Assembly (NCBI RefSeq): GCF_016863315.1
Contig: NZ_BOOQ01000009.1
Span: 62,001-126,000, forward strand
Direction: 5' to 3'
DNA length: 64,000 bases
Source: Planotetraspora silvatica
Lineage (GTDB): Bacteria > Actinomycetota > Actinomycetes > Streptosporangiales > Streptosporangiaceae
Positions 1-64,000 of this stretch are shown piece by piece. How positions within the stretch are numbered: position 1 is the stretch's first letter; every line of letters starts with the position of its first letter. A program made the position numbers and the translations under genes. Under the pieces are notes generated by a model. It was not told the origin of the DNA and did not search any database. It saw nothing but the letters and a program-made list of their open reading frames with translations.

Positions 1-345
1 CTGGAGCGCCGGGCGTCCGGGGCGGCGTTGTCCGCCCGGGCCGCCTCAGCCGGTACGGCTACGGCCCCCGCGCAGGCTCCGGCGGCCGCCCAGGTCGCGG
101 TGGACGCGGGGTTGTCGGCCAAGGAGCTGCGGGAGCTCCAGAAGGAGCTGAACCGGCTGGAGCGGCAGCTCGACAAGCTGGGCGAGCGTGAGGCGAAGGT
201 GCACGCCGAGATGGCCACGGCGGCGAGCGACTTCGAACGGCTCGGCAAGCTCGACGCGGAACTCCGCGAGATCGGCGCGCAGAAGGACTCGGTCGAGCTC
301 GAATGGATGGAACTGGCCGAACGCCTCGACTCCACCTCCTCCTGA
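1..345 (+). CDS. Probable ABC-F ATPase, C-terminal coiled-coil arm (5' end off window)
   Basis: The frame is open from the first base and ends with TGA at 343-345, so 114 codons of a longer gene are visible. An Ala/Pro/Gly-rich linker (about residues 8-35) is followed by a charged helix with heptad spacing (LRELQKELNRLERQLDKL, then a second Glu/Arg/Lys-rich helix). This linker plus antiparallel coiled coil is the usual C-terminal arm of Uup/EttA-like ABC-F proteins, which act on ribosomes. The ATPase domains are not in the window, so the family call is an inference from the tail alone. The gene stops 20 bp before the first core of the repeat array. Confidence 0.6.
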   Translation: MERRASGAALSARAASAGTATAPAQAPAAAQVAVDAGLSAKELRELQKELNRLERQLDKLGEREAKVHAEMATAASDFERLGKLDAELREIGAQKDSVELEWMELAERLDSTSS

Positions 346-364
346 CCCACCACCCCCATCGCGC

Positions 365-660
365 GTGATCATGCACAGGTTCGGAAGAAGCGTGCCCGAC
401 CTGCGCACATTCAGTTCGTGATCATGCACGGGTTCGGAAGAAGCGTGCCCGACCTGCGCACATTCAGTTCGTGATCATGCACACTTTCGTGTATCCATAC
501 CGTGACCAGCGGAAACGCGGTTGGTGATCTGGCGATGGTCGAGTGCATGATCACGGAGGGTATCGCCCCAGCTCATGCGATGTGATCACGAACCTGTGCA
601 TGATCACGGCAGAGGAAACGCCTGGTCACGGGGCTTGATCACGAACCTGTGCATGATCAC
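365..660. repeat. Mirror-symmetric array of a 12-bp core, 3 forward + 3 inverted copies, 53-bp period
   Basis: The core GTGATCATGCAC occurs at 365-376, 418-429 and 471-482. Its reverse complement occurs at 543-554, 596-607 and 649-660. Every neighbouring pair within an arm is exactly 53 bp apart, and all six copies are symmetric about 512.5. Units 365-417 and 418-470 are identical except for one base. A TTCG tetranucleotide follows most cores three bases later (extended consensus CGTGATCATGCACNNNTTCG). The array fills the space between the ABC-F-like gene and the convergent carbonic anhydrase gene. No coding potential is seen in it. Confidence 0.95.
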
Positions 661-685
661 GACGAGGAGGGTCGCGGCGAGGGGG

Positions 686-1474
686 TTAGTGGGTGGAGAT
701 GGTGGGGGGTGGAAAGTTGGGCTGGAGTTCTCGTGAGTTGCCTTCGCCGGTCGGCCACAACGACCTGAACGTCCGGATGCCCTCGCGGCCCGCCTTCGCC
801 CGCTGGCCGAACACGACCCAGTTCACGGGCTGGAAATAGGTTCCCTCCTCGTCCGGCGTGGTCAGCGACCCTGTGTAGCGAAAGGTCGTACGCCCGATGG
901 GCAGTAAGTCCCAAAGATGAATGTTCCGGACATCTCTGGACATCCCCAATGCCGGAGGTGACGTGAGGAGACGGTCGTGCTCGGAGGGCCGTCCGTCGTT
1001 TCTCTGGTCGAGCAGGACGGACAGGACGGCATAACCCCTCTCGCCCGAAGTCTTCTCGTGCACGAGGTGCGCCTCTACGGGGGCGAACGGCTCGCCGGCG
1101 AATTTGTGCTCCGCATGGCCGTGAAAGTGCACGTTGCTCAGGTCGTATCGCTCGCCGCCGAGAGTGATGTACGGCCGGGCACGCTCGTCTTCGACGACGA
1201 ACCTGATGTCGTCGTGCTCGCTCAGCCGGCCGCCGATGGGAGCCCGGTCCTGGAAGAGGATCTTGCCGTCCACGTTGGGCGGATAGTGGATGACGAGGCG
1301 CGGAACGGCGCGACGGCAGGCGGTCGCGCGGTCGATCTCCACGGGGGACTGGACGGCCGCGTCGGTCCCCGCGCGCCCACAAGGCGGCCTGTGCGCCGTG
1401 GCGTGGGCGGGGATGACGAGCGGGGTGAGGCCGATGACGGCGGCCGCCGATAACACGGCGAAACGAGGAAGCAT
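686..1474 (-). CDS. Secreted alpha-class carbonic anhydrase
   Basis: A 262-aa protein; family role is reversible CO2 hydration with a zinc ion. It begins with a Sec signal peptide (Met, Arg, then a hydrophobic AVLSAAAVIGLTPLVIPAHA stretch). Alpha-CA landmarks appear in order: QSPVEID, then HFHGHAEHKF with the paired zinc histidines, EAHLVHE with the third, then GSLTTP and a C-terminal N-x-R-x-x-Q-like NSRELQ. The start at 1474 puts the signal peptide at the N-terminus, with GAGGGG about 9 bases upstream; in-frame ATGs at 1510 and 1564 are alternatives. A good promoter lies at 1567-1595. Active extracellularly by inference. Confidence 0.85.
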   Translation of the reverse strand: MLPRFAVLSAAAVIGLTPLVIPAHATAHRPPCGRAGTDAAVQSPVEIDRATACRRAVPRLVIHYPPNVDGKILFQDRAPIGGRLSEHDDIRFVVEDERARPYITLGGERYDLSNVHFHGHAEHKFAGEPFAPVEAHLVHEKTSGERGYAVLSVLLDQRNDGRPSEHDRLLTSPPALGMSRDVRNIHLWDLLPIGRTTFRYTGSLTTPDEEGTYFQPVNWVVFGQRAKAGREGIRTFRSLWPTGEGNSRELQPNFPPPTISTH

Positions 1475-1566
1475 GCGCGGGAACCCCTCAGTGGTCGGCA
1501 CCGAATGGGGCATTGAGCGCGAGCCTCTTTGCTCACATCCGGGGGGATATGCATGGCATTTCAACC

Positions 1567-1595
1567 TTTATAGATTGCCGACCGCTTGACACCAA
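1567..1595 (-). promoter_or_regulatory. Promoter of the carbonic anhydrase gene with overlapping inverted repeat
   Basis: Read on the - strand: TTGGTG (1595-1590), 17 bp, TATAAA (1572-1567), a near-consensus housekeeping promoter. A perfect 6-bp inverted repeat TGACAC-CAAT-GTGTCA (1587-1602) covers the -35 element and could be a repressor site. Confidence 0.6.
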
Positions 1596-1645
1596 TGTGT
1601 CATCAATCACAGTGCATATCCGTCAAGAGGGTCTTGCGCATTTCG

Positions 1646-1675
1646 GAAAAAACAGCGATAAGTCGCTCTGTTTTG
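1646..1675 (-). terminator. Rho-independent terminator after the MarR gene
   Basis: On the - strand a hairpin with arms AAAACAGAGCGA and TCGCTGTTTT (two unpaired bases) is followed by a run of T, about 70 bp past the MarR stop codon. Confidence 0.6.
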
Positions 1676-1745
1676 TGCGGCGCGCAACGCCGTACGCCGC
1701 GAGGAGGCGGTCCATCGCGAGAGGAAACGAGAGGGAGTCCGGGAG

Positions 1746-2270
1746 CTAGTGCGCGGCTTCCGCGGAGGCGTCGAACGGCACGAGCAGCGTGCGCAGCAGT
1801 CCGGCGAGCACCTGCCGTTCGTGCTCGTCCAGCCCGGCCAGAAGTTCCCGCTCGCGGCGGAGCAGATCGGCGAAGGCGGCGTCCACCCGCTCCAGTCCGG
1901 CGGGGGTGAGGCGCACCAGTACGCCGCGCCGGTCCTCGGGGTCGGGACGCCGGACCACGAGCCCGGAGGCCGCCAGGCGGTCGATCCGGTTGGTCATCGT
2001 GCCGGAGGTGACCAGTGTGGCCCGCAGCAGCGCACCGGGGCTCAGCTCGTACGGCTCGCCTGACCGGCGAAGCGCGGTCAGCACGTCGAACTCCCACGAC
2101 TCGACGCCGTGTTCGGCGAAGGCGGCACGTCGTTCGCGCTCAAGGTGCCTGCTCAGCCGCGAGACCCGGCTCAGCACCTCCAGCGGCGCGACGTCCAGGT
2201 CGGGCCGCTCCTGCTGCCAGGCTGCGACCAGACGGTCCACCTCGTCCTCGACGGGCCTCGAGAAGGTCAT
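1746..2270 (-). CDS. tamR: MarR-family regulator, probable TamR
   Basis: A 174-aa MarR-type winged-helix repressor: dimerisation helices at both ends, a recognition-helix region around TLVTSGTMTNRIDRLAASGLV and the conserved wing DPEDRRGVLVRLT. It is divergent from the trans-aconitate methyltransferase gene, and the 86-bp gap carries two copies of an 18-bp palindrome. In Streptomyces the MarR protein TamR sits in the same arrangement, controls tam and responds to aconitate/citrate-type ligands; TamR is therefore the best assignment here, from gene order and operator rather than from a ligand signature. Autoregulation is likely because one operator copy lies 15 bp from its own start. Confidence 0.8.
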   Translation of the reverse strand: MTFSRPVEDEVDRLVAAWQQERPDLDVAPLEVLSRVSRLSRHLERERRAAFAEHGVESWEFDVLTALRRSGEPYELSPGALLRATLVTSGTMTNRIDRLAASGLVVRRPDPEDRRGVLVRLTPAGLERVDAAFADLLRRERELLAGLDEHERQVLAGLLRTLLVPFDASAEAAH

Positions 2271-2284
2271 GCGCAGAGTCTAGC

Positions 2285-2302
2285 TTTCTTGACGTCGAGA
2301 TA
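2285..2302. promoter_or_regulatory. MarR/TamR operator copy 1
   Basis: TTTCTTGACGTCGAGATA matches operator copy 2 at 15 of 18 positions and lies just upstream of the MarR gene. Confidence 0.6.
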
Positions 2303-2319
2303 TCTTCCACGATATCGAT

Positions 2320-2337
2320 TATCTTGATGTCAAGATA
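2320..2337. promoter_or_regulatory. MarR/TamR operator copy 2 (perfect palindrome)
   Basis: TATCTTGATGTCAAGATA, 8-bp perfect arms around TG, ends 19 bp before the methyltransferase start. The core TCTTGA-N2-TCAAGA is a typical MarR-family site. Confidence 0.75.
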
Positions 2338-2356
2338 AGTATCGGGGAGGATGCTG

Positions 2357-3115
2357 ATGGATCACGATATCTGGGACCCGGCGATCTACCGGGCCTACGC
2401 CGGGGAGCGTTCGAGGCCATTCTTCGACCTGGTCGCACGCGTGGGGGCCGAAACGCCCGAATACGTGGTCGACCTGGGCTGCGGCAGTGGCGAGCTGACC
2501 GCGTCGTTGTGCCGGCGCTGGCCGGCGGCGGCGGTGCACGGGGTGGACTCCTCGCCCGCGATGATCGAGGACGCGCCGGCGGGGCCGACGTTCGAGGTCG
2601 CCGACGTCCGTGACTGGCGGCCCGCCCGTCCCGTCGATGTGATCGTCTCGAACGCCGTGCTGCAGTGGGTGCCCGGGCATCTCGACCTGCTCGAACGCTG
2701 GATCGGCGATCTGGCGGAGGGCGGCTGGCTGGCCTTCCAGGTCCCCGGGAACTTCGGCTCGCCGAGCCATTCGATCATCCGGGAGCTGTGCCGTACGGAA
2801 TGGCGGGACCGGCTGGGCGACCTGGCCCAGCGGACGCCGGTCGCGGAACCGGTCGAGTACCTGCGGCGGCTCGCCGCCCTCGGATGCGCGGTCGACACCT
2901 GGGAGACGACCTACGTCCACGTGCTCCAGGGAGAGGACGCGGCGCTCACGTGGGTGCGGGGCACGGCCCTGCGGCCGATCCTCGACCGGCTGTCCCCCGG
3001 GGAGCAGGAGGCCTTCCTCGCCGAGTGCGGCCGCCGTCTCCGCGAGGCCTACCCGCGTGAGCCGTACGGCACGGCGTTCCCTTTCAGAAGAATCTTCCTG
3101 GTCGCCCATAAATAG
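2357..3115 (+). CDS. tam: Trans-aconitate 2-methyltransferase
   Basis: A 252-aa class I SAM methyltransferase. Motif I VVDLGCGSG is at residues 37-45, the ribose-binding acidic residue at GVD (62-64), and the family-typical start (DHDIWDPAIYRAYAGERSRPF) and NAVLQWVPGH segment fit Tam. The enzyme methylates trans-aconitate, which forms spontaneously from cis-aconitate and inhibits aconitase. ATGs at 2351 and 2357 compete; GGGGAGG at 2344-2350 is directly against the first and six bases from the second, so 2357 is chosen. Divergent from its probable regulator. Confidence 0.88.
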   Translation: MDHDIWDPAIYRAYAGERSRPFFDLVARVGAETPEYVVDLGCGSGELTASLCRRWPAAAVHGVDSSPAMIEDAPAGPTFEVADVRDWRPARPVDVIVSNAVLQWVPGHLDLLERWIGDLAEGGWLAFQVPGNFGSPSHSIIRELCRTEWRDRLGDLAQRTPVAEPVEYLRRLAALGCAVDTWETTYVHVLQGEDAALTWVRGTALRPILDRLSPGEQEAFLAECGRRLREAYPREPYGTAFPFRRIFLVAHK

Positions 3116-3186
3116 CCGAAGGCCGCATATATTCCATTTAAGGTGGAATTGCCGCGTCAAATAAGGTTCCGACGCTAGGGGTGATC

Positions 3187-4641
3187 ATGACGATCGAGAT
3201 CGAAGACAAGTTCGACGTGCCATCCGAGTTCGGCCTGCCGGACCTGAGTGATGTCAAGGGTTGCGCCGAGGTGGCCCAGCCTCTCAGCCACAAGCTCGTC
3301 GCGCTGTACTTCGATACCCCGGACCTGCGGCTGGCCGCGCGCGGGATCACCCTGCGCCGCCGTCGTGGCGGCGACGACGAGGGCTGGCACCTCAAGCTGC
3401 CCAAGGCCAAGCGAGCCAGGCAGGAGATCACTGTCCCGCTGACGCGCAGCGCCAAGATCGTGCCTCCGGAGCTCGCCGAGCTCGTCCTCGCCTACACCAG
3501 GGGCGCGGCCCTGGCCCCCGTCGCCCAGCTCGAGACGCGGCGGGGCGTCACCCGGCTCATCGGCCCCGAAGGCCAGGCGCTCGTGGAGGTCGCGGACGAC
3601 CGTGTCAAAGGCACCGTGCTCGGTGACGAGCCCCGCGTTGTCCGCTGGCGTGAGGTCGAGGCCGAGCTGAAGGACGGCGACCGCGACGTGCTCAGGCGCG
3701 TCGGGAAACGCCTTCTCAAGGCCGGGGCGACCCCCGCGGACGCGAGCAGCAAACTGGCCCGCCTCCTCGGCGGCGTCTCCCCCCGGCCGGAGACCGCGCT
3801 CGCCCCGGGGTCCGCGGGCGAGGTCGTCGTCGCCTATCTGAGAGGCCACGTCAAGGCGCTGACCGCCCAGGACCCGCGGGTACGGCGGGCCGAGGAGGAC
3901 GCCGTCCACCAGGCGAGAGTCGCCAGCCGGCGGCTGCGGAGCGCGTTCAAGGCCTTCAAGTCGATCCTCGGCGACACCGCCGAGCTGCAGGACGAGCTCA
4001 GGTGGATCGGTGAGGTGCTGGGCGAGGCGCGCGATCTGGAGGTCATCAGGGACAGGTTCGCCCGGCGTCTCGACGCCCTCGACCCCTCCCTGGTGGTGGG
4101 GCCCGTACGCCGGCGGCTGGGCGACGACCTGCTGACGCGGGAGCACGAGGCCTACGGCCGGATCCGCGAGGCGCTCAGCGGTGAGCGCTACTTCGCGCTG
4201 CTCGACGGCCTGGAGGAGTTCGTGGCCCGCCCCCCGCTGACCGATCGCGCGGCCGGCGACGCGGGCAAGGTGCTGGAGAAGATCGCGGACAAGGGATGGA
4301 AGCGGGTCGGCGACGCCTACGACGTCGCGCAGGCCATGGAGGACCTCGACCAGCGCGAGATCGCCATGCACGACGTCCGCAAGGCCGCCAAGCGGGCCCG
4401 CTACACCGCGGAGGCGGTCGGGCTGGCCGGGCTGGCCAAGCGGGCCGAGACCGTGCAGGAGGTGCTGGGCAGGCACCAGGACGGCGTGGTGGCCCAGGGG
4501 GTGCTCGCCGACGAGGCCGAGGCCGCCCGCGGCGCGGGCGAGGACACCTTCACCTACGGGGTCCTGGTCGGCCTGGAGCACGCGGACGCCGAGCGGGCCC
4601 ACGAGGAGTTCCCGAACGTGTGGGCCGACGTCAGCGGGTGA
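3187..4641 (+). CDS. CYTH-CHAD domain protein (triphosphate tunnel / polyphosphate-associated)
   Basis: A 484-aa two-domain protein. The N-terminal CYTH domain opens with the ExExK signature (EIEDK, residues 4-8) followed by alternating basic/acidic strands (LRRRRGG, REVEAEL). The helical CHAD domain (about 212-480) has the conserved histidine and arginine helices HQARVASRRLRSAFKAFK and MHDVRKAAKRARYTAEAVG. CYTH domains hydrolyse or bind triphosphate-containing molecules; CHAD binds polyphosphate. It is two genes from ppk, which makes polyphosphate, supporting a polyphosphate-linked role. Start at ATG 3187 preferred over GTG 3181. Confidence 0.85.
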   Translation: MTIEIEDKFDVPSEFGLPDLSDVKGCAEVAQPLSHKLVALYFDTPDLRLAARGITLRRRRGGDDEGWHLKLPKAKRARQEITVPLTRSAKIVPPELAELVLAYTRGAALAPVAQLETRRGVTRLIGPEGQALVEVADDRVKGTVLGDEPRVVRWREVEAELKDGDRDVLRRVGKRLLKAGATPADASSKLARLLGGVSPRPETALAPGSAGEVVVAYLRGHVKALTAQDPRVRRAEEDAVHQARVASRRLRSAFKAFKSILGDTAELQDELRWIGEVLGEARDLEVIRDRFARRLDALDPSLVVGPVRRRLGDDLLTREHEAYGRIREALSGERYFALLDGLEEFVARPPLTDRAAGDAGKVLEKIADKGWKRVGDAYDVAQAMEDLDQREIAMHDVRKAAKRARYTAEAVGLAGLAKRAETVQEVLGRHQDGVVAQGVLADEAEAARGAGEDTFTYGVLVGLEHADAERAHEEFPNVWADVSG

Positions 4642-4693
4642 CCCGGCACTCGACCATGGGTGAGGGCCAGGTCACCTGGACTCCACGTGCTCT

Positions 4694-4754
4694 AGGGTCA
4701 CGTGATGTAACGTGACCCGGCACTTCACAGGGGTGAGGGTCACGTGATGTAACG
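4694..4754. repeat. 19-bp direct repeat copying the 3' end of the MutT1-like gene
   Basis: AGGGTCACGTGATGTAACG occurs at 4694-4712 and again, 42 bp on, at 4736-4754. The second copy is the last codons and stop of the - strand Nudix gene. Flanking words (GTGACCCGGCACT and GGGTGAGGG) are also duplicated, pointing to an old local duplication. Confidence 0.7.
4695..4718. terminator. Hairpin between convergent genes
   Basis: Perfect 9-bp stem GGGTCACGT / ACGTGACCC with a 6-base loop, lying between the convergent CYTH-CHAD and MutT1 genes; likely a shared terminator although no T-run follows. Confidence 0.45.
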
Positions 4755-5639
4755 CTCGACGCTCACGAGGCGCCCGCCCGCCCGGTTCAGCACGGTGAAG
4801 GCCCCCTTGCCGAGCTGGCCCTCGGCGTCGTTCAGGCGGCTCTCACCCGCCATCGCGAGCAGTTCCGGCAGCACCTTGCCGTGGCTGCACACCACGGACG
4901 GCTCGCCCGACTCGATGAGCTCGCTCACCAGCCGCTCGGCGGCGCGCGGGTCGTAGCCGTCCTCGGACAGCGCCCCGTCCTCGCGGACGCGCATCCCCCG
5001 GCCGCCGGCGTACGGCCTCAGCATCTCGACGCAGCGCAGGCTGGGGGAGCTCACCAGAGCCGCCGGGCGGTAGGCGCCGAGCACCGCCGTGAAGGCCGCC
5101 GACTGCGCCCACCCGAACTCGTCGAGTGGGCGGAGATCGTCGTCGCCCGTCCACTCCTGGCGGGACCCGGCCAGGCCGTGCCGTACGAAGATCAGGGGAA
5201 CGGTCGCGAGCGGCAGAGCGGTCAGGGCCCTGAGCAGGCCCGCGTCCCACTCGTAGGTCAGCCGCCGTCTGGCCTCGTTCAGCGGAAGCCAGACGACCTC
5301 GTCCACCTCGTCGACCGTGATGATCTCCCCGCCGGGGCCGGAGGCCCGCGCCGCCCAGTAGTCCACCCGCTTGAGGCGGCCGTCCTTGAGGTAGTGGCTC
5401 GGCGGCAGGGACCGGCCGAACACCACGTCCAGGCCGGTCTCCTCCCGCACTTCGCGCAGGGCCCCGGCGATCATGTGCTCGCCCGGCTTGAGCTTCCCCT
5501 TGGGAAAACTCCAGTCGTCGTACTTCGGCCGGTGGACGAGGGCGACCTCGGGGTCGGTCTCGTCACCACGCCACACGACGGCTCCGGCCGCGCGGATCAT
5601 GTCGGTCATGCCGGTGGATCGAACCTCGGGTTCGAACAT
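4740..5639 (-). CDS. mutT1: MutT1-like Nudix hydrolase fused to histidine phosphatase domain
   Basis: A 299-aa fusion. The Nudix box is complete: G48, E54, then REVREETG at 62-69. A second domain starts with the histidine-phosphatase motif RHG (153-155) and has a later SHGK. The same fusion in mycobacteria (MutT1) degrades 8-oxo-dGTP and diadenosine polyphosphates, so nucleotide-pool cleaning is the likely role. Two nearby ATGs (5645, 5639) share the GAGGG upstream; 5639 has better spacing. It starts 10 bp past the ppk stop, so the two are probably co-transcribed, linking nucleotide hydrolysis to polyphosphate metabolism. Confidence 0.85.
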   Translation of the reverse strand: MFEPEVRSTGMTDMIRAAGAVVWRGDETDPEVALVHRPKYDDWSFPKGKLKPGEHMIAGALREVREETGLDVVFGRSLPPSHYLKDGRLKRVDYWAARASGPGGEIITVDEVDEVVWLPLNEARRRLTYEWDAGLLRALTALPLATVPLIFVRHGLAGSRQEWTGDDDLRPLDEFGWAQSAAFTAVLGAYRPAALVSSPSLRCVEMLRPYAGGRGMRVREDGALSEDGYDPRAAERLVSELIESGEPSVVCSHGKVLPELLAMAGESRLNDAEGQLGKGAFTVLNRAGGRLVSVERYIT

Positions 5640-5648
5640 GAGCATCCC

Positions 5649-7751
5649 TCAGTCCAGGCTGGTCGCGTCGTCCACGGCCCGCCAGCGCCTGCGTGCGATC
5701 AGGTGGTGCTGCAGATCGATCTCGCCGCGGTGACGCAGCCATTTCCCGTCGGAGTTCAGCGTCCACGCCGTCGTGGTGTCGCTCATGGCGAGGTCGAGGA
5801 GGTCGGACAGGTACTCGCGCTGCTGGCCGCTGGTCACCCTCACCAGAGCCTCGACGCGCCGGTCCAGGTTGCGGCGCATGAGGTCGGCGCTGCCGATCCA
5901 GATCTCCGACCGGTCGCCCTCGCCGAACTCGTACACCCTCGAGTGCTCGAGGAAACGGCCCAGGATGCTTCTGACCCGGATCGTCTCCGACAAACCGGGG
6001 ATGCCCGGCCTGAGCGTGCAGATTCCCCTGACCCAGAGATCGACCGGCACACCTGCCCGCGACGCCCGGTAGAGCGCGTCGATGAGCGGCTCGTCGACCA
6101 TCGAGTTCGTCTTGATGCGGATCCGCGCCGGGCGGCCGTTCCTGTGGTGCTCGATCTCGCCCTCGATCCTGGACAGCAGGCCCTGCCTGAGCGAGTCGGG
6201 CGCGACGAGCAGCCGGCGGTAGTCCTCCTGGATCGAGTAGCCGGTGAGGTGGATGAACAGATCCGTGACGTCCTCGCCCACCTGGGGGTCGGCCGTCAGC
6301 AGCCCGAAGTCCTCGTACTGCCTGGCCGTCTTCGGGTTGTAGTTCCCGGTGCCGATGTGGCAGTAGCGCCGCAGTTCGCCGTTCGCCTCCTGCCGGACCA
6401 CCAGGGCCAGCTTGGAGTGCGTCTTCAGCCCGAGCACGCCGTAGACGACGTGGCAGCCCGCCTTCTCCAGCTTGCGCGCCCAGGAGATGTTCGCGTGCTC
6501 GTCGAACCTGGCCTTGATCTCCACGACGACGACGACCTGCTTGCCGGCCTCGGCGGCGTCGATCAGGGCGTCCACGATGGGGGAGTCGCCGCTGGTCCGG
6601 TAGAGCGTCTGCTTGATCGCCAGGACGTCCGGGTCGGCCGCCGCCTCCTCCACGAACCGCTGGACGCTCGTGGCGAACGAGTCGTACGGGTGGTGCAGGA
6701 GGATGTCCCGCTCCCGCAGCGTGGCGAACAGGCCGTCCTCGGCGCTCACGGCCTCCGCCGGCACGAACCGGTTGAACTTCAGCTCGCTCCGGTCGAGGTC
6801 GGCGATGGCGTGCAGGCCGGTCAGGTCCAGCGGGCCGGGGAGCCGGTAGATCTCGTGGTCGGCCACCCGCAGTTCGTCGACGAGCAGGTCCAGCACCTCG
6901 GGGGTGATGGTGTCCTCGACCTCCAGGCGGACCGGCGGTCCGAACCGCCGGTGCCGGAGCTCCCGCTCCAGCGCCTGCATCAGGTTCTCCGTGACGTCCT
7001 CGTCGACCTCGAGGTCCTCGTTCCTGGTCACCCGGAAGGCGTGGTGCTCGACGATCTCCATGCCCTTGAAGAGCTCGCCCAGGTGGGCGGCGATGACGTC
7101 CTCCATCGGGACGAACCGGCTCTGCGACGCGGTGACGAACCTCGGCAGCTGCGACGGCACCTTCACCCGGGCGAAGACCGTGTTCCCGCTGATCGGGTTA
7201 CGGACGGTCACAGCGAGGTTGAGGGAAAGGCCGGAAATGTAAGGGAAGGGGTGTGCGGGGTCCACCGCGAGCGGGGTGAGCACGGGCCGGATCCGCTCCT
7301 GGAACAGCTTCCGCAGCGCCGTCCGCTCGTCCCGGCCGAGGTCGTCCCAGCGGACGATCTCGATCCCCTCCGCGGCAAGCTGGGGCAGCACGCCGTCGTG
7401 GAAGTCTCCGGCATGCCGGCGGGCGAGGTCGTCGGCGATGGCCGCGATCCGCGCCAGCTCCTCGCTGGGCTTCAGGCCGCTCTTGGTCCGCAGGAGCAGG
7501 CCGGTCGCCATCCGGCGCTTGAGGCCGGCCACCCGGACGCGGAAGAACTCGTCCAGGTTGCTTGCGAAGATCGCCAGGAATCTGACGCGTTCGAGTAGGG
7601 GGACCGACGGGTCCTCCGATAACTCCAGCACACGCTCGTTGAACTGGAGCCAACTCTCCTCCCGGTTGAGGAACCGGTCCTGGGGCAGCGGTGCGTCTTC
7701 GGGCAGGGTGGCATCCTCGGGTTTGGGCACGGAAGCGAATTCGGCGGACAT
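5649..7751 (-). CDS. ppk: Polyphosphate kinase 1
   Basis: A 700-aa protein of normal PPK1 length. It transfers the gamma phosphate of ATP reversibly onto polyphosphate. The N-terminal domain ([26 protein letters not shown]) and the two C-terminal catalytic domains are intact; the phospho-accepting histidine is expected at H445 (LKTHSK) and the second active-site histidine at H465 (CHIGTGNYN). It leads a - strand pair with mutT1. Codon 44 is a TTA leucine codon (7620-7622), rare at this GC content. The ribosome-binding site is weak (AGGG). Confidence 0.95.
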
Positions 7752-7809
7752 ATGACAAAATATGCCCTAATTCGTTGAACGGTACGTTAACTACGACGCA
7801 ACGAAACCG

Positions 7810-8871
7810 TCAGGGCACCCTGTCGACTTCGGTGTCCGCCGGGTCCTCGGCCGCTTTCGCCCGTGCCCTGGCCTCCTGCGACCGCTGCTCTTCCCGCTCT
7901 TCGCGTTCCCGCTGCTTGTCCCGTTCCCTCTGCTCGCGCTCGCGGGCTCGTTCGAGTTCCTTGAGCTCCCGTTCGCGGACCTTCTCCTGCTCCCTGAGCT
8001 CCCGCTCGCGGGCCTTCTCCTGCTCGCGCCTGACCTTCTCCTGCTCCTTGAGCTCGCGTTCCCGGGCTCGTTCGAGTTCCTTGAGCTCCCGCTCGCGGGC
8101 CTTCTCCTGCTCCTTGACCTCGCGCTCGCGCAGCTTCTCGTGCTCGCGCCGGGCCTTCTCCTGCTCCTTGAGCTCGCGCTCGTTCGGGCGGGCCGCTGTA
8201 CGGGGCTCCGTCGTGGGCGTCAGCACCAGACCGCGGGACGCCGCCGTGAGGCCGGGATTCGGGTCGAGACCCGTGAGACCGTTCCAGGAGAGGTTGACCA
8301 GGTGGGCGGCGACCTCCTCGCGGCGGGGCCGGCGCTCCTCGAGCCACCACTGCCCGGTCAGCGCGGTCATCCCCACCAGCATCTGGGCGTACATCGGCGC
8401 GAGGTTCGGGTCGTAGCCACGCTCCCTGAACTCGTCGGCGAGCACGTCTTCCACCTGGCCGGCTATGTCGCTGATCAGGCTCGCGAACGTGCCCGTGCCG
8501 GAGGCGGCGTGGGAGTCGCGGACCAGGATCTGGAAGCCCTCACTGCTCTCCTCGATGTACTGGAGGAGGGCGAGCGCGGCACGTTCCAGCTTCACCCGCG
8601 CGTGCGACGCCACCAGGGCCTGCGAGACGAGGCTCAGCAGTCGCTGCATCTCGCGGTCGATGACGACCGCGTAGATGCCCTCCTTGCCGCCGAAGTGCTC
8701 GTAGACCACGGGCTTGGAGACCTTGGCACTCGCCGCGATCTCTTCGACGGAGGTGCCGTCGAAGCCCTTCTCGGCGAACAGGGTCCGGCCGATCTGGATC
8801 AGCTGCTCGCGCCGTTCCGCGCCAGTCATGCGCTTGCGGGATCGGGAGGAGTCGCTCACGACTTCAATCAT
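7810..8871 (-). CDS. TetR-family regulator with long charged C-terminal helix
   Basis: A 353-aa protein. Residues 15-65 are a TetR DNA-binding domain (ERREQLIQIGRTLFAEKGF ... VSKPVVYEHF), followed by a normal ligand/dimer domain to about 210. Residues 231-341 are an uninterrupted run of Glu/Arg/Lys repeats (variants of ERELKEQEKAR), predicted as a single charged helix or coiled coil, which is far beyond normal TetR length. ATG 8871 is chosen because it sits just before the DNA-binding domain; the frame stays open to a TTG at 9099 that overlaps the desaturase stop, giving a 76-residue longer, probably unneeded, start. Downstream of the desaturase in the same direction; likely its regulator. 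Confidence 0.8.
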   Translation of the reverse strand: MIEVVSDSSRSRKRMTGAERREQLIQIGRTLFAEKGFDGTSVEEIAASAKVSKPVVYEHFGGKEGIYAVVIDREMQRLLSLVSQALVASHARVKLERAALALLQYIEESSEGFQILVRDSHAASGTGTFASLISDIAGQVEDVLADEFRERGYDPNLAPMYAQMLVGMTALTGQWWLEERRPRREEVAAHLVNLSWNGLTGLDPNPGLTAASRGLVLTPTTEPRTAARPNERELKEQEKARREHEKLREREVKEQEKARERELKELERARERELKEQEKVRREQEKARERELREQEKVRERELKELERAREREQRERDKQREREEREEQRSQEARARAKAAEDPADTEVDRVP

Positions 8872-9091
8872 GGCCTGTTCTCGGCCCTCAGCCGCCTTGC
8901 GTACGGCTTTCGCGGGCGCGGAATCGCCCGCGTCCGCGGGCACGGGCTGGATATGTGCGCGTACGGCCACCGCTGTCGCCCTGGTCAGGGGTAAGGCGGC
9001 GGCCCTACCAGAATCGTCGTCGTCAGAGGTGGAACGCGGAGAAGCCAGGGCCGCCAGGTCGACGGCGGCCCTGTCATCCGTACCGATGGCG

Positions 9092-10030
9092 TCAGCCAAG
9101 ACGCTTCGCCGCCAGTCGCTCGGGGGTGGGCCAGCGCACGTCGTAGGCCCAGCCGGCCTTCTCGAACAGGCGGATCGTCCCGGCGCTCAGGTCGATCTGG
9201 CCCTTGAGCGCGCCGTGCCGGGCGCAGGTCGGGTCGGCGTGGTGCAGGTTGTGCCAGGACTCGCCGAAGGACGGGATGGCGAGCCACCACACCTGGCGGG
9301 ACTTGTCGCGCGACTCGAACTCCTCGTCGCCGAACACGTGGCAGATCGAGTTGATGGACCAGGTGACGTGGTGCAGCAGACCGATGCGGACGACCGTGCC
9401 CCAGAAGAGAGCGGTCACGATGCCCTGCCACGACCAGGTCAGCAGGCCGCCCAGCGCGCCGGGCAGCAGGAGCGAGGTGAGCGCCAGGGCGGGGAACCAC
9501 TTGTGCAGCTTGATGATGTCCGGGTCCTTGGCCAGGTCCGGGGCGTACTTCTGCCGGTTGACCCGCTCCACTTCGAACAGCCAGCCCATGTGCGCCCAGA
9601 GCAGTCCCTTGGACAGCGCCCAGACGCTGGTGCCGAAGCGCCAAGGCGAGTGCGGGTCGCCTTCCTTGTCCGAGAACTTGTGGTGCTTGCGGTGGGCGGC
9701 GACCCAGTCGAGGACGGACATCTCGAGCGAGAGGCTGCCCGCGATCGCCAGGGCGATCTTCAGGGGCCGCTTGGCCTTGAAGGAGCCGTGGGTGAAGTAG
9801 CGATGGAATCCGACCGTGACGCCCAGTCCGGAGATGACGTAGAACACGAAGGCGATCGCGATGTCCGTCCAGCCCAGACCCCATCCCCAGGCGAAGGGCA
9901 CCGCGGCGATGACCGCGAGGATGGGGGCTCCGACGACGACGCCGAAGATGATCAGATCGCCCCGGGACTTGCCTTGGGGCTCGAAGTCCGGTTTGGGCTG
10001 CGGTCCGGGCCGTTCGGTCAGGACGGTCAT
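9092..10030 (-). CDS. Membrane fatty-acid / acyl-CoA delta-9 desaturase
   Basis: A 312-aa membrane di-iron desaturase. The three histidine boxes are HRYFTH (76-81), HRKHH (113-117) and HNLHH (260-264), with hydrophobic segments at about 28-50, 56-75, 91-110 and 185-225. Members insert a cis double bond into saturated acyl chains using O2 and a reductase partner; DesA3-like mycobacterial enzymes are the closest known type. ATG 10030 is followed by a soluble N-terminus. Two palindromic TetR-like boxes lie 33-64 bp upstream, and a TetR gene follows, suggesting lipid-responsive control. Confidence 0.9.
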   Translation of the reverse strand: MTVLTERPGPQPKPDFEPQGKSRGDLIIFGVVVGAPILAVIAAVPFAWGWGLGWTDIAIAFVFYVISGLGVTVGFHRYFTHGSFKAKRPLKIALAIAGSLSLEMSVLDWVAAHRKHHKFSDKEGDPHSPWRFGTSVWALSKGLLWAHMGWLFEVERVNRQKYAPDLAKDPDIIKLHKWFPALALTSLLLPGALGGLLTWSWQGIVTALFWGTVVRIGLLHHVTWSINSICHVFGDEEFESRDKSRQVWWLAIPSFGESWHNLHHADPTCARHGALKGQIDLSAGTIRLFEKAGWAYDVRWPTPERLAAKRLG

Positions 10031-10062
10031 TGGCTACCTCGCGTGTGGGGAAGATGTCTGGC

Positions 10063-10094
10063 TACGCCACCGTAACCTACGCCATCGTAAGTTA
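10063..10094. promoter_or_regulatory. Twin TetR-like operator upstream of the desaturase
   Basis: TACGCCACCGTA (10063-10074) and TACGCCATCGTA (10078-10089) are two TACG-N4-CGTA palindromes 15 bp apart; the second sits in a wider near-palindrome running from TAACCTACG to CGTAAGTTA (10073-10094). Confidence 0.6.
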
Positions 10095-10412
10095 GGAATT
10101 TCGCCGACTGAATGTGGGGAAGGTGACGCTCCCGCGCACATCTGGTGGCGAATCCACGTCTTGCTAGATCGGCTGATCATCTGCTAAATGAGCCATCCCC
10201 GCGGCGGGAGATCCGGTCCTCCGGCCGCGCGGATATCGGATGGTCTGCCCGGAGGATCCGACCGGGTAACCGGCGCGCCCGGAAAGCCGCCGAGCCGGAC
10301 GGCCCCGGATTCGGGATCATCGGCGGACCGCGTCTTGGCGTCACAGATCCGGGGGGATCGGTATCGTAGGAGGCGGCTTGCGGCCGGGATCACCGGGCGC
10401 TCGCCAAACCTT
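10095..10412. other. Non-coding stretch, nothing recognised
   Basis: About 320 bases between the desaturase operators and tRNA-Gln. It is GC-rich with several short CCGG/GGATCC-like words but no supported gene, strong hairpin or promoter. Confidence 0.4.
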
Positions 10413-10484
10413 TCCGGCGTTGGGTAATTGGCAGCCCGCAGGGTTTTGGTCCCTGTTGTCCAGGTTCGAGTCCTGGCGCCGGAG
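10413..10484 (+). tRNA. tRNA-Gln (anticodon UUG)
   Basis: A 72-nt cloverleaf: acceptor TCCGGCG pairs CGCCGGA, anticodon stem CAGGG/CCCTG encloses a 7-base loop TTTTGGT giving anticodon TTG, T-arm CAGG-TTCGAGT-CCTG. Discriminator G; the CCA end is not encoded. Confidence 0.95.
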
Positions 10485-10648
10485 CGGCAGCTGAGGATCG
10501 GGTGGTTATGGGTGGGGCTGGATTCGATCTCAGGCCCGACAGGTAAGCTCACCTTGTCGAGCGGGTGACCGTGCGGTGCCCTGTGGGTGGCCGCCCGTGA
10601 ACCGGAAGCCGACTCGTCTCTATCGTGACGCCGAGGGAGCCTCAGTCC

Positions 10649-12112
10649 GTGAGTGTGCCGCGTCCGGCCGCCGTCATCGTCCTCGCCGCCGGCGAGGGCA
10701 CTCGGATGAAGTCGAACACCCCCAAAGTCCTCCATGAGCTCTGCGGTCGCGCGCTTGTGGACCACATGCTCGCCGCCGCCCGCGGCCTCGACCCCGAGCA
10801 GTTGGTCGTGGTCATCGGACACGCCCGCGACCAGGTCGAAAGCCACCTCGCCACCACGGCGCCCGACGCGCTCCCGGTCGTCCAGGAGAAGCAGAACGGC
10901 ACCGGCCACGCCGTGAGAACCGCCCTCGAGGCGGTGGGCGACATCAGAGGAACGGTCCTCGTCACGTACGGCGACACGCCCCTGCTCCGCACGGCGACTC
11001 TCGCGGCGCTGCTGGAAAGGCACGCCGCGGACGGCAACGCGGTCACGGTCCTCACCGCGGAGGTCCCCGACCCGACCGGGTACGGCCGGATCGTCCGCGA
11101 CGCGGGCGGAGCCGTCCTGGAGATCGTCGAGGAGAAGGACGCGAGCCCCGAGCAGCGGGCGATCCATGAGATGAACTCGGGCGTCTACGCGTTCGACGGA
11201 TCGCTCCTCGCCGACGGGGTCAAGCGGGTCGGCGCGGCCAACGCGCAGGGCGAGGAGTACCTCACCGACGTCCTGGCCATCCTCCGCGAGGACGGGCACC
11301 GGGTCGGGGCGCACGTCGCGTCCGACTACGTCGAGGTGGAGGGCGTGAACGACCGCGTCCAGCTCGCCTTCGCGCGCCGGGTCCTCAACGACCGGATCCT
11401 CCAGGCGCACATGCGGGCCGGCGTGACCATCATCGACCCCGCGAGCACCTGGATCGACGCCGAGGTCAGGCTCGAGGCGGACGCGGTGATCCACCCGGCG
11501 ACCCAGCTCCACGGCTCCACGAGAGTCGCCTCCGGGGCCGAGGTCGGCCCCGCGACCACGCTGACCGACACCGTCGTCGGCGCGGACGCCGTGGTGCGCA
11601 ACGCGGTCTGCGACCGGGCCGAGATCGGCGCGCAGGCGTCCGTCGGCCCCTACGCCTACCTCCGGCCCGGGACGGTCCTCGGGCGCAAGAGCAAGATCGG
11701 CACCTTCGTCGAGGCCAAGAACTCGTCCGTCGGCGAGGGGTCCAAGATCCCCCACCTGTCGTACGTCGGCGACGCCACCATCGGGACGGGCTCCAACATC
11801 GGCGCGGCCTGTGTCTTCGTGAACTACGACGGGATCAACAAGCACCGCACCGTCGTGGGCGACCACGTCCGGGTGGGCAGTGACAACATGCTGGTCGCTC
11901 CGGTGACCATCGGCGACGGCGCCTACACCGCCGCCGGCTCCGTCATCACCGGCGACGTCCCTCCGGGGGCGATGGCCGTGGCCAGGAGCAAGCAGCGCAA
12001 CATCGAGGGGTGGGTCGTCCGCCGCCGCCCGGGGACGGCCTCGGCCAAGGCGGCCGAACAGGCCGTCGCCGAGCCGGATGAGCAGGCGGAGCCGCAGACG
12101 GGCGCGGAGTAG
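10649..12112 (+). CDS. glmU: Bifunctional UDP-GlcNAc pyrophosphorylase / GlcN-1-P acetyltransferase
   Basis: A 487-aa cytosolic enzyme making UDP-N-acetylglucosamine for peptidoglycan and glycans. The N-terminal nucleotidyltransferase has LAAGEGTRMKS (12-22) and the YGDTPLL motif; the C-terminal left-handed beta-helix shows hexapeptide repeats (for example IGTFVEAKNSSVGEGSKIPHL) and the acetyl-CoA region NYDGINKHRT. GTG 10649 with GGGAG upstream is preferred; GTG 10625 and 10655 are alternatives. A Glu/Ala-rich tail follows the helix. The next gene is prs, the standard actinobacterial order. Confidence 0.95.
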   Translation: MSVPRPAAVIVLAAGEGTRMKSNTPKVLHELCGRALVDHMLAAARGLDPEQLVVVIGHARDQVESHLATTAPDALPVVQEKQNGTGHAVRTALEAVGDIRGTVLVTYGDTPLLRTATLAALLERHAADGNAVTVLTAEVPDPTGYGRIVRDAGGAVLEIVEEKDASPEQRAIHEMNSGVYAFDGSLLADGVKRVGAANAQGEEYLTDVLAILREDGHRVGAHVASDYVEVEGVNDRVQLAFARRVLNDRILQAHMRAGVTIIDPASTWIDAEVRLEADAVIHPATQLHGSTRVASGAEVGPATTLTDTVVGADAVVRNAVCDRAEIGAQASVGPYAYLRPGTVLGRKSKIGTFVEAKNSSVGEGSKIPHLSYVGDATIGTGSNIGAACVFVNYDGINKHRTVVGDHVRVGSDNMLVAPVTIGDGAYTAAGSVITGDVPPGAMAVARSKQRNIEGWVVRRRPGTASAKAAEQAVAEPDEQAEPQTGAE

Positions 12113-12372
12113 TCGCGAGGCACAGTTCTGAGTGGTCACGGACAGGCGGCACCGCCGGACGGCGTGCGGCGTTCGTTGCGTGAGCCGTACGGCATCGGTA
12201 ATGAGAACAAGGCGCGGTCTCACCGCGTAACGCCCTCAGGGGCAGGCCAGGAGGACACCGTGGTTCAGCGGGGCGAGCGAACAGGACGGCACGGCGTCGA
12301 GTCGTGTGTGCGGGACCAGGCGACCCGTTACGGAACGGCCGGCCGGGGGGCTCGGCAGTCGAGGAGTGTGGC

Positions 12373-13350
12373 ATGAGCGGCAAGAAGACGATGGGTGAGC
12401 GGAACCTCATGTTCTTCTCCGGACGCGCCCACCCCGAGTTGGCCGACGAGGTGGCCGCGAATCTCGCCGTCGAGATCACGCCCACCGCGCTGCGCGACTT
12501 CGCGAACGGCGAGATCTACGTGCGCTACCTGGAGTCCGTCCGCGGTTGCGACGCCTTCGTGATGCAGAGCCACACCGCGCCGATCAACCAGTGGATCATG
12601 GAGCAGCTGATCATGGTCGACGCGCTCAAGCGCGCCTCGGCCAAGCGGATCACGGTCATCATGCCCTTCTACGGCTATGCGCGGCAGGACAAGAAGGGCC
12701 GCGGGCGAGAGCCGATCACGGCCAGGCTGATGGCCGACATGTTCAAGCAGGCGGGCGCCGACCGGTTGATGTCGATCGACCTGCACACCTCTCAGATCCA
12801 GGGCTTCTTCGACGGCCCGGTGGACCACCTGTTCGCGATGCCGGTGCTGATCAACTACCTGCGGGGCAAGCTCGACCCGGCGACCACGACGATCGTCTCG
12901 CCTGACACCGGCCGTGTACGGCTCGCGGAGCGCTGGTCGGACTCGCTCGGCACCCCGGTGGCGTTCATCCACAAGCGCCGCGACCTCGACGTGGCCAATC
13001 AGGTGAAGGTGCACGAGGTGGTCGGCAAGGTCCAGGGCCGGACCTGCGTGCTGATCGACGACATGATCGACACCGGCGGCTCGATCTGCAAGGCGGCCGA
13101 CGCGCTCTACGAGCACGGGGCCACCGACGTCATCGTGGCGGCGACGCACGCGGTGTTCTCCGACCCCGCGGTGGATCGCCTCAAGAATTCGCGGATCTCC
13201 GAGGTGGTCGTGACGAACACCCTGCCGATCCCCGTCGAGAAGAGGTTCGACAGCCTGACCGTGATGTCGATCGCCCCGCTGATCGCCCGTGCCATCACCG
13301 AGGTCTTCACCGACGGCTCCGTCACCAGCCTCTTCGAAGGCGACAGCTAG
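12373..13350 (+). CDS. prs: Ribose-phosphate pyrophosphokinase
   Basis: A 325-aa enzyme making PRPP from ribose-5-phosphate and ATP for nucleotides, His and Trp. The flexible catalytic loop region YARQDKKGRGREPITA and the PRPP-binding loop VLIDDMIDTGGSI are intact. ATG 12373 has GAGGAG seven bases upstream; a longer GTG-initiated reading from 12304 is unlikely. A 260-bp gap separates it from glmU and no clear promoter consensus was found in it. Confidence 0.96.
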   Translation: MSGKKTMGERNLMFFSGRAHPELADEVAANLAVEITPTALRDFANGEIYVRYLESVRGCDAFVMQSHTAPINQWIMEQLIMVDALKRASAKRITVIMPFYGYARQDKKGRGREPITARLMADMFKQAGADRLMSIDLHTSQIQGFFDGPVDHLFAMPVLINYLRGKLDPATTTIVSPDTGRVRLAERWSDSLGTPVAFIHKRRDLDVANQVKVHEVVGKVQGRTCVLIDDMIDTGGSICKAADALYEHGATDVIVAATHAVFSDPAVDRLKNSRISEVVVTNTLPIPVEKRFDSLTVMSIAPLIARAITEVFTDGSVTSLFEGDS

Positions 13351-13404
13351 TTCGCGAGGGTCCCTGGTTCGCGAGGGGCGCGGCCTCCAAGGCGCCCCGA
13401 GCCC

Positions 13405-13423
13405 GCGCGAGCGGAGCTCGCGC
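13405..13423. terminator. GC-rich hairpin after prs
   Basis: Perfect 8-bp stem GCGCGAGC / GCTCGCGC with loop GGA, 55 bp past the prs stop; no T-run, as is common in actinomycetes. Confidence 0.45.
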
Positions 13424-13526
13424 AATCGACACGGTAGGCTGTTCACGCTGCGCCCGTAACGCCTTCCGCTAGGGCGGATCAGGGTGGGTGCTCACCAATC
13501 GTCAAGCAACCCCTAGGAGATGTGCC

Positions 13527-14144
13527 ATGTCCGAAGTTCGAATCGCCGCTGAGCTCCGCACGGAGTTCGGAAAGGGCGCCGCCCGTGCGATCCGCCGGGG
13601 GAACAAGGTTCCCGCCGTGCTGTACGGCCATGGCACCGAGCCCAAGCACCTGACCCTGCCGGGCCACGAGCTGCTGCTCGCGCTGCGTCAGGCCAACGTC
13701 CTCATCCGCGTCCACGGCGACGGGGTCGACGAGATCGCGCTGCCCAAGGGCGTCCAGCGTGACCCGATCAGGGGCTACATCGAGCACATCGACCTGCTCC
13801 TGGTCAAGCGGGGCGAGAAGGTCACCGTCGAGATCCCGGTCAACGTCACCGGCGAGGTGATCGGCGGCGCCATCCTCGACCAGCAGCTGATCACGCTGTC
13901 GGTGGAGGCCGAGGCCACGCACATCCCGACCGGCGTCACCGTCGACGTCGACGGCAAGGACGTCGGCTTCGTCGTCCACGCGGCCGACCTCCCGCTGCCG
14001 ACGGGCACCACGCTCCAGGGCGACCCCGAGGCGCTGGTCCTGCACGTGATCGCCGCTCCGACGGCCGAGCTGCCCGCGGAGGGCGAGGCCGCCGCTGAGG
14101 GCGCTGCCGAGGGCGAGGCCGCTTCGGCCGAGTCCGCCGAGTAG
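13527..14144 (+). CDS. rplY: 50S ribosomal protein L25 / general stress protein Ctc
   Basis: A 205-aa CTC-type L25 that binds 5S rRNA. The N-terminal L25 domain (ELRTEFGKGAARAIRRGNKVPAVLYGHG) is followed by the TL5-like beta domain (VEIPVNVTGEVIGGAILDQQLITLSVEA) and a Glu/Ala-only tail (about 182-205). ATG 13527 has AGGAG eight bases upstream. A strong hairpin separates it from pth, which it normally accompanies. Confidence 0.93.
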   Translation: MSEVRIAAELRTEFGKGAARAIRRGNKVPAVLYGHGTEPKHLTLPGHELLLALRQANVLIRVHGDGVDEIALPKGVQRDPIRGYIEHIDLLLVKRGEKVTVEIPVNVTGEVIGGAILDQQLITLSVEAEATHIPTGVTVDVDGKDVGFVVHAADLPLPTGTTLQGDPEALVLHVIAAPTAELPAEGEAAAEGAAEGEAASAESAE

Positions 14145-14158
14145 CACCGATGTGAGAC

Positions 14159-14188
14159 AGTCCTCCACAGGACCTCCTGTGGAGGACT
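14159..14188. terminator. Terminator/attenuator hairpin between rplY and pth
   Basis: Perfect 13-bp stem AGTCCTCCACAGG / CCTGTGGAGGACT with a 4-base loop, followed by TCTTC, ending 21 bp before the pth start. Confidence 0.75.
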
Positions 14189-14209
14189 TCTTCATGTGAG
14201 GAGACCGTG

Positions 14210-14830
14210 ATGTCTGGGATCGCCGAGTCCGGTGATCAGCGATGGCTTGTCGTCGGCCTGGGCAATCCGGGGCCCGAGTACGCCGGGAACCGGCACAACG
14301 CGGGCTTCATGGTGGTCGAGGAGCTGGCGGCCCGGATGGGCGGCCGTTTCAAGGTCCACAAGTCGCGGGCCGAGATCGTCGAGGGGCGGTCGGCCGGCGC
14401 CCGTGCCGTGCTGGCAAAGCCGTTGTCGTACATGAACCTGTCCGGCGGTCCGGTGAAGGCGCTGGCCGACTTCTACAAGGTCGCGCCCGTGAACGTCATC
14501 GTCATCCATGACGAGCTGGACATCCCCTACGGCGCGCTGCGCACGAAGCTGGGCGGCGGGGACAACGGCCACAACGGGTTGAAGTCGATCACCAAGTCGC
14601 TGGGGACGAAGGACTATCCGCGGATCCGCTTCGGCATCGGCCGCCCACCGGGACGGATGGATCCGGCGGCCTACGTGCTGAAGGACTTCGCCACCGCCGA
14701 GCGCAAGGACCTGCCGTTCCTGGTCGACCGTGCGGCCGACATGGTGGAGTCACTGATCACGAGCGGCGTCGAGGCCACCCAGAACAGGTTCCACGCGGGG
14801 GATCTCAACCCGGTGAAGCCGCCCCGCTGA
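14210..14830 (+). CDS. pth: Peptidyl-tRNA hydrolase
   Basis: A 206-aa enzyme that frees tRNA from stalled peptidyl-tRNA. The family signature [18 protein letters not shown] holds the catalytic histidine, with YMNLSG and HDELDIPYG further on and the tRNA-contact GGDNGHNGL segment. ATG 14210 has GAGGAG upstream. Its last 81 bp overlap the 3' end of the convergent exonuclease gene. Confidence 0.96.
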
Positions 14831-15400
14831 TCCCGGCCAGAGCATCAGGTTCTGGAACAGCTCGGCCTGCTCCACGGCGTCGTCCAGCGCGTTGTGGGTG
14901 TGGCGGCGGTCCGATCGCACCTCGCGCGGCATCTGCCGCTTGGTCGACCACGCGACGGGGACGCCCGCCTTGGCGGTGTAGAGGGTCTTGATGTCGATGC
15001 ACCGGGAGTGGCCGAACGGGCTCTCCCCGGTGAAACGCAGGAAGTACCAGTACATCCACATCCAGTCGTAGGCCAGCGGGAACGCCGCCAGCACCGGGAG
15101 GTCCGCTCCGCAGACCTCCCGGATCCAGGCCGCGGCGGCGGCCATGGCCTCGGCGGGGTCGCGCCCCTCCTCGACCAGCGCGTCGCGGTCGAGTCCGCTG
15201 ACCGCCAGCGATTCGGCGACGAAGTCGTCGCTGATGGGCCTGAGCTCCGCGTAGAAGGTCGCCGATTCGGGATCGGTCTTCTCGAAGCTCCTGCCGACCA
15301 TCCTCCCCGCCACCGTCATACCGATGCTGATCATGGAATATGGGCCCGGAATCGGGCCATCGGCCTCGATATCGACAGAGATGTACGTTTCGGCTTTCAC
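14750..15400 (-). CDS. 3'-5' exonuclease-like protein (DEDD fold)
   Basis: A 216-aa protein. The first acidic motif is at the N-terminus (SVDIEADGP) and the last is [15 protein letters not shown], with a central [12 protein letters not shown] segment, fitting the DEDDh/RNase T-like exonuclease fold; a substrate cannot be named. GTG 15400 is chosen for the strong AGAGGAG six bases upstream. The C-terminal 26 codons run through the 3' end of pth on the other strand, a long convergent overlap; the final residues after LFQNLMLW look dispensable. Confidence 0.75.
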
Positions 15401-15499
15401 GAATTCTCCTCTAAGCCCCACCGGATGACCGCTAGCATTCCTCACTGTCAGTGACGATGCCGTTACGTGACGGCGCGAGGCGACGAGTGTGGAGGGTGC

Positions 15500-16960
15500 G
15501 TGCTGGACGGCGAAGTTTCAGTGGTCGCCGCCGGCCGGGCGCGGCCGACGCCGGCGCATCCGATCCCGCGGCCGCCGCGCTGGGCGACGCGATACCGGTT
15601 CCATGCGGCTGTGTCCGACATGACGTGTGCCCTTCTGGCCGGGGTAGCCGCAGTACTGCTCAGGTTCGGCGAGGTTACTCCTTATGTGGCGCCCTATGTG
15701 GTGCTGAGTGGAGCGCTTCCGCCCGTGTGGGCCGGCATGATCGGCCTCAACCGGGGCTACGAGCCCCGCCTGATCGGGGTGGGCTCGGAGGAGTTCCGCC
15801 GGATCGCGCAGTGCGGGTTCACCCTCATCGCCGCGGTCGCCATCACGGCCTACGTGACCAAGGCCGACCTCGCCCGCGGTTACGTGGTCGTGGCGCTGCC
15901 GCTCATGACGGTCCTGACCCTCCTCGCCCGGTACGGCTTACGCCGCCGCCTGCACGGGCGCCGGCGCCGGGGCGAGGACTGCATGCGCCGGGTGGTCGCG
16001 GTGGGCCATCGCGCGGGCATCGCCGAACTGACCATGAGATTCCGGCGCGAGCGCTATCACGGGATGGAGATCGTCGCCGCCTGCCTGCCCACCGATGCGC
16101 AGGGGGAGATCGAGGAGGTCCCCATCCTGGGCGACTTCACCGACGTCCCCCTCGTCGTGCAGCAGGTGGGGGCGGACACCGTGGCGGTGCTCGCCTGTCC
16201 GGAACTCGACGGCACGGCGCTGCGCAGACTGGCCTGGCGGCTGGAGCGGACCCGCACCGACCTCGTCGTCGCCCCCGCCCTCATGGAGGTGGCGGGACCG
16301 CGCACCGCGATCCGGCCGGTGGCGGGGCTTCCCCTGCTCCACGTCGAGCACCCGGACCTCGCCGGCGCGCGCCAGTTGATCAAGACGGCCTTCGACCGGC
16401 TGGTCGCGGGCGTCGCCCTGGTCCTGCTCGCTCCGTTGATGCTCGTCGTCGCGATAGCCGTACGGGCGTCGAGCCCGGGGCCGGTGCTGTTCAGGCAGAC
16501 GCGGGTCGGCAAGGACGGCGTGGAGTTCACGATCCTCAAGTTCAGGACCATGCGGAACGACGCCGAGGCCCGCAAGGTGGAACTCGTCAACGACGGCCAC
16601 GGCCTGCTGTTCAAGATCCGCCAGGATCCGCGGGTCACCCGCATGGGCGTCCGGCTGAGGCGGCACTCCCTCGACGAGCTGCCCCAGCTGATCAACGTGC
16701 TCCGGGGTCACATGTCTCTGGTCGGGCCGCGCCCGCCGCTGCCGGAGGAGGTCGCGCGGTACCGCGACGACGTCCGCCGCCGGCTGGTCGTACGCCCTGG
16801 AATGACCGGCCTCTGGCAGGTCAACGGCAGGTCTGATCTTTCCTGGGAGGAATCGGTACGGTTGGACCTGCGTTACATCGAGAATTGGTCGCTGATGCTG
16901 GATCTGCAGATTCTCTGGAAGACCTGGTCAGCGGTCGCGGGCGGCGCGGGAGCTTACTGA
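15500..16960 (+). CDS. Priming glycosylphosphotransferase (exopolysaccharide, WbaP/CpsE-like)
   Basis: A 486-aa membrane enzyme that transfers a sugar-1-phosphate to undecaprenyl phosphate, starting a glycan repeat unit. Four or five hydrophobic segments in residues 40-150 and a nucleotide-binding-like middle precede the catalytic bacterial sugar-transferase domain (about 305-486): FRQTRVGKDG, FTILKFRTM, HSLDELPQLINVLRGHMSLVGPRPPLP, RPGMTGLWQVNGRSDLSWEE. GTG 15500 is preferred, GTG 15467 possible. Contains a TTA codon at 15938-15940. First gene of the + strand half of the polysaccharide locus; cysQ starts at the next base after its stop. Confidence 0.9.
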   Translation: MLDGEVSVVAAGRARPTPAHPIPRPPRWATRYRFHAAVSDMTCALLAGVAAVLLRFGEVTPYVAPYVVLSGALPPVWAGMIGLNRGYEPRLIGVGSEEFRRIAQCGFTLIAAVAITAYVTKADLARGYVVVALPLMTVLTLLARYGLRRRLHGRRRRGEDCMRRVVAVGHRAGIAELTMRFRRERYHGMEIVAACLPTDAQGEIEEVPILGDFTDVPLVVQQVGADTVAVLACPELDGTALRRLAWRLERTRTDLVVAPALMEVAGPRTAIRPVAGLPLLHVEHPDLAGARQLIKTAFDRLVAGVALVLLAPLMLVVAIAVRASSPGPVLFRQTRVGKDGVEFTILKFRTMRNDAEARKVELVNDGHGLLFKIRQDPRVTRMGVRLRRHSLDELPQLINVLRGHMSLVGPRPPLPEEVARYRDDVRRRLVVRPGMTGLWQVNGRSDLSWEESVRLDLRYIENWSLMLDLQILWKTWSAVAGGAGAY

Positions 16961-17722
16961 ATGACGATTAGGGACGACCACGCCCTCGCGGGTGATCTCG
17001 CCACGGAGGCGGGGGAACGGCTGCTCGCACTCCGGGCCGAGCACGGGTTCGCCGACCAGCGTGCGCTGAAAGACGCGGGCGACCTGATGGCGCACCGGTT
17101 CCTCACCGAGGCCCTGCAGCGCCTCAGGCCGAGCGACAGCGTCCTGTCGGAGGAGGCGACCCGCGAGGAGCGGATGGATCCGCGGCGCCTGTCGGCCGAC
17201 CGAGTGTGGATCGTCGACCCGCTCGACGGCACCCGCGAGTTCTCCGAGGAGGGCCGGTCCGACTGGGCGGTCCATGTCGCGCTGTGGGAGAAAGGCTCGC
17301 TGACGGCGGGGGCGGTCGCGCTCCCGGCCCAGGGCAGGACCCTGACGGCGGCCGTCCCGCCCGTGCTGGCAAGGCCCGGCGAGCGGTTCCGGATCGCGGT
17401 CAGCCGCACCCGGCCCCCCGAGTTCGTGCGGAAGCTCGCGTTCCTCGCGGGCGCCGATCTGGTCCCGATCGGCTCGGCCGGGGCCAAGATCTCAGCCGTC
17501 CTCACCGGAGAGGTCGAGGCGTACGTCCACGCGGGCGGCCAGTACGAGTGGGACTCCGCCGCGCCGGTCGCCGTGGCGCTCGCCGCGGGGGCGCACGCGA
17601 GCAGGATCGACGGCTCGCCACTGGTCTACAACCAGGCAGACCCCTCCCTGCCGGATATCCTTGTTTGCCTACCGGATCTGGCGCCAACGTTGCTCGCCGG
17701 CATCCGTGACCTTCATCGCTAA
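16961..17722 (+). CDS. cysQ: 3'(2'),5'-bisphosphate nucleotidase (PAP phosphatase)
   Basis: A 253-aa inositol-monophosphatase-fold enzyme with the metal-binding signatures LSEE, WIVDPLDGTREF and YEWDSAAP. It converts PAP, the product of sulfotransferases, to AMP, preventing product inhibition. ATG 16961 directly follows the previous stop, so translation is probably coupled to the priming transferase. Its position before cysD/cysN and three sulfotransferases makes PAP clearance the natural role. Confidence 0.9.
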   Translation: MTIRDDHALAGDLATEAGERLLALRAEHGFADQRALKDAGDLMAHRFLTEALQRLRPSDSVLSEEATREERMDPRRLSADRVWIVDPLDGTREFSEEGRSDWAVHVALWEKGSLTAGAVALPAQGRTLTAAVPPVLARPGERFRIAVSRTRPPEFVRKLAFLAGADLVPIGSAGAKISAVLTGEVEAYVHAGGQYEWDSAAPVAVALAAGAHASRIDGSPLVYNQADPSLPDILVCLPDLAPTLLAGIRDLHR

Positions 17723-17741
17723 TCTCCCGGAGGAAGCACCA

Positions 17742-18656
17742 ATGCTCCAGCGTGACTACACGACGTCACAGCTCGACGTGCTCGAGGCCGAGGCGATCCA
17801 CGTCATGCGCGAGGTCGCGGCCGAGTTCGAGCGGCCCTGTCTGCTCTTCTCTGGTGGCAAGGACTCGATCGTCATGCTGCGCGTCGCCGAGAAGGCGTTC
17901 TGGCCGGCGCCGATCCCCTTCCCGCTGATGCACGTGGACACCGGGCACAACTTCCCCGAGGTGATCGACTTCCGGGACCGGCGCGTCGCCGAGCTGAACG
18001 CACGGCTGGTCGTGGCCTCGGTCCAGGCATCCATCGACGCGGGACGGGTGATGGAGGAGACCGGGCGGCGCGCCTCGCGCAACCGGCTGCAGACCACGAC
18101 CCTGCTCGACGCGATCGAGGAGAACGAGTACGACGCCGTGTTCGGCGGGGCCCGGCGTGACGAGGAGAAGGCCAGGGCCAAGGAGCGCGTGTTCTCCTTC
18201 CGCGACGACTTCGGGCAGTGGGATCCGAAGAACCAGCGGCCCGAGCTGTGGAACCTCTACAACACCCGGATCCGCAAGGGGGAGCACATCCGCGTGTTCC
18301 CGCTGTCCAACTGGACCGAGCTGGACATCTGGTACTACATCCAGCGCGAGGGCATCGAGATCCCCTCGATCTACTTCGCCCACACCCGCAAGGTGTTCGA
18401 GCGGGACGGCATGCTGCTCAGCGATGACGAGGTGGTCCAGCGGGGCGACGACGAGCCGATCTTCGAGGCGGTGGTCCGTTACCGCACGGTCGGCGACATG
18501 ACGTGCACCGGCGCGGTGGCCTCCACGGCCACGACGGTCGAGCAGATCATCGAAGAGGTGGCGGCGACCAGGATCACCGAACGGGGAGCCACCCGCGCCG
18601 ACGACCGCGCGTCCGAGGCCGCCATGGAAGATCGCAAGAAGGAAGGGTACTTCTGA
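17742..18656 (+). CDS. cysD: Sulfate adenylyltransferase subunit 2
   Basis: A 304-aa PP-loop ATPase, the catalytic half of ATP sulfurylase that makes APS from sulfate and ATP. The PP-loop SGGKDS is at 37-42; MHVDTGHNFPEVIDFRD, GGARRDEEKARAKER and PLSNWTELDIWYYI are family landmarks. ATG 17742 has GGAGGAAG upstream. The stop overlaps the start of a 17-codon reading frame that leads into cysN. Confidence 0.95.
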   Translation: MLQRDYTTSQLDVLEAEAIHVMREVAAEFERPCLLFSGGKDSIVMLRVAEKAFWPAPIPFPLMHVDTGHNFPEVIDFRDRRVAELNARLVVASVQASIDAGRVMEETGRRASRNRLQTTTLLDAIEENEYDAVFGGARRDEEKARAKERVFSFRDDFGQWDPKNQRPELWNLYNTRIRKGEHIRVFPLSNWTELDIWYYIQREGIEIPSIYFAHTRKVFERDGMLLSDDEVVQRGDDEPIFEAVVRYRTVGDMTCTGAVASTATTVEQIIEEVAATRITERGATRADDRASEAAMEDRKKEGYF

Positions 18657-18709
18657 TGCGCGCTGATCTTCCTGATGCCGGCCGTACGAACCTTGGGGAG
18701 CACGAGTAA
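18656..18709 (+). other. 17-codon reading frame bridging cysD and cysN
   Basis: ATG at 18656 overlaps the cysD stop (TGATG) and its stop TAA overlaps the A of the cysN ATG (TAATG at 18707-18711), filling the gap exactly. It may be a translated coupler that carries ribosomes from cysD to cysN; the encoded peptide (MRADLPDAGRTNLGEHE) resembles nothing I know. No own Shine-Dalgarno is clear. Confidence 0.35.
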
Positions 18710-19971
18710 TGGACATCCTTCGTTTCGCTACGGCGGGCAGCGTGGACGACGGCAAGTCGACGCTGATCGGGCGGCTGCTCTTCGACTCCAAGGCGATCTT
18801 CGAGGACCAGTTGGAAGCGGTCGAGCGCACCTCGCGCGACCGGGGCACCGAGTACACCGACCTGTCCCTGCTCACCGACGGTCTCCGGGCGGAGCGCGAG
18901 CAGGGGATCACGATCGACGTCGCCTACCGCTACTTCGCGACGCCCCGGCGGAAGTTCATCATCGCCGACACCCCGGGTCACATCCAGTACACCCGGAACA
19001 TGGTCACCGGAGCCTCGACCGCGGACCTGGCGATCATCCTGATCGACGCCCGTAAGGGCGTGCTGGAGCAGTCGCGGCGGCACGCGTTCCTGACGACGCT
19101 CCTGCGGGTGCCCCACCTCGTCCTCGCGGTCAACAAGATGGACCTCGTCGACTACTCCGAGGCCCGGTTCGAGGAGATCCGCGAGGAGTTCACCGCCTTC
19201 GCGTCGAAGCTGAACGCCAGCGACCTCACGTTCATCCCGATCTCCGCGCTGCACGGCGACAACGTGGTCTCCCGCTCGGAGAACATGCCGTGGTACGAGG
19301 GCACGGCGCTGCTCCATCACCTGGAGCACGTGCACATCGCCTCCGACCGCAATCTCGTCGACGTCCGCTTCCCGGTGCAGTACGTCATCCGACCGCACAA
19401 CGCGACGAACCAGTCGCTGCACGACTACCGCGGATACGCGGGTCAGGTGGCCGGTGGCGTCCTCAAGCCGGGCGACGAGGTCATGCACCTGCCGTCGGGC
19501 CTCACCACGCGGATCAAGTCGATCGACAGCTTCGACGGCGCGCTCGACGAGGCATTCCCGCCCATGTCGGTCACCATCCGGCTGGAGGACGACATCGACA
19601 TCTCGCGCGGCGACATGATCTGCCGTCCGCACAACCAGCCGCACGTGGCCCAGGAGATCGACGCGATGGTCGCGTGGATGGCCGACGGCGTGAGGCTGCA
19701 GCCCCGCTCCAAGCTGGTTCTCAAGCACACCACGAGGACCGCGCGGACCGTGGTCAGGGACCTGCAGTACCGCCTGGATGTCAACACCCTTCACCGTGAC
19801 GAGACGGCGACCTCGCTGGGGCTCAACGAGATCGGCCGGGTGACGCTGCGCACCACTCAGCCGCTGTTCGTGGACGACTACGCCAGGAACCGCCTCACCG
19901 GCGGATTCATCCTGATCGACGAGACCACCAACGGCACAGTCGGGGCAGGGATGATCGTCGACGCTCACTGA
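18709..19971 (+). CDS. cysN: Sulfate adenylyltransferase subunit 1 (GTPase)
   Basis: A 420-aa EF-Tu-like GTPase that drives APS formation by CysD. G1 GSVDDGKS (10-17), G3 DTPGH (87-91) and G4 NKMD (142-145) are present. It ends after the beta-barrel domains and has no fused APS kinase; that activity is supplied by the gene at 32412-33629. ATG 18709; GGGGAG upstream. No sulfite or PAPS reductase gene is nearby, which favours PAPS supply for sulfotransferases. Confidence 0.95.
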   Translation: MDILRFATAGSVDDGKSTLIGRLLFDSKAIFEDQLEAVERTSRDRGTEYTDLSLLTDGLRAEREQGITIDVAYRYFATPRRKFIIADTPGHIQYTRNMVTGASTADLAIILIDARKGVLEQSRRHAFLTTLLRVPHLVLAVNKMDLVDYSEARFEEIREEFTAFASKLNASDLTFIPISALHGDNVVSRSENMPWYEGTALLHHLEHVHIASDRNLVDVRFPVQYVIRPHNATNQSLHDYRGYAGQVAGGVLKPGDEVMHLPSGLTTRIKSIDSFDGALDEAFPPMSVTIRLEDDIDISRGDMICRPHNQPHVAQEIDAMVAWMADGVRLQPRSKLVLKHTTRTARTVVRDLQYRLDVNTLHRDETATSLGLNEIGRVTLRTTQPLFVDDYARNRLTGGFILIDETTNGTVGAGMIVDAH

Positions 19972-20054
19972 GTAGATCCTTTAGGGATCATCAGGCGTTC
20001 GATTACTCTCCGCGCTAGGGTCGTCACGTTCCGCATCCACTAGGTGGAGGGCTC

Positions 20055-20966
20055 GTGGCCGACGCTCAGCCGGTGATCTTCGTAGGAGGGCTGGGCCGTA
20101 GCGGCACCACCCTGCTCGAGCGCCTGCTCGGTGAGATTCCGGGTGTGGCACCGCTCGGAGAGGTCGTCCATCTGTGGGCGCGTGGCGTTCGCGCCGACGA
20201 GCCCTGTGGCTGCGGTCAGCCGTTCTCCCAGTGCACGTTCTGGAGCAAGGTCGGCTCCCGCGCGTTCGGTTACTGGCGTGAGAGCCGTGCCGTCATGCTG
20301 CAGGAGCTCCGTGCCCGGGTGGACCGCACGCGCCGCATTCCGGGTTTCGCCATCGGGCTGCTGACCCGGGAGGCCGAGCTCGCCGAGTACGTCTCGGCGT
20401 ACTCGCGGATCTATGCCGCCGCGGCCGAGGTCGCGGCGGCGCGCGTCGTCATCGACTCCAGCAAGCACGCCTCCCTGGCGTACTGCCTGTCCGCGACCAT
20501 GGACCTCCGGGTCGTCCACGTGGTGCGCGACCCCCGCGCGGTCGCGGCGTCCTGGCGCAGGAGGGTGCGGCGGCCCGAGGACGGCCGGCCGATGGCCCGG
20601 TGGGCGCCCGCCCGGACGGCGATGCACTGGCTCGCGCAGAACCTCGCCTTCGAGGTCCTCCGCTGGAAGGGCGTCCAGGTCGTCCGCGTCCACTACGAGG
20701 ATCTCGTGCAGGACCCCGTCGCGACGCTGACGGAACTGGCCGGCGACCTGGAGCTGACCGACTCTCGCGAGACGCTCGGCTTCATCGAGGACGGGCAGGC
20801 GCGACTCGGCGTCGCGCACACGGTCTCCGGCAATCCCATGAGGTTCGCCGTGGGCCACATCGAGTTCCACGACCGCCGCGCCGCACTGCCGTTCCGGCAG
20901 CGCTGGCTGGTCACCGCGCTGACCTGGCCGCTGCTGCTGATGTACGGCTACCCCCTCGCATACTGA
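20055..20966 (+). CDS. Sulfotransferase (PAPS-dependent)
   Basis: A 303-aa protein. The PAPS 5'-phosphosulfate loop GGLGRSGTTLLERLL (GRSGTT at 14-19) and the 3'-phosphate motif VVHVVRDPRAVAASW are clear. A CGCGQPFSQCTFW cysteine cluster (about residues 50-65) is typical of one actinobacterial carbohydrate-sulfotransferase group. A C-terminal hydrophobic patch may touch the membrane. GTG 20055 with GGAGGG upstream. The acceptor is inferred to be the locus polysaccharide. Confidence 0.88.
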   Translation: MADAQPVIFVGGLGRSGTTLLERLLGEIPGVAPLGEVVHLWARGVRADEPCGCGQPFSQCTFWSKVGSRAFGYWRESRAVMLQELRARVDRTRRIPGFAIGLLTREAELAEYVSAYSRIYAAAAEVAAARVVIDSSKHASLAYCLSATMDLRVVHVVRDPRAVAASWRRRVRRPEDGRPMARWAPARTAMHWLAQNLAFEVLRWKGVQVVRVHYEDLVQDPVATLTELAGDLELTDSRETLGFIEDGQARLGVAHTVSGNPMRFAVGHIEFHDRRAALPFRQRWLVTALTWPLLLMYGYPLAY

Positions 20967-20980
20967 TCGGAGCTCGTGAT

Positions 20981-21895
20981 TTGAACCCGTCCGTGGGTGT
21001 CGTGATCCCCACCCGAGGAGACCGGCCAGGCTCGCTCGCCGCCGCGGTGGCCGGCGTGCTGGGCCAGGCCTACAGTCGCCGGTTGCAGGTGGTCGTGGTC
21101 GTCGACGCGGGAGGCGCGCCGGTCGAGCAGGTGGCCGAGCAGGTGGGGAGCATCGGCTCCTCCCGGGGCAGCGTCCGGATCCTGCCGAACCGCCAGCGCC
21201 CCGGCCTGCCCGGCGCCAGGAACTCCGGAATCGCCGCGCTCGAGACCGAGCTGGTGGCCTTCTGCGACGACGACGATCTCTGGTTGCCCGGCAAGCTCGC
21301 CGTACAGGCGGCCGCGCTGGCCGAGGAGCCGGAGGCCGATTTCGCCAGTTGCGCGATCGAGGTCGAGTACGGCTCACGCCGCGTCCCCCGCCTCGCCGGA
21401 ACCGCCCGGGTGACGCGCGAGCACCTGACGCGCTCGCGGATGATGATGGTCCACTCCTCGACGTTCCTGTTCCGGCGGGGCTCCATCTGGGTGGACGAGA
21501 GCGCACCCGGCGGTCAGAACGAGGATTGGGACCTCGCGCTGCGTGCCGCCTGGCGGCACCCGATCGTCCATGTCGACCGTCCGCTCGTCCGCGTGCGCTG
21601 GGGTGCCTCGCAGTACGTCATGAAGTGGGCGGATCGCATCGCGGGCCTCGACTGGATGCTGGCCCGCCATCCCGAACTGGCGGCGGACGCGTACGGCGCC
21701 GCCCGGATCTACGGCCAGCTGGCCTTCTCGCACGCGGCTCTCGGCCACCGCCGAGAGGCCGCCCGCTGGGCGCTCAGGGCCTTCGCGGCCCGCAGGAGCG
21801 AGCCGCGCGCGGCCGTCGCTCTGGCGGTGGCCGGCCGGCTGATCTCCGCGAGCGCGGTGCTGAGCCTGCTCAACGCCCGCGGTCACGGCATCTGA
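20981..21895 (+). CDS. Glycosyltransferase family 2
   Basis: A 304-aa GT-A enzyme: VGVVIPTRGDRPGSL at the N-terminus, PGLPGARNSGI, and the nucleotide-sugar/metal motif CDDDDLW (D96-D99), then QNEDWDLALR for the catalytic-base region. TTG 20981 has GGAG eight bases upstream; GTG 20993 is an alternative. The stop codon overlaps the next ATG (TGATG), so it is translated together with the WecG-like gene. Confidence 0.85.
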   Translation: MNPSVGVVIPTRGDRPGSLAAAVAGVLGQAYSRRLQVVVVVDAGGAPVEQVAEQVGSIGSSRGSVRILPNRQRPGLPGARNSGIAALETELVAFCDDDDLWLPGKLAVQAAALAEEPEADFASCAIEVEYGSRRVPRLAGTARVTREHLTRSRMMMVHSSTFLFRRGSIWVDESAPGGQNEDWDLALRAAWRHPIVHVDRPLVRVRWGASQYVMKWADRIAGLDWMLARHPELAADAYGAARIYGQLAFSHAALGHRREAARWALRAFAARRSEPRAAVALAVAGRLISASAVLSLLNARGHGI

Positions 21896-22728
21896 TGGCC
21901 CCTCGTTCGGGGGTGGCGCCCGCTCCGGCCCGCCGGCGCAGGCAGGGGCGAGTGGCGGTCGCCGGGGTCAAGGTCGATCCGCTGACCGAGGCCCAGGTGG
22001 TGGAGCACGTCGTCGCCGCGCTCGGCCGAGGTCGCGGAGGACACCTCGTCACCCCCAATGTGGACATCTGCCGGGCGATCTCGCGTCACGCCGACCTGCG
22101 CGCCCTGGTCACCCGGGCCGACCTGGCGGTCGCGGACGGCATGCCGCTGGTCTGGGCGGCCCGGCTGCTCGGCCGGCCCCTGCCCGAGCGGGTCACCGGA
22201 GCCGATCTGATCTGGTCGCTCTCCGAGGCCGCGGCCGTCGGCGGCATCCCGGTCTATCTGCTCGGCGGGCCGCCAGGGGTGGCGGAGACCGCGCGGGACG
22301 TCTTGTGCGAGCGCTATCCGGGGCTGGTGGTGGCCGGGACCGACGCCCCGCCGTACGGGTTCGAGACGTGTCCGGAGGCTCTCGCCGAGGTGAGGAGGAG
22401 GCTCGTCGCGGCCGGGCCGCGGCTGGTCTTCGTCGGGCTCGGGTTCCCGAAGCAGGATCGGCTGATCGCCATGGTCCGGGCCGACCTGCCCGGGGCGTGG
22501 TTCGTGGGCTGCGGCTCCGCGATCGCCTTCACCGCCGGCGCCGTACGGCGGGCTCCCGCGTGGATGGGGGATCACGGGCTGGAGTGGTTGTTCCGGCTGT
22601 TGAGCGAGCCCGGCAGGCTGGCACGGCGTTACCTCGTCGACGACCTGCCGTTCGCCCTCCGTCTGCTGGCCGTCTGCCTGCTGAAACGCCTGTGGCGGGC
22701 TCGTCGGTCGGTTTGCGGACGTCAATGA
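21895..22728 (+). CDS. WecG/TagA/CpsF-family glycosyltransferase (GT26)
   Basis: A 277-aa GT26 enzyme; relatives add ManNAc(A) or glucose to lipid-linked sugars. Conserved segments are TPNVDICRAI (53-62), ADGMPLVWAARLLG, TGADLIW, the FVGLGFPKQD motif and the C-terminal membrane-associating RAPAWMGDHGLEWLFRLLSEPGRLARRYL region. ATG 21895 overlaps the preceding stop. It is the last polysaccharide gene on the + strand. Confidence 0.88.
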   Translation: MAPRSGVAPAPARRRRQGRVAVAGVKVDPLTEAQVVEHVVAALGRGRGGHLVTPNVDICRAISRHADLRALVTRADLAVADGMPLVWAARLLGRPLPERVTGADLIWSLSEAAAVGGIPVYLLGGPPGVAETARDVLCERYPGLVVAGTDAPPYGFETCPEALAEVRRRLVAAGPRLVFVGLGFPKQDRLIAMVRADLPGAWFVGCGSAIAFTAGAVRRAPAWMGDHGLEWLFRLLSEPGRLARRYLVDDLPFALRLLAVCLLKRLWRARRSVCGRQ

Positions 22729-22739
22729 TCAATGCGTGT

Positions 22740-22754
22740 TTGCGATTTTCGCAA
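22740..22754. promoter_or_regulatory. Palindromic operator upstream of the Xre-ImmA antitoxin
   Basis: Perfect TTGCGA-TTT-TCGCAA, 21 bp before the start codon; a likely autoregulatory Xre site. The start has no Shine-Dalgarno, suggesting a leaderless or very short leader transcript. Confidence 0.6.
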
Positions 22755-22774
22755 TTCGAATCTAGGCTTTCGGT

Positions 22775-23899
22775 ATGGCTGGGGAGAGAACGGCGGAGCG
22801 GGTGCGCCGACTGATCGCGGACAGTGGCATCACCCAGGCCGAGTTCGCCGCACGAGCGGGGCTCGACTCACCGAAGATGTCCAAGTCGTTGTCGGGCATT
22901 CGGCGATTCACCTCGCTGGACCTGGCGCGGATCGCCGATGTGGGTGGGGTCTCCGTCGACTGGCTCCTGGGTGGCGACTCGACTGTTCCTTCCCTGGCCG
23001 CACGAACCTCCATGGCTTCGTCCACGTCATCGGATACGGCTATCCGTGAGGCGGAACGGCTCGCCCAGATCCGGGCGGATCTGGCATTTCTCGGATATCG
23101 GCAGGAGTTGTCCGCCTTCGCGCCGGTTCTGAAGGCGGGACGACCGATCGACCAAGGACGCAACCTTGCCGCCGAGGCTCGGGATCTCGCACGAAGCGGC
23201 GGGATCGATCCCTGTCGGCGGCGTGATCTGTCCGAAGTCATTGAGGACCTTTTCGGGGTGGATGTCGCGATCGTTCGCCTCCCGGACGGGTTCGATGGAC
23301 TCGCCTACGCGGACGAGCAAACGCGGCTCATGGTGATCGGTACATCGGAGGTGCCCGCCCGTCAGAGGTTCACCATCGCCCATGAACTGGCTCATTTGCT
23401 TACCGGTGACAACCAGGGACTCCACCTGGACGCCGACCTTCATGACAGTGTTCACAAGCAGCAGCCCTCGGAAATCAGAGCGAACGCCTTCGCCGCCGAG
23501 TTCCTGCTTCCCGCGGAGATCCTTCGCGAGGAAGACGCTCGGCTCACATGGTCGGAGACCGCGTTCGCGAAGCTCGCCTGCCGCTTCTGGGTATCGCCGA
23601 GCACGCTTGCGTGGCGGCTGTTCAATCTCGGCCTCATCGATCGCCGGCTCTGTGACTCTTTCAGATCACTGAACGCCGGTCAGGCGGCTCATCTGGCCGA
23701 TGCCGTGGATGTGCTGGCGGAGTGGATCGAGTCGGCGTCGCGTCCGCGGACTCCTGCCTCGCTCGTGCGGGGCACCTTCCAGGCGTATGCCGATGGAAAG
23801 GCGACGCTCAGGCCGTACGCGAATCTGATCGGCGTCGACACCGCCACGTTGCGGCAGGCCATCAGTGAAACGAGAGAGGAATCCCCCCTCGGCTCATGA
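22775..23899 (+). CDS. Xre-HTH / ImmA-IrrE metallopeptidase antitoxin
   Basis: A 374-aa protein with an Xre helix-turn-helix (residues 7-65, SGITQAEFAARAGLDSPKMSKSLSGIRRF) joined to an M78/ImmA-IrrE peptidase domain with HELAH (203-207) and the third-ligand helix SEIRANAFAAEFLLP (E233). Such fusions act as antitoxin and repressor, or cleave a partner. The last 4 bases overlap the start of the PIN-like gene, the classic toxin-antitoxin coupling. It interrupts the polysaccharide locus where the two strand halves converge. Confidence 0.88.
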   Translation: MAGERTAERVRRLIADSGITQAEFAARAGLDSPKMSKSLSGIRRFTSLDLARIADVGGVSVDWLLGGDSTVPSLAARTSMASSTSSDTAIREAERLAQIRADLAFLGYRQELSAFAPVLKAGRPIDQGRNLAAEARDLARSGGIDPCRRRDLSEVIEDLFGVDVAIVRLPDGFDGLAYADEQTRLMVIGTSEVPARQRFTIAHELAHLLTGDNQGLHLDADLHDSVHKQQPSEIRANAFAAEFLLPAEILREEDARLTWSETAFAKLACRFWVSPSTLAWRLFNLGLIDRRLCDSFRSLNAGQAAHLADAVDVLAEWIESASRPRTPASLVRGTFQAYADGKATLRPYANLIGVDTATLRQAISETREESPLGS

Positions 23900-24429
23900 C
23901 CTGGTACTGGTTTCCCGACAACACAGTGCTGTGCAATTTCGCCTGCGTGGACAGCCTCCCTTTATTGGAGAAGACCCTGCGCGGTCGTGGACGCTGGACT
24001 GAGGCGATCGCGTTCGAGGCGGCACAGTCCTCCCGCGTCTATCCCGGCTTGGGCGCGATCGCCGGCGGCAATTGGCTGGGGGATCCGATCGAGATCGATG
24101 ATCCCGAGGAGAACAGGCAGATCGAGCGTGTTCGCCGAGCGGTCTTCGGCGGGTCACCGCGTCAGCCGCTGAAGCACCTCGGAGAGGCGCAGACCTGCCA
24201 CGTGATCTTGAACTGGGCGGAGTTCACCGGTTCGCACTGGATCACCGATGATCGGGACGCTCAGGAGTACGCGCGTGCTCAAGGCATAACCACCCGCGAC
24301 ACCATGGACCTCATGTCCGAGGCGGTGGCCGACGGATGTTGCACGGGCGACGACGGATTCAGGCTCCTGCATCAGATGTGGCAAGAGGGCCGGCACCTTC
24401 GTGTGCCGCGTCACCCGTCCGATCTATGA
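23896..24429 (+). CDS. PIN-like ribonuclease toxin
   Basis: A 177-aa protein with the acidic pattern of PIN-fold RNases: D8 in FPDNTVLCNFA, E97 in HLGEAQT, and D118/D119/D121 in WITDDRDAQEYA. No close named family is recognised, but pairing with an overlapping Xre-ImmA gene is a known toxin-antitoxin layout. Codon 23 is TTA (23962-23964), so its translation may depend on a UUA-reading tRNA. It ends 32 bp from the convergent sulfotransferase. Confidence 0.8.
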   Translation: MTWYWFPDNTVLCNFACVDSLPLLEKTLRGRGRWTEAIAFEAAQSSRVYPGLGAIAGGNWLGDPIEIDDPEENRQIERVRRAVFGGSPRQPLKHLGEAQTCHVILNWAEFTGSHWITDDRDAQEYARAQGITTRDTMDLMSEAVADGCCTGDDGFRLLHQMWQEGRHLRVPRHPSDL

Positions 24430-24461
24430 ACTATCCCGGCGTTGCTTCCTGGAAGAGCAGC

Positions 24462-25385
24462 TCAGGCGGTCGGCAGGCAGGTCAGGGACTGGATGCGGGC
24501 GATCTCTTCGGGGGACAGGCGCCGGCGGTAGGCGCTGAGGGCCTGGCGGGAGTCCATGGGGCGGAAGGCCGTCCGTGACAGGCCCGTCCAGGCGAAGCCG
24601 CCCGATCGGGAGCGCCGTGCCGTACAGGCCGTGGTGATGCGCCGGGCGGCCCGGCGGGTCCACGGCAGCCCGCACCACTCGTAGAGGTCGCGAAAGCCGT
24701 CCAGAGGCGCCGAGGCGAGGTGTTCGAAGCCCACCACGCGGATGCCGGTCGAGCGGGCGGCCACCGCGTCGGTCACCTGACGGGCCGCACTCCACAGGGC
24801 GGCCGTCTTGGCGATGCGGTCCTGCGAGCCGGCCAGGGGGCGGAGCCGTTCGACACCGGGGTGGTCGCGCAGGAGCAGCGGCTGTCCCAGGAGTTCGTCG
24901 AAGGAGACCGTCCAGCCGAGCCGCTGCCAGCTCGCCACGAACGAAACGGGATCCCGGACCAGGATGATCACCTGGCAGCCGAGCCGTCGGGCGAACCATT
25001 CCGCGGACAGGAGCGCGAAGGGATCGTCGAGCAGGGCGCGCCTGCCGCGGAGTGCGCCCATCCCGAACGCCGTGCCGTGCTTGGCCATCCTGGCCAGGTC
25101 GCGTGGCCGCCTGTTACGGCGAAGCTCGGCCAGCCAGTGGTAGCGGAGCGCGACCGTTCCGGAGAAGGCGTCGAGCCAGGGGGTCTCGTCGTCCGCGCAG
25201 ATGTACTGGAACCGGTGGGTCACGGACGCGGCGAGCACGCCGGGGGAGCGGCCGGGCGGGCGTTCCGGGTTGAGCGGCTCGTTGACGTAGACCAGGTGCC
25301 CGCTCGCCGCGAGCATCTTGCCCACCCAACTCGTGCCGCTGCGCGGCAGGCCGGTGACCAGGACAGGGGGTCCGGAGGCCTTCAC
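24462..25385 (-). CDS. Sulfotransferase (PAPS-dependent)
   Basis: A 307-aa protein. PAPS loop TGLPRSGTSWVGKML at the N-terminus and 3'-phosphate motif VIILVRDPVSFVASW are intact. GTG 25385 overlaps the flippase stop by 4 bases (GTGA). Last gene of the six-gene - strand polysaccharide operon. Different in sequence from the other two sulfotransferases of the locus, so the glycan may be sulfated at several positions. Confidence 0.88.
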   Translation of the reverse strand: MKASGPPVLVTGLPRSGTSWVGKMLAASGHLVYVNEPLNPERPPGRSPGVLAASVTHRFQYICADDETPWLDAFSGTVALRYHWLAELRRNRRPRDLARMAKHGTAFGMGALRGRRALLDDPFALLSAEWFARRLGCQVIILVRDPVSFVASWQRLGWTVSFDELLGQPLLLRDHPGVERLRPLAGSQDRIAKTAALWSAARQVTDAVAARSTGIRVVGFEHLASAPLDGFRDLYEWCGLPWTRRAARRITTACTARRSRSGGFAWTGLSRTAFRPMDSRQALSAYRRRLSPEEIARIQSLTCLPTA

Positions 25386-26776
25386 ACGACGACCCTTCGC
25401 AGGCGGAACGCGCTCGCGGAGTGCCTGCCGAAGGGGCGCAGGCCGTAGCGGCGGGAGATCTGGACCAGCGGCAACGCGTTCTTCGCCAGCACTCCGGCCG
25501 ACCAGCCGAGAGCCGCTCCCAGCGCGCCGTGGGACGGCACCAGCAGCACGTCGACCACGATGGTCACCGCCACGGCGCAGGCGGTGTTGGCCAGGCTCGC
25601 CGCGGTGCGTCCGGACGCGATGAGGACGACGTCGACCATGCCGCAGGCGGTGGCGACCACCATGGTTCCGGACAACACCAGCGCGATGGCCACGCCGTCG
25701 GCGTAGGAGGGGCCGAACAACGGCAGCAACCACGGCGCGAGGGCCGCGTACCCGAGCCAGATCGGCCAGGTGAGCACGACCAGCCACATGGTCGTGGTCT
25801 GGTAGAGGCGCCGGGCCCGCGCGAGGTCGCCGTCGGCGAGCGCCCTGACGAGGTGGGGTTGCACGGCCTGCACCAGCCCCTGGTTGGCCAGCTGCCCGAC
25901 GACCTTGAACCGGGTGGCCGCCGTGTAGACGGCGGCGGGGGCCGGACCCGCCAGCACCGCGACGATCACGATGTCGAGCCGTTGGAACACCGCCTGGATC
26001 GCCGCGGCGGCCGACCTCGGCCCCGTGTAACGCCAGAACGCCGCCATCCCACCCCCGCCGCGCGCGAGCCTGAAGGCCGCCATCCCGTCCCCGCCGCGCG
26101 CCCTGAAGGCCACCATCTCGCCTCCGCCGTGTCCGAGTGGGGGAGCGGTCGAACCCGGCAGGTGCCGCCGGAGCCACACCGCCGCCAGCACGGTGGCGGG
26201 GACCGCCGGCAGGGCCCACGCCGCCGTCAGGATGGGCAGCGAGGCGCCCACGAGCACTCCGGCGGCGACGAGGAGGAGCTGGCCCATCGGCCGGCCGAGG
26301 CCGTCGAGCAGGAGCGTCGGCCGCATCGAGCCGAGGCCTCGGGTGGCCGACACCAGCACGTCCGCCAGCACGACGGCGGGCAGGGTCGCGGCCAGCGCCG
26401 GCCAGACGCCGTCCGGGACGCCGGTCAGCTCGGCCAGCTCTCCGTCGAAGACCGTGACGGCGCACGCGGCGAGCGCGGAGACCGCCGCGACCGGGGTGAG
26501 CGCCGCCCACAACACCGTGCGGCCCGATGACTCGCGTGGTCGTCTTGCCAGGGCGTAGATCAGGCCGTTCCCGGCGTCGAGCCGCAGGATTCCGGCGAGC
26601 ATGAGGCACAGTGCCGTCGCGGTGAAGAACGCCCCCGCCGCGTCGGGATCGAGCGATCGCGTGATGAGCAGCACGATGAGGAACTGGCTCGCCGCTCCGC
26701 CCCCCGCGGCGGCGAGCCCGGCGAGGCTGCCGCGCGCCAGGCCGGAGCCGGGACGACGTGTTCCGAGGGCGCTCAT
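25382..26776 (-). CDS. Polysaccharide flippase (MATE/Wzx-like)
   Basis: A 464-aa membrane protein with about 12 hydrophobic segments, moving lipid-linked repeat units across the membrane. N-terminal GLAAAGGGAASQFLIVLLITRSL and the central FQRLDIVIVAVLAGPAPAAVYTAATRF are flippase-like. A hydrophilic loop between the sixth and seventh segments holds a three-fold repeat (GGG-MVAFR, GGDGMAAFR, GGGGMAAFW). ATG 26776 overlaps the upstream stop (ATGA) and the 3' end overlaps the next gene, so it is embedded in a translationally coupled operon. Confidence 0.87.
   Translation of the reverse strand: MSALGTRRPGSGLARGSLAGLAAAGGGAASQFLIVLLITRSLDPDAAGAFFTATALCLMLAGILRLDAGNGLIYALARRPRESSGRTVLWAALTPVAAVSALAACAVTVFDGELAELTGVPDGVWPALAATLPAVVLADVLVSATRGLGSMRPTLLLDGLGRPMGQLLLVAAGVLVGASLPILTAAWALPAVPATVLAAVWLRRHLPGSTAPPLGHGGGEMVAFRARGGDGMAAFRLARGGGGMAAFWRYTGPRSAAAAIQAVFQRLDIVIVAVLAGPAPAAVYTAATRFKVVGQLANQGLVQAVQPHLVRALADGDLARARRLYQTTTMWLVVLTWPIWLGYAALAPWLLPLFGPSYADGVAIALVLSGTMVVATACGMVDVVLIASGRTAASLANTACAVAVTIVVDVLLVPSHGALGAALGWSAGVLAKNALPLVQISRRYGLRPFGRHSASAFRLRRVVV
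26033..26134. repeat. Three in-frame 33-36-bp repeats inside the flippase gene
   Basis: Units 26033-26068 (36 bp), 26069-26101 and 26102-26134 (33 bp each) share CCTGAAGGCC(G/A)CCATC-like cores; all are multiples of three and add a cytosolic-loop insertion. Suggests slippage-made copy-number change. Confidence 0.75.
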
Positions 26777-27630
26777 CGGCGCCACGAGGGCTCCGTCCCG
26801 AGCCATTGCTGGAGGAGGGCGTCCCACGGGGCGAAGTGCGCGCCCAGCCGTTGGCGCACCGAGAGCGGCATCTCGGAGGTCCGCGGCTGCGCGTTGTGCA
26901 CCTCGAACACCGGGTCGCCCATCCGCGGCAGCCCCAGGAACTCCAGGACGCGGTCATAGACGGGGTCGGGCTCACGGAAGAACGAACCGCTGTCGAGGAC
27001 GAGGATCCGGTCGCGGCCGACGAGAAGCTCCATCCGGTTCAGCTGTTCGGCGTACCTGCCGCGGGCGACGTAGGCGTGGTGGCGATGGGCGTGGCTCAGG
27101 TAGTGGGGAGACTCGCGCAGCCGCTCGGCCTCGCCCGCGAGCCGCGCGCTCTCCATGTCCAGTGCGCGCTCGAACGACGGCTCGGTCTCGAACCCCCGAG
27201 CGAGCTCGTGCGCGTGCGCCGACGCGGCCCGCTCGACCGGATCCCTGACCAGCGCGATCAGCTTGACCCCCGGGAGGTTCCAGGCGATCCGGGCGGCCGC
27301 GAGCGGGTGGAAGAGGTAGTACGGCGACGACTCGAAGGCCTGGGTGCGTTGGCCGTACCGGCGCTGGAGCCGCTGTGCGGTGGCCTTGAGCGGGAAGTGC
27401 GCCTGATACCAGGACATGTCGTGGTCGTAACTCACGTCGAAGTAGTGCACGCCCTTGCGCAACACCGGCTTGACGATCAGGGGATGCCGGGAGAGAGCGC
27501 GGTAGAGCGAGGTGGTGCCGCATCGCTGCGCTCCGACGATCAGGAACGACGGCAGTATCCGCGCACGCGTCGTGAGCATGCCCGTGGTGAGGGAGACGGC
27601 ATGGGCCGAGCGCTTCAACGTTGACCTCAC
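26773..27630 (-). CDS. Sulfotransferase (heparan-type family)
   Basis: A 285-aa protein. The PAPS loop is FLIVGAQRCGTTSLYRAL (G33 to about L46), followed by GVHYFDVSYDHDMSWY and the 3'-phosphate motif IALVRDPVERAASAHAH, matching the heparan/glycosaminoglycan sulfotransferase-like family. GTG 27630 overlaps the preceding stop by 4 bases; upstream AGGAGGC-like sequence is the RBS. The third sulfotransferase of the locus. Confidence 0.88.
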   Translation of the reverse strand: MRSTLKRSAHAVSLTTGMLTTRARILPSFLIVGAQRCGTTSLYRALSRHPLIVKPVLRKGVHYFDVSYDHDMSWYQAHFPLKATAQRLQRRYGQRTQAFESSPYYLFHPLAAARIAWNLPGVKLIALVRDPVERAASAHAHELARGFETEPSFERALDMESARLAGEAERLRESPHYLSHAHRHHAYVARGRYAEQLNRMELLVGRDRILVLDSGSFFREPDPVYDRVLEFLGLPRMGDPVFEVHNAQPRTSEMPLSVRQRLGAHFAPWDALLQQWLGTEPSWRR

Positions 27631-28631
27631 AGGAGGCTCTCCAGATGATCGACGAGGGGGTTGAGCCAGAGGGACGAGGGACCGAGGGGCTCGTGGCCGT
27701 CCCGGTGGTGCCGATCGGCAAGGGTGATCAGGTAGTGGGCGGCCGCCCGGCGGGCCTCCGCGGAGGACAGGCCGAACGGCTCCAGGAGCAGGCCGGCCTG
27801 TGCCAGGCAGGAGCGGGCCGCCACGGCAGGGCGCATACGGCGCAACGCGCGGTTGAAGTAGTAGTGGAGGGCGTCGAATCCGAGGGGGACGTCGGTGGCG
27901 AACCGTTCCCAGTCCCAGACGAGCAGCCGCCCGTCCGGGGCCGCGGACAGGTTCCAGGGAGCGAAGTCGCCATGCCATCCCCACCCCGCCTGGTCATGCA
28001 GCGGCCTGCCGCTCACCTGTGCGGACAGTGCTCGTGATCGTGGCCGGGCCGGCTCACCCCGGCCGCGCCGGTGCGCGGCCATGCTCCGCCGTCCGAGTGA
28101 GGCGATCTCGGCCACGGCGGCGTCGCGCAGCCCCCGGGGCACCGGCGCCGCGGTGACCGGAAGGGGGGAGACCACGAGCACCTCGAGCCCGCGCCACGTT
28201 CCGTGATGGACGACGGAAGGTGGTACGACCACCTTCATGGGGTGGTCCGCCAGCATCCGCAGCACCGCGCCCTCGTGCCGGACGAGTTCCCTGGTCCGGT
28301 CCGAGTCGCCGATCTTCACGAACGCGACGAGCCCGTCCTCGCCGTGCGCCTCCAGCACGGGCTTGCGGTTCGCCCGGCGGGCGGGCCGTACGTGGACGAC
28401 CGCGTGGATCCGCCGGTCGAGCACCTGGCTGAGGTGGGTCTCGATCGTGTCCGGGCCGTCCCACACGGGAACGCCGCGGCCGAGGGCCGCGTGCCACCGT
28501 GTGCGGGGGACCAGCCGCCGCGGCACGAGCCGGTGCGGGAGCAGCGTGCGGGCCGCCTTGGAGGTGCCGGGCGGGTACAACTGGGCCAGGACCTCGTGCA
28601 GGTAGCGCAGACGTGTCGGGGTGTCTCTCAT
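27627..28631 (-). CDS. Aminoglycoside-phosphotransferase-fold kinase
   Basis: A 334-aa protein with the kinase-like APH fold: ATP-site lysine in FVKIGD (K106), catalytic loop HGDFAPWN (220-227) and the metal aspartate in VWDWER (D240). Substrate unknown; in a glycan operon a sugar or lipid-linked intermediate is plausible, antibiotic resistance less so. ATG 28631 and the stop each overlap the neighbours by 4 bases. Confidence 0.78.
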   Translation of the reverse strand: MRDTPTRLRYLHEVLAQLYPPGTSKAARTLLPHRLVPRRLVPRTRWHAALGRGVPVWDGPDTIETHLSQVLDRRIHAVVHVRPARRANRKPVLEAHGEDGLVAFVKIGDSDRTRELVRHEGAVLRMLADHPMKVVVPPSVVHHGTWRGLEVLVVSPLPVTAAPVPRGLRDAAVAEIASLGRRSMAAHRRGRGEPARPRSRALSAQVSGRPLHDQAGWGWHGDFAPWNLSAAPDGRLLVWDWERFATDVPLGFDALHYYFNRALRRMRPAVAARSCLAQAGLLLEPFGLSSAEARRAAAHYLITLADRHHRDGHEPLGPSSLWLNPLVDHLESLL

Positions 28632-29884
28632 GCGTTCCGCCAGAGGAGGGCGAAGGAGATCAGATACAGGCTCAGCGCGCTGATCAGACCGTCGTAGACG
28701 AGCATGTAGAACAGCACGAGGATCATGACGAGGGTCCCCGCCTGCCCGATGGGCGTGCGGTCGCGCCAGAACCGGCGGACCGCGCCCGCGAAGAAGCCCA
28801 CGTACAGCAGGGCCCCGGCGAAACCCTGGCTGATCAGCAGCAGCCACAACTGGCCGTCGCTGCCCAGCGGGGGATGGCCGCACTCCTCGCACCAGCGCGT
28901 CTTGCCCGTCGTGATCGTGCGCTGGTTGCCGAAGGCGTTGCGGGTGTTGCCGTAGCCGATGAGGGGCGACGTGGCGGCCACGCGCACAGTGGAGGAGACG
29001 GTGAACGCCCGGATGTCGTTGCTGTGCGGGCTGTCGATGCGCTGGGCGACGATCGCGCTCAGCGGCGACAGGAAGAACGCCGCCCCCGCGAGGGCGGCGG
29101 CCGCCCCGACGAGCAGCGGGCGGCCGCGCAGGGCCAGGTAGGCGGCGGAGATGGCGAGCCCGATCCACAGGCCGCGGTTCAGCGAGTAGACGATCGGCAC
29201 GGCGGCCGCCACGATCAGCACCGCCGCCATCGCCCGCCGGTACGGCCCGCCGTACGCCCACCATCCGACCACGAACCAGATGACCAGGACCGACACGTTG
29301 CTGCCCCAGGCGTTGGCCCATTCGAACGGCGCCTCGGGACGCGGCGAGCTGTGCCCGAGCACGTGCTGCACCTGCGCGGCCGTCGGGTGGATGAGGTTGC
29401 GCACGAAGGAGTTGTCGCCGATCCACCCCGGCAGGACCATCTCGAGCGGCGAGGTGAACTGGAAGCCGGGAGCCAGGACGCCCAGCAGTCCGCCGGCGAC
29501 CGTCGTGATGAACAGCACGCCCAGCATCCGCACGAGGGTGAGCTGGGGAAGCTCGTCGAGCGAGAGGTTGCCCAGGTAGACGACCATGACGAGCAGCGAG
29601 GCGTAGACGGCGAGGCGCACGAGGTAGCCGGTGATCCGGCCGGGGCTGAGGTCGCCGTAGGTGCCGTCGGGCGTCTCGGCCAGTGTGACGGCGCTGATGA
29701 GGTATCCCGCCAGTAACAACAGCCACAGGCCGAAGCCCTTGGGCACCCTGATCGGCCGCCTGCGCCACAGGATCACGGCCATCGGCACGGCGAGCACGAC
29801 GACCGCGAGGCCGCCGAGTCCGAGTGCCCACCAGACGGGATAGCCGATCAGCAGCGCGGCGACCGGCCACACCGCCGGCCTCAC
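28628..29884 (-). CDS. O-antigen ligase/polymerase-like membrane protein
   Basis: A 418-aa protein with about 10-12 hydrophobic segments and a large extracytoplasmic loop (about residues 165-330), containing SLNRGLWIGL and the TRNAFGNQR segment, as in Wzy/WaaL family polymerases. It would polymerise flipped repeat units outside the membrane. GTG 29884 overlaps the Wzz-like stop. Contains a TTA codon at 29714-29716 in the LLLLAG segment. Confidence 0.8.
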   Translation of the reverse strand: MRPAVWPVAALLIGYPVWWALGLGGLAVVVLAVPMAVILWRRRPIRVPKGFGLWLLLLAGYLISAVTLAETPDGTYGDLSPGRITGYLVRLAVYASLLVMVVYLGNLSLDELPQLTLVRMLGVLFITTVAGGLLGVLAPGFQFTSPLEMVLPGWIGDNSFVRNLIHPTAAQVQHVLGHSSPRPEAPFEWANAWGSNVSVLVIWFVVGWWAYGGPYRRAMAAVLIVAAAVPIVYSLNRGLWIGLAISAAYLALRGRPLLVGAAAALAGAAFFLSPLSAIVAQRIDSPHSNDIRAFTVSSTVRVAATSPLIGYGNTRNAFGNQRTITTGKTRWCEECGHPPLGSDGQLWLLLISQGFAGALLYVGFFAGAVRRFWRDRTPIGQAGTLVMILVLFYMLVYDGLISALSLYLISFALLWRNA

Positions 29885-31092
29885 GTGACCTGCTCCGCCT
29901 GGCCGGGTACGGACACCGTCAGCCCCGGCGGCACGGCCACGACGCCCAGGACCCGCACTCCCTGGCGGGCCAGGTTCCGTACGGCTCCCGCCACGTCGTC
30001 GGACGTGGTCCGGCCGAGTGCCGCCAGGAGCATCGCCGCGTCCGGGCGGCCTTCGCGCCCCGTCACGACGGAGATGGGGGCGAGGCGGGCGAGCGCCGCG
30101 CCGAGCCCCTCGGCCATGGACCGGCCGTGGCTCTCGTCGCCGAGTTCTTCGAGGAGCAGCGTGTGGCGCCCGTCGCCCAGCGCGGTCACCGCGACGGCCG
30201 CGAGTTCGTGGAAGATCGTCGTTTCCGGCCGGGTGGCGGTTTCGGCGAGCAGGGGCAGTCCGGTCAGGCGTTCCACGTCACCGGATCGGCGGAGCCGGGT
30301 GTCGAGCCGGTCCCGGGCGAACGCCGCTCCCGCGCCGCAGATCAGGCCGAGGAAGAGCCCGCTGCCGAGGTAGATCGGGGCGCTGGGGGCGCTCGGCTCC
30401 GTGGGCGGCCGCGCTGGGCTGATGACGGTCCCCGGCGTGATCGCGACGGTCTTCAGGGCGTCGTACTTGACCGTGAGGCTGGACGCCTGGCGGGCCAGCA
30501 CCGTCTGCCGGTGCGCGGCGATCGCCCGCGCGGCCGATCCACGGGCCTGGGTGGGCACGGCGGCGGCGGCCTTCGCCAGATCGGCGTTCACCTGGCGCAG
30601 CTTGGCCGCGAGGACCTTCTGCTCGGCCGTCAGCGCGTCCGTGGCCGAGCTGAGGCGGTTTCGCAGATACGCGTCGGCGAATGCCTGGGCGCCTTTCGCG
30701 GCCGATTCGGGATCGGCGGTGGTGAACGAGATGGAAAGAATGGCCGAATTGGGAGGCACGTCTACTTCGACCATTTCGCGCAAGCCGTCGGGATCCGTAT
30801 ATTTCAGGGCCTGGGCGGCTAGAGAGGCGACCACGGTGGATTGTGCGATCTGTGCCTCGGTATCGAGGTTGAGGGGTTCCTTCTGCCGCGGGGTTATCAG
30901 ATTGACCTGTTCCTGCATCCCGGTGGGGAACACCTGCACCTGGGCGGCGGACGTATATGCGGCAGGCGTCTCCGACAACAACACGGCGCCACCGATCATA
31001 CCTGTGACCAGGCATGACAGGAATACTTGCCACCGCCTGCGCAGGACGGAACCGTACTCCGCGATGTCTCTGCTATGCGGTGAAAGAATCAT
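29881..31092 (-). CDS. Wzz-like chain-length determinant with kinase-like tail
   Basis: A 403-aa protein: first membrane segment about 20-42, extracytoplasmic coiled region (DALTAEQKVLAAKLRQVNADL), second membrane segment about 238-258, then a cytosolic tail. The tail resembles a BY-kinase/MinD-like domain but its P-loop position reads LGDESHGRSMAEGL and lacks the G-K-S/T Walker lysine. Sets glycan chain length by inference. ATG 31092 has GGAGAG upstream; TTG 31098 is an alternative. It is the first gene of the six-gene - strand operon. Confidence 0.82.
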   Translation of the reverse strand: MILSPHSRDIAEYGSVLRRRWQVFLSCLVTGMIGGAVLLSETPAAYTSAAQVQVFPTGMQEQVNLITPRQKEPLNLDTEAQIAQSTVVASLAAQALKYTDPDGLREMVEVDVPPNSAILSISFTTADPESAAKGAQAFADAYLRNRLSSATDALTAEQKVLAAKLRQVNADLAKAAAAVPTQARGSAARAIAAHRQTVLARQASSLTVKYDALKTVAITPGTVISPARPPTEPSAPSAPIYLGSGLFLGLICGAGAAFARDRLDTRLRRSGDVERLTGLPLLAETATRPETTIFHELAAVAVTALGDGRHTLLLEELGDESHGRSMAEGLGAALARLAPISVVTGREGRPDAAMLLAALGRTTSDDVAGAVRNLARQGVRVLGVVAVPPGLTVSVPGQAEQVT

Positions 31093-31313
31093 GGCCAACT
31101 CTCCGTGCCCCTCGCCCGGAGTCGAACTATAGGCCGGTGAGAGGTTTCCCCATCCGCTATTGAAGATTTTCCACGCAAGAATGACCGGATAGCGGTCGAC
31201 TTTTCTCGGAAATTTCTAGACAGATGAGTTGGTAAGAATGGCCCACCGACCGCCCCCTCTTGGTGGGAAGGTGAACCCCCGCGGGGATCCGGACCACACG
31301 ATGGGGGGAAACG

Positions 31314-32387
31314 GTGCGACGAACTGGGGGCGCCGGCTTGGCCGCACTTGCCGGCCTGGCCGTACTGATGGGGGCGGGCGCGGTGGGCTGCTCGGCCGCG
31401 TCGGGCACGTCGACGTCACGGGGGGTCGGGACGTTCCTCGACCAGACGCACAGGCCGCCGAAGGTCGCCAGTTGCGTGGTGACGGAGAAGCTGATTCCGA
31501 CGTGCGGGGCGTGGTGGGGGATCGCGCCCGACGTCTTCTCCGGCAGGCGTCCGCTGCAGTCCGTCGAGACGGCCGAGCGGCGGATGGGCCGCCGGGCGGA
31601 CATCGTGCACGTCTACCACCGGGGTGACGAACTGTTCCCCACGCCGCAGGAGCGCGCCATCGCGCAGGGTCCCCGCCTGCTGCTCGTCAACTGGAAACCG
31701 GCGCCGGACCGTTCGTGGGCCCAGGTGGCCCGAGGCGACGTGGACGACCGCATCGACGCGCTCGCCGGCTACATCACCCGGACCTTCCCCAGTCGCTTCT
31801 TCCTGACGATCCACCACGAGCCCGAGGACGACGTCCGCTCGGGCGCGGGGTTCTCGGCCACCGACTACGTGGCCATGTACCGGCACGTCGTCTCCCGCCT
31901 CCGGGCCAGGGGGGTGCAGAACGCCGTGACGGTGATGACCTACATGGGGGCGCCCAACTGGGCGTCCAAGCCGTGGTTCGAGTCGCTCTATCCGGGCGAC
32001 GACGTGGTCGACTGGGTCGCCATCGACCCCTACGCCGACTCCCAGGTGTCCGACTTCGCCGGCATGGTGAACAAGACGCGCCCGGAGTATCCCAAGTGGC
32101 CGGGCTTCTATCGGTGGATGCAGGGACGCTTCCCGGGCAAGCCGATCATGATCGCCGAGTGGGGGGCCTTCGAGCGATCGGGCTCGCCCAGGTTCAAGCG
32201 CGACTTCTACCTGTCCGTCGCGCGGCAGATCGACGACTACCCGCAGATCAAGGCGCTGGTGTACTTCGACTCGCCGGTGGCTCCGCGCGGCGACACCCGG
32301 TTCGACACGACTCCGGGGGGCGGCCGCGCGTTCGCCGAACTCGGCCGGGAGCCCGAGTTCACCGGCACCCGCGTCCCCACCCGCTGA
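31314..32387 (+). CDS. Glycoside hydrolase family 26-like lipoprotein
   Basis: A 357-aa protein with a lipoprotein signal peptide (hydrophobic 8-22, cysteine C26 in GAVGC). The catalytic domain has the GH26 acid/base context TIHHEPEDD (E169) and nucleophile context MIAEWGAF (E282), plus WVAIDPYAD. GH26 enzymes cut mannan or related beta-glycans; here editing or release of the locus polysaccharide is likely. GTG 31314. Divergent from the - strand operon across a 220-bp gap that should hold both promoters. Confidence 0.82.
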   Translation: MRRTGGAGLAALAGLAVLMGAGAVGCSAASGTSTSRGVGTFLDQTHRPPKVASCVVTEKLIPTCGAWWGIAPDVFSGRRPLQSVETAERRMGRRADIVHVYHRGDELFPTPQERAIAQGPRLLLVNWKPAPDRSWAQVARGDVDDRIDALAGYITRTFPSRFFLTIHHEPEDDVRSGAGFSATDYVAMYRHVVSRLRARGVQNAVTVMTYMGAPNWASKPWFESLYPGDDVVDWVAIDPYADSQVSDFAGMVNKTRPEYPKWPGFYRWMQGRFPGKPIMIAEWGAFERSGSPRFKRDFYLSVARQIDDYPQIKALVYFDSPVAPRGDTRFDTTPGGGRAFAELGREPEFTGTRVPTR

Positions 32388-32411
32388 TCTCGCGGGCGGG
32401 GACGCCGCGGC

Positions 32412-33629
32412 TCAGCGGATCCAGCCCCCGGAGGTGAGCAGGTTGAGCACCGTGTTCACGGAGCGCTCGACCGTCATCCCCGTGGTGTCGAGCACGAGTT
32501 CGGCGTCGTCGGGCTCCTCGTACGGATCGGAGATCCCCGTGAACTCGGGGATCAGGCCCGCGCGGGCCTTGGCGTACAGGCCCTTCCTGTCGCGGCGCTC
32601 GCACTCCTCCAGCGGGGTCGCGACGTGGACCAGCAGGAAGTCGGCGCCGACCTCCTCCACCATGGCCCGCACCTCGTCGCGCGTGGACGCGTAGGGCGCG
32701 ATCGGCGCGCAGATGGCGAGGCCGCCGTGCCGGGCGACCTCCGCCGCGACGAAGCCGATGCGCCGGATGTTCAGGTCGCGATCCTCGCGGGAGAAGGTGA
32801 GCCCGGCCGACAGCAGCCGCCGCACCACGTCGCCGTCCAGGTAGGTGACCGTGCGCCCGCCTCGCTCGAGCAGCGTGTCGCGCAGGCCGCGCGCGACCGT
32901 CGACTTGCCCGAGCCGGACAGGCCGGTGAAGAACACCACGAGTCCCCGCCGGTGCGGCGGTCCCGGGATGACGATGGGGGCGGGGCCGGCGTAGTGCTCG
33001 GTCGCGCCGTAGTTGCGCGCCACGTGCTCGCGCAACTCCAGGTCGATCTCGGTGTCCTCGCGGGGCGCGAGCGGCACGGCGACCACGGTCGATCCGGGGA
33101 GCCGCTCCGACGCCTTGAGCGCGGCGCGCACCACCGCGGGCCCGCCCTCGCCGAACACCAGCGGCATCAGGACGACGGTGGCCTCCAGTTCCTCGGCGGT
33201 CGCCGCCACGTCCTCGAGGACGGTGGAGTCCAGCGGCCCCCGCATGGTCACGGCGAGGATCTCCCCGTGCGGCAGATCCTTGCGGACCTCGTCGGGCGTA
33301 CGGCGCAGCCGGGCGAACGGCCCGAAGACGGGCACGTCGAGCGCCTTCACGGGGCCTGCCGCGTGGTGGCCGTCCCGCTCCTCCACGGTCAGCACGGCCA
33401 CCGCCGCACCCTCGGGATCCTTGAGCGTCACCCGGGCGCCGGGCGGGACGTCGTCCGGAAGGGCGAGCGTGATCGGGTCCGGCCAGGGCGTCCCGTCGGA
33501 CAGCGTGCCGTTCTCGGCCACCGCGCTCGCGTCGGCCGAGGTCAGGAAGCCGGTCAGCGGCGCGAAGGCCCCGGAGAGCAGCAACTCCAGATCGGCCAGC
33601 TCCCGGGCGTCGGGAGTCCACTCAGTCAT
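32412..33629 (-). CDS. cysC: Adenylylsulfate kinase with degenerate ATP-sulfurylase N-domain
   Basis: A 405-aa fusion. The C-terminal half (228-405) is a complete APS kinase: P-loop GLSGSGKS (236-243), YLDGDVVRR and KGLYAKARAG. It makes PAPS from APS. The N-terminal half has the PUA-like and partial sulfurylase fold (LLLSGAFAPLTGFL, ARNYGATEHYAG), but the sulfurylase nucleotide motifs (QxRNPxH and GRDHAG) are absent and the domain is about half normal length, so it is probably inactive. ATG 33629. It completes the PAPS route begun by cysDN. Confidence 0.87.
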   Translation of the reverse strand: MTEWTPDARELADLELLLSGAFAPLTGFLTSADASAVAENGTLSDGTPWPDPITLALPDDVPPGARVTLKDPEGAAVAVLTVEERDGHHAAGPVKALDVPVFGPFARLRRTPDEVRKDLPHGEILAVTMRGPLDSTVLEDVAATAEELEATVVLMPLVFGEGGPAVVRAALKASERLPGSTVVAVPLAPREDTEIDLELREHVARNYGATEHYAGPAPIVIPGPPHRRGLVVFFTGLSGSGKSTVARGLRDTLLERGGRTVTYLDGDVVRRLLSAGLTFSREDRDLNIRRIGFVAAEVARHGGLAICAPIAPYASTRDEVRAMVEEVGADFLLVHVATPLEECERRDRKGLYAKARAGLIPEFTGISDPYEEPDDAELVLDTTGMTVERSVNTVLNLLTSGGWIR

Positions 33630-33737
33630 TCGTCTATTCCGATCGATTCGGTCGCCAACACACATCGCGTCGTTCGGACGCATAGCGGGAGGGTGCGCAC
33701 GGCGTCTAGAAGCCGACAGTATTCCTTGGAGGTGACT

Positions 33738-34026
33738 GTGGACGCCGCAGACGAGCGACGTTTCCGAGAGTTCGTGTCGGCGCGCTCGCCGGCGCTGATG
33801 AGGCCGGCGTTCCTCCTGACCGGAGGCGATCAGCACACCGCCGAGGATCTCGTGCAGACCGCCCTCGCGAAGGCCCGGACGGGGCTGCGCGGGCGGGTGC
33901 GGCGACGAGTTCGACGACGGGCTGGTCCTGGTGAGCGTGGACGGCAGGCGGGCCGTTCAGCTGTGGCGCCACCGCTGGGACCCGCAGTCCCGGATGTGGT
34001 GGCTGACGGTCCTCACCCTCCGCTAG
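33738..34026 (+). pseudogene. Remnant: SigE-family ECF sigma start joined to another gene's end
   Basis: GTG 33738 (GGAGG six bases upstream) begins a SigE-type sigma region 2: FREFVSARSPALMRPAFLLTGGDQHTAEDLVQTALAK. Similarity stops near 33880, before region 4. From about 33900 the coding sense moves to a different frame that reads CGDEFDDGLVLVSVDGRR to a TAG at 34024-34026, the end of an unrelated protein. This looks like a deletion that fused two genes' ends out of frame. Confidence 0.7.
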
Positions 34027-34754
34027 ATGAGGCGGGCGAAATGGTTCTGGGGCTTGCGGACGACCATGCAGACCTCGTCGTTCGTGCCGGAGAGGCGGTC
34101 ACCGGACAGGGCGGCGACGGCGCCGCAGACCGCTTTGACGAGTCCGGCGTGCGGCCCACGCCGGGCCGGGCCGGTCGCGCCGGAGTAGTCCTCGGCGATC
34201 ATCAGGCCGCGCATCAGGCAGTACGCCTGGATGCCCTCACGGGAGGCGATCGGCTCGTAGACCGCCGGTAGCGGGCCCACGGACCCGGCGGGCATCAGGC
34301 TCCTCCACAGGGCCCCCCGCAACCAGGAGGGCGCCATCCGGTCGCAGAAGCCGTACGCCGACCTGCGATCCCTGGCCTTGATCAGCAGCAGGCCGCCGGG
34401 CCGGAGCCCTCCGACCAGGCGGTCGAGCACGAGCTCGGCGTTGTGGATGCGTTCCAGCAGGAACGACACGTGGACCACGTCGAAGGAGCGCGGCGGGATG
34501 GGCACCTTGCGCATGTCGTCGAGGTACCACGCGTCCAGGTCCTGGCGTGAGGCGGTGTGGGCGCGCAGTGGCGGCAGGTCCTCGTCCACCCCCGTGACCA
34601 GGGGATCGGATCGGCCGACGTCCAGCGTGCCGCCCCGTCCGCATCCGGCGACCAGGATGTCGAGGCGCCGCCCCAGCTGCTCGGTCCACTGCTCGCGGAC
34701 TCGCTGACCGAAAACGTCATCCTCGCCGACGGGCGACCACTGAACCTCAGGCAT
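34023..34754 (-). CDS. SAM-dependent methyltransferase (class I)
   Basis: A 243-aa protein with motif I ILVAGCGRGGTL (33-44), motif II GVDED and the post-motif FDVVHVSFLLERI; later GLRPGGLLLIKARD. Substrate unknown. ATG 34754 chosen; GTG 34772 is possible. It converges on the sigma remnant and its stop overlaps that remnant's stop. Confidence 0.8.
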   Translation of the reverse strand: MPEVQWSPVGEDDVFGQRVREQWTEQLGRRLDILVAGCGRGGTLDVGRSDPLVTGVDEDLPPLRAHTASRQDLDAWYLDDMRKVPIPPRSFDVVHVSFLLERIHNAELVLDRLVGGLRPGGLLLIKARDRRSAYGFCDRMAPSWLRGALWRSLMPAGSVGPLPAVYEPIASREGIQAYCLMRGLMIAEDYSGATGPARRGPHAGLVKAVCGAVAALSGDRLSGTNDEVCMVVRKPQNHFARLI

Positions 34755-34926
34755 GCCACAGAGCGTAACCACCTAAGTGCGATGAGTAGAGCATTTGCGG
34801 TGCCGGGGTTTCGGCGGCTTCGGGGCTCCTGCCCGGTGCGGGGGCCGACGGGCGTAGCCTGGGTAACCCCGGTCCATATCTGGCTCGGGCCATTTCGCTT
34901 GCCGTCGTGGGGCTCTGAAGGCATAA

Positions 34927-37900
34927 ATGTCTCTTTCCGGACTGCTCGATCTTGTCGCCGCCGAACCGAAACTGGCCGCCGTTCTCGAAGGAGCCGGCGG
35001 CTCCGCCGATCCCGGCGCCGACCTGATCGCGCCGTCCGCGCTCCGGCCGCTGGCCGTGGCCGCCCTCTCCCGTGTCCGTCCCGTGCTCGCGGTGACCGCG
35101 ACCGGCAGGGAGGCCGAGGACCTCGCCGCCGCCCTCACCGGGCTGGTCGACGAGAGCTCGGTGGCGGTCTTCCCCGCGTGGGAGACCCTTCCGCACGAAC
35201 GGCTCTCGCCCCGGAGCGACACGGTCGGCCAGCGGCTCGCCGTACTGCGCCGCCTGGCCCACCCGGTCGCGGGCGACCCGAACGCAGGGCCGCTCCAGGT
35301 TGTCGTCGCCCCTGTCCGCTCGTTGCTGCAGCCGATCGTGTCCGGCCTCGGCGACCTCGAGCCCGTACGGCTCAGCGCGGGTGACGACGCCGATCTCGAC
35401 GACGTCGTGGCGCAGTTGGTCGGCAACGGCTACCACCGCGTCGACATGGTCGAAAAGCGCGGGGAGGTCGCCGTCCGCGGCGGCCTGCTCGACGTCTTCC
35501 CGCCCACCGAGGAGCACCCGCTGCGGCTGGAGTTCTGGGGCGACACGGTCGAGGAGATCCGCTGGTTCAAGGTCGCCGACCAGCGCTCGCTGGAGATCGC
35601 GCAGGACGGCCTGTTCGCCGCGCCCTGCCGCGAGCTGCTGCTCACCGACGACGTACGGCTACGCGCCCGCGAGCTGGGGGAGGAGCACCCCGCGCTGAAG
35701 GAGGTGCTCGACCAGCTCGCCGAGGGTGTGCCGGTGGAGGGCATGGAGGCGTTCGCCCCGGTCCTGGCCGGCTCGATGGACCTGCTGCTCGATCACCTGG
35801 CCGTCCGCTCGGCCGTGTTCGTCTGCGACCCCGAGCGCATCCGGAGCCGGGCCGTCGAGCTGGTGCGGACCAGCCAGGAGTTCATGGAGGCGTCCTGGAT
35901 CACCGCCGCCGCAGGCGGGGAGGCGCCGATCGACCTCGAGGCGGCCGCGTTCCGGACGCTGGAGGACGTTCAGGGCCACGCCCGCGAGCTGGGCCAGGCG
36001 TGGTGGAGCATCGCGCCCTTCGGCGACGGGGCCGAGCTGGACGCCCATGACGTCGAGGCCTACCGCGGCGACACCCAGCGCGCGCTGGCCGACATCAAGG
36101 GGTGGCTGGGCGCGGGCAAGTCGGTCGTGCTGCTCAGCGAGGGCCACGGCCCGGCCGACCGCATGGTCGAGCTGCTCAAGGGCGTCGACGTGGCGGCCAG
36201 GCTGACGCCCTCGCTCGACGCCCCGCCGCCGCGTGACGTCGTCCAGGTCACCACCGGCCGCCTCGACCACGGATTCGTCATCCCCGGCCTGGCCGTACTG
36301 ACCCATCTCGACCTGGTCGGGCAGAAGGCGTCGACCAAGGACATGCGGCGGCTGCCGTCGCGGCGCCGCAACATGGTCGATCCGCTCCAGCTGAAGGTCG
36401 GCGACCACGTCGTGCACGAGCAGCACGGCGTGGGGCGCTACATCGAGATGGTCCAGCGCACGATCCAAGGGGCGACCAGGGAGTATCTCGTCATCGAGTA
36501 CGCCAAGGGCGACCGGCTCTACGTGCCGACCGACCAGCTCGACGAGGTCACCCGCTACGTCGGAGGAGAGGCGCCGACCCTCAACCGCATGGGCGGCGCC
36601 GACTGGGCCAAGGCCAAGACCAAGGCCAGGAAGGCCGTCAGGGAGATCGCGGGCGAGCTGATCCGGCTCTACTCGGCCCGGATGGCGTCCCCCGGCCACG
36701 CCTTCGCGTCCGACAGCCCCTGGCAGCGCGAGATGGAGGACGCCTTCCCGTACGCCGAGACCGGCGACCAGCTGGAGGCGATCGACGAGGTCAAGCGGGA
36801 CATGGAACGACCGGTCCCGATGGACCGTCTGATCTGCGGCGACGTCGGGTACGGCAAGACCGAGATCGCGGTGCGGGCCGCGTTCAAGGCGGTCCAGGAC
36901 GGCAAGCAGGTCGCCGTGCTCGTGCCGACCACGCTGCTCGTCCAGCAGCACCTGTCGACGTTCGGCGAGCGGTTCGCCAGCTTCCCCGTCACGGTGAAGC
37001 CGATGTCCCGCTTCCAGACCGACGGCGAGGTCAAGGAGACGATGGAGGGGGTCAGGAACGGCGCCGTCGACGTCGTGATCGGCACCCACCGCCTGCTGTC
37101 GCCCGAGGTCAGGTTCAAGGACCTCGGCCTGATCATCGTGGACGAGGAGCAGCGGTTCGGCGTCGAGCACAAGGAGGCCATGAAGCACCTCCGCACCCAG
37201 GTCGACGTGCTCGCCATGTCGGCCACGCCGATCCCGCGCACGCTGGAGATGGGCCTGACCGGCATCCGCGAGATGTCCACGATCCTCACCCCGCCTGAGG
37301 AGCGCCACCCGATCCTCACGTTCGTCGGACCGTACGACGAGAAGCAGATCGCGGCGGCGATCAGGCGCGAGCTGATGCGCGACGGCCAGACCTTCTTCGT
37401 GCACAACCGCGTGCGCAGCATCGACAGGGTGGCCGCGCGGCTCCACGAGCTGGTCCCCGAGGCGCGGATCGCCGTCGCCCACGGCCAGATGAACGAGCAC
37501 CAGCTCGAAAAGATCATGGTGGACTTCTGGGAGCGCAACTTCGACGTGCTCGTCTGCACCACGATCGTCGAGTCCGGCCTCGACGTGCCCAACGCCAACA
37601 CGCTCATCGTGGATCGGGCGGACAACTACGGCCTGTCGCAGCTGCACCAGCTTCGCGGCCGGGTGGGGCGGGGACGCGAGCGCGGCTACGCCTACTTCCT
37701 CTACCCGCCGGAGTCCCCGCTGACCGAGACCGCACACGAGCGGCTCGCCACGATCGCGCAGCACACCGAGATGGGCGCGGGCATGTACGTCGCGATGAAG
37801 GACCTGGAGATCCGCGGCGCCGGCAACATCCTCGGGGCGGAGCAGTCGGGCTTCATCGCCGGCGTCGGCTTCGACCTCTACGTGCGGATGATGTCCGAGG

Positions 37901-38424
37901 CCGTGCAGGAGCAGAAGTCCAAGCTGTCCGGGGAGCCCGAGGTCGAGGAGCGGACCGACGTCAAGGTCGAGTTGCCGATCAACGGGCATGTGCCTCACGC
38001 TTACGTGACGTCGGAGCGGCTGCGGCTCGAGGCGTACAAGCGCATCGCCGCGATCGCGTCCGAGGACGACATCGCGGCCGTCCGCGACGAGCTGACCGAC
38101 CGGTACGGCAGGCCGCCGCAGGAGGTGGACAACCTCCTGGAGGTGGCGCGGTTCCGGATCAAGGCCCGCAAGGCCGGGCTGACCGACGTCACCCTGCAGG
38201 GCCAGCAGATCAGGTTCGCGCCCGTGGTTCTGCGGGACTCCCAGCAGGTGCGGCTGCAGCGGCTGTATCCGCGGTCGATCGTCAAGCAGGCCACCGAGGT
38301 CCTGCTGGTGCCGGTGCCCAAGACCAAGCCCATCGGCGGTCAGCCGCTGCGGGACCTGGAGCTGCTGAAATGGTGCGGAGACCTGGTCGACGCCATGTTC
38401 CTTGAACCCATACGGGTACAGTGA
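34927..38424 (+). CDS. mfd: Transcription-repair coupling factor
   Basis: An 1165-aa protein of normal Mfd length. It displaces stalled RNA polymerase and recruits UvrA. N-terminal UvrB-like domain, RNA-polymerase-interacting region around VGDHVVHEQHGVGRYIEM, helicase motif I CGDVGYGKTE (about 637-646), motif II DEEQ (739-742), motif VI HQLRGRVGRG and the C-terminal D7 domain. ATG 34927. Followed by the surA-like gene in the standard actinobacterial order. Confidence 0.97.
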   Translation: MSLSGLLDLVAAEPKLAAVLEGAGGSADPGADLIAPSALRPLAVAALSRVRPVLAVTATGREAEDLAAALTGLVDESSVAVFPAWETLPHERLSPRSDTVGQRLAVLRRLAHPVAGDPNAGPLQVVVAPVRSLLQPIVSGLGDLEPVRLSAGDDADLDDVVAQLVGNGYHRVDMVEKRGEVAVRGGLLDVFPPTEEHPLRLEFWGDTVEEIRWFKVADQRSLEIAQDGLFAAPCRELLLTDDVRLRARELGEEHPALKEVLDQLAEGVPVEGMEAFAPVLAGSMDLLLDHLAVRSAVFVCDPERIRSRAVELVRTSQEFMEASWITAAAGGEAPIDLEAAAFRTLEDVQGHARELGQAWWSIAPFGDGAELDAHDVEAYRGDTQRALADIKGWLGAGKSVVLLSEGHGPADRMVELLKGVDVAARLTPSLDAPPPRDVVQVTTGRLDHGFVIPGLAVLTHLDLVGQKASTKDMRRLPSRRRNMVDPLQLKVGDHVVHEQHGVGRYIEMVQRTIQGATREYLVIEYAKGDRLYVPTDQLDEVTRYVGGEAPTLNRMGGADWAKAKTKARKAVREIAGELIRLYSARMASPGHAFASDSPWQREMEDAFPYAETGDQLEAIDEVKRDMERPVPMDRLICGDVGYGKTEIAVRAAFKAVQDGKQVAVLVPTTLLVQQHLSTFGERFASFPVTVKPMSRFQTDGEVKETMEGVRNGAVDVVIGTHRLLSPEVRFKDLGLIIVDEEQRFGVEHKEAMKHLRTQVDVLAMSATPIPRTLEMGLTGIREMSTILTPPEERHPILTFVGPYDEKQIAAAIRRELMRDGQTFFVHNRVRSIDRVAARLHELVPEARIAVAHGQMNEHQLEKIMVDFWERNFDVLVCTTIVESGLDVPNANTLIVDRADNYGLSQLHQLRGRVGRGRERGYAYFLYPPESPLTETAHERLATIAQHTEMGAGMYVAMKDLEIRGAGNILGAEQSGFIAGVGFDLYVRMMSEAVQEQKSKLSGEPEVEERTDVKVELPINGHVPHAYVTSERLRLEAYKRIAAIASEDDIAAVRDELTDRYGRPPQEVDNLLEVARFRIKARKAGLTDVTLQGQQIRFAPVVLRDSQQVRLQRLYPRSIVKQATEVLLVPVPKTKPIGGQPLRDLELLKWCGDLVDAMFLEPIRVQ

Positions 38425-38519
38425 CCGCGGATTGGCGGTCTCACGGCGCTCGCGCGAGATCGCGCAAAAGACAGAGAACCGGCACAATTGCCTGGCCGGT
38501 GTCCTCGGGAGGATCGTTC

Positions 38520-39143
38520 GTGAAGTCATATCAAGTGCGCGTCGCCGTGGCCGTCGCGGTGGCCGGTGTCGCATTGAGCGCGTGTGGCCCCGTGCAGGCC
38601 GGCGCCGCGGCCATCGTGGGCAAGGAACGCATCGCCGCCAGTGACTTGGACACCAAGATCCAGGACTTCCGCAAGGATCTGGCCGCCCACAAGATGACCG
38701 AGGACCAGCTCGGCCTCAGGATCCCGTTGACGCAACTGATCCTGCTTCGGCTGGCCAACGACGAGCAGTACATCCAGCTCGGCAAGCAGCGGGGCATCGC
38801 CGTCACCCAGCGGGACATCGACGACGTCATCGCGTCGCAGGGCGGCCAGTCGCAGACGGACGCGGCGCTGCTGCAAAGTGGTGTCCCGCTGTCCATGGGC
38901 CGGGAGTTCATCAGCTCGCTGATCATCCAGCAGAAGCTGGTCGAGCAGGCGGGCGGTGGGGTCGATCAGCAGAGCCAGCAGGCCGCTCTGCAGAAGGTGA
39001 CCCAGGAGGCCGACACCAAGGTCCCGATGCGCTTCAGCCCGCGGTACGGCAAGTTCGACGCCCAGCAGGGGTTCCTGCCCGACGAACGCTTCGGCAAGGT
39101 TCCCGCCCCCGAGCAGCCCCCCGCCGCCGCCCCTCCCGCGTGA
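38520..39143 (+). CDS. SurA N-terminal-domain lipoprotein
   Basis: A 207-aa protein with a lipoprotein signal (lipobox LSAC, C22) and a SurA-N helical chaperone domain (VGKERIAASDLDTKIQDF ... QRDIDDVIASQ); the peptidyl-prolyl isomerase domain is absent. Probably an extracytoplasmic chaperone. GTG 38520 has GGGAGG upstream. Its stop codon (39141-39143) is the TGA of the first core in the second repeat array. Confidence 0.85.
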   Translation: MKSYQVRVAVAVAVAGVALSACGPVQAGAAAIVGKERIAASDLDTKIQDFRKDLAAHKMTEDQLGLRIPLTQLILLRLANDEQYIQLGKQRGIAVTQRDIDDVIASQGGQSQTDAALLQSGVPLSMGREFISSLIIQQKLVEQAGGGVDQQSQQAALQKVTQEADTKVPMRFSPRYGKFDAQQGFLPDERFGKVPAPEQPPAAAPPA

Positions 39144-39479
39144 TCATGCACACATTCGGTGCCGGCCGTACGGACCTGCGCGAACTCTCGGCGTGATCAT
39201 GCACAAGTTCGTGAAAAGGCCCCTTCGCCTGCCACGACTCATTTCGTGATCATGCGCGGATTCGTAAAGTTCCACACTGATCTGCGGGAGGAAGGTTCGT
39301 GATCATGCAATTGCATGATCACGAATCGCGTTTCCCCTGCGTGACGCACCTTCCGCCGAGCCTGCGCATGATCACGCACGGAGAAGTGGCTGGTCGGAGC
39401 CGAATCCACGAACCCGTGCATGATCACGCGTGGGAAAGCGGCCGGTCAGGGGCCGATCCACGAACCCGTGCATGATCAC
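39140..39479. repeat. Mirror-symmetric array of the same 12-bp core, 4 forward + 4 inverted copies
   Basis: Forward cores at 39140, 39193, 39246 and 39299 (all 53 bp apart); inverted cores at 39311, 39364, 39416 and 39468 (53, 52, 52 bp). Cores match GTGATCATGCAC with one change at 39246 (CGC end) and at the centre. The two innermost copies join as a perfect 30-bp palindrome (39296-39325, half-site TTCGTGATCATGCAA). It fills the surA-mazG gap, starting in the surA stop codon and ending 29 bp before mazG. Confidence 0.95.
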
Positions 39480-39508
39480 GGGCAAAAAGGGTGAGGGAGG
39501 CTGAGGGT

Positions 39509-40465
39509 ATGGCGTTGGTGGTTGTCACCACTTCTCCGCGAGTGGCTCCGGGGCTGTTGACCGGGCAGGCGTGGGCGGCACTCCGTTCGGAGCGCGTCCT
39601 CACCGGGTCCGCCGGCCATCCTGTCCTCCCCTATCTGGAAGAGGCCGGAATCCACGTCGACGTCGGGACCCCCGACCCGGCCGCCCTCGCCGCCGAGGGC
39701 AGCACGGGCACGGTCGTCTGGCTCGCCGCCCAGGACGGCGACGAGGACCTGATGCGCGCCATCGGCCACGCCGCCATCGCCATGGCCGACCCGCCCGTCA
39801 TCGAGGTGATCCCCGGCTCGTACGACCTTCCGGGCGCCAGGCTGCTCGACCTCGTCCAGGTCATGGACAGGCTCCGCCGTGAATGCCCGTGGGATCGCAA
39901 GCAGACCCACGAGTCGCTCGTCCCCTATCTCGTCGAGGAGGCCTACGAGGTCCTGGAGACGATCGACCAGGGGGACTTCACGGCGCTCAGGGAAGAGTTG
40001 GGCGATCTGCTGCTCCAGGTGATGTTCCACTCCCGGCTGGCCCAGGAACGGGGCCAGGAGAGCGGCTTCGACATCGACGACGTCGCGACGGGGATCGTCG
40101 AGAAGTTGGTCCGCCGCCATCCGCACGTCTTCGCCGGCACCACGGTCTCGGGCGCCGGAGAGGTGAGCGACAACTGGGAGACGATCAAGTCGGCCGAACG
40201 CGCGGCCAAGGGCGAGACCGACTCCGCGCTGAGCGGCGTGCCCATGGGGCAGCCCGCGCTCTCCCTCGCCGCGCAGATGCTCCGCCGGGCCGGACGCGCC
40301 GGCGTCCCCGCCTCCCTCGCCGGCGACCTCCCCGACACGGTGGGCGCGCGCCTGTTCGAGCTTGTACGGCTCGCGCAGGACGAAGGGCTCGATCCCGAGG
40401 CCGAACTGAGGGCGGTGACGCGCGAGTACCGGCGGCGGATCGAGGAGTGGGAGATCGAATCCTGA
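39509..40465 (+). CDS. mazG: Nucleoside triphosphate pyrophosphohydrolase MazG
   Basis: A 318-aa protein. The MazG domain (about 118-240) has the acidic metal motifs EEAYEVLETI and REELGDLLLQVMFHS and CPWDRKQTHESL; it hydrolyses NTPs to NMP plus pyrophosphate and removes damaged nucleotides. Residues 1-110 keep a shortened relic of a tetrapyrrole-methylase-like domain, as in mycobacterial MazG. ATG 39509 with GGGAGG upstream is preferred over GTG 39491. Confidence 0.92.
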   Translation: MALVVVTTSPRVAPGLLTGQAWAALRSERVLTGSAGHPVLPYLEEAGIHVDVGTPDPAALAAEGSTGTVVWLAAQDGDEDLMRAIGHAAIAMADPPVIEVIPGSYDLPGARLLDLVQVMDRLRRECPWDRKQTHESLVPYLVEEAYEVLETIDQGDFTALREELGDLLLQVMFHSRLAQERGQESGFDIDDVATGIVEKLVRRHPHVFAGTTVSGAGEVSDNWETIKSAERAAKGETDSALSGVPMGQPALSLAAQMLRRAGRAGVPASLAGDLPDTVGARLFELVRLAQDEGLDPEAELRAVTREYRRRIEEWEIES

Positions 40466-40518
40466 CAGATGAGACACGCCGGGAGAATGGTCTGCCCCCG
40501 AGCCGTGGCGGCTGGTAA

Positions 40519-41850
<1,332 letters not shown>

Positions 41851-41909
41851 CCCGAAAGGGCGCAGCAAGCCGTACGGAACCGGAGACGGAAACCGGAAGG
41901 GGTGTCGCG

Positions 41910-42326
41910 TTGGCGAAGCGACCGCAGCTCACCGGGCGAGCGGCCATCCTCGCGGTGGTCGTGTGCGCGATTTCGATGAGCCTCGCCTACCCCATCCGGG
42001 AGTACGTCGCGCAGCGGCGGCAGATCGCGCAGCTCGAGCAGCAGCAGACCCAGGCACTCAGGAACCTGCAGAAGCTCGAGGAGCGCCGCAGGCAGCTGGA
42101 GGACCCGGAGTACATCAAGCGCCAGGCCAAGGAGCGGCTCCATTATTGCGAGCCCGGCGCGAAGTGTTTCGTGGTGCTCGACGCGGGCGAGGGCAAGGCC
42201 GCGGCGAAGGCGGGGGCCAAGCCGGCGGAGCAGGCCCCGTGGTATCTCACGCTGTGGCAGTCGGTCGAGGCGGCCGACAGCGGGCGCGACGCCGTGCAGG
42301 CGAGTGTGCAGACGGGCCAGGAGTGA
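41910..42326 (+). CDS. Septum formation initiator, FtsB/DivIC-like
   Basis: A 138-aa bitopic membrane protein: one membrane segment (about 11-28), then a heptad coiled coil (VAQRRQIAQLEQQQTQALRNL) and the conserved YIKRQAKERLHYCEPG, as in the FtsB/DivIC divisome family. TTG start at 41910 with AAGGGG upstream. Stop overlaps the DUF501 ATG. Confidence 0.88.
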   Translation: MAKRPQLTGRAAILAVVVCAISMSLAYPIREYVAQRRQIAQLEQQQTQALRNLQKLEERRRQLEDPEYIKRQAKERLHYCEPGAKCFVVLDAGEGKAAAKAGAKPAEQAPWYLTLWQSVEAADSGRDAVQASVQTGQE

Positions 42327-42853
42327 TGGCGAGGAGTTCGACAGTGGTGGATCAGGCCGATCTGGCCGCGGTGGAGGCCCAGCTCGGGCGTTCTCCGCGC
42401 GGGGTGCGGGCCGTCGCGCACAGGTGCCACTGTGGCCTGCCCGACGTACTGGAGACCGCTCCGCGGCTGCCCGACGGATCACCGTTCCCCACGCTGTTCT
42501 ACCTGACCTGCCCCAAGGCGGCGTCGGCCATCGGCACGCTGGAGTCGTCGGGCCTGATGAAGCTCATGCAGGCCAGGCTGGCGGAGGACCCCGAGTTGGC
42601 CGCGGCGTATCTGGCGGCTCACGAGGACTACCTCGCCCGGCGGGATCGGGCCGCGAGCGAGGACGGCCTGGAGCCGCTTCCCCGCGACATGCAGACCGCC
42701 GGCGGCATGCCCGACCGGGTCAAGTGCCTGCACGCCCTGGTCGCCCACGAGCTGGCCGTCCCGGGAGCCAACCCGTTCGGCCGTGAGGCTCTCGACGCCC
42801 TGCCCGAATGGTGGGCGGAAGGGCCCTGCGCCGAAGCCGGGGAGTCGTCGTGA
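42326..42853 (+). CDS. DUF501 family protein
   Basis: A 175-aa actinobacterial conserved protein of unknown function, nearly always between divIC and ppx. Cysteine/histidine pairs (HRCHCGLPDV, TCPKAAS, RVKCLHALVAHE) hint at metal binding. ATG 42326 overlaps the upstream stop; its own stop overlaps the ppx GTG. No activity can be assigned. Confidence 0.85.
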   Translation: MARSSTVVDQADLAAVEAQLGRSPRGVRAVAHRCHCGLPDVLETAPRLPDGSPFPTLFYLTCPKAASAIGTLESSGLMKLMQARLAEDPELAAAYLAAHEDYLARRDRAASEDGLEPLPRDMQTAGGMPDRVKCLHALVAHELAVPGANPFGREALDALPEWWAEGPCAEAGESS

Positions 42854-43794
42854 GGGTCGCGGCCGTCGACTGCGGCACGAACTCGGTGCGCCTCCTCATC
42901 GCCGATATGACCGACGTCGCGGACGTGGCGTCAGGGGCCGGTGAGCCGGTCGACATCGAGCGCCGGATGGAGATCGTCCGCCTGGGTCAGGGCGTCGACC
43001 GCACCGGACGCCTCGCGCCCGAGGCCCTGGAGCGCACGTTCACGGCGATGCGGAGCTACGCCAAGCTCATCGCCGAGCACGCGGGGCCGTCCGGATGGAT
43101 GCCGGTCCGGGTCGTGGCCACGTCCGCGACCAGGGACGCGTCCAACCGGAGCGAGTTCGTGGCCGGGGTCACCGAGATCTTCGGCGTCGAACCCGAGGTG
43201 GTGACGGGCGACGAGGAGGCGCGGCTGTCCTTCACCGGCGCCACGAGAGGCCAGGACACCGGGGAGCCTCCGTACCTCGTGGTGGACATCGGCGGCGGGT
43301 CGACCGAGTTCGTCGTCGGCTCCGGTGCCGTCCAGGGGGCGTTGTCGGTGGACATCGGCTGCGTACGGCTGACCGAACGGCATCTCAAGGGAGATCCGCC
43401 GGAGCCTGAGACGGTGAAGGCGGCGATCGCGGACATCGAGGCGGCCATGGACCGGGTCGAGGCCGTCGTGCCCGTCAGGGACGCGCGGACCCTGGTCGGT
43501 CTCGCGGGCTCGGTCACCACGGTCGCGGGCATCGTCCTCGGCCTGCCCGCCTACGACCCCGCGCGGATCCACCACTCCCGCATCCCCGCCGCGCAGGTCC
43601 ACGAGGTCTCCGCGCGGTTGCTGGAGATGACCCGGGAGGAGCGCGCGGCCATCCCGGTCATGCATCCCGGCCGGGTGGACGTCATCGGCGCGGGCGCGCT
43701 CATCCTCGACCGCATCGTCCGCCGGTACGGCTTCGCCGAGGTCGTCGTCAGCGAGCACGACATCCTCGACGGGATCGCCTGGTCCCTGGTCTGA
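42850..43794 (+). CDS. ppx: Exopolyphosphatase / guanosine pentaphosphatase
   Basis: A 314-aa Ppx/GppA ASKHA-fold enzyme: phosphate-1 loop DCGTNSVRLLIAD, phosphate-2 loop VVDIGGGSTEFVVG and adenosine-like GLAGSVTTVAG. It degrades polyphosphate or pppGpp. GTG 42850 overlaps the DUF501 stop (GTGA). With ppk, MutT1 and the CYTH-CHAD protein it makes four polyphosphate-related genes in this window. Confidence 0.92.
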   Translation: MRVAAVDCGTNSVRLLIADMTDVADVASGAGEPVDIERRMEIVRLGQGVDRTGRLAPEALERTFTAMRSYAKLIAEHAGPSGWMPVRVVATSATRDASNRSEFVAGVTEIFGVEPEVVTGDEEARLSFTGATRGQDTGEPPYLVVDIGGGSTEFVVGSGAVQGALSVDIGCVRLTERHLKGDPPEPETVKAAIADIEAAMDRVEAVVPVRDARTLVGLAGSVTTVAGIVLGLPAYDPARIHHSRIPAAQVHEVSARLLEMTREERAAIPVMHPGRVDVIGAGALILDRIVRRYGFAEVVVSEHDILDGIAWSLV

Positions 43795-43838
43795 TCCACG
43801 GTTCGTCTCCCTCGAATCGTGGAGATCTTGCCGCTATT

Positions 43839-43861
43839 ACGCAATGCATAGTACTGTGCGT
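43839..43861. promoter_or_regulatory. Probable PadR operator/promoter
   Basis: ACGCA at 43839 and TGCGT at 43857 flank ATGCATAGTACTG, an inverted repeat directly before the PadR start; likely the autoregulatory site. Confidence 0.4.
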
Positions 43862-43864
43862 CGC

Positions 43865-44191
43865 GTGGACAGCAGCCAGCTCCTCAAAGGGGTCCTCGAT
43901 GTCGCCGTCCTCGCGGTGCTCGCCAAGCGGGACAGCTACGGCTATGACGTCGTGCGCAGTCTGCGTGAGGCCGGCCTGGAGGACGTGGGCGACGCCTCGG
44001 TGTACGGCACGCTGCGCCGGCTCTTCAAGGCCGGGGCGCTCAACTCCTATGTGGTCGCGTCCGACGAGGGCCCGCACCGCAAGTACTACGGCCTGAACGA
44101 CGTGGGCAGGTCGCTCCTCACCTCGTCGGCGACGACGTGGGCCTCGTTCGCCGCCACCATGAACCACCTGCTCAAGGAGGTTGCCTCGTGA
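43865..44191 (+). CDS. PadR-family regulator
   Basis: A 108-aa winged-helix regulator (LLKGVLDVAVLAVLAKRDSYGYDVVRSLREAGLEDVGDASVYGTL, then HRKYYGLND wing). GTG 43865 is chosen because ATG 43844 lies inside the operator-like repeat. The stop overlaps the start of the HAAS membrane gene; such PadR-HAAS pairs are common and the membrane protein is thought to be regulated with the PadR protein. Confidence 0.82.
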   Translation: MDSSQLLKGVLDVAVLAVLAKRDSYGYDVVRSLREAGLEDVGDASVYGTLRRLFKAGALNSYVVASDEGPHRKYYGLNDVGRSLLTSSATTWASFAATMNHLLKEVAS

Positions 44192-45249
44192 CCACCCCCC
44201 CGCTGAGCCCGGGCGCGTACGCCGAGGCGGTGCGGGCGGCCCTCGCCGACCTGCCCGCCGCGGACAGAGAGGAGATGCTCGAGGATCTCGACGACCATCT
44301 CATGGAGGTGGCCGCCGAGCCCGGCATGACCTTGGAGGATCGCCTCGGCTCTCCCGAGGCGTACGCCGCGGAGTTGCGGGCCGCCTATGGGGGCCGGCCC
44401 GCCCGCCCGCGCCGGCGTCTCACCGAACGGACGCGCAACCGGGCCGCCGGCCTTCTCGGTACGGCTCACGCCCGGTTGATGCAACTGCCGCCGTACCGGC
44501 AGGCCGTCGCCTTCGCGCCCGAGTTACGACCCGCCTGGTGGGTCCTGCGCGGCTACGCGGCGGCGCTGCTCATCCTGTCCGGGATCGGACCGCGCCGGCT
44601 GGTCCCCGGAGACGTGGTGGCGTGGGTGTTCACGCTCGCGCTGGTCTGGGCGTCGGTATGGGCCGGGCGCCGGGCCGTGCCCGGAGTCCCCGGCTGGGAG
44701 AGGGCACTGCTGCTCGGCGCCAACGTCGTCGCCGCGATCGTGGTGCTGGCCACGATGATCGATCCGCCGGTTCAGAGCTCGGGCCCCGTCGCCTTCGATG
44801 GCGGAGCACCCGTTCCCTACGGCGTGCAGGTGGAGAATGTCGCCGTCCTGGACGGGGGCAGCGTCTACAACATCATCCCGTACGACGAGAACGGGGCCCC
44901 GCTGCACGACGTGCGGCTCTACGACCAGGACGGCAGGCCGATCACCACCGACCCGGAGTCGTACGGCCGGGCGATCGCCGTCCCCTGCGAGGGCGAGCCG
45001 CCGATGCGCAATTCCTATCCGCTTCCGCTCATGCCGGAAGGGTCCTGGGTCGACCCGCTGCCGGGCGACACCTCCGCGTGCGTCCCCCCGAGCCCGTCGG
45101 CGACACCGTCGCCGACCGGCTCTCCGTCGGCCGGAGTCGCCCCGTCTTCGCCGGAGGGGGCCACGCCCGCCCCGGCGCCCTCCGCCACGCCCGCTCTGGC
45201 GCCCTCCGCCACACCGTCCGCGTCACCCACCAAGGCGGACGGGAAGTGA
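44188..45249 (+). CDS. HAAS/DUF1700-type membrane protein
   Basis: A 353-aa protein. N-terminal HAAS-like helical domain (EAVRAALADLPAADREEMLEDLDDHLMEV), four hydrophobic segments (about 125-200), an extracellular beta-like domain and a low-complexity Ala/Pro/Ser/Thr tail. Function unknown. GTG 44188. Contains a TTA codon at 44524-44526. The 3' end overlaps the convergent P450 gene by 27 bp. Confidence 0.75.
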   Translation: MTTPPLSPGAYAEAVRAALADLPAADREEMLEDLDDHLMEVAAEPGMTLEDRLGSPEAYAAELRAAYGGRPARPRRRLTERTRNRAAGLLGTAHARLMQLPPYRQAVAFAPELRPAWWVLRGYAAALLILSGIGPRRLVPGDVVAWVFTLALVWASVWAGRRAVPGVPGWERALLLGANVVAAIVVLATMIDPPVQSSGPVAFDGGAPVPYGVQVENVAVLDGGSVYNIIPYDENGAPLHDVRLYDQDGRPITTDPESYGRAIAVPCEGEPPMRNSYPLPLMPEGSWVDPLPGDTSACVPPSPSATPSPTGSPSAGVAPSSPEGATPAPAPSATPALAPSATPSASPTKADGK

Positions 45250-46428
45250 GAACAGGCCCCGCATGATGGCGCTCGGCCACCACGCCAGCTCACCGGGGTC
45301 GGTGGCGAGCGCGAGACGGGGGAAACGGCGCAGCACGCTGCCGATCGCGACCTCCGCCTCGACCTTGGCGAGGGCCGCGCCGATGCAGTAGTGCGGACCT
45401 CGCCCGAACCCGAGATGCGGTTCGCCGATCCTGCCGGGGGAGAACGCGTCGGGGTCGGGGAAGACGGAGGGGTCCCGGTTGGCCGCGAGCAGGGACACCA
45501 GGACCGGATCTCCGGGGAGCATCCGCTGCCCGCCGATGACGACGGGTTCGGTGGGGAAGCGCCAGGTGGCGTTCCGCACCGGGCCGTCGTAGCGGAGCAT
45601 CTCGTCGACGACGTCGGGGAGCAGGGAGAAGTCGGCGCGGAGCGCCGCGAGTTGCTCCGGGTGCCGTAAGAGGGCGAGAAGACCGTTGCCGATCAGCGCG
45701 ACCGTCGTCTCGTGGCCCGCGATGAGCAGCAGGAACGCCGTCGACGTCAGCTCGTCGGGATGGATCTCGCCCCGGTGGGAGCGCCGGACGAGCTCCGTGA
45801 GCAGGTCGTCGCCCGGGCGGGTCCGCTTGAGCGTGACGAGATCGCTCAGGAACTTCTCCAGCCCGTCGGTGGCGAGGGAGATCTGCTCGACCTCGGATGC
45901 CGCCGCCGAGTCGATCACCGACGCGAGACGGTGGAAGGCATCCCGGTCCTCCTCGGGCACGCCGAGCAGGTCGCAGATGATCGTGATCGGCAGCGGGTAG
46001 GCGAGGTCGGCGACCAGGTCGGCCTCGTCGCCGTCCAGACGGTCGAGCAGGCCGTCCGTCACCTCCTGCGCGCGGGCTCGCAGGCCCTCCATGCGGCGGG
46101 GAGTGAAGGTGGCGCTGACCAGCCGCCGAAGCCGGGAGTGGTCCTCGCCGTCCGCGTTGATCATGTGGCGCGCGAGGGAGGGGCGGTGGTCCAGCGGCAG
46201 GCCGAGGCTCGCCGCACGCCACTCGGGTGAGCCCGACGCCGGATCCTTGGACAGGGACGGGTGGGTGAGCGCCTCGACGGCGTCCTCATATCGGGTGACC
46301 AGCCAGGCCTCGCACCCCGGCAGCGGGACTCGGGTGACGGGGGCGTTGCGCCGCAGCCACTCGAACGCGGGATAGGGGTCGGCGTCGAATGCGGGGCCGA
46401 ACAGTGGGGGGCACGAGTCGGTAGACAC
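45223..46428 (-). CDS. Cytochrome P450
   Basis: A 401-aa soluble bacterial P450. I-helix oxygen motif AGHETT (237-242), ExxR at E276-R279, and the heme loop [10 protein letters not shown] with C348. Class of CYP105/107-like monooxygenases; substrate unknown, no ferredoxin gene adjacent. ATG 46428. Confidence 0.92.
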
Positions 46429-46538
46429 GGGCGAGTATTTACCCCGGCATACCGGAGAAAAGTCGTGGAGAAGGGCAATCTCCGGTGATCAGCGAGACCG
46501 CGGCCACGCCGCCGGCCCCCTGCTGGGACGATCGGACC

Positions 46539-47417
46539 ATGAGTCGCGTACCTCCCGGAACCGGTTGGCCGGACGACCCCGCCCGGCCCGACACCCCTGT
46601 CGCGCACGACCCCCTGGAGGTCGCCGCGCTGGCGACGGACAGCGGGACGCTGGCGGAACTCACCGCCCGGCAGTCGGTGTGCCGGGCCTGCCCGCGACTG
46701 GTCGAGTGGCGGGAGTCCGTCGCCGACGTCAAGCGGCGGGCGTTCGCGGAGGAGACCTACTGGGGCCGCCCCATCGCCGGCTGGGGGGACGACAGGCCGC
46801 ACACACTCATCGTGGGGCTCGCCCCCGCCGCGCACGGTGGGAACCGTACGGGCCGGATCTTCACGGGCGACCGCAGCGGGGACTGGCTCTTCGCGTCGCT
46901 GTACCGGACCGGCCTCGCCGTACAGGAGACGAGCGTCCGCGCGGGCGACGGCCAGGGGTTGATCGGCGCGCGGATGATGGCGGCGGTCAGGTGCGCGCCG
47001 CCCGCCAACAAGCCGACGCCGGAGGAGCGGGACTCCTGCTTCCCGTGGCTCACCCGCGAACTCGCGCTGGTGGCGGAGTCCACACGGGTCGTCGTGGCGC
47101 TCGGCGGCTTCGCCTGGCAGGCGGTGTGGCCGGCGCTGCGTGAGGCCGGTTTCGCGCTGCCCCGGCGACGCCCGCCGTTCGGCCACGGGGTCGAGGTTCC
47201 CCTCTCGTACGGCACGGCGCCCGTGACGCTGATCGGCTGTTACCACCCGAGCCAGCAGAACACGTTCACGGGGCGGGTCACGGCGGAGATGCTCGACGCG
47301 GTGTTCGCGCGGGCGGTCGCGCTGGCCGGTCCGCACCCTGGTCACGACCCTCGCCGAACGCCCCCTTCGATGGCCGTCGGCGAGGCCCCTGCCCACATCG
47401 CCGACGACCGCTTGTGA
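46539..47417 (+). CDS. udgB: Uracil-DNA glycosylase, family 5-like (UdgB)
   Basis: A 292-aa DNA-repair enzyme. Motif [14 protein letters not shown] (93-106), iron-sulfur cysteines beginning C48 and C51 (CRACPRL), and [13 protein letters not shown] near the end match UDGb, which lacks the usual catalytic Asp/Asn and works on deaminated bases. ATG 46539; the RBS is weak. The stop codon overlaps the first Rex site. Confidence 0.85.
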
Positions 47418-47430
47418 ATGCTTTCACGAG
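47411..47430. promoter_or_regulatory. Rex operator copy 1
   Basis: CTTGTGAATGCTTTCACGAG: matches the Rex consensus TTGTGAANNNNTTCACAA at all but one position. It overlaps the end of udgB, 176 bp before ndh. Confidence 0.6.
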
Positions 47431-47562
47431 TGTGAAGTCGGTCACGAAGAGAATTTTTGGCGCTCTTCGTAAAGGAAGAAGGCTCTGACCAGGCTGGTTC
47501 GGAAAATATCGGAGAAGTTTCGCTCTGAGCGGATTGGCGCCGATGCCGTCTCGTGACGTAAC

Positions 47563-47582
47563 CTTGTGAATGCTTTCACAAG
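47563..47582. promoter_or_regulatory. Rex operator copy 2 (perfect)
   Basis: CTTGTGAATGCTTTCACAAG is a perfect palindrome and a perfect Rex box, 24 bp before the ndh start; TAACCT just upstream may be the -10. NADH-sensing Rex would derepress ndh at high NADH/NAD+. Confidence 0.85.
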
Positions 47583-47605
47583 CAATCGAGGCACGAAGGG
47601 CATCC

Positions 47606-48937
47606 GTGGTGAACCGCAAGCCGAAGCACATTGTCATCGTCGGCGGTGGATACGTGGGCCTCTACACCAGCCTGCGCCTCCAGCGCACGCTCCGCCGTGA
47701 GCTGCGTGACGGGAGCGTTCGGATCACGCTCATCGATCCGCAGTCCTACATGACCTACCAGCCGTTCCTTCCTGAGGCCGCGGCGGGCAACATCTCGCCC
47801 CGCCACGTCGTGGCCCCGCTGCGCCGGGTGCTCCCCAAGGTCCGGGTCCTCAACGGCAAGGTCTCCAAGGTCCACCACGAGGCCAGGACGGTGACCTTCG
47901 AGCCCTCCGTCGGGCAGTCGCGGGAGATCGAGTACGACGTCATCGTCATGGCCGCCGGCTCCATCTCGCGCACGCTGCCGATCCCCGGCCTGGCGGACGC
48001 CGCGATCGGCTTCAAGACCGTCGGCGAGGCCATCGCGCTGCGCAACCGCGTGCTGGCCCTGCTCGACCGGGCCGACTCGAGCGAGGACGAGGAGGTGCGC
48101 CGCCGCGCCCTGACCTTCGTCGTGGTCGGCGGCGGCTTCGCGGGCATCGAGGCGCTCGCCGAGCTCGAGGACATGACCGAGGACGCGATCAAGTACTACC
48201 CGAGCATCCAGCAGAAGGACCTGCGCTGGGTCCTCATCGAGGCGAGCGACCGCATCCTGCCCGAGGTCGGCCCCGAGATGGGCGAGTGGACGGCGGAGGA
48301 GCTCCGCGAGCGCGGCATCGAACTCAAGATGAAGACCCTCCTCAAGTCCTGCGAGGGCGGCCTGGTGAAGACCTCGGACGGAGACTCCTTCGAGTCGGCC
48401 ACGATCGTCTGGACGGCGGGCGTCAAGCCGAGCCCGGTCGTCAACTCCGGTGACCTCCCGCTCGACGAGCGCGGCCGGATCATGACCACGACCCGCCTCA
48501 CGGTGGCCGGGGTCAAGGGCGCCTTCGCGGCCGGAGACGTCGCCGGCGTGCCCGACGTGACCAACCCGGGCCAGTACTGCGCGCCCAACGCCCAGCACGC
48601 CGTCCGCCAGTCCAAGGTCCTGGGCGACAACATCACGGCTTACCTGCGCGGGGAGAAGCTGAAGGATTACCGGCACAAGTACGCCGGATCGGTCGCCGGC
48701 CTGGGGCTCCACAAGGGCGTCGCGAACGTCTACGGGGTGAAGCTACGCGGGATCCCGGCGTGGTTCATGCACAGGACGTATCATCTGTCGCGGGTGCCTA
48801 CGGTGAATCGTAAGGTCCGCGTGATGGCCGACTGGACGTTGTCGCTGTTCTTCAAGAGGGAGACCGTCTCGCTCGGCCAACTCGAGAACCCCCGCGACGA
48901 GTTCAGGGCCGCCGCTCAGAGCGGTCCCACACGCTAG
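47606..48937 (+). CDS. ndh: Type II NADH dehydrogenase
   Basis: A 443-aa single-subunit NADH:quinone oxidoreductase. FAD-binding IVIVGGGYVGLY at the N-terminus, second nucleotide fold FVVVGGGFAGIEALAELEDM, FAAGDVA and a C-terminal amphipathic membrane region (WFMHRTYHLSRVPTVNRKVR). GTG 47606 with GAAGGG upstream; GTG 47609 and ATG 47570 (inside the Rex box) are unlikely alternatives. Controlled by Rex by inference from two operators. Confidence 0.94.
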   Translation: MVNRKPKHIVIVGGGYVGLYTSLRLQRTLRRELRDGSVRITLIDPQSYMTYQPFLPEAAAGNISPRHVVAPLRRVLPKVRVLNGKVSKVHHEARTVTFEPSVGQSREIEYDVIVMAAGSISRTLPIPGLADAAIGFKTVGEAIALRNRVLALLDRADSSEDEEVRRRALTFVVVGGGFAGIEALAELEDMTEDAIKYYPSIQQKDLRWVLIEASDRILPEVGPEMGEWTAEELRERGIELKMKTLLKSCEGGLVKTSDGDSFESATIVWTAGVKPSPVVNSGDLPLDERGRIMTTTRLTVAGVKGAFAAGDVAGVPDVTNPGQYCAPNAQHAVRQSKVLGDNITAYLRGEKLKDYRHKYAGSVAGLGLHKGVANVYGVKLRGIPAWFMHRTYHLSRVPTVNRKVRVMADWTLSLFFKRETVSLGQLENPRDEFRAAAQSGPTR

Positions 48938-49062
48938 ATCGTCACCGTACGGCACGCGCTCCGCATCCGGGGCGCGTGCCGTCCGGCGCCCGAGCACGAT
49001 GCCGGCCACCCCTTCCGTCGGCGGTGCGGTCAAACGTGACTGCGACGGAGGGTGGGACGAAG

Positions 49063-49635
49063 GTGGGGCTCTACGCTGTAACTGTGATCGGGAGGGACCG
49101 CCCGGGCGCAGTCGCCGAGGTCACGAGAGCGGTCGCCGGTGGTGGTGCCATCGGTGACTCCTCGATGAGCCTGCTCGGCGGCCATCTCGCGATGACCCTC
49201 GTCGTCTCGGCCGGTCTGTCTCGTGATCTCCTCGGTGAGAGCCTGACCCGGAGCATCCCCGGATTGGCCGTCGCCGTGACGGATCTCGCTCCCGCGCCGG
49301 TCGACCCGCCCGCCGCTCCCGGCTCGGCCGTCCCACCTGTCCCGGCGGCATCGCCCGGAGGGATCACGGACATCGGCCCTCCCGGGCTCGCCTACGCCCT
49401 CACCCTGCACGGCCCCACCAGGACCGACGTTCTTCCGGTGGCCACCGGCCTGCTCGCCGAGGTGGGCTGTGCCGTCACCTCGATGACCACACGAGTCGCC
49501 GGAAACCTGTTCGTCCTGGTGGCGGATGTGGAACTGCCCGCTCAGGCTGACGTGGCCTCGCTGATGCGGGCGATGGCCGCGGCCCTGGACGGATTCCGGA
49601 TCGCCTTCCGGCCGGCCGACCCGGCGGTGATGTGA
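49063..49635 (+). CDS. ACT-domain protein (GcvR-like)
   Basis: A 190-aa protein with two ACT domains (VTVIGRDRPGAVAEVTRAV and the second starting LTLHGPTRTDVLPV), like the glycine-cleavage regulator GcvR. Binds an amino acid by family. GTG 49063 with GGAGG ten bases upstream. Stop overlaps the deformylase-like gene. Confidence 0.8.
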   Translation: MGLYAVTVIGRDRPGAVAEVTRAVAGGGAIGDSSMSLLGGHLAMTLVVSAGLSRDLLGESLTRSIPGLAVAVTDLAPAPVDPPAAPGSAVPPVPAASPGGITDIGPPGLAYALTLHGPTRTDVLPVATGLLAEVGCAVTSMTTRVAGNLFVLVADVELPAQADVASLMRAMAAALDGFRIAFRPADPAVM

Positions 49636-50168
49636 TGGAAGGCGACAGGCGTACCTGTCTGATCGAGGGGGTGGTCACCGCGCCGCACCATCTGCTCGTG
49701 ACACCGGCGGCTCCTGTGGACCCGTCCGACGCCGTGGTGTCCTCCGTCGTGCGCCATCTGCTGGAGGTCATGCGCAGCATGCCGGGGTGCCGTGGCCTGA
49801 CGGCCCCCCAACTCGGCGTCGGATGGCGGCTGATGTGCCTCGACGTCTCCGGCCATCCCTCGACCCGGTCGTGTTCGGGGGAACTGGTCATCGCCAACCC
49901 GGAGGTCGTCGAGGCGGCCGACTGGGACGTGGCCCGTGAAGGCTGCCTGTCGGTGCCGGGCCTGGCCGCCGAGGTCGCCCGGGCCACTCAGATCACGGTC
50001 CAGGGCGTACGACCGGGCACGGGTGAGCCGATGACGTTCCACGCCGACGCCTTCGAGGCCCGTTGCGTCCAGCATCAGATCGATCATCTGGACGGCCTGC
50101 TCTTCCTGGACCGGGTCGCCGGAACGAGAGCCGTGCATGCTGTCCGGAAAGGGGGACAAGCGGCGTAA
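49635..50168 (+). CDS. Peptide deformylase-like protein with HQIDH instead of HExDH
   Basis: A 177-aa PDF fold: motif 1 GLTAPQLG (54-61), motif 2 EGCLS (102-106) with the metal cysteine, motif 3 QHQIDH (metal histidines H147 and H151). The catalytic glutamate of HExDH is Gln (Q148), so deformylation may be lost or weak. ATG 49635 overlaps the ACT stop; GTG 49632 is possible. Probably a paralogue of a housekeeping def elsewhere. Confidence 0.82.
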   Translation: MEGDRRTCLIEGVVTAPHHLLVTPAAPVDPSDAVVSSVVRHLLEVMRSMPGCRGLTAPQLGVGWRLMCLDVSGHPSTRSCSGELVIANPEVVEAADWDVAREGCLSVPGLAAEVARATQITVQGVRPGTGEPMTFHADAFEARCVQHQIDHLDGLLFLDRVAGTRAVHAVRKGGQAA

Positions 50169-50214
50169 GGGCTAACCAGTTACAGATGAGTGGTCCGTGG
50201 CATATGATCGCGGC

Positions 50215-50287
50215 GCCCCCGTAGCCCAACGGCAGAGGCAAGCCCCTTAAAAGGGCTGCGTTGTGGGTTCGAGTCCCACCGGGGGCA
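50215..50287 (+). tRNA. tRNA with anticodon UAA but a short (5-nt) variable arm
   Basis: A 73-nt cloverleaf: acceptor GCCCCCG/CGGGGGC, anticodon stem AGCCC/GGGCT around loop CTTAAAA giving anticodon TAA, variable region GCGTT, T-arm GTGGG-TTCGAGT-CCCAC, discriminator A. It reads UUA, so leucine is expected and the bldA-type role is possible, but bacterial tRNA-Leu normally has a long variable arm. The D-arm (3-bp stem, GGCAGA) does look like tRNA-Leu. CCA not encoded. Confidence 0.85.
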
Positions 50288-50309
50288 CAGTTTCCGCCAA
50301 GCATGAGCA

Positions 50310-50340
50310 AGCCCGCGACGTGAACGTCAGGTCGCGGGCT
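50310..50340. terminator. Hairpin 22 bp after the tRNA
   Basis: Perfect 10-bp stem AGCCCGCGAC / GTCGCGGGCT with an 11-base loop; a terminator for the tRNA gene and also the body of the left 35-bp direct repeat. Confidence 0.6.
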
Positions 50341-50345
50341 GATCT
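50311..50345. repeat. 35-bp direct repeat, left copy
   Basis: Matches 53187-53221 at 32 of 35 positions (shared tail ACGTCAGGTCGCGGGCTGAT). The two copies bound a 2.8-kb segment next to a tRNA gene. Confidence 0.75.
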
Positions 50346-50637
50346 GTGTTGTCCGGTTGTCCATGAATGCAGCGTCTCGAAGGGCGCTCGCCGTGATCCC
50401 GCCGTGAGTGTCCGGCCCGATCGGGCCACTTCATGTCCACGTAGGCACATTCGACGCGGAGCGTGGTGCCGATGGCCGCGATCTCGGCGGTCAGGATCTG
50501 GTGATGAGCGGGAATCGCTCGACATCCAGGAATTCCACGCTGCGCAGGTGGCCATCGCGCATCGCATTGGCGGTGTCGACCGTGGCGGTACCTGCTGCGC
50601 TTCACGCGGAGGCCCGGACTGGCTAGAGTTCTCGCCG

Positions 50638-51186
50638 ATGAACGCCCCACCGCCGCCGGACGGGCCCGCCGGCCCCCCAGGGTCTCCGCCCCCTGGTCCG
50701 CCGTACGGCGGACCGCCGGTCCGCTATGAGCCGCGGCGCCCCGGGACGCCGCGGCGCCGCGGACGGATCGGCAGGATTCTGGCCGTCGTACTCTCGCTCG
50801 CCGCGGCGGGCGGCGTGGTCGCCGGCATCATTTACTACGAGCAGAGCTACAAGCCGCGCCACTATCTCCGGGAATGGTCGTTCCGGATAGCGGCGCCACA
50901 GGGCCGCTTCAACCGAATCGAACTGGGCGCGGACGAACACGCGACCAACATCCGGTTCACGGAGCAGTGCCACCCAGCCTCACCGTGCGACCCGCCGCCC
51001 GTCAAGGCCGTCGCGGACTGGGTGGCGAGCGATGGCGGGGTCGTCACCGAGAAGGCCGTCGCGGAGTGTTTCAAGGACGGAGGCTCCTTCTCCTACGACC
51101 ACGAACGCCATCCCGTCAGCGTCCGCTGCGAGAAGGTCGACTCCCCCAGGTTCAGATACACCTTCACCGTACGCCTGGGCTACTGA
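50638..51186 (+). CDS. Membrane-anchored protein of unknown function
   Basis: A 182-aa protein: Pro/Gly-rich cytosolic N-terminus, one membrane segment (about 46-66, ILAVVLSLAAAGGVVAGIIYY) and an extracellular domain with paired cysteines (EQCHPASPCDPP, VAECFKD, VRCEKV). No family recognised; a ligand-binding or cell-wall-facing sensor is possible. ATG 50638. Inside the 35-bp-repeat segment. Confidence 0.6.
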   Translation: MNAPPPPDGPAGPPGSPPPGPPYGGPPVRYEPRRPGTPRRRGRIGRILAVVLSLAAAGGVVAGIIYYEQSYKPRHYLREWSFRIAAPQGRFNRIELGADEHATNIRFTEQCHPASPCDPPPVKAVADWVASDGGVVTEKAVAECFKDGGSFSYDHERHPVSVRCEKVDSPRFRYTFTVRLGY

Positions 51187-51573
51187 TCGCCCACGCGCCA
51201 CGAGCCTCGCCACCAGACCGCTGAGACCCCGCACACAGGAGTACGGCGATGCTGAGCAGGCGGAAGCGGTTCACATCGACCACGCCGTCGCCGCCTTACT
51301 CGGCCACCTGCCGTGTGGCGCCTGCCGGTTGAAGGCGGAAGAGCTCCGATCGGTACTTCGCCGCGATCCACCGCTATGCGATGTCCAGGCTCGGTCCCGG
51401 TGCCGCGGACGACATCGCCGCCACCACGGGACGTGGTGAAGACGGCCGCGACAGCCAACCCCGAAGTTCTGCTGGTTTGGCCACGGTGCGAACTTTCGGA
51501 AGCTCTACGGGAGAGAAGGGCTGAACCATCCCCCGACTGAGATGAGGCCGCTCATGACGAAGGAGCCCAAGCG
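51187..51573. other. Non-coding stretch with sigma-factor debris
   Basis: Between the membrane protein and the intact sigma gene. Holds the degenerate sigma fragment at 51351-51428 and otherwise no supported gene. Confidence 0.5.
51351..51428 (+). pseudogene. Fragment of an ECF sigma factor region 2
   Basis: Reads RYFAAIHRYAMSRLGPG then AADDIAATT, aligning with FAAIFDRHV ... ARRVGTDAADDIVAET of the intact sigma factor 250 bp downstream; no start or region 4 remains. Looks like a decayed duplicate. Confidence 0.6.
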
Positions 51574-52182
51574 GTGCTGCCTGAGATGACCAGCCCACCC
51601 GCGGCTTCCTCCCCGGCCCCGGACGACGCCGAGGTGATCGCGGCCTCCCTGAGCGACTCCGAGTGCTTCGCGGCCATCTTCGACCGGCATGTCGAAGTGA
51701 TCCATCACTACATCGCCCGCAGGGTCGGTACGGACGCGGCCGACGACATCGTCGCGGAGACCTTTCTGGCGGCCTTCCGGCGACGGTCCGTCTACGACGT
51801 GTCCCGCTCCGACGCGCGCCCGTGGCTGTACGGCATCGCCACCACGCTCGTCGCGCGTCATCGGCGTTCCGAAGTGCGGTACCTGCGGGCTCTGAGTCGC
51901 ACGGGGGTGGACCCGCTGCCGGAGTCGCTGGCCGACGGCGTCGTCAACCGGCTCATCACTCATGACCAGAAGCGGCGGCTGGCGGGGGCGCTGGCGACGC
52001 TGGGACAGGGTGACCGCGATGCCTTGCTGCTCGTGGTGTGGGGTGAGCTGACCTACGAGGAGACCGCTCGGGCCCTCGACATCCCCTTGGGAACCGTGCG
52101 CTCGCGCCTGAACCGGGCGCGTCGCAAATTACGCGCCCAGCTCGGTCGAAACGACCCGACGAAGGAGACCCACGATGGATGA
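51574..52182 (+). CDS. ECF RNA polymerase sigma factor
   Basis: A 202-aa sigma factor: region 2 FAAIFDRHVEVIHHYIARRVGTDAADDIVAETFLAAFRRR, region 4 YEETARALDIPLGTVRSRLNRARRKL. GTG 51574 (GGAG nine bases upstream) or ATG 51586. Its last 8 bases overlap the CU044_5270-type gene, a common actinobacterial pair in which the second protein is a membrane partner. Codon 186 is TTA (52129-52131), inside the DNA-binding helix end. Confidence 0.88.
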   Translation: MLPEMTSPPAASSPAPDDAEVIAASLSDSECFAAIFDRHVEVIHHYIARRVGTDAADDIVAETFLAAFRRRSVYDVSRSDARPWLYGIATTLVARHRRSEVRYLRALSRTGVDPLPESLADGVVNRLITHDQKRRLAGALATLGQGDRDALLLVVWGELTYEETARALDIPLGTVRSRLNRARRKLRAQLGRNDPTKETHDG

Positions 52183-53194
52183 GCTGCACATGCTCGCCGA
52201 GCTCCGCAGGGACACGCCGCCGATCCGCACGGGCGCCTCGGGTGCGGCCCGCGCACGGCTGCTCGAGGAGATGGCGGCTCCCCGCCGCAGCCGCCTCCGG
52301 TTGAGGCCGATCATCTTGCGAGCGGGCGTGGTCGCGGCGCTGGCATCGGCGATCATCACCGCGATCGCCGTGCCGCAGGACACCGGAGGAGACCCCGGAC
52401 GGCCGGACGCGGTCGCCGCGCTGGCCGGGGCCCAACCCGCCGTGGCGGCTGTGGCAGAGCGGGCGCGTACCGCGGCGGAGAAGCAGTCGACGGAGAAGGT
52501 GCCCGCGGACTCCTGGACGTACGTGCGGACGCTGCAGCGGGAAACTGAGTCGCACGACTTATCGGACCTGCGGGATTGGTACACCGCGGATGGCCGCTGG
52601 ACCGCCGGCATCGGCAACGATGGCCGTGTCACGGTGTCGGAAATCGATCCCAAGCGTGATGTTCCGTCCGCTGCATTCCTCCTGGGCGCGCCGACCGACC
52701 CGGAAGGCATGGCACGGCACGTCTACGCGGAAGTCGACAGGGTCATTGCGGCGGAGCGCACGGGAGGCATCCGCGCATCGACCATCGATACCTCGCGCGG
52801 GCGGGACGTCGCCGCGTTCACGCTGGTGAAAGAGGCGTTGAAGAGGTACTACGTCACGCCGCGCCAGCAGGCGGCCCTGTACGGCGCGCTGGCCTACATC
52901 CCCGGCGTGACGGTGATCGAGGATGCCGAGGACGCGGCCGGGCGGCACGGCCAGGCATTCGGCATCATCGACCCGCAGTCAGTGCGGTCGGAGATCATCT
53001 TTGACCGGCGTACCTACCGTTATCTGGGGTCTAGCTCCGTGTTCACCAAGGACTACACGGAACCGCCGCCTCCGCCCGGCGTGGACAGCGACTACGACCC
53101 CGACAATCCCCTGCACTTCGCGAAGGGCACCGTCGTCGAACTGAACGCGAAAATGGACGCCGCCGTGGTCGACGGCCCAGGTCAGCGCCCGTGA
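52175..53194 (+). CDS. CU044_5270-type membrane protein (sigma-factor partner)
   Basis: A 339-aa protein: short cytosolic N-terminus (DELHMLAELRRDTPP) likely to bind the sigma factor, one membrane segment (about 46-67), and a long extracellular domain. Families of this type accompany ECF sigma genes as putative anti-sigma factors. ATG 52175 overlaps the sigma gene. Codon 129 is TTA (52559-52561). Its stop lies within the right 35-bp repeat. Confidence 0.8.
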   Translation: MDELHMLAELRRDTPPIRTGASGAARARLLEEMAAPRRSRLRLRPIILRAGVVAALASAIITAIAVPQDTGGDPGRPDAVAALAGAQPAVAAVAERARTAAEKQSTEKVPADSWTYVRTLQRETESHDLSDLRDWYTADGRWTAGIGNDGRVTVSEIDPKRDVPSAAFLLGAPTDPEGMARHVYAEVDRVIAAERTGGIRASTIDTSRGRDVAAFTLVKEALKRYYVTPRQQAALYGALAYIPGVTVIEDAEDAAGRHGQAFGIIDPQSVRSEIIFDRRTYRYLGSSSVFTKDYTEPPPPPGVDSDYDPDNPLHFAKGTVVELNAKMDAAVVDGPGQRP

Positions 53195-53221
53195 CATGGA
53201 CGTCAGGTCGCGGGCTGATCT
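53187..53221. repeat. 35-bp direct repeat, right copy
   Basis: 32 of 35 bases match 50311-50345; it still folds as a hairpin (GCCCGTGAC with GTCGCGGGC, one G-T pair) and covers the CU044_5270 stop codon. Confidence 0.75.
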
Positions 53222-53233
53222 ATCCGCTCGCTT

Positions 53234-54100
53234 TCAGACGAAGTCCCGGGCATGGTCGTGGACCCAGTCGCCGAACGTGCGGGCGGCCTTGCCCGTGACC
53301 TTCTCCGCGGTCGGCATCGGGCTGAACGCAACGGGGCCGGACTCCTCGGCCTCGGATCGCCCGGCTTCATTGCCCGCGTAATCCTCGAACCCGGTGAGAA
53401 AGCGGGCGTTCGCCGCCGCGAAGCCGCCTTGGGCCAGATACATGTCGCGAGCCTGGGCCGGGGTCACGACCTCCAAACGGATGTCCTGGCCGATGGCCTC
53501 GGCGATGGCGCGGACCTGGTCACGGCGGCTGATGAATTCCGGGCCGTTCAGGGTGTAGGCGGCGCGCTGATGCCCGTCCTCCAGGAGGGCGGCCGTGGCG
53601 ACGTCGGCGATGTCCCGCTCGTGCACCGGGTGCCAGGCCAGGTCGGGGAACGGATCTCGAACGACCCGCTCGGCCCGGATCGAGGGCCCCCACAGCCACA
53701 GCTTGTTCAGCATGAACTCGCCGGGCCGTACATGGGTCCACTCCATGCCGGAGGCCTCCACGGCCTGCTCCACGGGCAGGTGGAAATCGGTGTCGTAGCC
53801 GGCGGTCACCGCGCCCGACGACAGGACGACCACGCGGCGGACTCCGGCCTCCTCGGCCAGGGCGACCACCTCTGATGCGGTCGCCGCGAACGGAAACAGA
53901 TACATCCTGTCCACGCCGTCCAGCGCCGGACGCAGGCTCTCCGGCCGCGCCAAGTCGCCCTGAACCACCTCGGCCCCCCGGGGAAGGGCGGCCTGATCGG
54001 GATGCCTGCTCAGCGCCCTTACGGCGACGCCCGCCTGGAGGAGTTGCTCGGTGACGATCCGCCCTACGTTTCCGGTCGCGCCGGTCACGAGAATTCGCAT
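53234..54100 (-). CDS. NmrA/NAD(P)H-binding oxidoreductase
   Basis: A 288-aa SDR-like protein with GATGNVG (7-13) dinucleotide motif, VVQGDLARPESL and YLFPFA, as in NmrA/quinone-reductase-like proteins. Substrate unknown. ATG 54100 is preferred, though GGAG is only 2 bases away; an upstream ATG at 54157 is possible. Convergent with the sigma-factor pair. Confidence 0.82.
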   Translation of the reverse strand: MRILVTGATGNVGRIVTEQLLQAGVAVRALSRHPDQAALPRGAEVVQGDLARPESLRPALDGVDRMYLFPFAATASEVVALAEEAGVRRVVVLSSGAVTAGYDTDFHLPVEQAVEASGMEWTHVRPGEFMLNKLWLWGPSIRAERVVRDPFPDLAWHPVHERDIADVATAALLEDGHQRAAYTLNGPEFISRRDQVRAIAEAIGQDIRLEVVTPAQARDMYLAQGGFAAANARFLTGFEDYAGNEAGRSEAEESGPVAFSPMPTAEKVTGKAARTFGDWVHDHARDFV

Positions 54101-54279
54101 TTCTCCATCTTCGACTGCGAAAGGTCTTCCGGGCAAACATGAACGTGCCATTCGCATTTAATGTCTGACCTGCGGAAATGCTGTATTTCAGGTGTTCGAA
54201 TTTCATTTCGGTGCGGTGGTGATGGCGGGGCGGGGACCGTGGCCCGGCCGTGCGAACGGTCCGGTCCGGCTCTCCGAGG

Positions 54280-54308
54280 TTGATGTATGCCCCCTTGGGG
54301 GTTATACA
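54280..54308 (+). promoter_or_regulatory. Near-consensus leaderless promoter with palindromic operator
   Basis: TTGATG (54280-54285), 17-bp spacer, TATACA (54303-54308); the start codon is only 7 bases on, so the transcript should be leaderless. The spacer holds the perfect palindrome CCCCCTTGGGGG (54290-54301), overlapping a CCCCTTG-N9-CAAGGGG inverted repeat; likely self-repression by the RHH domain encoded next. Confidence 0.75.
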
Positions 54309-54314
54309 AGGGGT

Positions 54315-55154
54315 ATGCCGAAAATCAACGTGTACCTGCCCGACGAGCTGGCCGAGGCGGTCAAGGAGGCCGGCCTGCCGGTCTCCGCCGTCTGCCAGCG
54401 AGCCTTGGAGCAGGCCGTACGCAGGGTGACCGCCATCCGGGAGGCCGTCGTGGGCGAGCTGGAGCTCGACGACCCCGCAGGACGTTTGGGGCACTTCACC
54501 GCGCGTGCCCGGGCCGTCTTCAAGCTCGCCCTGGAACGGGCGCGGGAGCGGGGAGCCGCCGCCATCGGGACGGAGGACCTGCTCGCCGCCATGCTGGCCG
54601 AGGGGAACAACCTGGCCCTGCACGTCCTGCGCGCCATGGAGATCGATCCGGAGGTGGTCGGGCGTGACCTCGCCCGGCAGCTTCCGGACCGGCCCGAGGC
54701 CTCCGGCGACGAGGCCGTCCGGCGGTTCAGCGGCCCCGCCGCCAACGCCCTCGAGTTCGCCGTGACGGAGGCGCAGACGCTCGGTCACAACTACATCGGG
54801 TGTGAGCACCTGCTGCTGGGGTTGGTCGCAGAGCCCGACGGCACGGCCGGGCAGGTCCTCCGTACGAGAGGCGCCGAGGCCCGCCTCACCCGCCGTGCCG
54901 TCGTCGCGGCCCTCGCCGGTTACGTCCATCTCCGGGCGCAGACGCAAAGCCCGCAGCCACAAAACCCGCCGACCCAAATCCCGCAGACACAGGGCTCGCA
55001 GACACAGGGAGTGCAGGCGCCGGTCATGGACGCCACGGCCCAGGAGGGCGCGCTCGCGCGGATCGGCGAGCTCGTCCGCCAGGAGCTCAGGCCGCTGGCC
55101 GAGCGCATCGAACGGCTCGAACAGCACGCGGGCATCACGGGCCCGGAGGCCTGA
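54315..55154 (+). CDS. Ribbon-helix-helix + double Clp-N domain protein
   Basis: A 279-aa protein. Residues 3-40 look like a ribbon-helix-helix DNA-binding unit (INVYLPDELAEAVKEAGLPVSAV), followed by two Clp N-terminal repeats (ALERARERGAAAIGTEDLL..., then VTEAQTLGHNYIGCEHLLLGLV) without any ATPase domain, and a Pro/Gln-rich linker to a C-terminal coiled coil (LRPLAERIERLEQ). Probably a stress-linked regulator that senses or delivers proteins to Clp. ATG 54315, leaderless. It precedes the asparaginase-like gene by 1 base. Confidence 0.8.
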   Translation: MPKINVYLPDELAEAVKEAGLPVSAVCQRALEQAVRRVTAIREAVVGELELDDPAGRLGHFTARARAVFKLALERARERGAAAIGTEDLLAAMLAEGNNLALHVLRAMEIDPEVVGRDLARQLPDRPEASGDEAVRRFSGPAANALEFAVTEAQTLGHNYIGCEHLLLGLVAEPDGTAGQVLRTRGAEARLTRRAVVAALAGYVHLRAQTQSPQPQNPPTQIPQTQGSQTQGVQAPVMDATAQEGALARIGELVRQELRPLAERIERLEQHAGITGPEA

Positions 55155-55155
55155 C

Positions 55156-56127
55156 ATGGCGCGGGTGTTGCTGCTCGCGACGGGCGACATGATCGCCTAC
55201 TCGTCCGGCCCGGGGCGTCCGGGCTTGGCGTCCGGAGCGGATCTCCTGCGGACCGTGCCCGCCCGCATGCGGACGATGGAGGTCGTGGCCGAGGACGTCA
55301 TGGCCGAGCCGAGCTGGGACTTGTCGCCCTCCGCCATGCTCGCCCTGGCCCGGCGGGTCCGGTCGGCCATTCTGGACGAGGACTTCGACGGGGTCGTGGT
55401 CACGCACGGCATCGACACCATGGAGGACACCGCGTACCTCACCGACCTGCTCGCGGGGCCCGCGGCCCGCCGGGGGGCGATCGTGCTGACCGGAGCCGTG
55501 CGCCCTCTGGGCCACCCGTCCGCCGACGGGCCGGGCAACCTGGCGTCGTCGCTTGCGGCCGCCGCCGACCCGGCCCTCCGTGGGGTGGGAGCGGTCGTCT
55601 GCCTCGGCGACGAACTGCACGCGGCCCGATGGGTCACCCTGGTCGACGCCGCCGGCGTTCCGGCGTTCTCCTCCGCGCCGTTCTCCCCTGTGGGCCGCGT
55701 GGTGGAGGGCCGAGTCGAGCCGCTCGGCGCGCCTCCGCCGAGGCCGCCGGATCCCCGGGGAGAGCCCGAGTCGCATGTTGCCTTGATCAAGACTTATCCG
55801 GACATCGAGCCGGCGCTGCTGACGGCCGTGGTCGACGCGGGCGCGCGTGGGATCGTGCTGGAGGGCACCGGCGAGGCGAACGTCCCGGTCACGTTGTTCA
55901 CCACGATCACCGAGCTGTCGGACTGGGACATCCCGGTGGTCGTCGCGTCACGGTGTCATACGTCCGGCCTGCCGCTCGATGCCCTGCCGTTCGGAATGGG
56001 GCTCGCCGCGAAAGCGGGTGCGATCGGCGCCCGCGGCCTCGCTCCCGTCAAGGCGCGTGCCGCCGTGATGGTCGCTCTGGGCGCGGGCGGCAGAGACGCC
56101 GTGCGCGACTGGTTCGGCGGGTTGTGA
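55156..56127 (+). CDS. Asparaginase-like protein lacking both catalytic threonines
   Basis: A 323-aa type I/II L-asparaginase fold. The N-terminal ATGGTIA motif reads ATGDMIA (Met12 in place of catalytic Thr) and the second site THGTDT reads THGIDT (Ile86 in place of Thr89 of E. coli AnsB). The lysine region ALIKTYPDIEP is kept. Probably catalytically dead or changed. ATG 55156 follows the RHH-ClpN stop closely, so co-expression is likely. Its last 180 bp are opposite the sensor kinase gene. Confidence 0.8.
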   Translation: MARVLLLATGDMIAYSSGPGRPGLASGADLLRTVPARMRTMEVVAEDVMAEPSWDLSPSAMLALARRVRSAILDEDFDGVVVTHGIDTMEDTAYLTDLLAGPAARRGAIVLTGAVRPLGHPSADGPGNLASSLAAAADPALRGVGAVVCLGDELHAARWVTLVDAAGVPAFSSAPFSPVGRVVEGRVEPLGAPPPRPPDPRGEPESHVALIKTYPDIEPALLTAVVDAGARGIVLEGTGEANVPVTLFTTITELSDWDIPVVVASRCHTSGLPLDALPFGMGLAAKAGAIGARGLAPVKARAAVMVALGAGGRDAVRDWFGGL

Positions 56128-57591
56128 CCCGCCGCGCCCGGTGATCGTCGTGGGGATCGGCTCACGAGCCGTTGCGACAGGCCCCGCCGACGGCAGCCGC
56201 AGGACGAATCGCGCACCGCCCTCCGGCGAGTCCGTCACCTGCAACGTGCCGCCGTGCGCGATCGCGATCTCATGGGCGATGGCGAGGCCCAGGCCGGTGC
56301 CTCCGTGGCCGCGGCTGCGGGCGCTGTCCAGCCGGGTGAAGCGTTCGAAGACCCGCTCCCGTTCCGCGAGCGGGATGCCGGTGCCGTCGTCGCTGACCGA
56401 CAGTTCGGCGCAGGCGGCACCCCGGCACACCTCGACCAGGACGGCATGGGAGGCATGGCGCTGGGCGTTGTCGAGCAGGTTGCCGAACAACCGGCCGAGC
56501 TGACTTCGTACGCCGTCGACCATGACTCCTGGTTCGAGCCGCAGCCGCACGTCTACGCGCCGGGACCGATGAGAGATCTCCTCCTCGACGAGGACGCCCA
56601 GATCGACGGGCCGCTGCTCCTGCGGCGCGTTCGCCCCGAGCTTCGCGAGCAGGAGCAGGTCGGCGATGATCGTCTGGAGCCGGTCGACGTCGGTCAGCGT
56701 CCGCCGGAGCATGTCGGCCAACTCGGTCTGGTCCGGATGCAGCTGAGCCTCCTCGAGTTCCGCCCGCAGCCCGGCGAGCGGCGTGCGCAACTCGTGCGCG
56801 GCGTCCGCCGCGAACTGACGCTGCCGCAGCAGCGCGCTCTCGGTCGCGCGCTTGGCCTCCTCGATTCGTGCCAGCGTGCCGTTCACCGTCCTGGCCAGGC
56901 GGCCGATCTCGTCGTGGCCCACGGGCTCTTCGACCCTGCTGCCGACATGCCTGACATTGATGGAGGCGAGTTCGGTGCGGATGTCCTCGACCGGCCGGAG
57001 GGTGCGGCCTGCGATCTTCCAGGTGCCCCAGCCGGTGAGCAGGACGAGGACGACGACCTCCGCCGCGAAGATCCAGTCGAACGGCGCGGCGGCCGTCGCG
57101 ACGGCCATGGGCCTGCCCGCGTAGACCACGGGTGAGTCCACCGCCTGCGACACGCGGTACGCGGAGATCCGGACGCAACTCCCGTCGCCGTGGTCCGGGC
57201 AGGCCCGCACGTCCATCTGCGGGCGCTCAGGGCGTGGAAGCACCGTGCTCATCGGGGGCAGGCCGGAGGCCGCCGGCGACGCCGCGATGACGTGCCGATC
57301 GGGCGCCACGACCTGGATCAGCGTGACGCCGCGGACCTCGGGCACGATCGGGTTCCCCAGGCGCCCGGTGCGGACGGCCTCGGCGGTCGTGGAGGACTGA
57401 TGGCGTGCGTCGAGCCAGACGGTGTCATTGAACGCCTGACGGGTCAGCGAGCCGATCAGCAGTCCTGTGGGCCCGATCAACAGCACCGCCAGAAGACTGA
57501 CCAGAACGGTGATCCGGCCGCGGATCGACCGCGGCCGCAGCCGCGTCAGTGGTGACCGCTCAGGTTCGAGGAGCGAAACAAGGCTGCGCAC
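55948..57591 (-). CDS. Orphan sensor histidine kinase
   Basis: A 547-aa kinase: membrane segments about 27-49 and 173-192 around a sensor domain, HAMP, H-box AADAAHELRTPL (H266), N-box NLLDNAQRH (N375), DDGTGIP and GGTGLGL. No response-regulator gene is next to it. GTG 57591 with GAGGAG upstream; an ATG at 57753 would add 54 residues. The coding frame runs about 60 codons past the ATPase domain and overlaps the convergent asparaginase-like gene by 180 bp. Confidence 0.88.
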   Translation of the reverse strand: MRSLVSLLEPERSPLTRLRPRSIRGRITVLVSLLAVLLIGPTGLLIGSLTRQAFNDTVWLDARHQSSTTAEAVRTGRLGNPIVPEVRGVTLIQVVAPDRHVIAASPAASGLPPMSTVLPRPERPQMDVRACPDHGDGSCVRISAYRVSQAVDSPVVYAGRPMAVATAAAPFDWIFAAEVVVLVLLTGWGTWKIAGRTLRPVEDIRTELASINVRHVGSRVEEPVGHDEIGRLARTVNGTLARIEEAKRATESALLRQRQFAADAAHELRTPLAGLRAELEEAQLHPDQTELADMLRRTLTDVDRLQTIIADLLLLAKLGANAPQEQRPVDLGVLVEEEISHRSRRVDVRLRLEPGVMVDGVRSQLGRLFGNLLDNAQRHASHAVLVEVCRGAACAELSVSDDGTGIPLAERERVFERFTRLDSARSRGHGGTGLGLAIAHEIAIAHGGTLQVTDSPEGGARFVLRLPSAGPVATAREPIPTTITGRGGSQPAEPVAHGVSAARAQSDHHGGTRLDGSEAAGADRTRFRGEPHSERQGIERQAGRMTP

Positions 57592-57996
57592 CGCATCCTC
57601 CTCACACGTGATCGCTACCTCGAGATGCTCGGGGCGCTGCGGTGGTGAGGGTTGTCGGCCGCCCAGGGCCCGACTCTGCCGATCGTGCGCGGCGGTTGGA
57701 GCGAACTCCGGTGGCCGTGGATCCGTCTCCGAGACGGACCCGCTGCTGAACACGCTAACACTTGACTTGAATTGTTCAAGTAAAAGAACTGTCCCAGTTT
57801 ATTGGCGCGGGCATGCCTGGGGGAGGCCGGGAAACCGCGCCGATTCCGCGCGGCGTGGCGGGGAACTCGTGCCGGGTCCTGATCGTTGCAGACGTTGGCG
57901 GAGCGCCGAGTCCCTTGTGGGCACGGCGCTTCGTGGGCACCATCCCGAATAAGCCGCGCAAGAGGCTGAGCAGCGAGTCGCGTCCCGGAGGCAGCG
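57592..57996. other. Non-coding stretch before the Bax-inhibitor gene
   Basis: No supported gene. Contains palindromes CCGTCTC-C-GAGACGG (57723-57737) and ACTTGAA-TTG-TTCAAGT (57765-57781), in the most AT-rich part of the gap; candidate operator/promoter region. Confidence 0.5.
57765..57781. promoter_or_regulatory. Palindromic candidate operator
   Basis: ACTTGAA-TTG-TTCAAGT, perfect 7-bp arms, next to TTGACT; may control the Bax-inhibitor gene about 215 bp downstream. Confidence 0.35.
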
Positions 57997-58782
57997 ATGG
58001 AGAGCAGAAACCCGATATTCAGCCGGCGTGGGTCCACCGGTCAGCAGCAATGGACTTCGGCGACCCCGAGCGTGCAGCAGCTCGACGCCATGTACGGCGC
58101 GCCGTCGTACGCTCCGCCGACCTCGCGCCCGATGACCATCGACGACGTCGTGGTGCGCGGTTTCATGACACTCGGCGCACTGGTCGTCGCCGCGGCCGTG
58201 TCGTGGTACATGGACTTCGGCGCCGGGATCGCCATCCCGGCGATGTTGGTGGGGTTGGTCCTCGGCCTGATCGTCTCGTTCAAGCAGAGCACGAACCCCG
58301 CGCTCATCCTCGGCTACGCGCTCTGTTACGGCATCGCGATCGGCTACATCAGCCACGCGTACGAGTCGCGATTCAACGGCATCGTCCTGCAGGCCGTGCT
58401 CGGCACGATGGTGGCCTTCGGCGGCACACTGGCCGTCTACGCACTCAAGATCTTCCGGCCGACACCGAAGGTCACCAAGTTCGTCATCGCGGCCGGTTTC
58501 GCGTTCGTCGGCCTCGCCCTGCTCAACCTGGTCGCGGGCTTCTTCGTGGACGGGGGCCTCGGCCTTCGCACCGACAGCCCGATCGGCTGGCTCTTCAGCG
58601 TCGTCGCGATCCTGCTCGGCTGCTTCTTCCTGCTCCTCGACTTCGACCAGATCGAGAGCGGCGTCCGGGCGGGCGTCCCCGAGCGGTACTCCTGGCTGAT
58701 GGCCTTCGGCCTCACGCTGAGCCTCGTGTGGCTCTACCTGGAGATTCTCCGTTTCATCAGCTATTTCACAAGCAACGACTAG
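57997..58782 (+). CDS. Bax inhibitor-1 / YccA family membrane protein
   Basis: A 261-aa protein with about seven hydrophobic segments after a soluble N-terminus (SATPSVQQLDAMYGAPSYAPP), and the C-terminal acidic region LDFDQIESGVRAGVPERYSW, typical of BI-1/YccA-like membrane proteins (proton/calcium-leak or FtsH-linked roles in relatives). ATG 57997 with GGAGG six bases upstream. Confidence 0.85.
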   Translation: MESRNPIFSRRGSTGQQQWTSATPSVQQLDAMYGAPSYAPPTSRPMTIDDVVVRGFMTLGALVVAAAVSWYMDFGAGIAIPAMLVGLVLGLIVSFKQSTNPALILGYALCYGIAIGYISHAYESRFNGIVLQAVLGTMVAFGGTLAVYALKIFRPTPKVTKFVIAAGFAFVGLALLNLVAGFFVDGGLGLRTDSPIGWLFSVVAILLGCFFLLLDFDQIESGVRAGVPERYSWLMAFGLTLSLVWLYLEILRFISYFTSND

Positions 58783-58793
58783 CCTGGCGAGAG

Positions 58794-58832
58794 AAAAGGG
58801 CACTCTTCTTTTCCGAAGGGTGCCCTTTTTTT
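58794..58832 (+). terminator. Strong rho-independent terminator
   Basis: Stem AAAAGGGCACTCTTC with GAAGGGTGCCCTTTT (one mismatch) and a T-run, right after the Bax-inhibitor gene. Confidence 0.85.
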
Positions 58833-58872
58833 GTCCTTTAACAGGATGTGCCGTCACGGTGCAAAACTTTCG

Positions 58873-58896
58873 ATCAACAATCTGTAACAAGTTGAT
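58873..58896. promoter_or_regulatory. Inverted repeat upstream of the DUF4287 gene
   Basis: ATCAAC (58873-58878) and GTTGAT (58891-58896) about 80 bp before the start codon; a possible operator. Confidence 0.3.
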
Positions 58897-58970
58897 GTCT
58901 GCGGGGGTCTTGTCAAGCACGGGCTGGTGATGCACTGTGACACAAAGCAGCCCGATCCGTGGAGGTGCCC

Positions 58971-59189
58971 ATGTCGTTGAACCACTCACCGGAGACACAG
59001 ACAAAGCTGATCGCACGCGTCCCGTCCATCACCGGACGCGAACTCCCCGAGTGGTTCCAAGCCATCGACAACGGTCCGTCGTTCCTCAGATGTGATGAGC
59101 GGGCCGCCTGGCTCGCCGATGAACACGGGCTGAGCCACGGCTACGCCGCAGCGATCGTCCTGGAGCACGAGCGGCGTCGTCGCTTCTAG
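58971..59189 (+). CDS. DUF4287 small protein
   Basis: A 72-aa protein with the DUF4287 pattern (TGRELPEWFQAID ... RAAWLADEHGLSHGYAAAIVLEH). Unknown function. ATG 58971 has a strong GGAGGTG upstream. Confidence 0.8.
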   Translation: MSLNHSPETQTKLIARVPSITGRELPEWFQAIDNGPSFLRCDERAAWLADEHGLSHGYAAAIVLEHERRRRF

Positions 59190-59251
59190 GAAGTGACCGG
59201 TCCCGAATCCCTGCGCCCGCACCGCCTCGGTGTGGGCGCATCATTGTCTTC

Positions 59252-59662
59252 ATGGATCTCGATGAGGCGCGTGAGTTCGTGAAGAACAACCATCGCGCGG
59301 TCATGTTCACCTGGCACGCAGACGGCCGCCCCCAGACGTCACCGGTCACCGTGGGGCTCGACGAGGACGGATATCTCATCGTCAGCAGCCGCGAGACCGC
59401 GGCGAAGACCCGCAACGCCCGTAAGAATCCCCAGGTCCTCCTCACGGTGATGAGCGACGCCTTCTACGGCCCCTGGGTCCAGATCGAGGGAACCGCGCAG
59501 GTCGTGTCGCTGCCGGAGGCCATGGACGGCCTGGTCGGGTACTACCGGGGCATCAGCGGTGAGCACCCGGACTGGGACGACTACCGCGAGGCGATGGTGC
59601 GGGACAAGCGGGTCCTCATCCGGGTCGAGCCCACCAAGGCCGGGCCCGACCACCACGGCTGA
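59252..59662 (+). CDS. F420-dependent PPOX-like (FDOR-B) protein
   Basis: A 136-aa split-barrel flavin/deazaflavin protein (FTWHADGRPQTSPVTVGLDEDGYLIVSSRETAAKTRNARKNPQVLLTV). In actinobacteria many use F420 to reduce or oxidise small molecules. ATG 59252. Its last 18 coding/stop bases are duplicated 40 bp downstream. Confidence 0.82.
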   Translation: MDLDEAREFVKNNHRAVMFTWHADGRPQTSPVTVGLDEDGYLIVSSRETAAKTRNARKNPQVLLTVMSDAFYGPWVQIEGTAQVVSLPEAMDGLVGYYRGISGEHPDWDDYREAMVRDKRVLIRVEPTKAGPDHHG

Positions 59663-59705
59663 CGCTCCGCCGAGGCGGGGCCAGACAGACCACCACGGCT
59701 GACGC
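59648..59705. repeat. 18-bp direct repeat of the FDOR gene 3' end
   Basis: GACCACCACGGCTGACGC at 59648-59665 (end of gene) and 59688-59705; the second copy is followed by a terminator hairpin. Confidence 0.65.
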
Positions 59706-59708
59706 CCT

Positions 59709-59742
59709 GCGGGGGATCCCGGACGACTCCGGGATCCCCCGC
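59709..59742. terminator. Bidirectional terminator
   Basis: Perfect 14-bp stem GCGGGGGATCCCGG / CCGGGATCCCCCGC between the convergent FDOR and thiolase genes. Confidence 0.85.
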
Positions 59743-59748
59743 GGCCGT

Positions 59749-60969
59749 CTAGGCCAGACGCTCCAGGACCATCGCCATGCCCTGGCCGCCGCCGACGCAC
59801 ATCGTCTCGAGGCCGAGCGACTTGTCGTGGAACCGGAGGCTGTTGATGAGCGTCGAGGTGATGCGGGCGCCGGTCATCCCGAAGGGGTGACCGACGGCGA
59901 TCGCGCCGCCGTTCACGTTGAGGCGGTCGAGGTCGATGCCGAGCTCCTGGTAGGACGGGATCACCTGCGCGGCGAAGGCTTCGTTGATCTCCACGAGGTC
60001 GACGTCGCCGATGGCCATGCCCGCGCGGCCGAGGGCCTGCCGGGACGCCTCGACCGGCCCGAGCCCCATGATCTCCGGAGACAGCCCGGTCACACCGGTC
60101 GAGACGATCCGCGCCAGCGGCGTGATCCCCAGCTCGGCCGCCTTGGTGTCGCTCATGACGATCACCGCGGCCGCGCCGTCGTTGAGGGGGCAGCAGTTGC
60201 CGGCCGTCACCGTGCCGTCAGGCCGGAAGACCGGCTTGAGCTGCGAGACCGCCTCGTAGGTCGTGCCCGCCCGCGGGCCGTCGTCCTTGCTCACCACGGT
60301 GCCGTCGGGCAGCGTGACCGGGGTGATGTCGCTCTCCCAGAACCCGTTGGCCAGCGCCTTCTCCGCCAGGTTCTGCGACCGCACGCCGAACTCGTCCTGC
60401 TCGCGCCGGGAGACGCCCCGCAGCCCCGCGACGTTCTCCGCGGTCTGGCCCATGGCGATGTAGACGTCCGGGATCGCGTCGTCCTCGCGGGGGTCGTGCC
60501 AGACCGGGGCCCCGCCCTCGGCGAGCTTGTCGGTCCGGGACTTGCCGTCCAGGAAGAGAGGGTTGGTGGTGCCGGGGAGGGAGTCCGAGCTGCCCTTGGC
60601 GAACCGGGAGACGGTCTCGACGCCCGCGGAGATGAAGACGTCGCCCTCCCCGGCCTTGATCGCGTGGAAGGCCATCCGGGTCGTCTGCAGCGACGACGAG
60701 CAGTAGCGGGTGACCGTGGTGCCCGGCACGCCGTCGAGGCCGAGGAGCACCGAGACGACCCGGCCCATGTTGAAGCCCTGCTCGCCGCCGGGCAGGCCGC
60801 AGCCCAGCATGAGGTCGTCCACGTCGTTCGGGTCGAGCTGCGGCACCTTGGCGAGCGCGGCCTGGACGATCTGAACCGCGAGGTCGTCGGGCCGGATGTC
60901 CTTCAAAGATCCCTTGAAGGCGCGGCCGATCGGCGACCGCGCGGTTGCCACGATGACTGCCTCAGGCAT
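59749..60969 (-). CDS. Acetyl-CoA C-acetyltransferase (thiolase)
   Basis: A 406-aa thiolase: active-site cysteine C90 in RYCSSSLQTT, VNGGAIAVGHPFGMTGAR and CVGGGQGMAMV. Degradative or biosynthetic direction cannot be told; fatty-acid breakdown is usual. ATG 60969. Confidence 0.92.
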   Translation of the reverse strand: MPEAVIVATARSPIGRAFKGSLKDIRPDDLAVQIVQAALAKVPQLDPNDVDDLMLGCGLPGGEQGFNMGRVVSVLLGLDGVPGTTVTRYCSSSLQTTRMAFHAIKAGEGDVFISAGVETVSRFAKGSSDSLPGTTNPLFLDGKSRTDKLAEGGAPVWHDPREDDAIPDVYIAMGQTAENVAGLRGVSRREQDEFGVRSQNLAEKALANGFWESDITPVTLPDGTVVSKDDGPRAGTTYEAVSQLKPVFRPDGTVTAGNCCPLNDGAAAVIVMSDTKAAELGITPLARIVSTGVTGLSPEIMGLGPVEASRQALGRAGMAIGDVDLVEINEAFAAQVIPSYQELGIDLDRLNVNGGAIAVGHPFGMTGARITSTLINSLRFHDKSLGLETMCVGGGQGMAMVLERLA

Positions 60970-61119
60970 GTGACTCTCCCTGTTTCTCCGGCCACCGCAC
61001 TCAGGGTTCGGGCGGCCCTCCTCCGCAGGAGGTTACCCCCCGGTACGGCTTCCGCCACGCCCTGGGGCCACGCGAACAGAACTTTGTACCGGAGGAGCGA
61101 GGTGTGCCGTGGACACTGG

Positions 61120-62490
61120 TCATCCGTACATGCCGGGAGTGGTGGCGGTGCCGTCGTTGACGGCGTGCAGGGCGCCCTTCTCGTCACGCCAGAGGCGCCA
61201 GCCGTTCTGCCCGCCGGTGAACCACGCGGGCGGCGCCGCGGACGACGAGGTCCGCTTGCCGGTGGCCAGGTCGAACTCGCAGAGGGCGGCGATCGCGTAG
61301 AACCCGGGGGTCACGCCGGGAAGGGGCAGCGGACGCGGGTCCGTGGCGCAGAACGACCAGCCGGTCGTGTCCTTCACCGGGCTCGACTCACCCGTCTTCA
61401 GGTCGAAGGCCGAGCCGGGGGCGTCGTGCTTGAGGAACCCGAGCTTGTCCATGGCCGGAGGGAACGCGAGCCACCAGCCGGAGCCGGGCACCTGGGTCGG
61501 CGTGATCTGCCCGAGCACGCGTCCCGTCTCCCCGTCGAGCCGGGCGAAGCCGCCGTACTGTCCCTGCTCGTCCACCGGCCTGACCACGGGTGCGAACGCC
61601 GGGTTGCCGCTGGGGTAGACCCGGACCACCGAGGGGCGCATCCAGTCGACGACGCCGTCGTCGAGACGCACGGAGAACAGGCCGAACGTCGAGGTCTGCT
61701 TGGTGTCGGGGCTGGTGTAGGGCGCGACGTAGCCCACGAGCTTGTCGCCGGTCGCGCCGAACGACCAGCCGCCGGACAGGTCGACGCCCTGGCCGAGGGC
61801 CTGCTCGATCGGGAGTTGCCAGACGACCTTGCCCGTCTTCAGCGAGTGCGCCTCCAGGACGGGGTGCGAGGCGAGCCGCAACATCACGACGTTGGTCGTG
61901 TCCGACCATTCGACCTCGGCGATTCCGGGGAGTTGCCACTGGGTCCTGCCGGTCTGCGCATCCAGGACCACGACCCGGGCCGTTTTCAGAGAGGTGTTCT
62001 CGGACAGGCAGATGTACGGCCCGCAGCGCTGCGGGCCGAAGGTCGACTCGATGGGACGGGCCCACTTCTGCTTGCCGGTCTTGGCGTCCCTGGCCACCAC
62101 GGTCGCCTTGATCCGGGTGGTCTTGGGGGCGGTGCCCGCGGGATCGACGGCCACGACGACGGCCTGGTCTTTGCCGGTCTCCACCGTGGCCGGGGCCTGC
62201 ACGCCCATGCCGGGCAGCCGGCCGGCCATCGTCGCGGGGACGGCCCAGAGCTTCTTGCCCGTGGCCAGGTCGAGGGCGACGGTCTCGAGGGCGCCGTTGG
62301 TCCGCATCGAGGTGGCCGCCGCCACGCCTGCCCCCGTGGTGACGCGGCTGACGGCGTTCACCTGGACGTTCGACCAGGACTTCGACGGGCTGTCGGTGGT
62401 GTCGCTGCTGGAGCAGGAGGTCAGAGCCCCGCCGGCCAGGAGGGTGGCTGCGGCGAGAGCGAGAGGAGGTTTCACGTGAGGCCGGGTCAT
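61120..62490 (-). CDS. PQQ-like beta-propeller lipoprotein
   Basis: A 456-aa secreted lipoprotein: lipobox ALTSC (C26), then repeated ALDLATGKKLW / DAKTGKQKW / DAQTGRTQW / SLKTGKVVW blades of the PQQ-like propeller family. Probably a protein- or ligand-binding scaffold rather than a dehydrogenase, since no enzyme domain is attached. ATG 62490 with AGGAG upstream. Confidence 0.82.
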   Translation of the reverse strand: MTRPHVKPPLALAAATLLAGGALTSCSSSDTTDSPSKSWSNVQVNAVSRVTTGAGVAAATSMRTNGALETVALDLATGKKLWAVPATMAGRLPGMGVQAPATVETGKDQAVVVAVDPAGTAPKTTRIKATVVARDAKTGKQKWARPIESTFGPQRCGPYICLSENTSLKTARVVVLDAQTGRTQWQLPGIAEVEWSDTTNVVMLRLASHPVLEAHSLKTGKVVWQLPIEQALGQGVDLSGGWSFGATGDKLVGYVAPYTSPDTKQTSTFGLFSVRLDDGVVDWMRPSVVRVYPSGNPAFAPVVRPVDEQGQYGGFARLDGETGRVLGQITPTQVPGSGWWLAFPPAMDKLGFLKHDAPGSAFDLKTGESSPVKDTTGWSFCATDPRPLPLPGVTPGFYAIAALCEFDLATGKRTSSSAAPPAWFTGGQNGWRLWRDEKGALHAVNDGTATTPGMYG

Positions 62491-62537
62491 GTCACTCCTA
62501 CAGGGGGTGATGGCCTGGCCGCGCGGGGTAACCGGCT

Positions 62538-63515
62538 CTAGCCGCTCGTCATCGGCCCAGGTTTCCGGCGAAGCAGCGCCGCCCATCGTCCGTGGGGGCC
62601 GACCGCCCGGCCGGCCACATGGGTCGCGGTGACCTCGGTGCCGGGTTCCTCCACGGCCATTGCCGCCAGAAGGTATTGCGATCCTTCGACGCGCACGGGT
62701 TCTGGCCCGGGCCACAACCCCAACGCGGCGCATACAGACGGTAGCACTGCGTACGCGGCTTGTGAGTAACCTCGGGCAGATGGATGAAAACGATCTGGTC
62801 CGAACATCTCTGCCGGGTTGGTCTCGAATTCGGGCCCGAGGACGTCCGCGAAGGCCACGGTCCTTCCACCGGCCTCGACGACGGCGACCGTCTGGGCGGC
62901 GGCGAGCTGCCGCGACCACCGGCGGGTGACCCACCGGAGGGGCTGCGCGATCGGCCGGACGGTTCCCAGGTCGGGGCAGGTGCCCACGACGACCTCCGCA
63001 CCCGCGTCCCGGAGCCGGCGCACGGCCTTCTGCAGGTGCCGTACGGCACGGGCGGGAAGGGTGGCGGTCGTGACGTCGTTGGCCCCGACGAAGACGACGG
63101 CGATCTCGGGCCGGTCTTCAAGCGCCCGGTCCACCTGGACGTCCAGGTCGGCCGACGCCGCTCCCGACAGGCCGAGGACTCTCAGCCGTACCGGCCGCTC
63201 GGCGACGGCGGCCACGCCCCGCGCGATGATGACGGCCGGGGTGTCGGCGGGGTCGGTCAGGCCGAGGCCGACCGACGTCGAGTCCCCGAGGACGGCCACG
63301 CGGATCGGCTCACCGGGGTAGGTGTCGCCGTAGACCCCGTCGGAGTCGGGGCCGTTGAGACCGTGCGGCTGGCCGACGATCCGGCGGGCCACCGCGGCCT
63401 CGGCGATGAGCAGACCGTAGGTGACCGCTCCCAGTGCGGTCAGGCCTCCGCCGCCGAGTGCGGCGGCCGTGGCGATGCGTCGTGCGGTTCGCGCCGCGCC
63501 GGTCGTCCAGATCAC
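62538..63515 (-). CDS. SGNH/GDSL hydrolase, membrane-anchored
   Basis: A 325-aa protein with an N-terminal membrane segment (about 15-45) and an SGNH lipase/esterase domain: block I AVLGDSTSVGLG (S79), block III FVGANDVT, block V DRFHPSARGY. Substrate unknown, probably an acyl ester at the cell envelope. GTG 63515 has GGAGGG upstream. Confidence 0.85.
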   Translation of the reverse strand: MIWTTGAARTARRIATAAALGGGGLTALGAVTYGLLIAEAAVARRIVGQPHGLNGPDSDGVYGDTYPGEPIRVAVLGDSTSVGLGLTDPADTPAVIIARGVAAVAERPVRLRVLGLSGAASADLDVQVDRALEDRPEIAVVFVGANDVTTATLPARAVRHLQKAVRRLRDAGAEVVVGTCPDLGTVRPIAQPLRWVTRRWSRQLAAAQTVAVVEAGGRTVAFADVLGPEFETNPAEMFGPDRFHPSARGYSQAAYAVLPSVCAALGLWPGPEPVRVEGSQYLLAAMAVEEPGTEVTATHVAGRAVGPHGRWAALLRRKPGPMTSG

Positions 63516-63635
63516 CCGCCCTCCCCACGTCACGGTACGGTTTGGAATTGAAACTAGCCGAATCCCGGCCACCCCCTCGGGACCCCGGCTCCTGGCAAGC
63601 TGACAAAGCTTCGGTAAACCAAGGCGGTCTTCGCG

Positions 63636-64000
63636 GTGCGGGTACACGACTCGCTGGTCGAGCTTATGGGGAACACCCCTCTCGTCCGGTTGCGCAAGGT
63701 CACGGCTGGAGCGCCTGCACAGGTGCTGGCCAAGGTGGAGTATTTCAACCCGGGCGGTTCGGTGAAGGACCGGATCGCCGTACGGATGATCGAGGCCGCA
63801 GAGCGGAGCGGCGCCCTCAGGCCCGGCGGGACGATCGTGGAGCCCACCTCGGGCAACACCGGCGTCGGGCTGGCCATCGTGGCCCAGGAGAAGGGATACC
63901 GCTGCCTGTTCGTCTGCCCGGACAAGGTGGCGCAGGACAAGATCGCCGTGCTCAGGGCGTACGGCGCGGAGGTCGTGGTGTGCCCGACCGCCGTCTCTCC
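63636..64000 (+). CDS. Cystathionine beta-synthase / cysteine synthase (3' end off window)
   Basis: GTG 63636 starts a PLP-dependent fold type II enzyme: LMGNTPLVRL, FNPGGSVKDR (PLP lysine K44), EPTSGNTGVGLA. The frame is open to the window edge. CBS and O-acetylserine sulfhydrylase cannot be separated from this part. AAGGCGG lies upstream. It makes cysteine or cystathionine, connecting loosely to the sulfur genes upstream. Confidence 0.85.
   Translation, partial: MRVHDSLVELMGNTPLVRLRKVTAGAPAQVLAKVEYFNPGGSVKDRIAVRMIEAAERSGALRPGGTIVEPTSGNTGVGLAIVAQEKGYRCLFVCPDKVAQDKIAVLRAYGAEVVVCPTAVS

Follow-up and report, generated by a model that had tools for sequence, protein, structure and literature searches.

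The two arrays of the window, by which we mean the whole stretch of 64,000 nucleotides analysed here, belong to one repeat family whose spacing is strict despite free spacer letters. In the window genome (a Planotetraspora-type draft of 117 contigs), the family has about 245 arrays, as extrapolated from 26 in the 919 kb read. Based on sequence comparisons, we tentatively propose that these arrays are binding platforms for a putative DNA-binding protein and most likely mark transcription-unit boundaries, a reading that we consider possible, though still short of probable.

Structure of the arrays

A first-pass annotation had described two arrays with a common core, period and symmetry, and these are real (Table 1), with 21 core matches of at most two mismatches found in the window against 2.1 expected, and no more than 6 in any of 100 shuffled windows. 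Genome-wide, we counted 654 exact copies of CGTGATCATGCAC and none of the reversed control, and the family, rather than consisting of two arrays, comprises the larger number given above. All 119 exact cores in the 919 kb fall in arrays with at least three cores, and a single one lies within a predicted gene. Here, a signal for DNA uptake, differing in dialect between species, appears highly improbable: the short core, lineage dialects and inverted pairs do recall the DNA uptake sequences of Neisseria and Haemophilus, though these occur as many single copies in coding DNA and none of the 119 exact cores is a dispersed one. Nor does the single repeat orientation of a CRISPR array fit, as many of the arrays have two converging arms.

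The consensus unit combines the core with GACCTG at +34. In the 53-bp unit, block A reads CGTGATCATGCACnnnTTCG and block B is GACCTG, the second conserved block at +34 being GACCTGCG. The extended consensus ending in NNNTTCG that had been annotated is confirmed on a majority basis. The CTGCGC spacer word, annotated as weakly conserved, is the tail of the GACCTGCG block. Among same-strand core neighbours in five genomes (counted only if no more than 130 bp apart), the step is exactly 53 bp for 250 of 314. The spacers of adjacent units have an identity of 0.459, those of other units in the same arm 0.406 (41-46% overall inside one arm) and those of different arrays 0.408. Moreover, a spacer identity above 70% occurs in just 0.2% of the 9172 unit pairs sampled across different arrays, and thus little recent copying is visible. 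While both window arrays have the two inward arms of the annotation, 29 of the 68 arrays classified in the five genomes are one-armed. The distance between arms also varies from array to array in these genomes, so the two arms are not locked in one helical phase, which corrects the annotated view that the cores of both arms lie on one face of the helix.

Table 1. Features of the two arrays in the window, with the flanking genes.
Feature	Position	Strand	Remarks
Gene before array 1	stop at 343-345		ABC-type ATPase, named by eye from sequence
Array 1	364-661	both	two-armed, 3 + and 3 - cores, between convergent genes; steps 53, 53 (+ arm) and 53, 53 (- arm); 60 bp separating arms
Array 1 core 1	364-376	+	exact
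Array 1 unit 1, block B (GACCTG)	398-403	+	+34 from core start
Array 1 core 2	417-429	+	exact
Array 1 core 3	470-482	+	exact; inner core of + arm
Array 1 core 4	543-555	-	exact; inner core of - arm
Array 1 additional TGATCA half-site	581-593	+	3 mismatches to core; 15 bp before core 5
Array 1 core 5	596-608	-	exact
Array 1 additional TGATCA half-site	631-643	-	2 mismatches to core
Array 1 core 6	649-661	-	exact
Gene after array 1	686-1456	-	carbonic anhydrase
Gene before array 2	38421-39143	+	SurA-like; Pfam match under curated cut-off
Array 2	39139-39480	both	two-armed, 4 + and 4 - cores; lies in a tandem gene gap, downstream of an mfd-type gene (transcription-repair coupling factor); steps 53, 53, 53 (+ arm) and 53, 52, 52 (- arm)
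Array 2 core 1	39139-39151	+	exact; contains the surA-like stop codon (TGA, 39141-39143)
Array 2 core 2	39192-39204	+	exact
Array 2 core 3	39245-39257	+	1 mismatch
Array 2 central palindrome	39298-39323	both	perfect, 26 bp; two abutting inner cores
Array 2 inner core	39298-39310	+	1 mismatch
Array 2 inner core	39311-39323	-	1 mismatch
Array 2 core 6	39364-39376	-	1 mismatch
Array 2 core 7	39416-39428	-	exact
Array 2 core 8	39468-39480	-	exact
Gene after array 2	coding start near 39491 or 39557, end at 40465	+	MazG

Position relative to genes

The motif search against gene ends that the first-pass annotation had suggested revealed a genome-wide family whose arrays favour convergent (21 of 140) and tandem (36 of 540) gene gaps over divergent ones (2 of 216). 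Six clusters (one each in genomes G000, G003 and G309, and three in G062) were left out of the listing from which the arm orientations given below were counted, on account of an overlapping gene call or a missing flanking gene. At 8 of the 26 gene 3' ends adjoining an outer core, the TGA of the core serves as the stop codon. One-armed arrays in tandem gaps are oriented with transcription in 13 cases and against it in 9, which speaks against a strictly one-way block. Of the array sites read in the window genome, a single one is clearly divergent (C2:401195), and its flanking genes do not resemble regulators.

Only three small families among 167 array-adjacent genes span lineages, having 3, 3 and 2 members (by eye, ABC-type ATPases, pentapeptide-type and leuA-type), and by eye none of the three is a recombinase or regulator. 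In the stretches read, no replication or partition gene was found among the families recurring beside arrays. Helically phased multi-site operators and iterons, as in plasmid partition or replication arrays, likewise repeat their sites head-to-tail at a constant distance while the spacers diverge, yet the arrays differ from these in that they occur chromosome-wide at gene ends, often with two converging arms, and have no such recurring neighbours. An autonomous element carrying a gene between its arms was rejected after arm pairs that enclose genes had been listed.

The enrichment between convergent genes, along with the tuned spacing and a density of about one array per 35 kb, might also suit chromosome-organising sites at which a nucleoid, topology or segregation protein anchors domains or absorbs supercoils at converging genes. 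However, regularity of placement was above chance on one stretch (P 0.019) and not on three others, with one of the four holding only 3 arrays, and regular domain spacing was therefore rejected. Since arrays are, moreover, lost or absent in close relatives, we regard chromosome organisation as improbable, and for the annotated spreading to the centre and the links to replication and segregation we found no evidence.

Hairpins and RNA structure

Strong hairpins are fewer in convergent gaps that bear arrays, with one of -25 kcal/mol or better found in 7 of 26 such gaps and in 89 of 135 without arrays. With composition corrected for, hairpins exceeded their shuffles by a median of -0.8 kcal/mol in gaps with arrays and -5.3 kcal/mol in those without (P 0.025). 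Hairpins at least 8 kcal/mol beyond shuffles occurred in 5 of 26 and 48 of 135 gaps, respectively (P 0.12), and pieces of 40 nt or less gave no difference between the two (P 0.33), both of which weigh against a boundary role. Five array-free counterparts in sister genera have hairpins of -18.7 to -42.3 kcal/mol, as is usual for such gaps. As to the hairpin part of an intrinsic terminator (a stable RNA hairpin followed by a T run), two-armed arrays have a strong central hairpin (z below -2 in 37 of 39, partly by construction), while a notable one (z below -2) is found at the inner end of 6 of 29 one-armed arrays. A strong hairpin thus sits beside some arrays, showing that the two can occur together, and this counts against the boundary reading.

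The central hairpin could mean that the arrays are RNA elements, either structures at transcript 3' ends or hairpin terminators that work in both directions. In keeping with this, the inner pair can change jointly on both arms, being ...CATGCAATTGCATG... in Planotetraspora and ...CTTGCAATTGCAAG... in Microbispora H11081, and CGTGACCTTGCAC opposite its complement in A-T 1434. Several results nevertheless make an RNA element quite improbable. A hairpin within the unit, pairing CAGGT (+12 to +16) with ACCTG (+35 to +39), is complementary in the consensus but shows no covariation (MI z of -0.8 to 1.7 for five pairs in two unit sets), and a long RNA duplex between arms was rejected, as mirrored spacers (0.406) are no more complementary than non-mirrored (0.405) or unrelated ones (0.408). 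Moreover, few one-armed arrays have the notable inner-end hairpin, array orientation is independent of transcription, and Rfam left array 2 without a match at E values up to 1 and, at gathering scores, gave only two tRNAs across the whole window. On these grounds, we set aside the structured-RNA family offered in the annotation.

Comparison across genomes

In nine orthologous array pairs, the identity between species was 94.6% for cores (764 positions), 64.4% for spacers (1886) and 84.7% for flanks (2515), with the caveats that the alignment is prone to anchor on cores and that their positions had been picked from core matches in one genome. The core differs lineage-wide as dialects. Copies of CGTGATCATGCAC and CGTGATCATGCAG number 654 and 34 in the window genome, 583 and 41 in P. 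mira, and 151 and 730 in P. thailandica, while Microbispora and a further genus (g34) have CGTGATCTTGCAG. This change of core is also visible at one shared locus, the mazG site. The 12-base core was found in other Actinomycetia at other steps, often 41, 37 or 32-35 bp (37 bp corresponds to 3.5 turns), so that the annotated five-turn phasing is lineage-specific and not a rule of the whole family. Beyond the Planotetraspora-like group, the spacing is different or loose, which is a point against a boundary role.

Pairs at 53 bp are carried by 14 of 341 genomes of the family (one 17-bp tandem discarded), and array-bearing genomes were also found in three other families. Within the genus, the array is common to all eight gene pairs comparable between the window genome and G003. 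Microbispora or g34 array sites, however, are array-free at the syntenic positions of the window genome (3 of 3 comparable), as are window-genome array sites in these genera (2 of 2). Likewise, 53-bp pairs are missing from 10 of 15 Microbispora, and P. phitsanulokensis lacks the smr/dhaM array, the two convergent stop codons there being less than 20 bp apart; both absences again tell against a boundary role.

Such patchy occurrence and differing syntenic sites, together with REP-like inverted pairs in genome G053, favour the main rival explanation, a mobile or self-spreading extragenic repeat with a REP-like lifestyle. Its putative enzyme, other than the REP-associated tyrosine transposase, would recognise the core, the dialects would track that enzyme, and gene ends would be harmless places for insertion. 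Against it are the sites stable inside the genus and the little recent copying. Moreover, no enzyme gene recurring beside arrays was found in the stretches read, and mobility alone leaves unexplained a strict 53-bp spacing that persists after spacer divergence. We thus view a mobile repeat as somewhat unlikely.

As for the known REP/BIME/REPIN elements with RAYT (TnpA-REP), the arrays are alike in their hundreds of clustered extragenic copies, inverted arrangements and between-genome dialects. REP units, as described in PMC3733652, are (imperfect) palindromes tagged GTAG or CGTC. By comparison, the array unit is not palindromic and begins with CGTG at its conserved end, lacking either tag, and the units follow one another head-to-tail every 53 bp, in a single arm or in two that converge. 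In addition, the IS200/IS605-type Y1 transposase (PF01797, the REP transposase) gave no match in the window genome and is missing from 12 of 17 array-bearing genomes, though 4 of 7 Microbispora that lack 53-bp pairs have it. Accordingly, membership in this class was rejected. For the annotated GATC methylation, a Dam reading was rejected as well on the basis of one methyltransferase family, the Dam-type PF02086, of which the window genome gave no match; it occurs in 5 of the 17 array-bearing genomes and in none of the 7 Microbispora.

A candidate protein-bound boundary

Returning to the binding platforms that we favour, the annotated DNA-binding protein is partly supported, in that strict spacing, free spacers and core dialects would all fit one. 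From these features we infer a sequence-specific protein that would read both blocks of the 53-bp unit and might assemble cooperatively, head-to-tail on 3-5 units and in phase with the helical turn. Lying mostly at 3' ends of transcription units, the arrays would then act as a transcription boundary, possibly as an insulator or a roadblock to RNA polymerase, replacing or reinforcing hairpin terminators.

Roadblock terminators in arrays are known from TTF-I at the Sal boxes of mammalian rDNA and from Reb1 in yeast, where, as here, repeated protein sites lie directly 3' of a transcription unit. The present arrays differ in being bacterial, at hundreds of loci and in 53-bp steps, and their protein and its blocking are predictions. 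A bolder version, which we think rather unlikely, is that they are a bacterial counterpart in which phased arrays replace hairpin terminators at hundreds of gene ends, the sites of a lineage-specific protein being re-tuned together as its specificity drifts and the steps (53, 41, 37 and 32-35 bp) differing by lineage.

A family with strict spacing and dialects but no REP transposase would offer a natural experiment on the joint change of a DNA-binding protein and its hundreds of sites. If arrays do end transcription, then high-GC actinobacteria could rely on a protein in place of hairpin terminators, which may be useful for insulating gene clusters. With about 245 arrays per genome and array-free close relatives, the trans-acting factor should be findable by comparing gene content.

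No prior description of these arrays or their motif appeared in the literature searched, which lay mostly outside subscription papers and bioRxiv, and this does not establish the family as undescribed. The 13-mer core does occur within one entry in a table of predicted ArgR sites in PMC5839063, which we take as chance.

Arrays in the window and its genome

Both repeat arrays that the first-pass annotation had claimed for this window were recovered where it had placed them. At up to two mismatches, the core (a short repeated 13-mer holding TGATCA) was matched 21 times in the window against 2.1 expected, and its exact form occurs 654 times on both strands of the whole genome (an 8.66-Mb draft), with 0 occurrences for the reversed control. 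Here, in the 919 kb of this genome that we read, 119/119 exact 13-mers lay within 26 arrays containing 185 cores at up to two mismatches, and one was inside a predicted gene; by extrapolation, the genome total is about 245 arrays. Judged by MazG, its closest named relatives are Planotetraspora mira, at 96%, and P. phitsanulokensis, at 93%.

Features of the repeat arrays in the window
Feature	Position	Description
Array 1	364-661	Three plus cores, three minus cores
Array 2	39139-39480	Four plus cores, four minus cores; inner pair abutting as a 26-bp perfect palindrome
Stop codon	39141-39143	TGA of the outermost core of array 2
Extra TGATCA half-sites	581-593, 631-643	15 or 18 bp ahead of a core; also seen in other arrays

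Repeat unit and spacing

At the 53-bp step, 121 aligned units of the window genome gave the consensus CGTGATCATGCACAGgTTCGG.Ga.aggcC..CtGACCTGCgC..AC.Cc, the conserved parts of which are block A (the core plus TTCG) and block B (GACCTG at +34). A CTGCGC spacer word noticed earlier is the end of block B. Same-strand neighbouring cores up to 130 bp apart in five genomes were separated by 53 bp in 250 of 314 cases, by 52 in 34, 54 in 7, and 51 in 3. Moreover, the inner-core offset is variable (13, 19, 23-24, 30, 40, 46-50, 66-67, 73-79 and more), and thus the helix face is constant within an arm (a run of same-strand cores), but not across the whole array; the first-pass annotation, which had all cores on one face, was therefore right inside an arm with its 53-bp steps and wrong between arms. 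Spacer identity is 0.459 between adjacent units, 0.406 between the remaining units of an arm, and 0.408 between arrays, which indicates that most units are old, their length being maintained and their letters free.

The strongest dependencies among unit positions are between neighbouring bases, and the distant pairs that also scored were 0-16, 37-43, 42-51, and 2-36 (z 5.8-6.8; 60 shuffles, 1378 pairs). A CAGGT/ACCTG pairing within the unit is tempting, but reached z of at most 1.7 in this test. As, in addition, complementarity of mirrored spacers was not above chance and the Rfam search returned zero family matches, the structured-RNA family suggested beforehand is not upheld. In the inner pair of two-armed arrays (plus arm facing minus arm), the palindrome can persist via two-sided changes, a pattern as compatible with a symmetric protein complex sitting at the centre as with a hairpin. 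We also noticed a one-armed array (G000:C2:346753-346926) whose last core lies within a 19-bp perfect hairpin formed with the neighbouring spacer.

Conservation between genomes

For nine arrays orthologous between the window genome and compared genome G003, identity was 94.6% in cores (764 positions), 64.4% in spacers (1886), and 84.7% in flanks (2515), the core versus spacer comparison being biased somewhat toward cores by the alignment and choice of positions. At 8/8 sites where both flanking genes could be compared, the two genomes share the array. In the comparison with Microbispora sp. H11081 and g34, a further genus, array presence differs at 5/5 comparable syntenic sites, with an array of 4-9 cores on one side and a 62-272-bp gap on the other. 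The array at the mazG site (array 2) is present in the window genome, 4/4 named Planotetraspora, and 2/10 Microbispora loci read. That between the convergent smr and dhaM genes is found in the window genome, P. mira, G003, and P. thailandica, with one core retained in A-T 1434; in P. phitsanulokensis, it is absent, and less than 20 bp separates the two convergent stops versus about 500 bp of array in congeners. The main rival explanation, a REP-like mobile family without the RAYT transposase, seems to us less likely than the reading favoured below; the IS200/IS605-type Y1 transposase family PF01797 is absent from 12/17 array-bearing genomes, and no enzyme genes recur beside arrays in the stretches read. 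No description of these arrays was found in the open-access library searched, and we class them as arrays of extragenic repeats whose geometry and dialect evolution are both unusual.

Position relative to genes and hairpins

With genes called by a simple codon-usage caller, arrays occupy 21/140 convergent, 36/540 tandem, and 2/216 divergent gaps of at least 50 bp in three genomes (Fisher P versus divergent gaps, 1e-7 for convergent and 4e-4 for tandem). In eight genomes, 167 genes have an end no more than 250 bp from an array; 119 of them turn the 3′ end toward it and 48 the 5′ end. In the window genome, the stop codon is the outer core's own TGA at 8/26 adjacent 3′ ends. One-armed arrays in tandem gaps are oriented with transcription in 13 cases and against it in 9. 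Our favoured reading, a tentative one, is that a putative DNA-binding protein would assemble in phase on the arrays and, so bound, may serve as a transcription-unit boundary; protein binding as such is predicted with more assurance, and is probable.

Hairpins of -25 kcal/mol or better occur in 89/135 convergent gaps without arrays versus 7/26 with arrays in five genomes; array-bearing gaps are longer, yet have fewer strong hairpins, and their GC content is 0.63 versus 0.74. After shuffling correction, the median excess is -0.8 kcal/mol in array gaps versus -5.3 in array-free ones (P 0.025), while the share of gaps with a large excess did not differ significantly (P 0.12) and the version run on 40-nt pieces showed no difference. 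Five array-free counterparts of array sites have hairpins of -18.7 to -42.3 kcal/mol, figures that lack a shuffled control and are ordinary for such gaps, and a strong hairpin adjoins 6/29 one-armed arrays. At smr/dhaM of P. phitsanulokensis, there is neither an array nor space for a hairpin between the stops. Taken together, a link of the arrays to terminators is suggested, not proven.

Core dialects and distribution

Among 120 relatives, the exact 13-mer occurs 151-583 times in four congeners, 469 in G062, 29 in G053, 18 in G054, and 0-4 in the rest. Tandem cores 52-54 bp apart were found in 15/341 family genomes, or 14 once G019 is discarded as a 17-bp tandem: six Planotetraspora-type genomes, 5/15 from the genus Microbispora, the two g34 genomes, and G054. 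Most Planotetraspora have CGTGATCATGCAC as their core, whereas P. thailandica has CGTGATCATGCAG (730 copies versus 151 of CGTGATCATGCAC) and Microbispora and g34 have CGTGATCTTGCAG, with block B and the 53-bp step unchanged across these dialects. In the stretches read, G054 has steps of 41 bp in 9/11 cases and 53 bp in 2, and the cores of G053 form inverted pairs, usually at a distance of 56-61 bp. Two of the G053 stretches repeat such pairs with about 152 bp from one start to the next, an arrangement reminiscent of REPIN pairs.

A looser core pattern was matched by 12 of 394 sampled genomes of the class; outside the family, G465, G105, G524, and G656 were read, and G507, G635, G698, and G706 (1 match each) left out. 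The G656 match proved to be a 17-bp tandem rather than a core array. The other three carry arrays in which the 12-base core is the same and the extensions differ. In G105 (3.1 Mb, another family of the class), the extension is TCCCGCCACCCC, and the step between CGTGATCATGCAG copies is 37 bp, or 3.5 helical turns, for 9/12 close same-strand pairs, but 38-60 bp in the stretches read. The arrays of G465 (4.3 Mb, likewise another family) consist of CGTGATCATGCA[CG]RTCCTGGG, often converging, at a loose spacing of 32-55 bp. The core is thus widespread and the five-turn step local, not a rule of the family as a whole. The inner pairs in G465 give a hairpin of about 20 bp.
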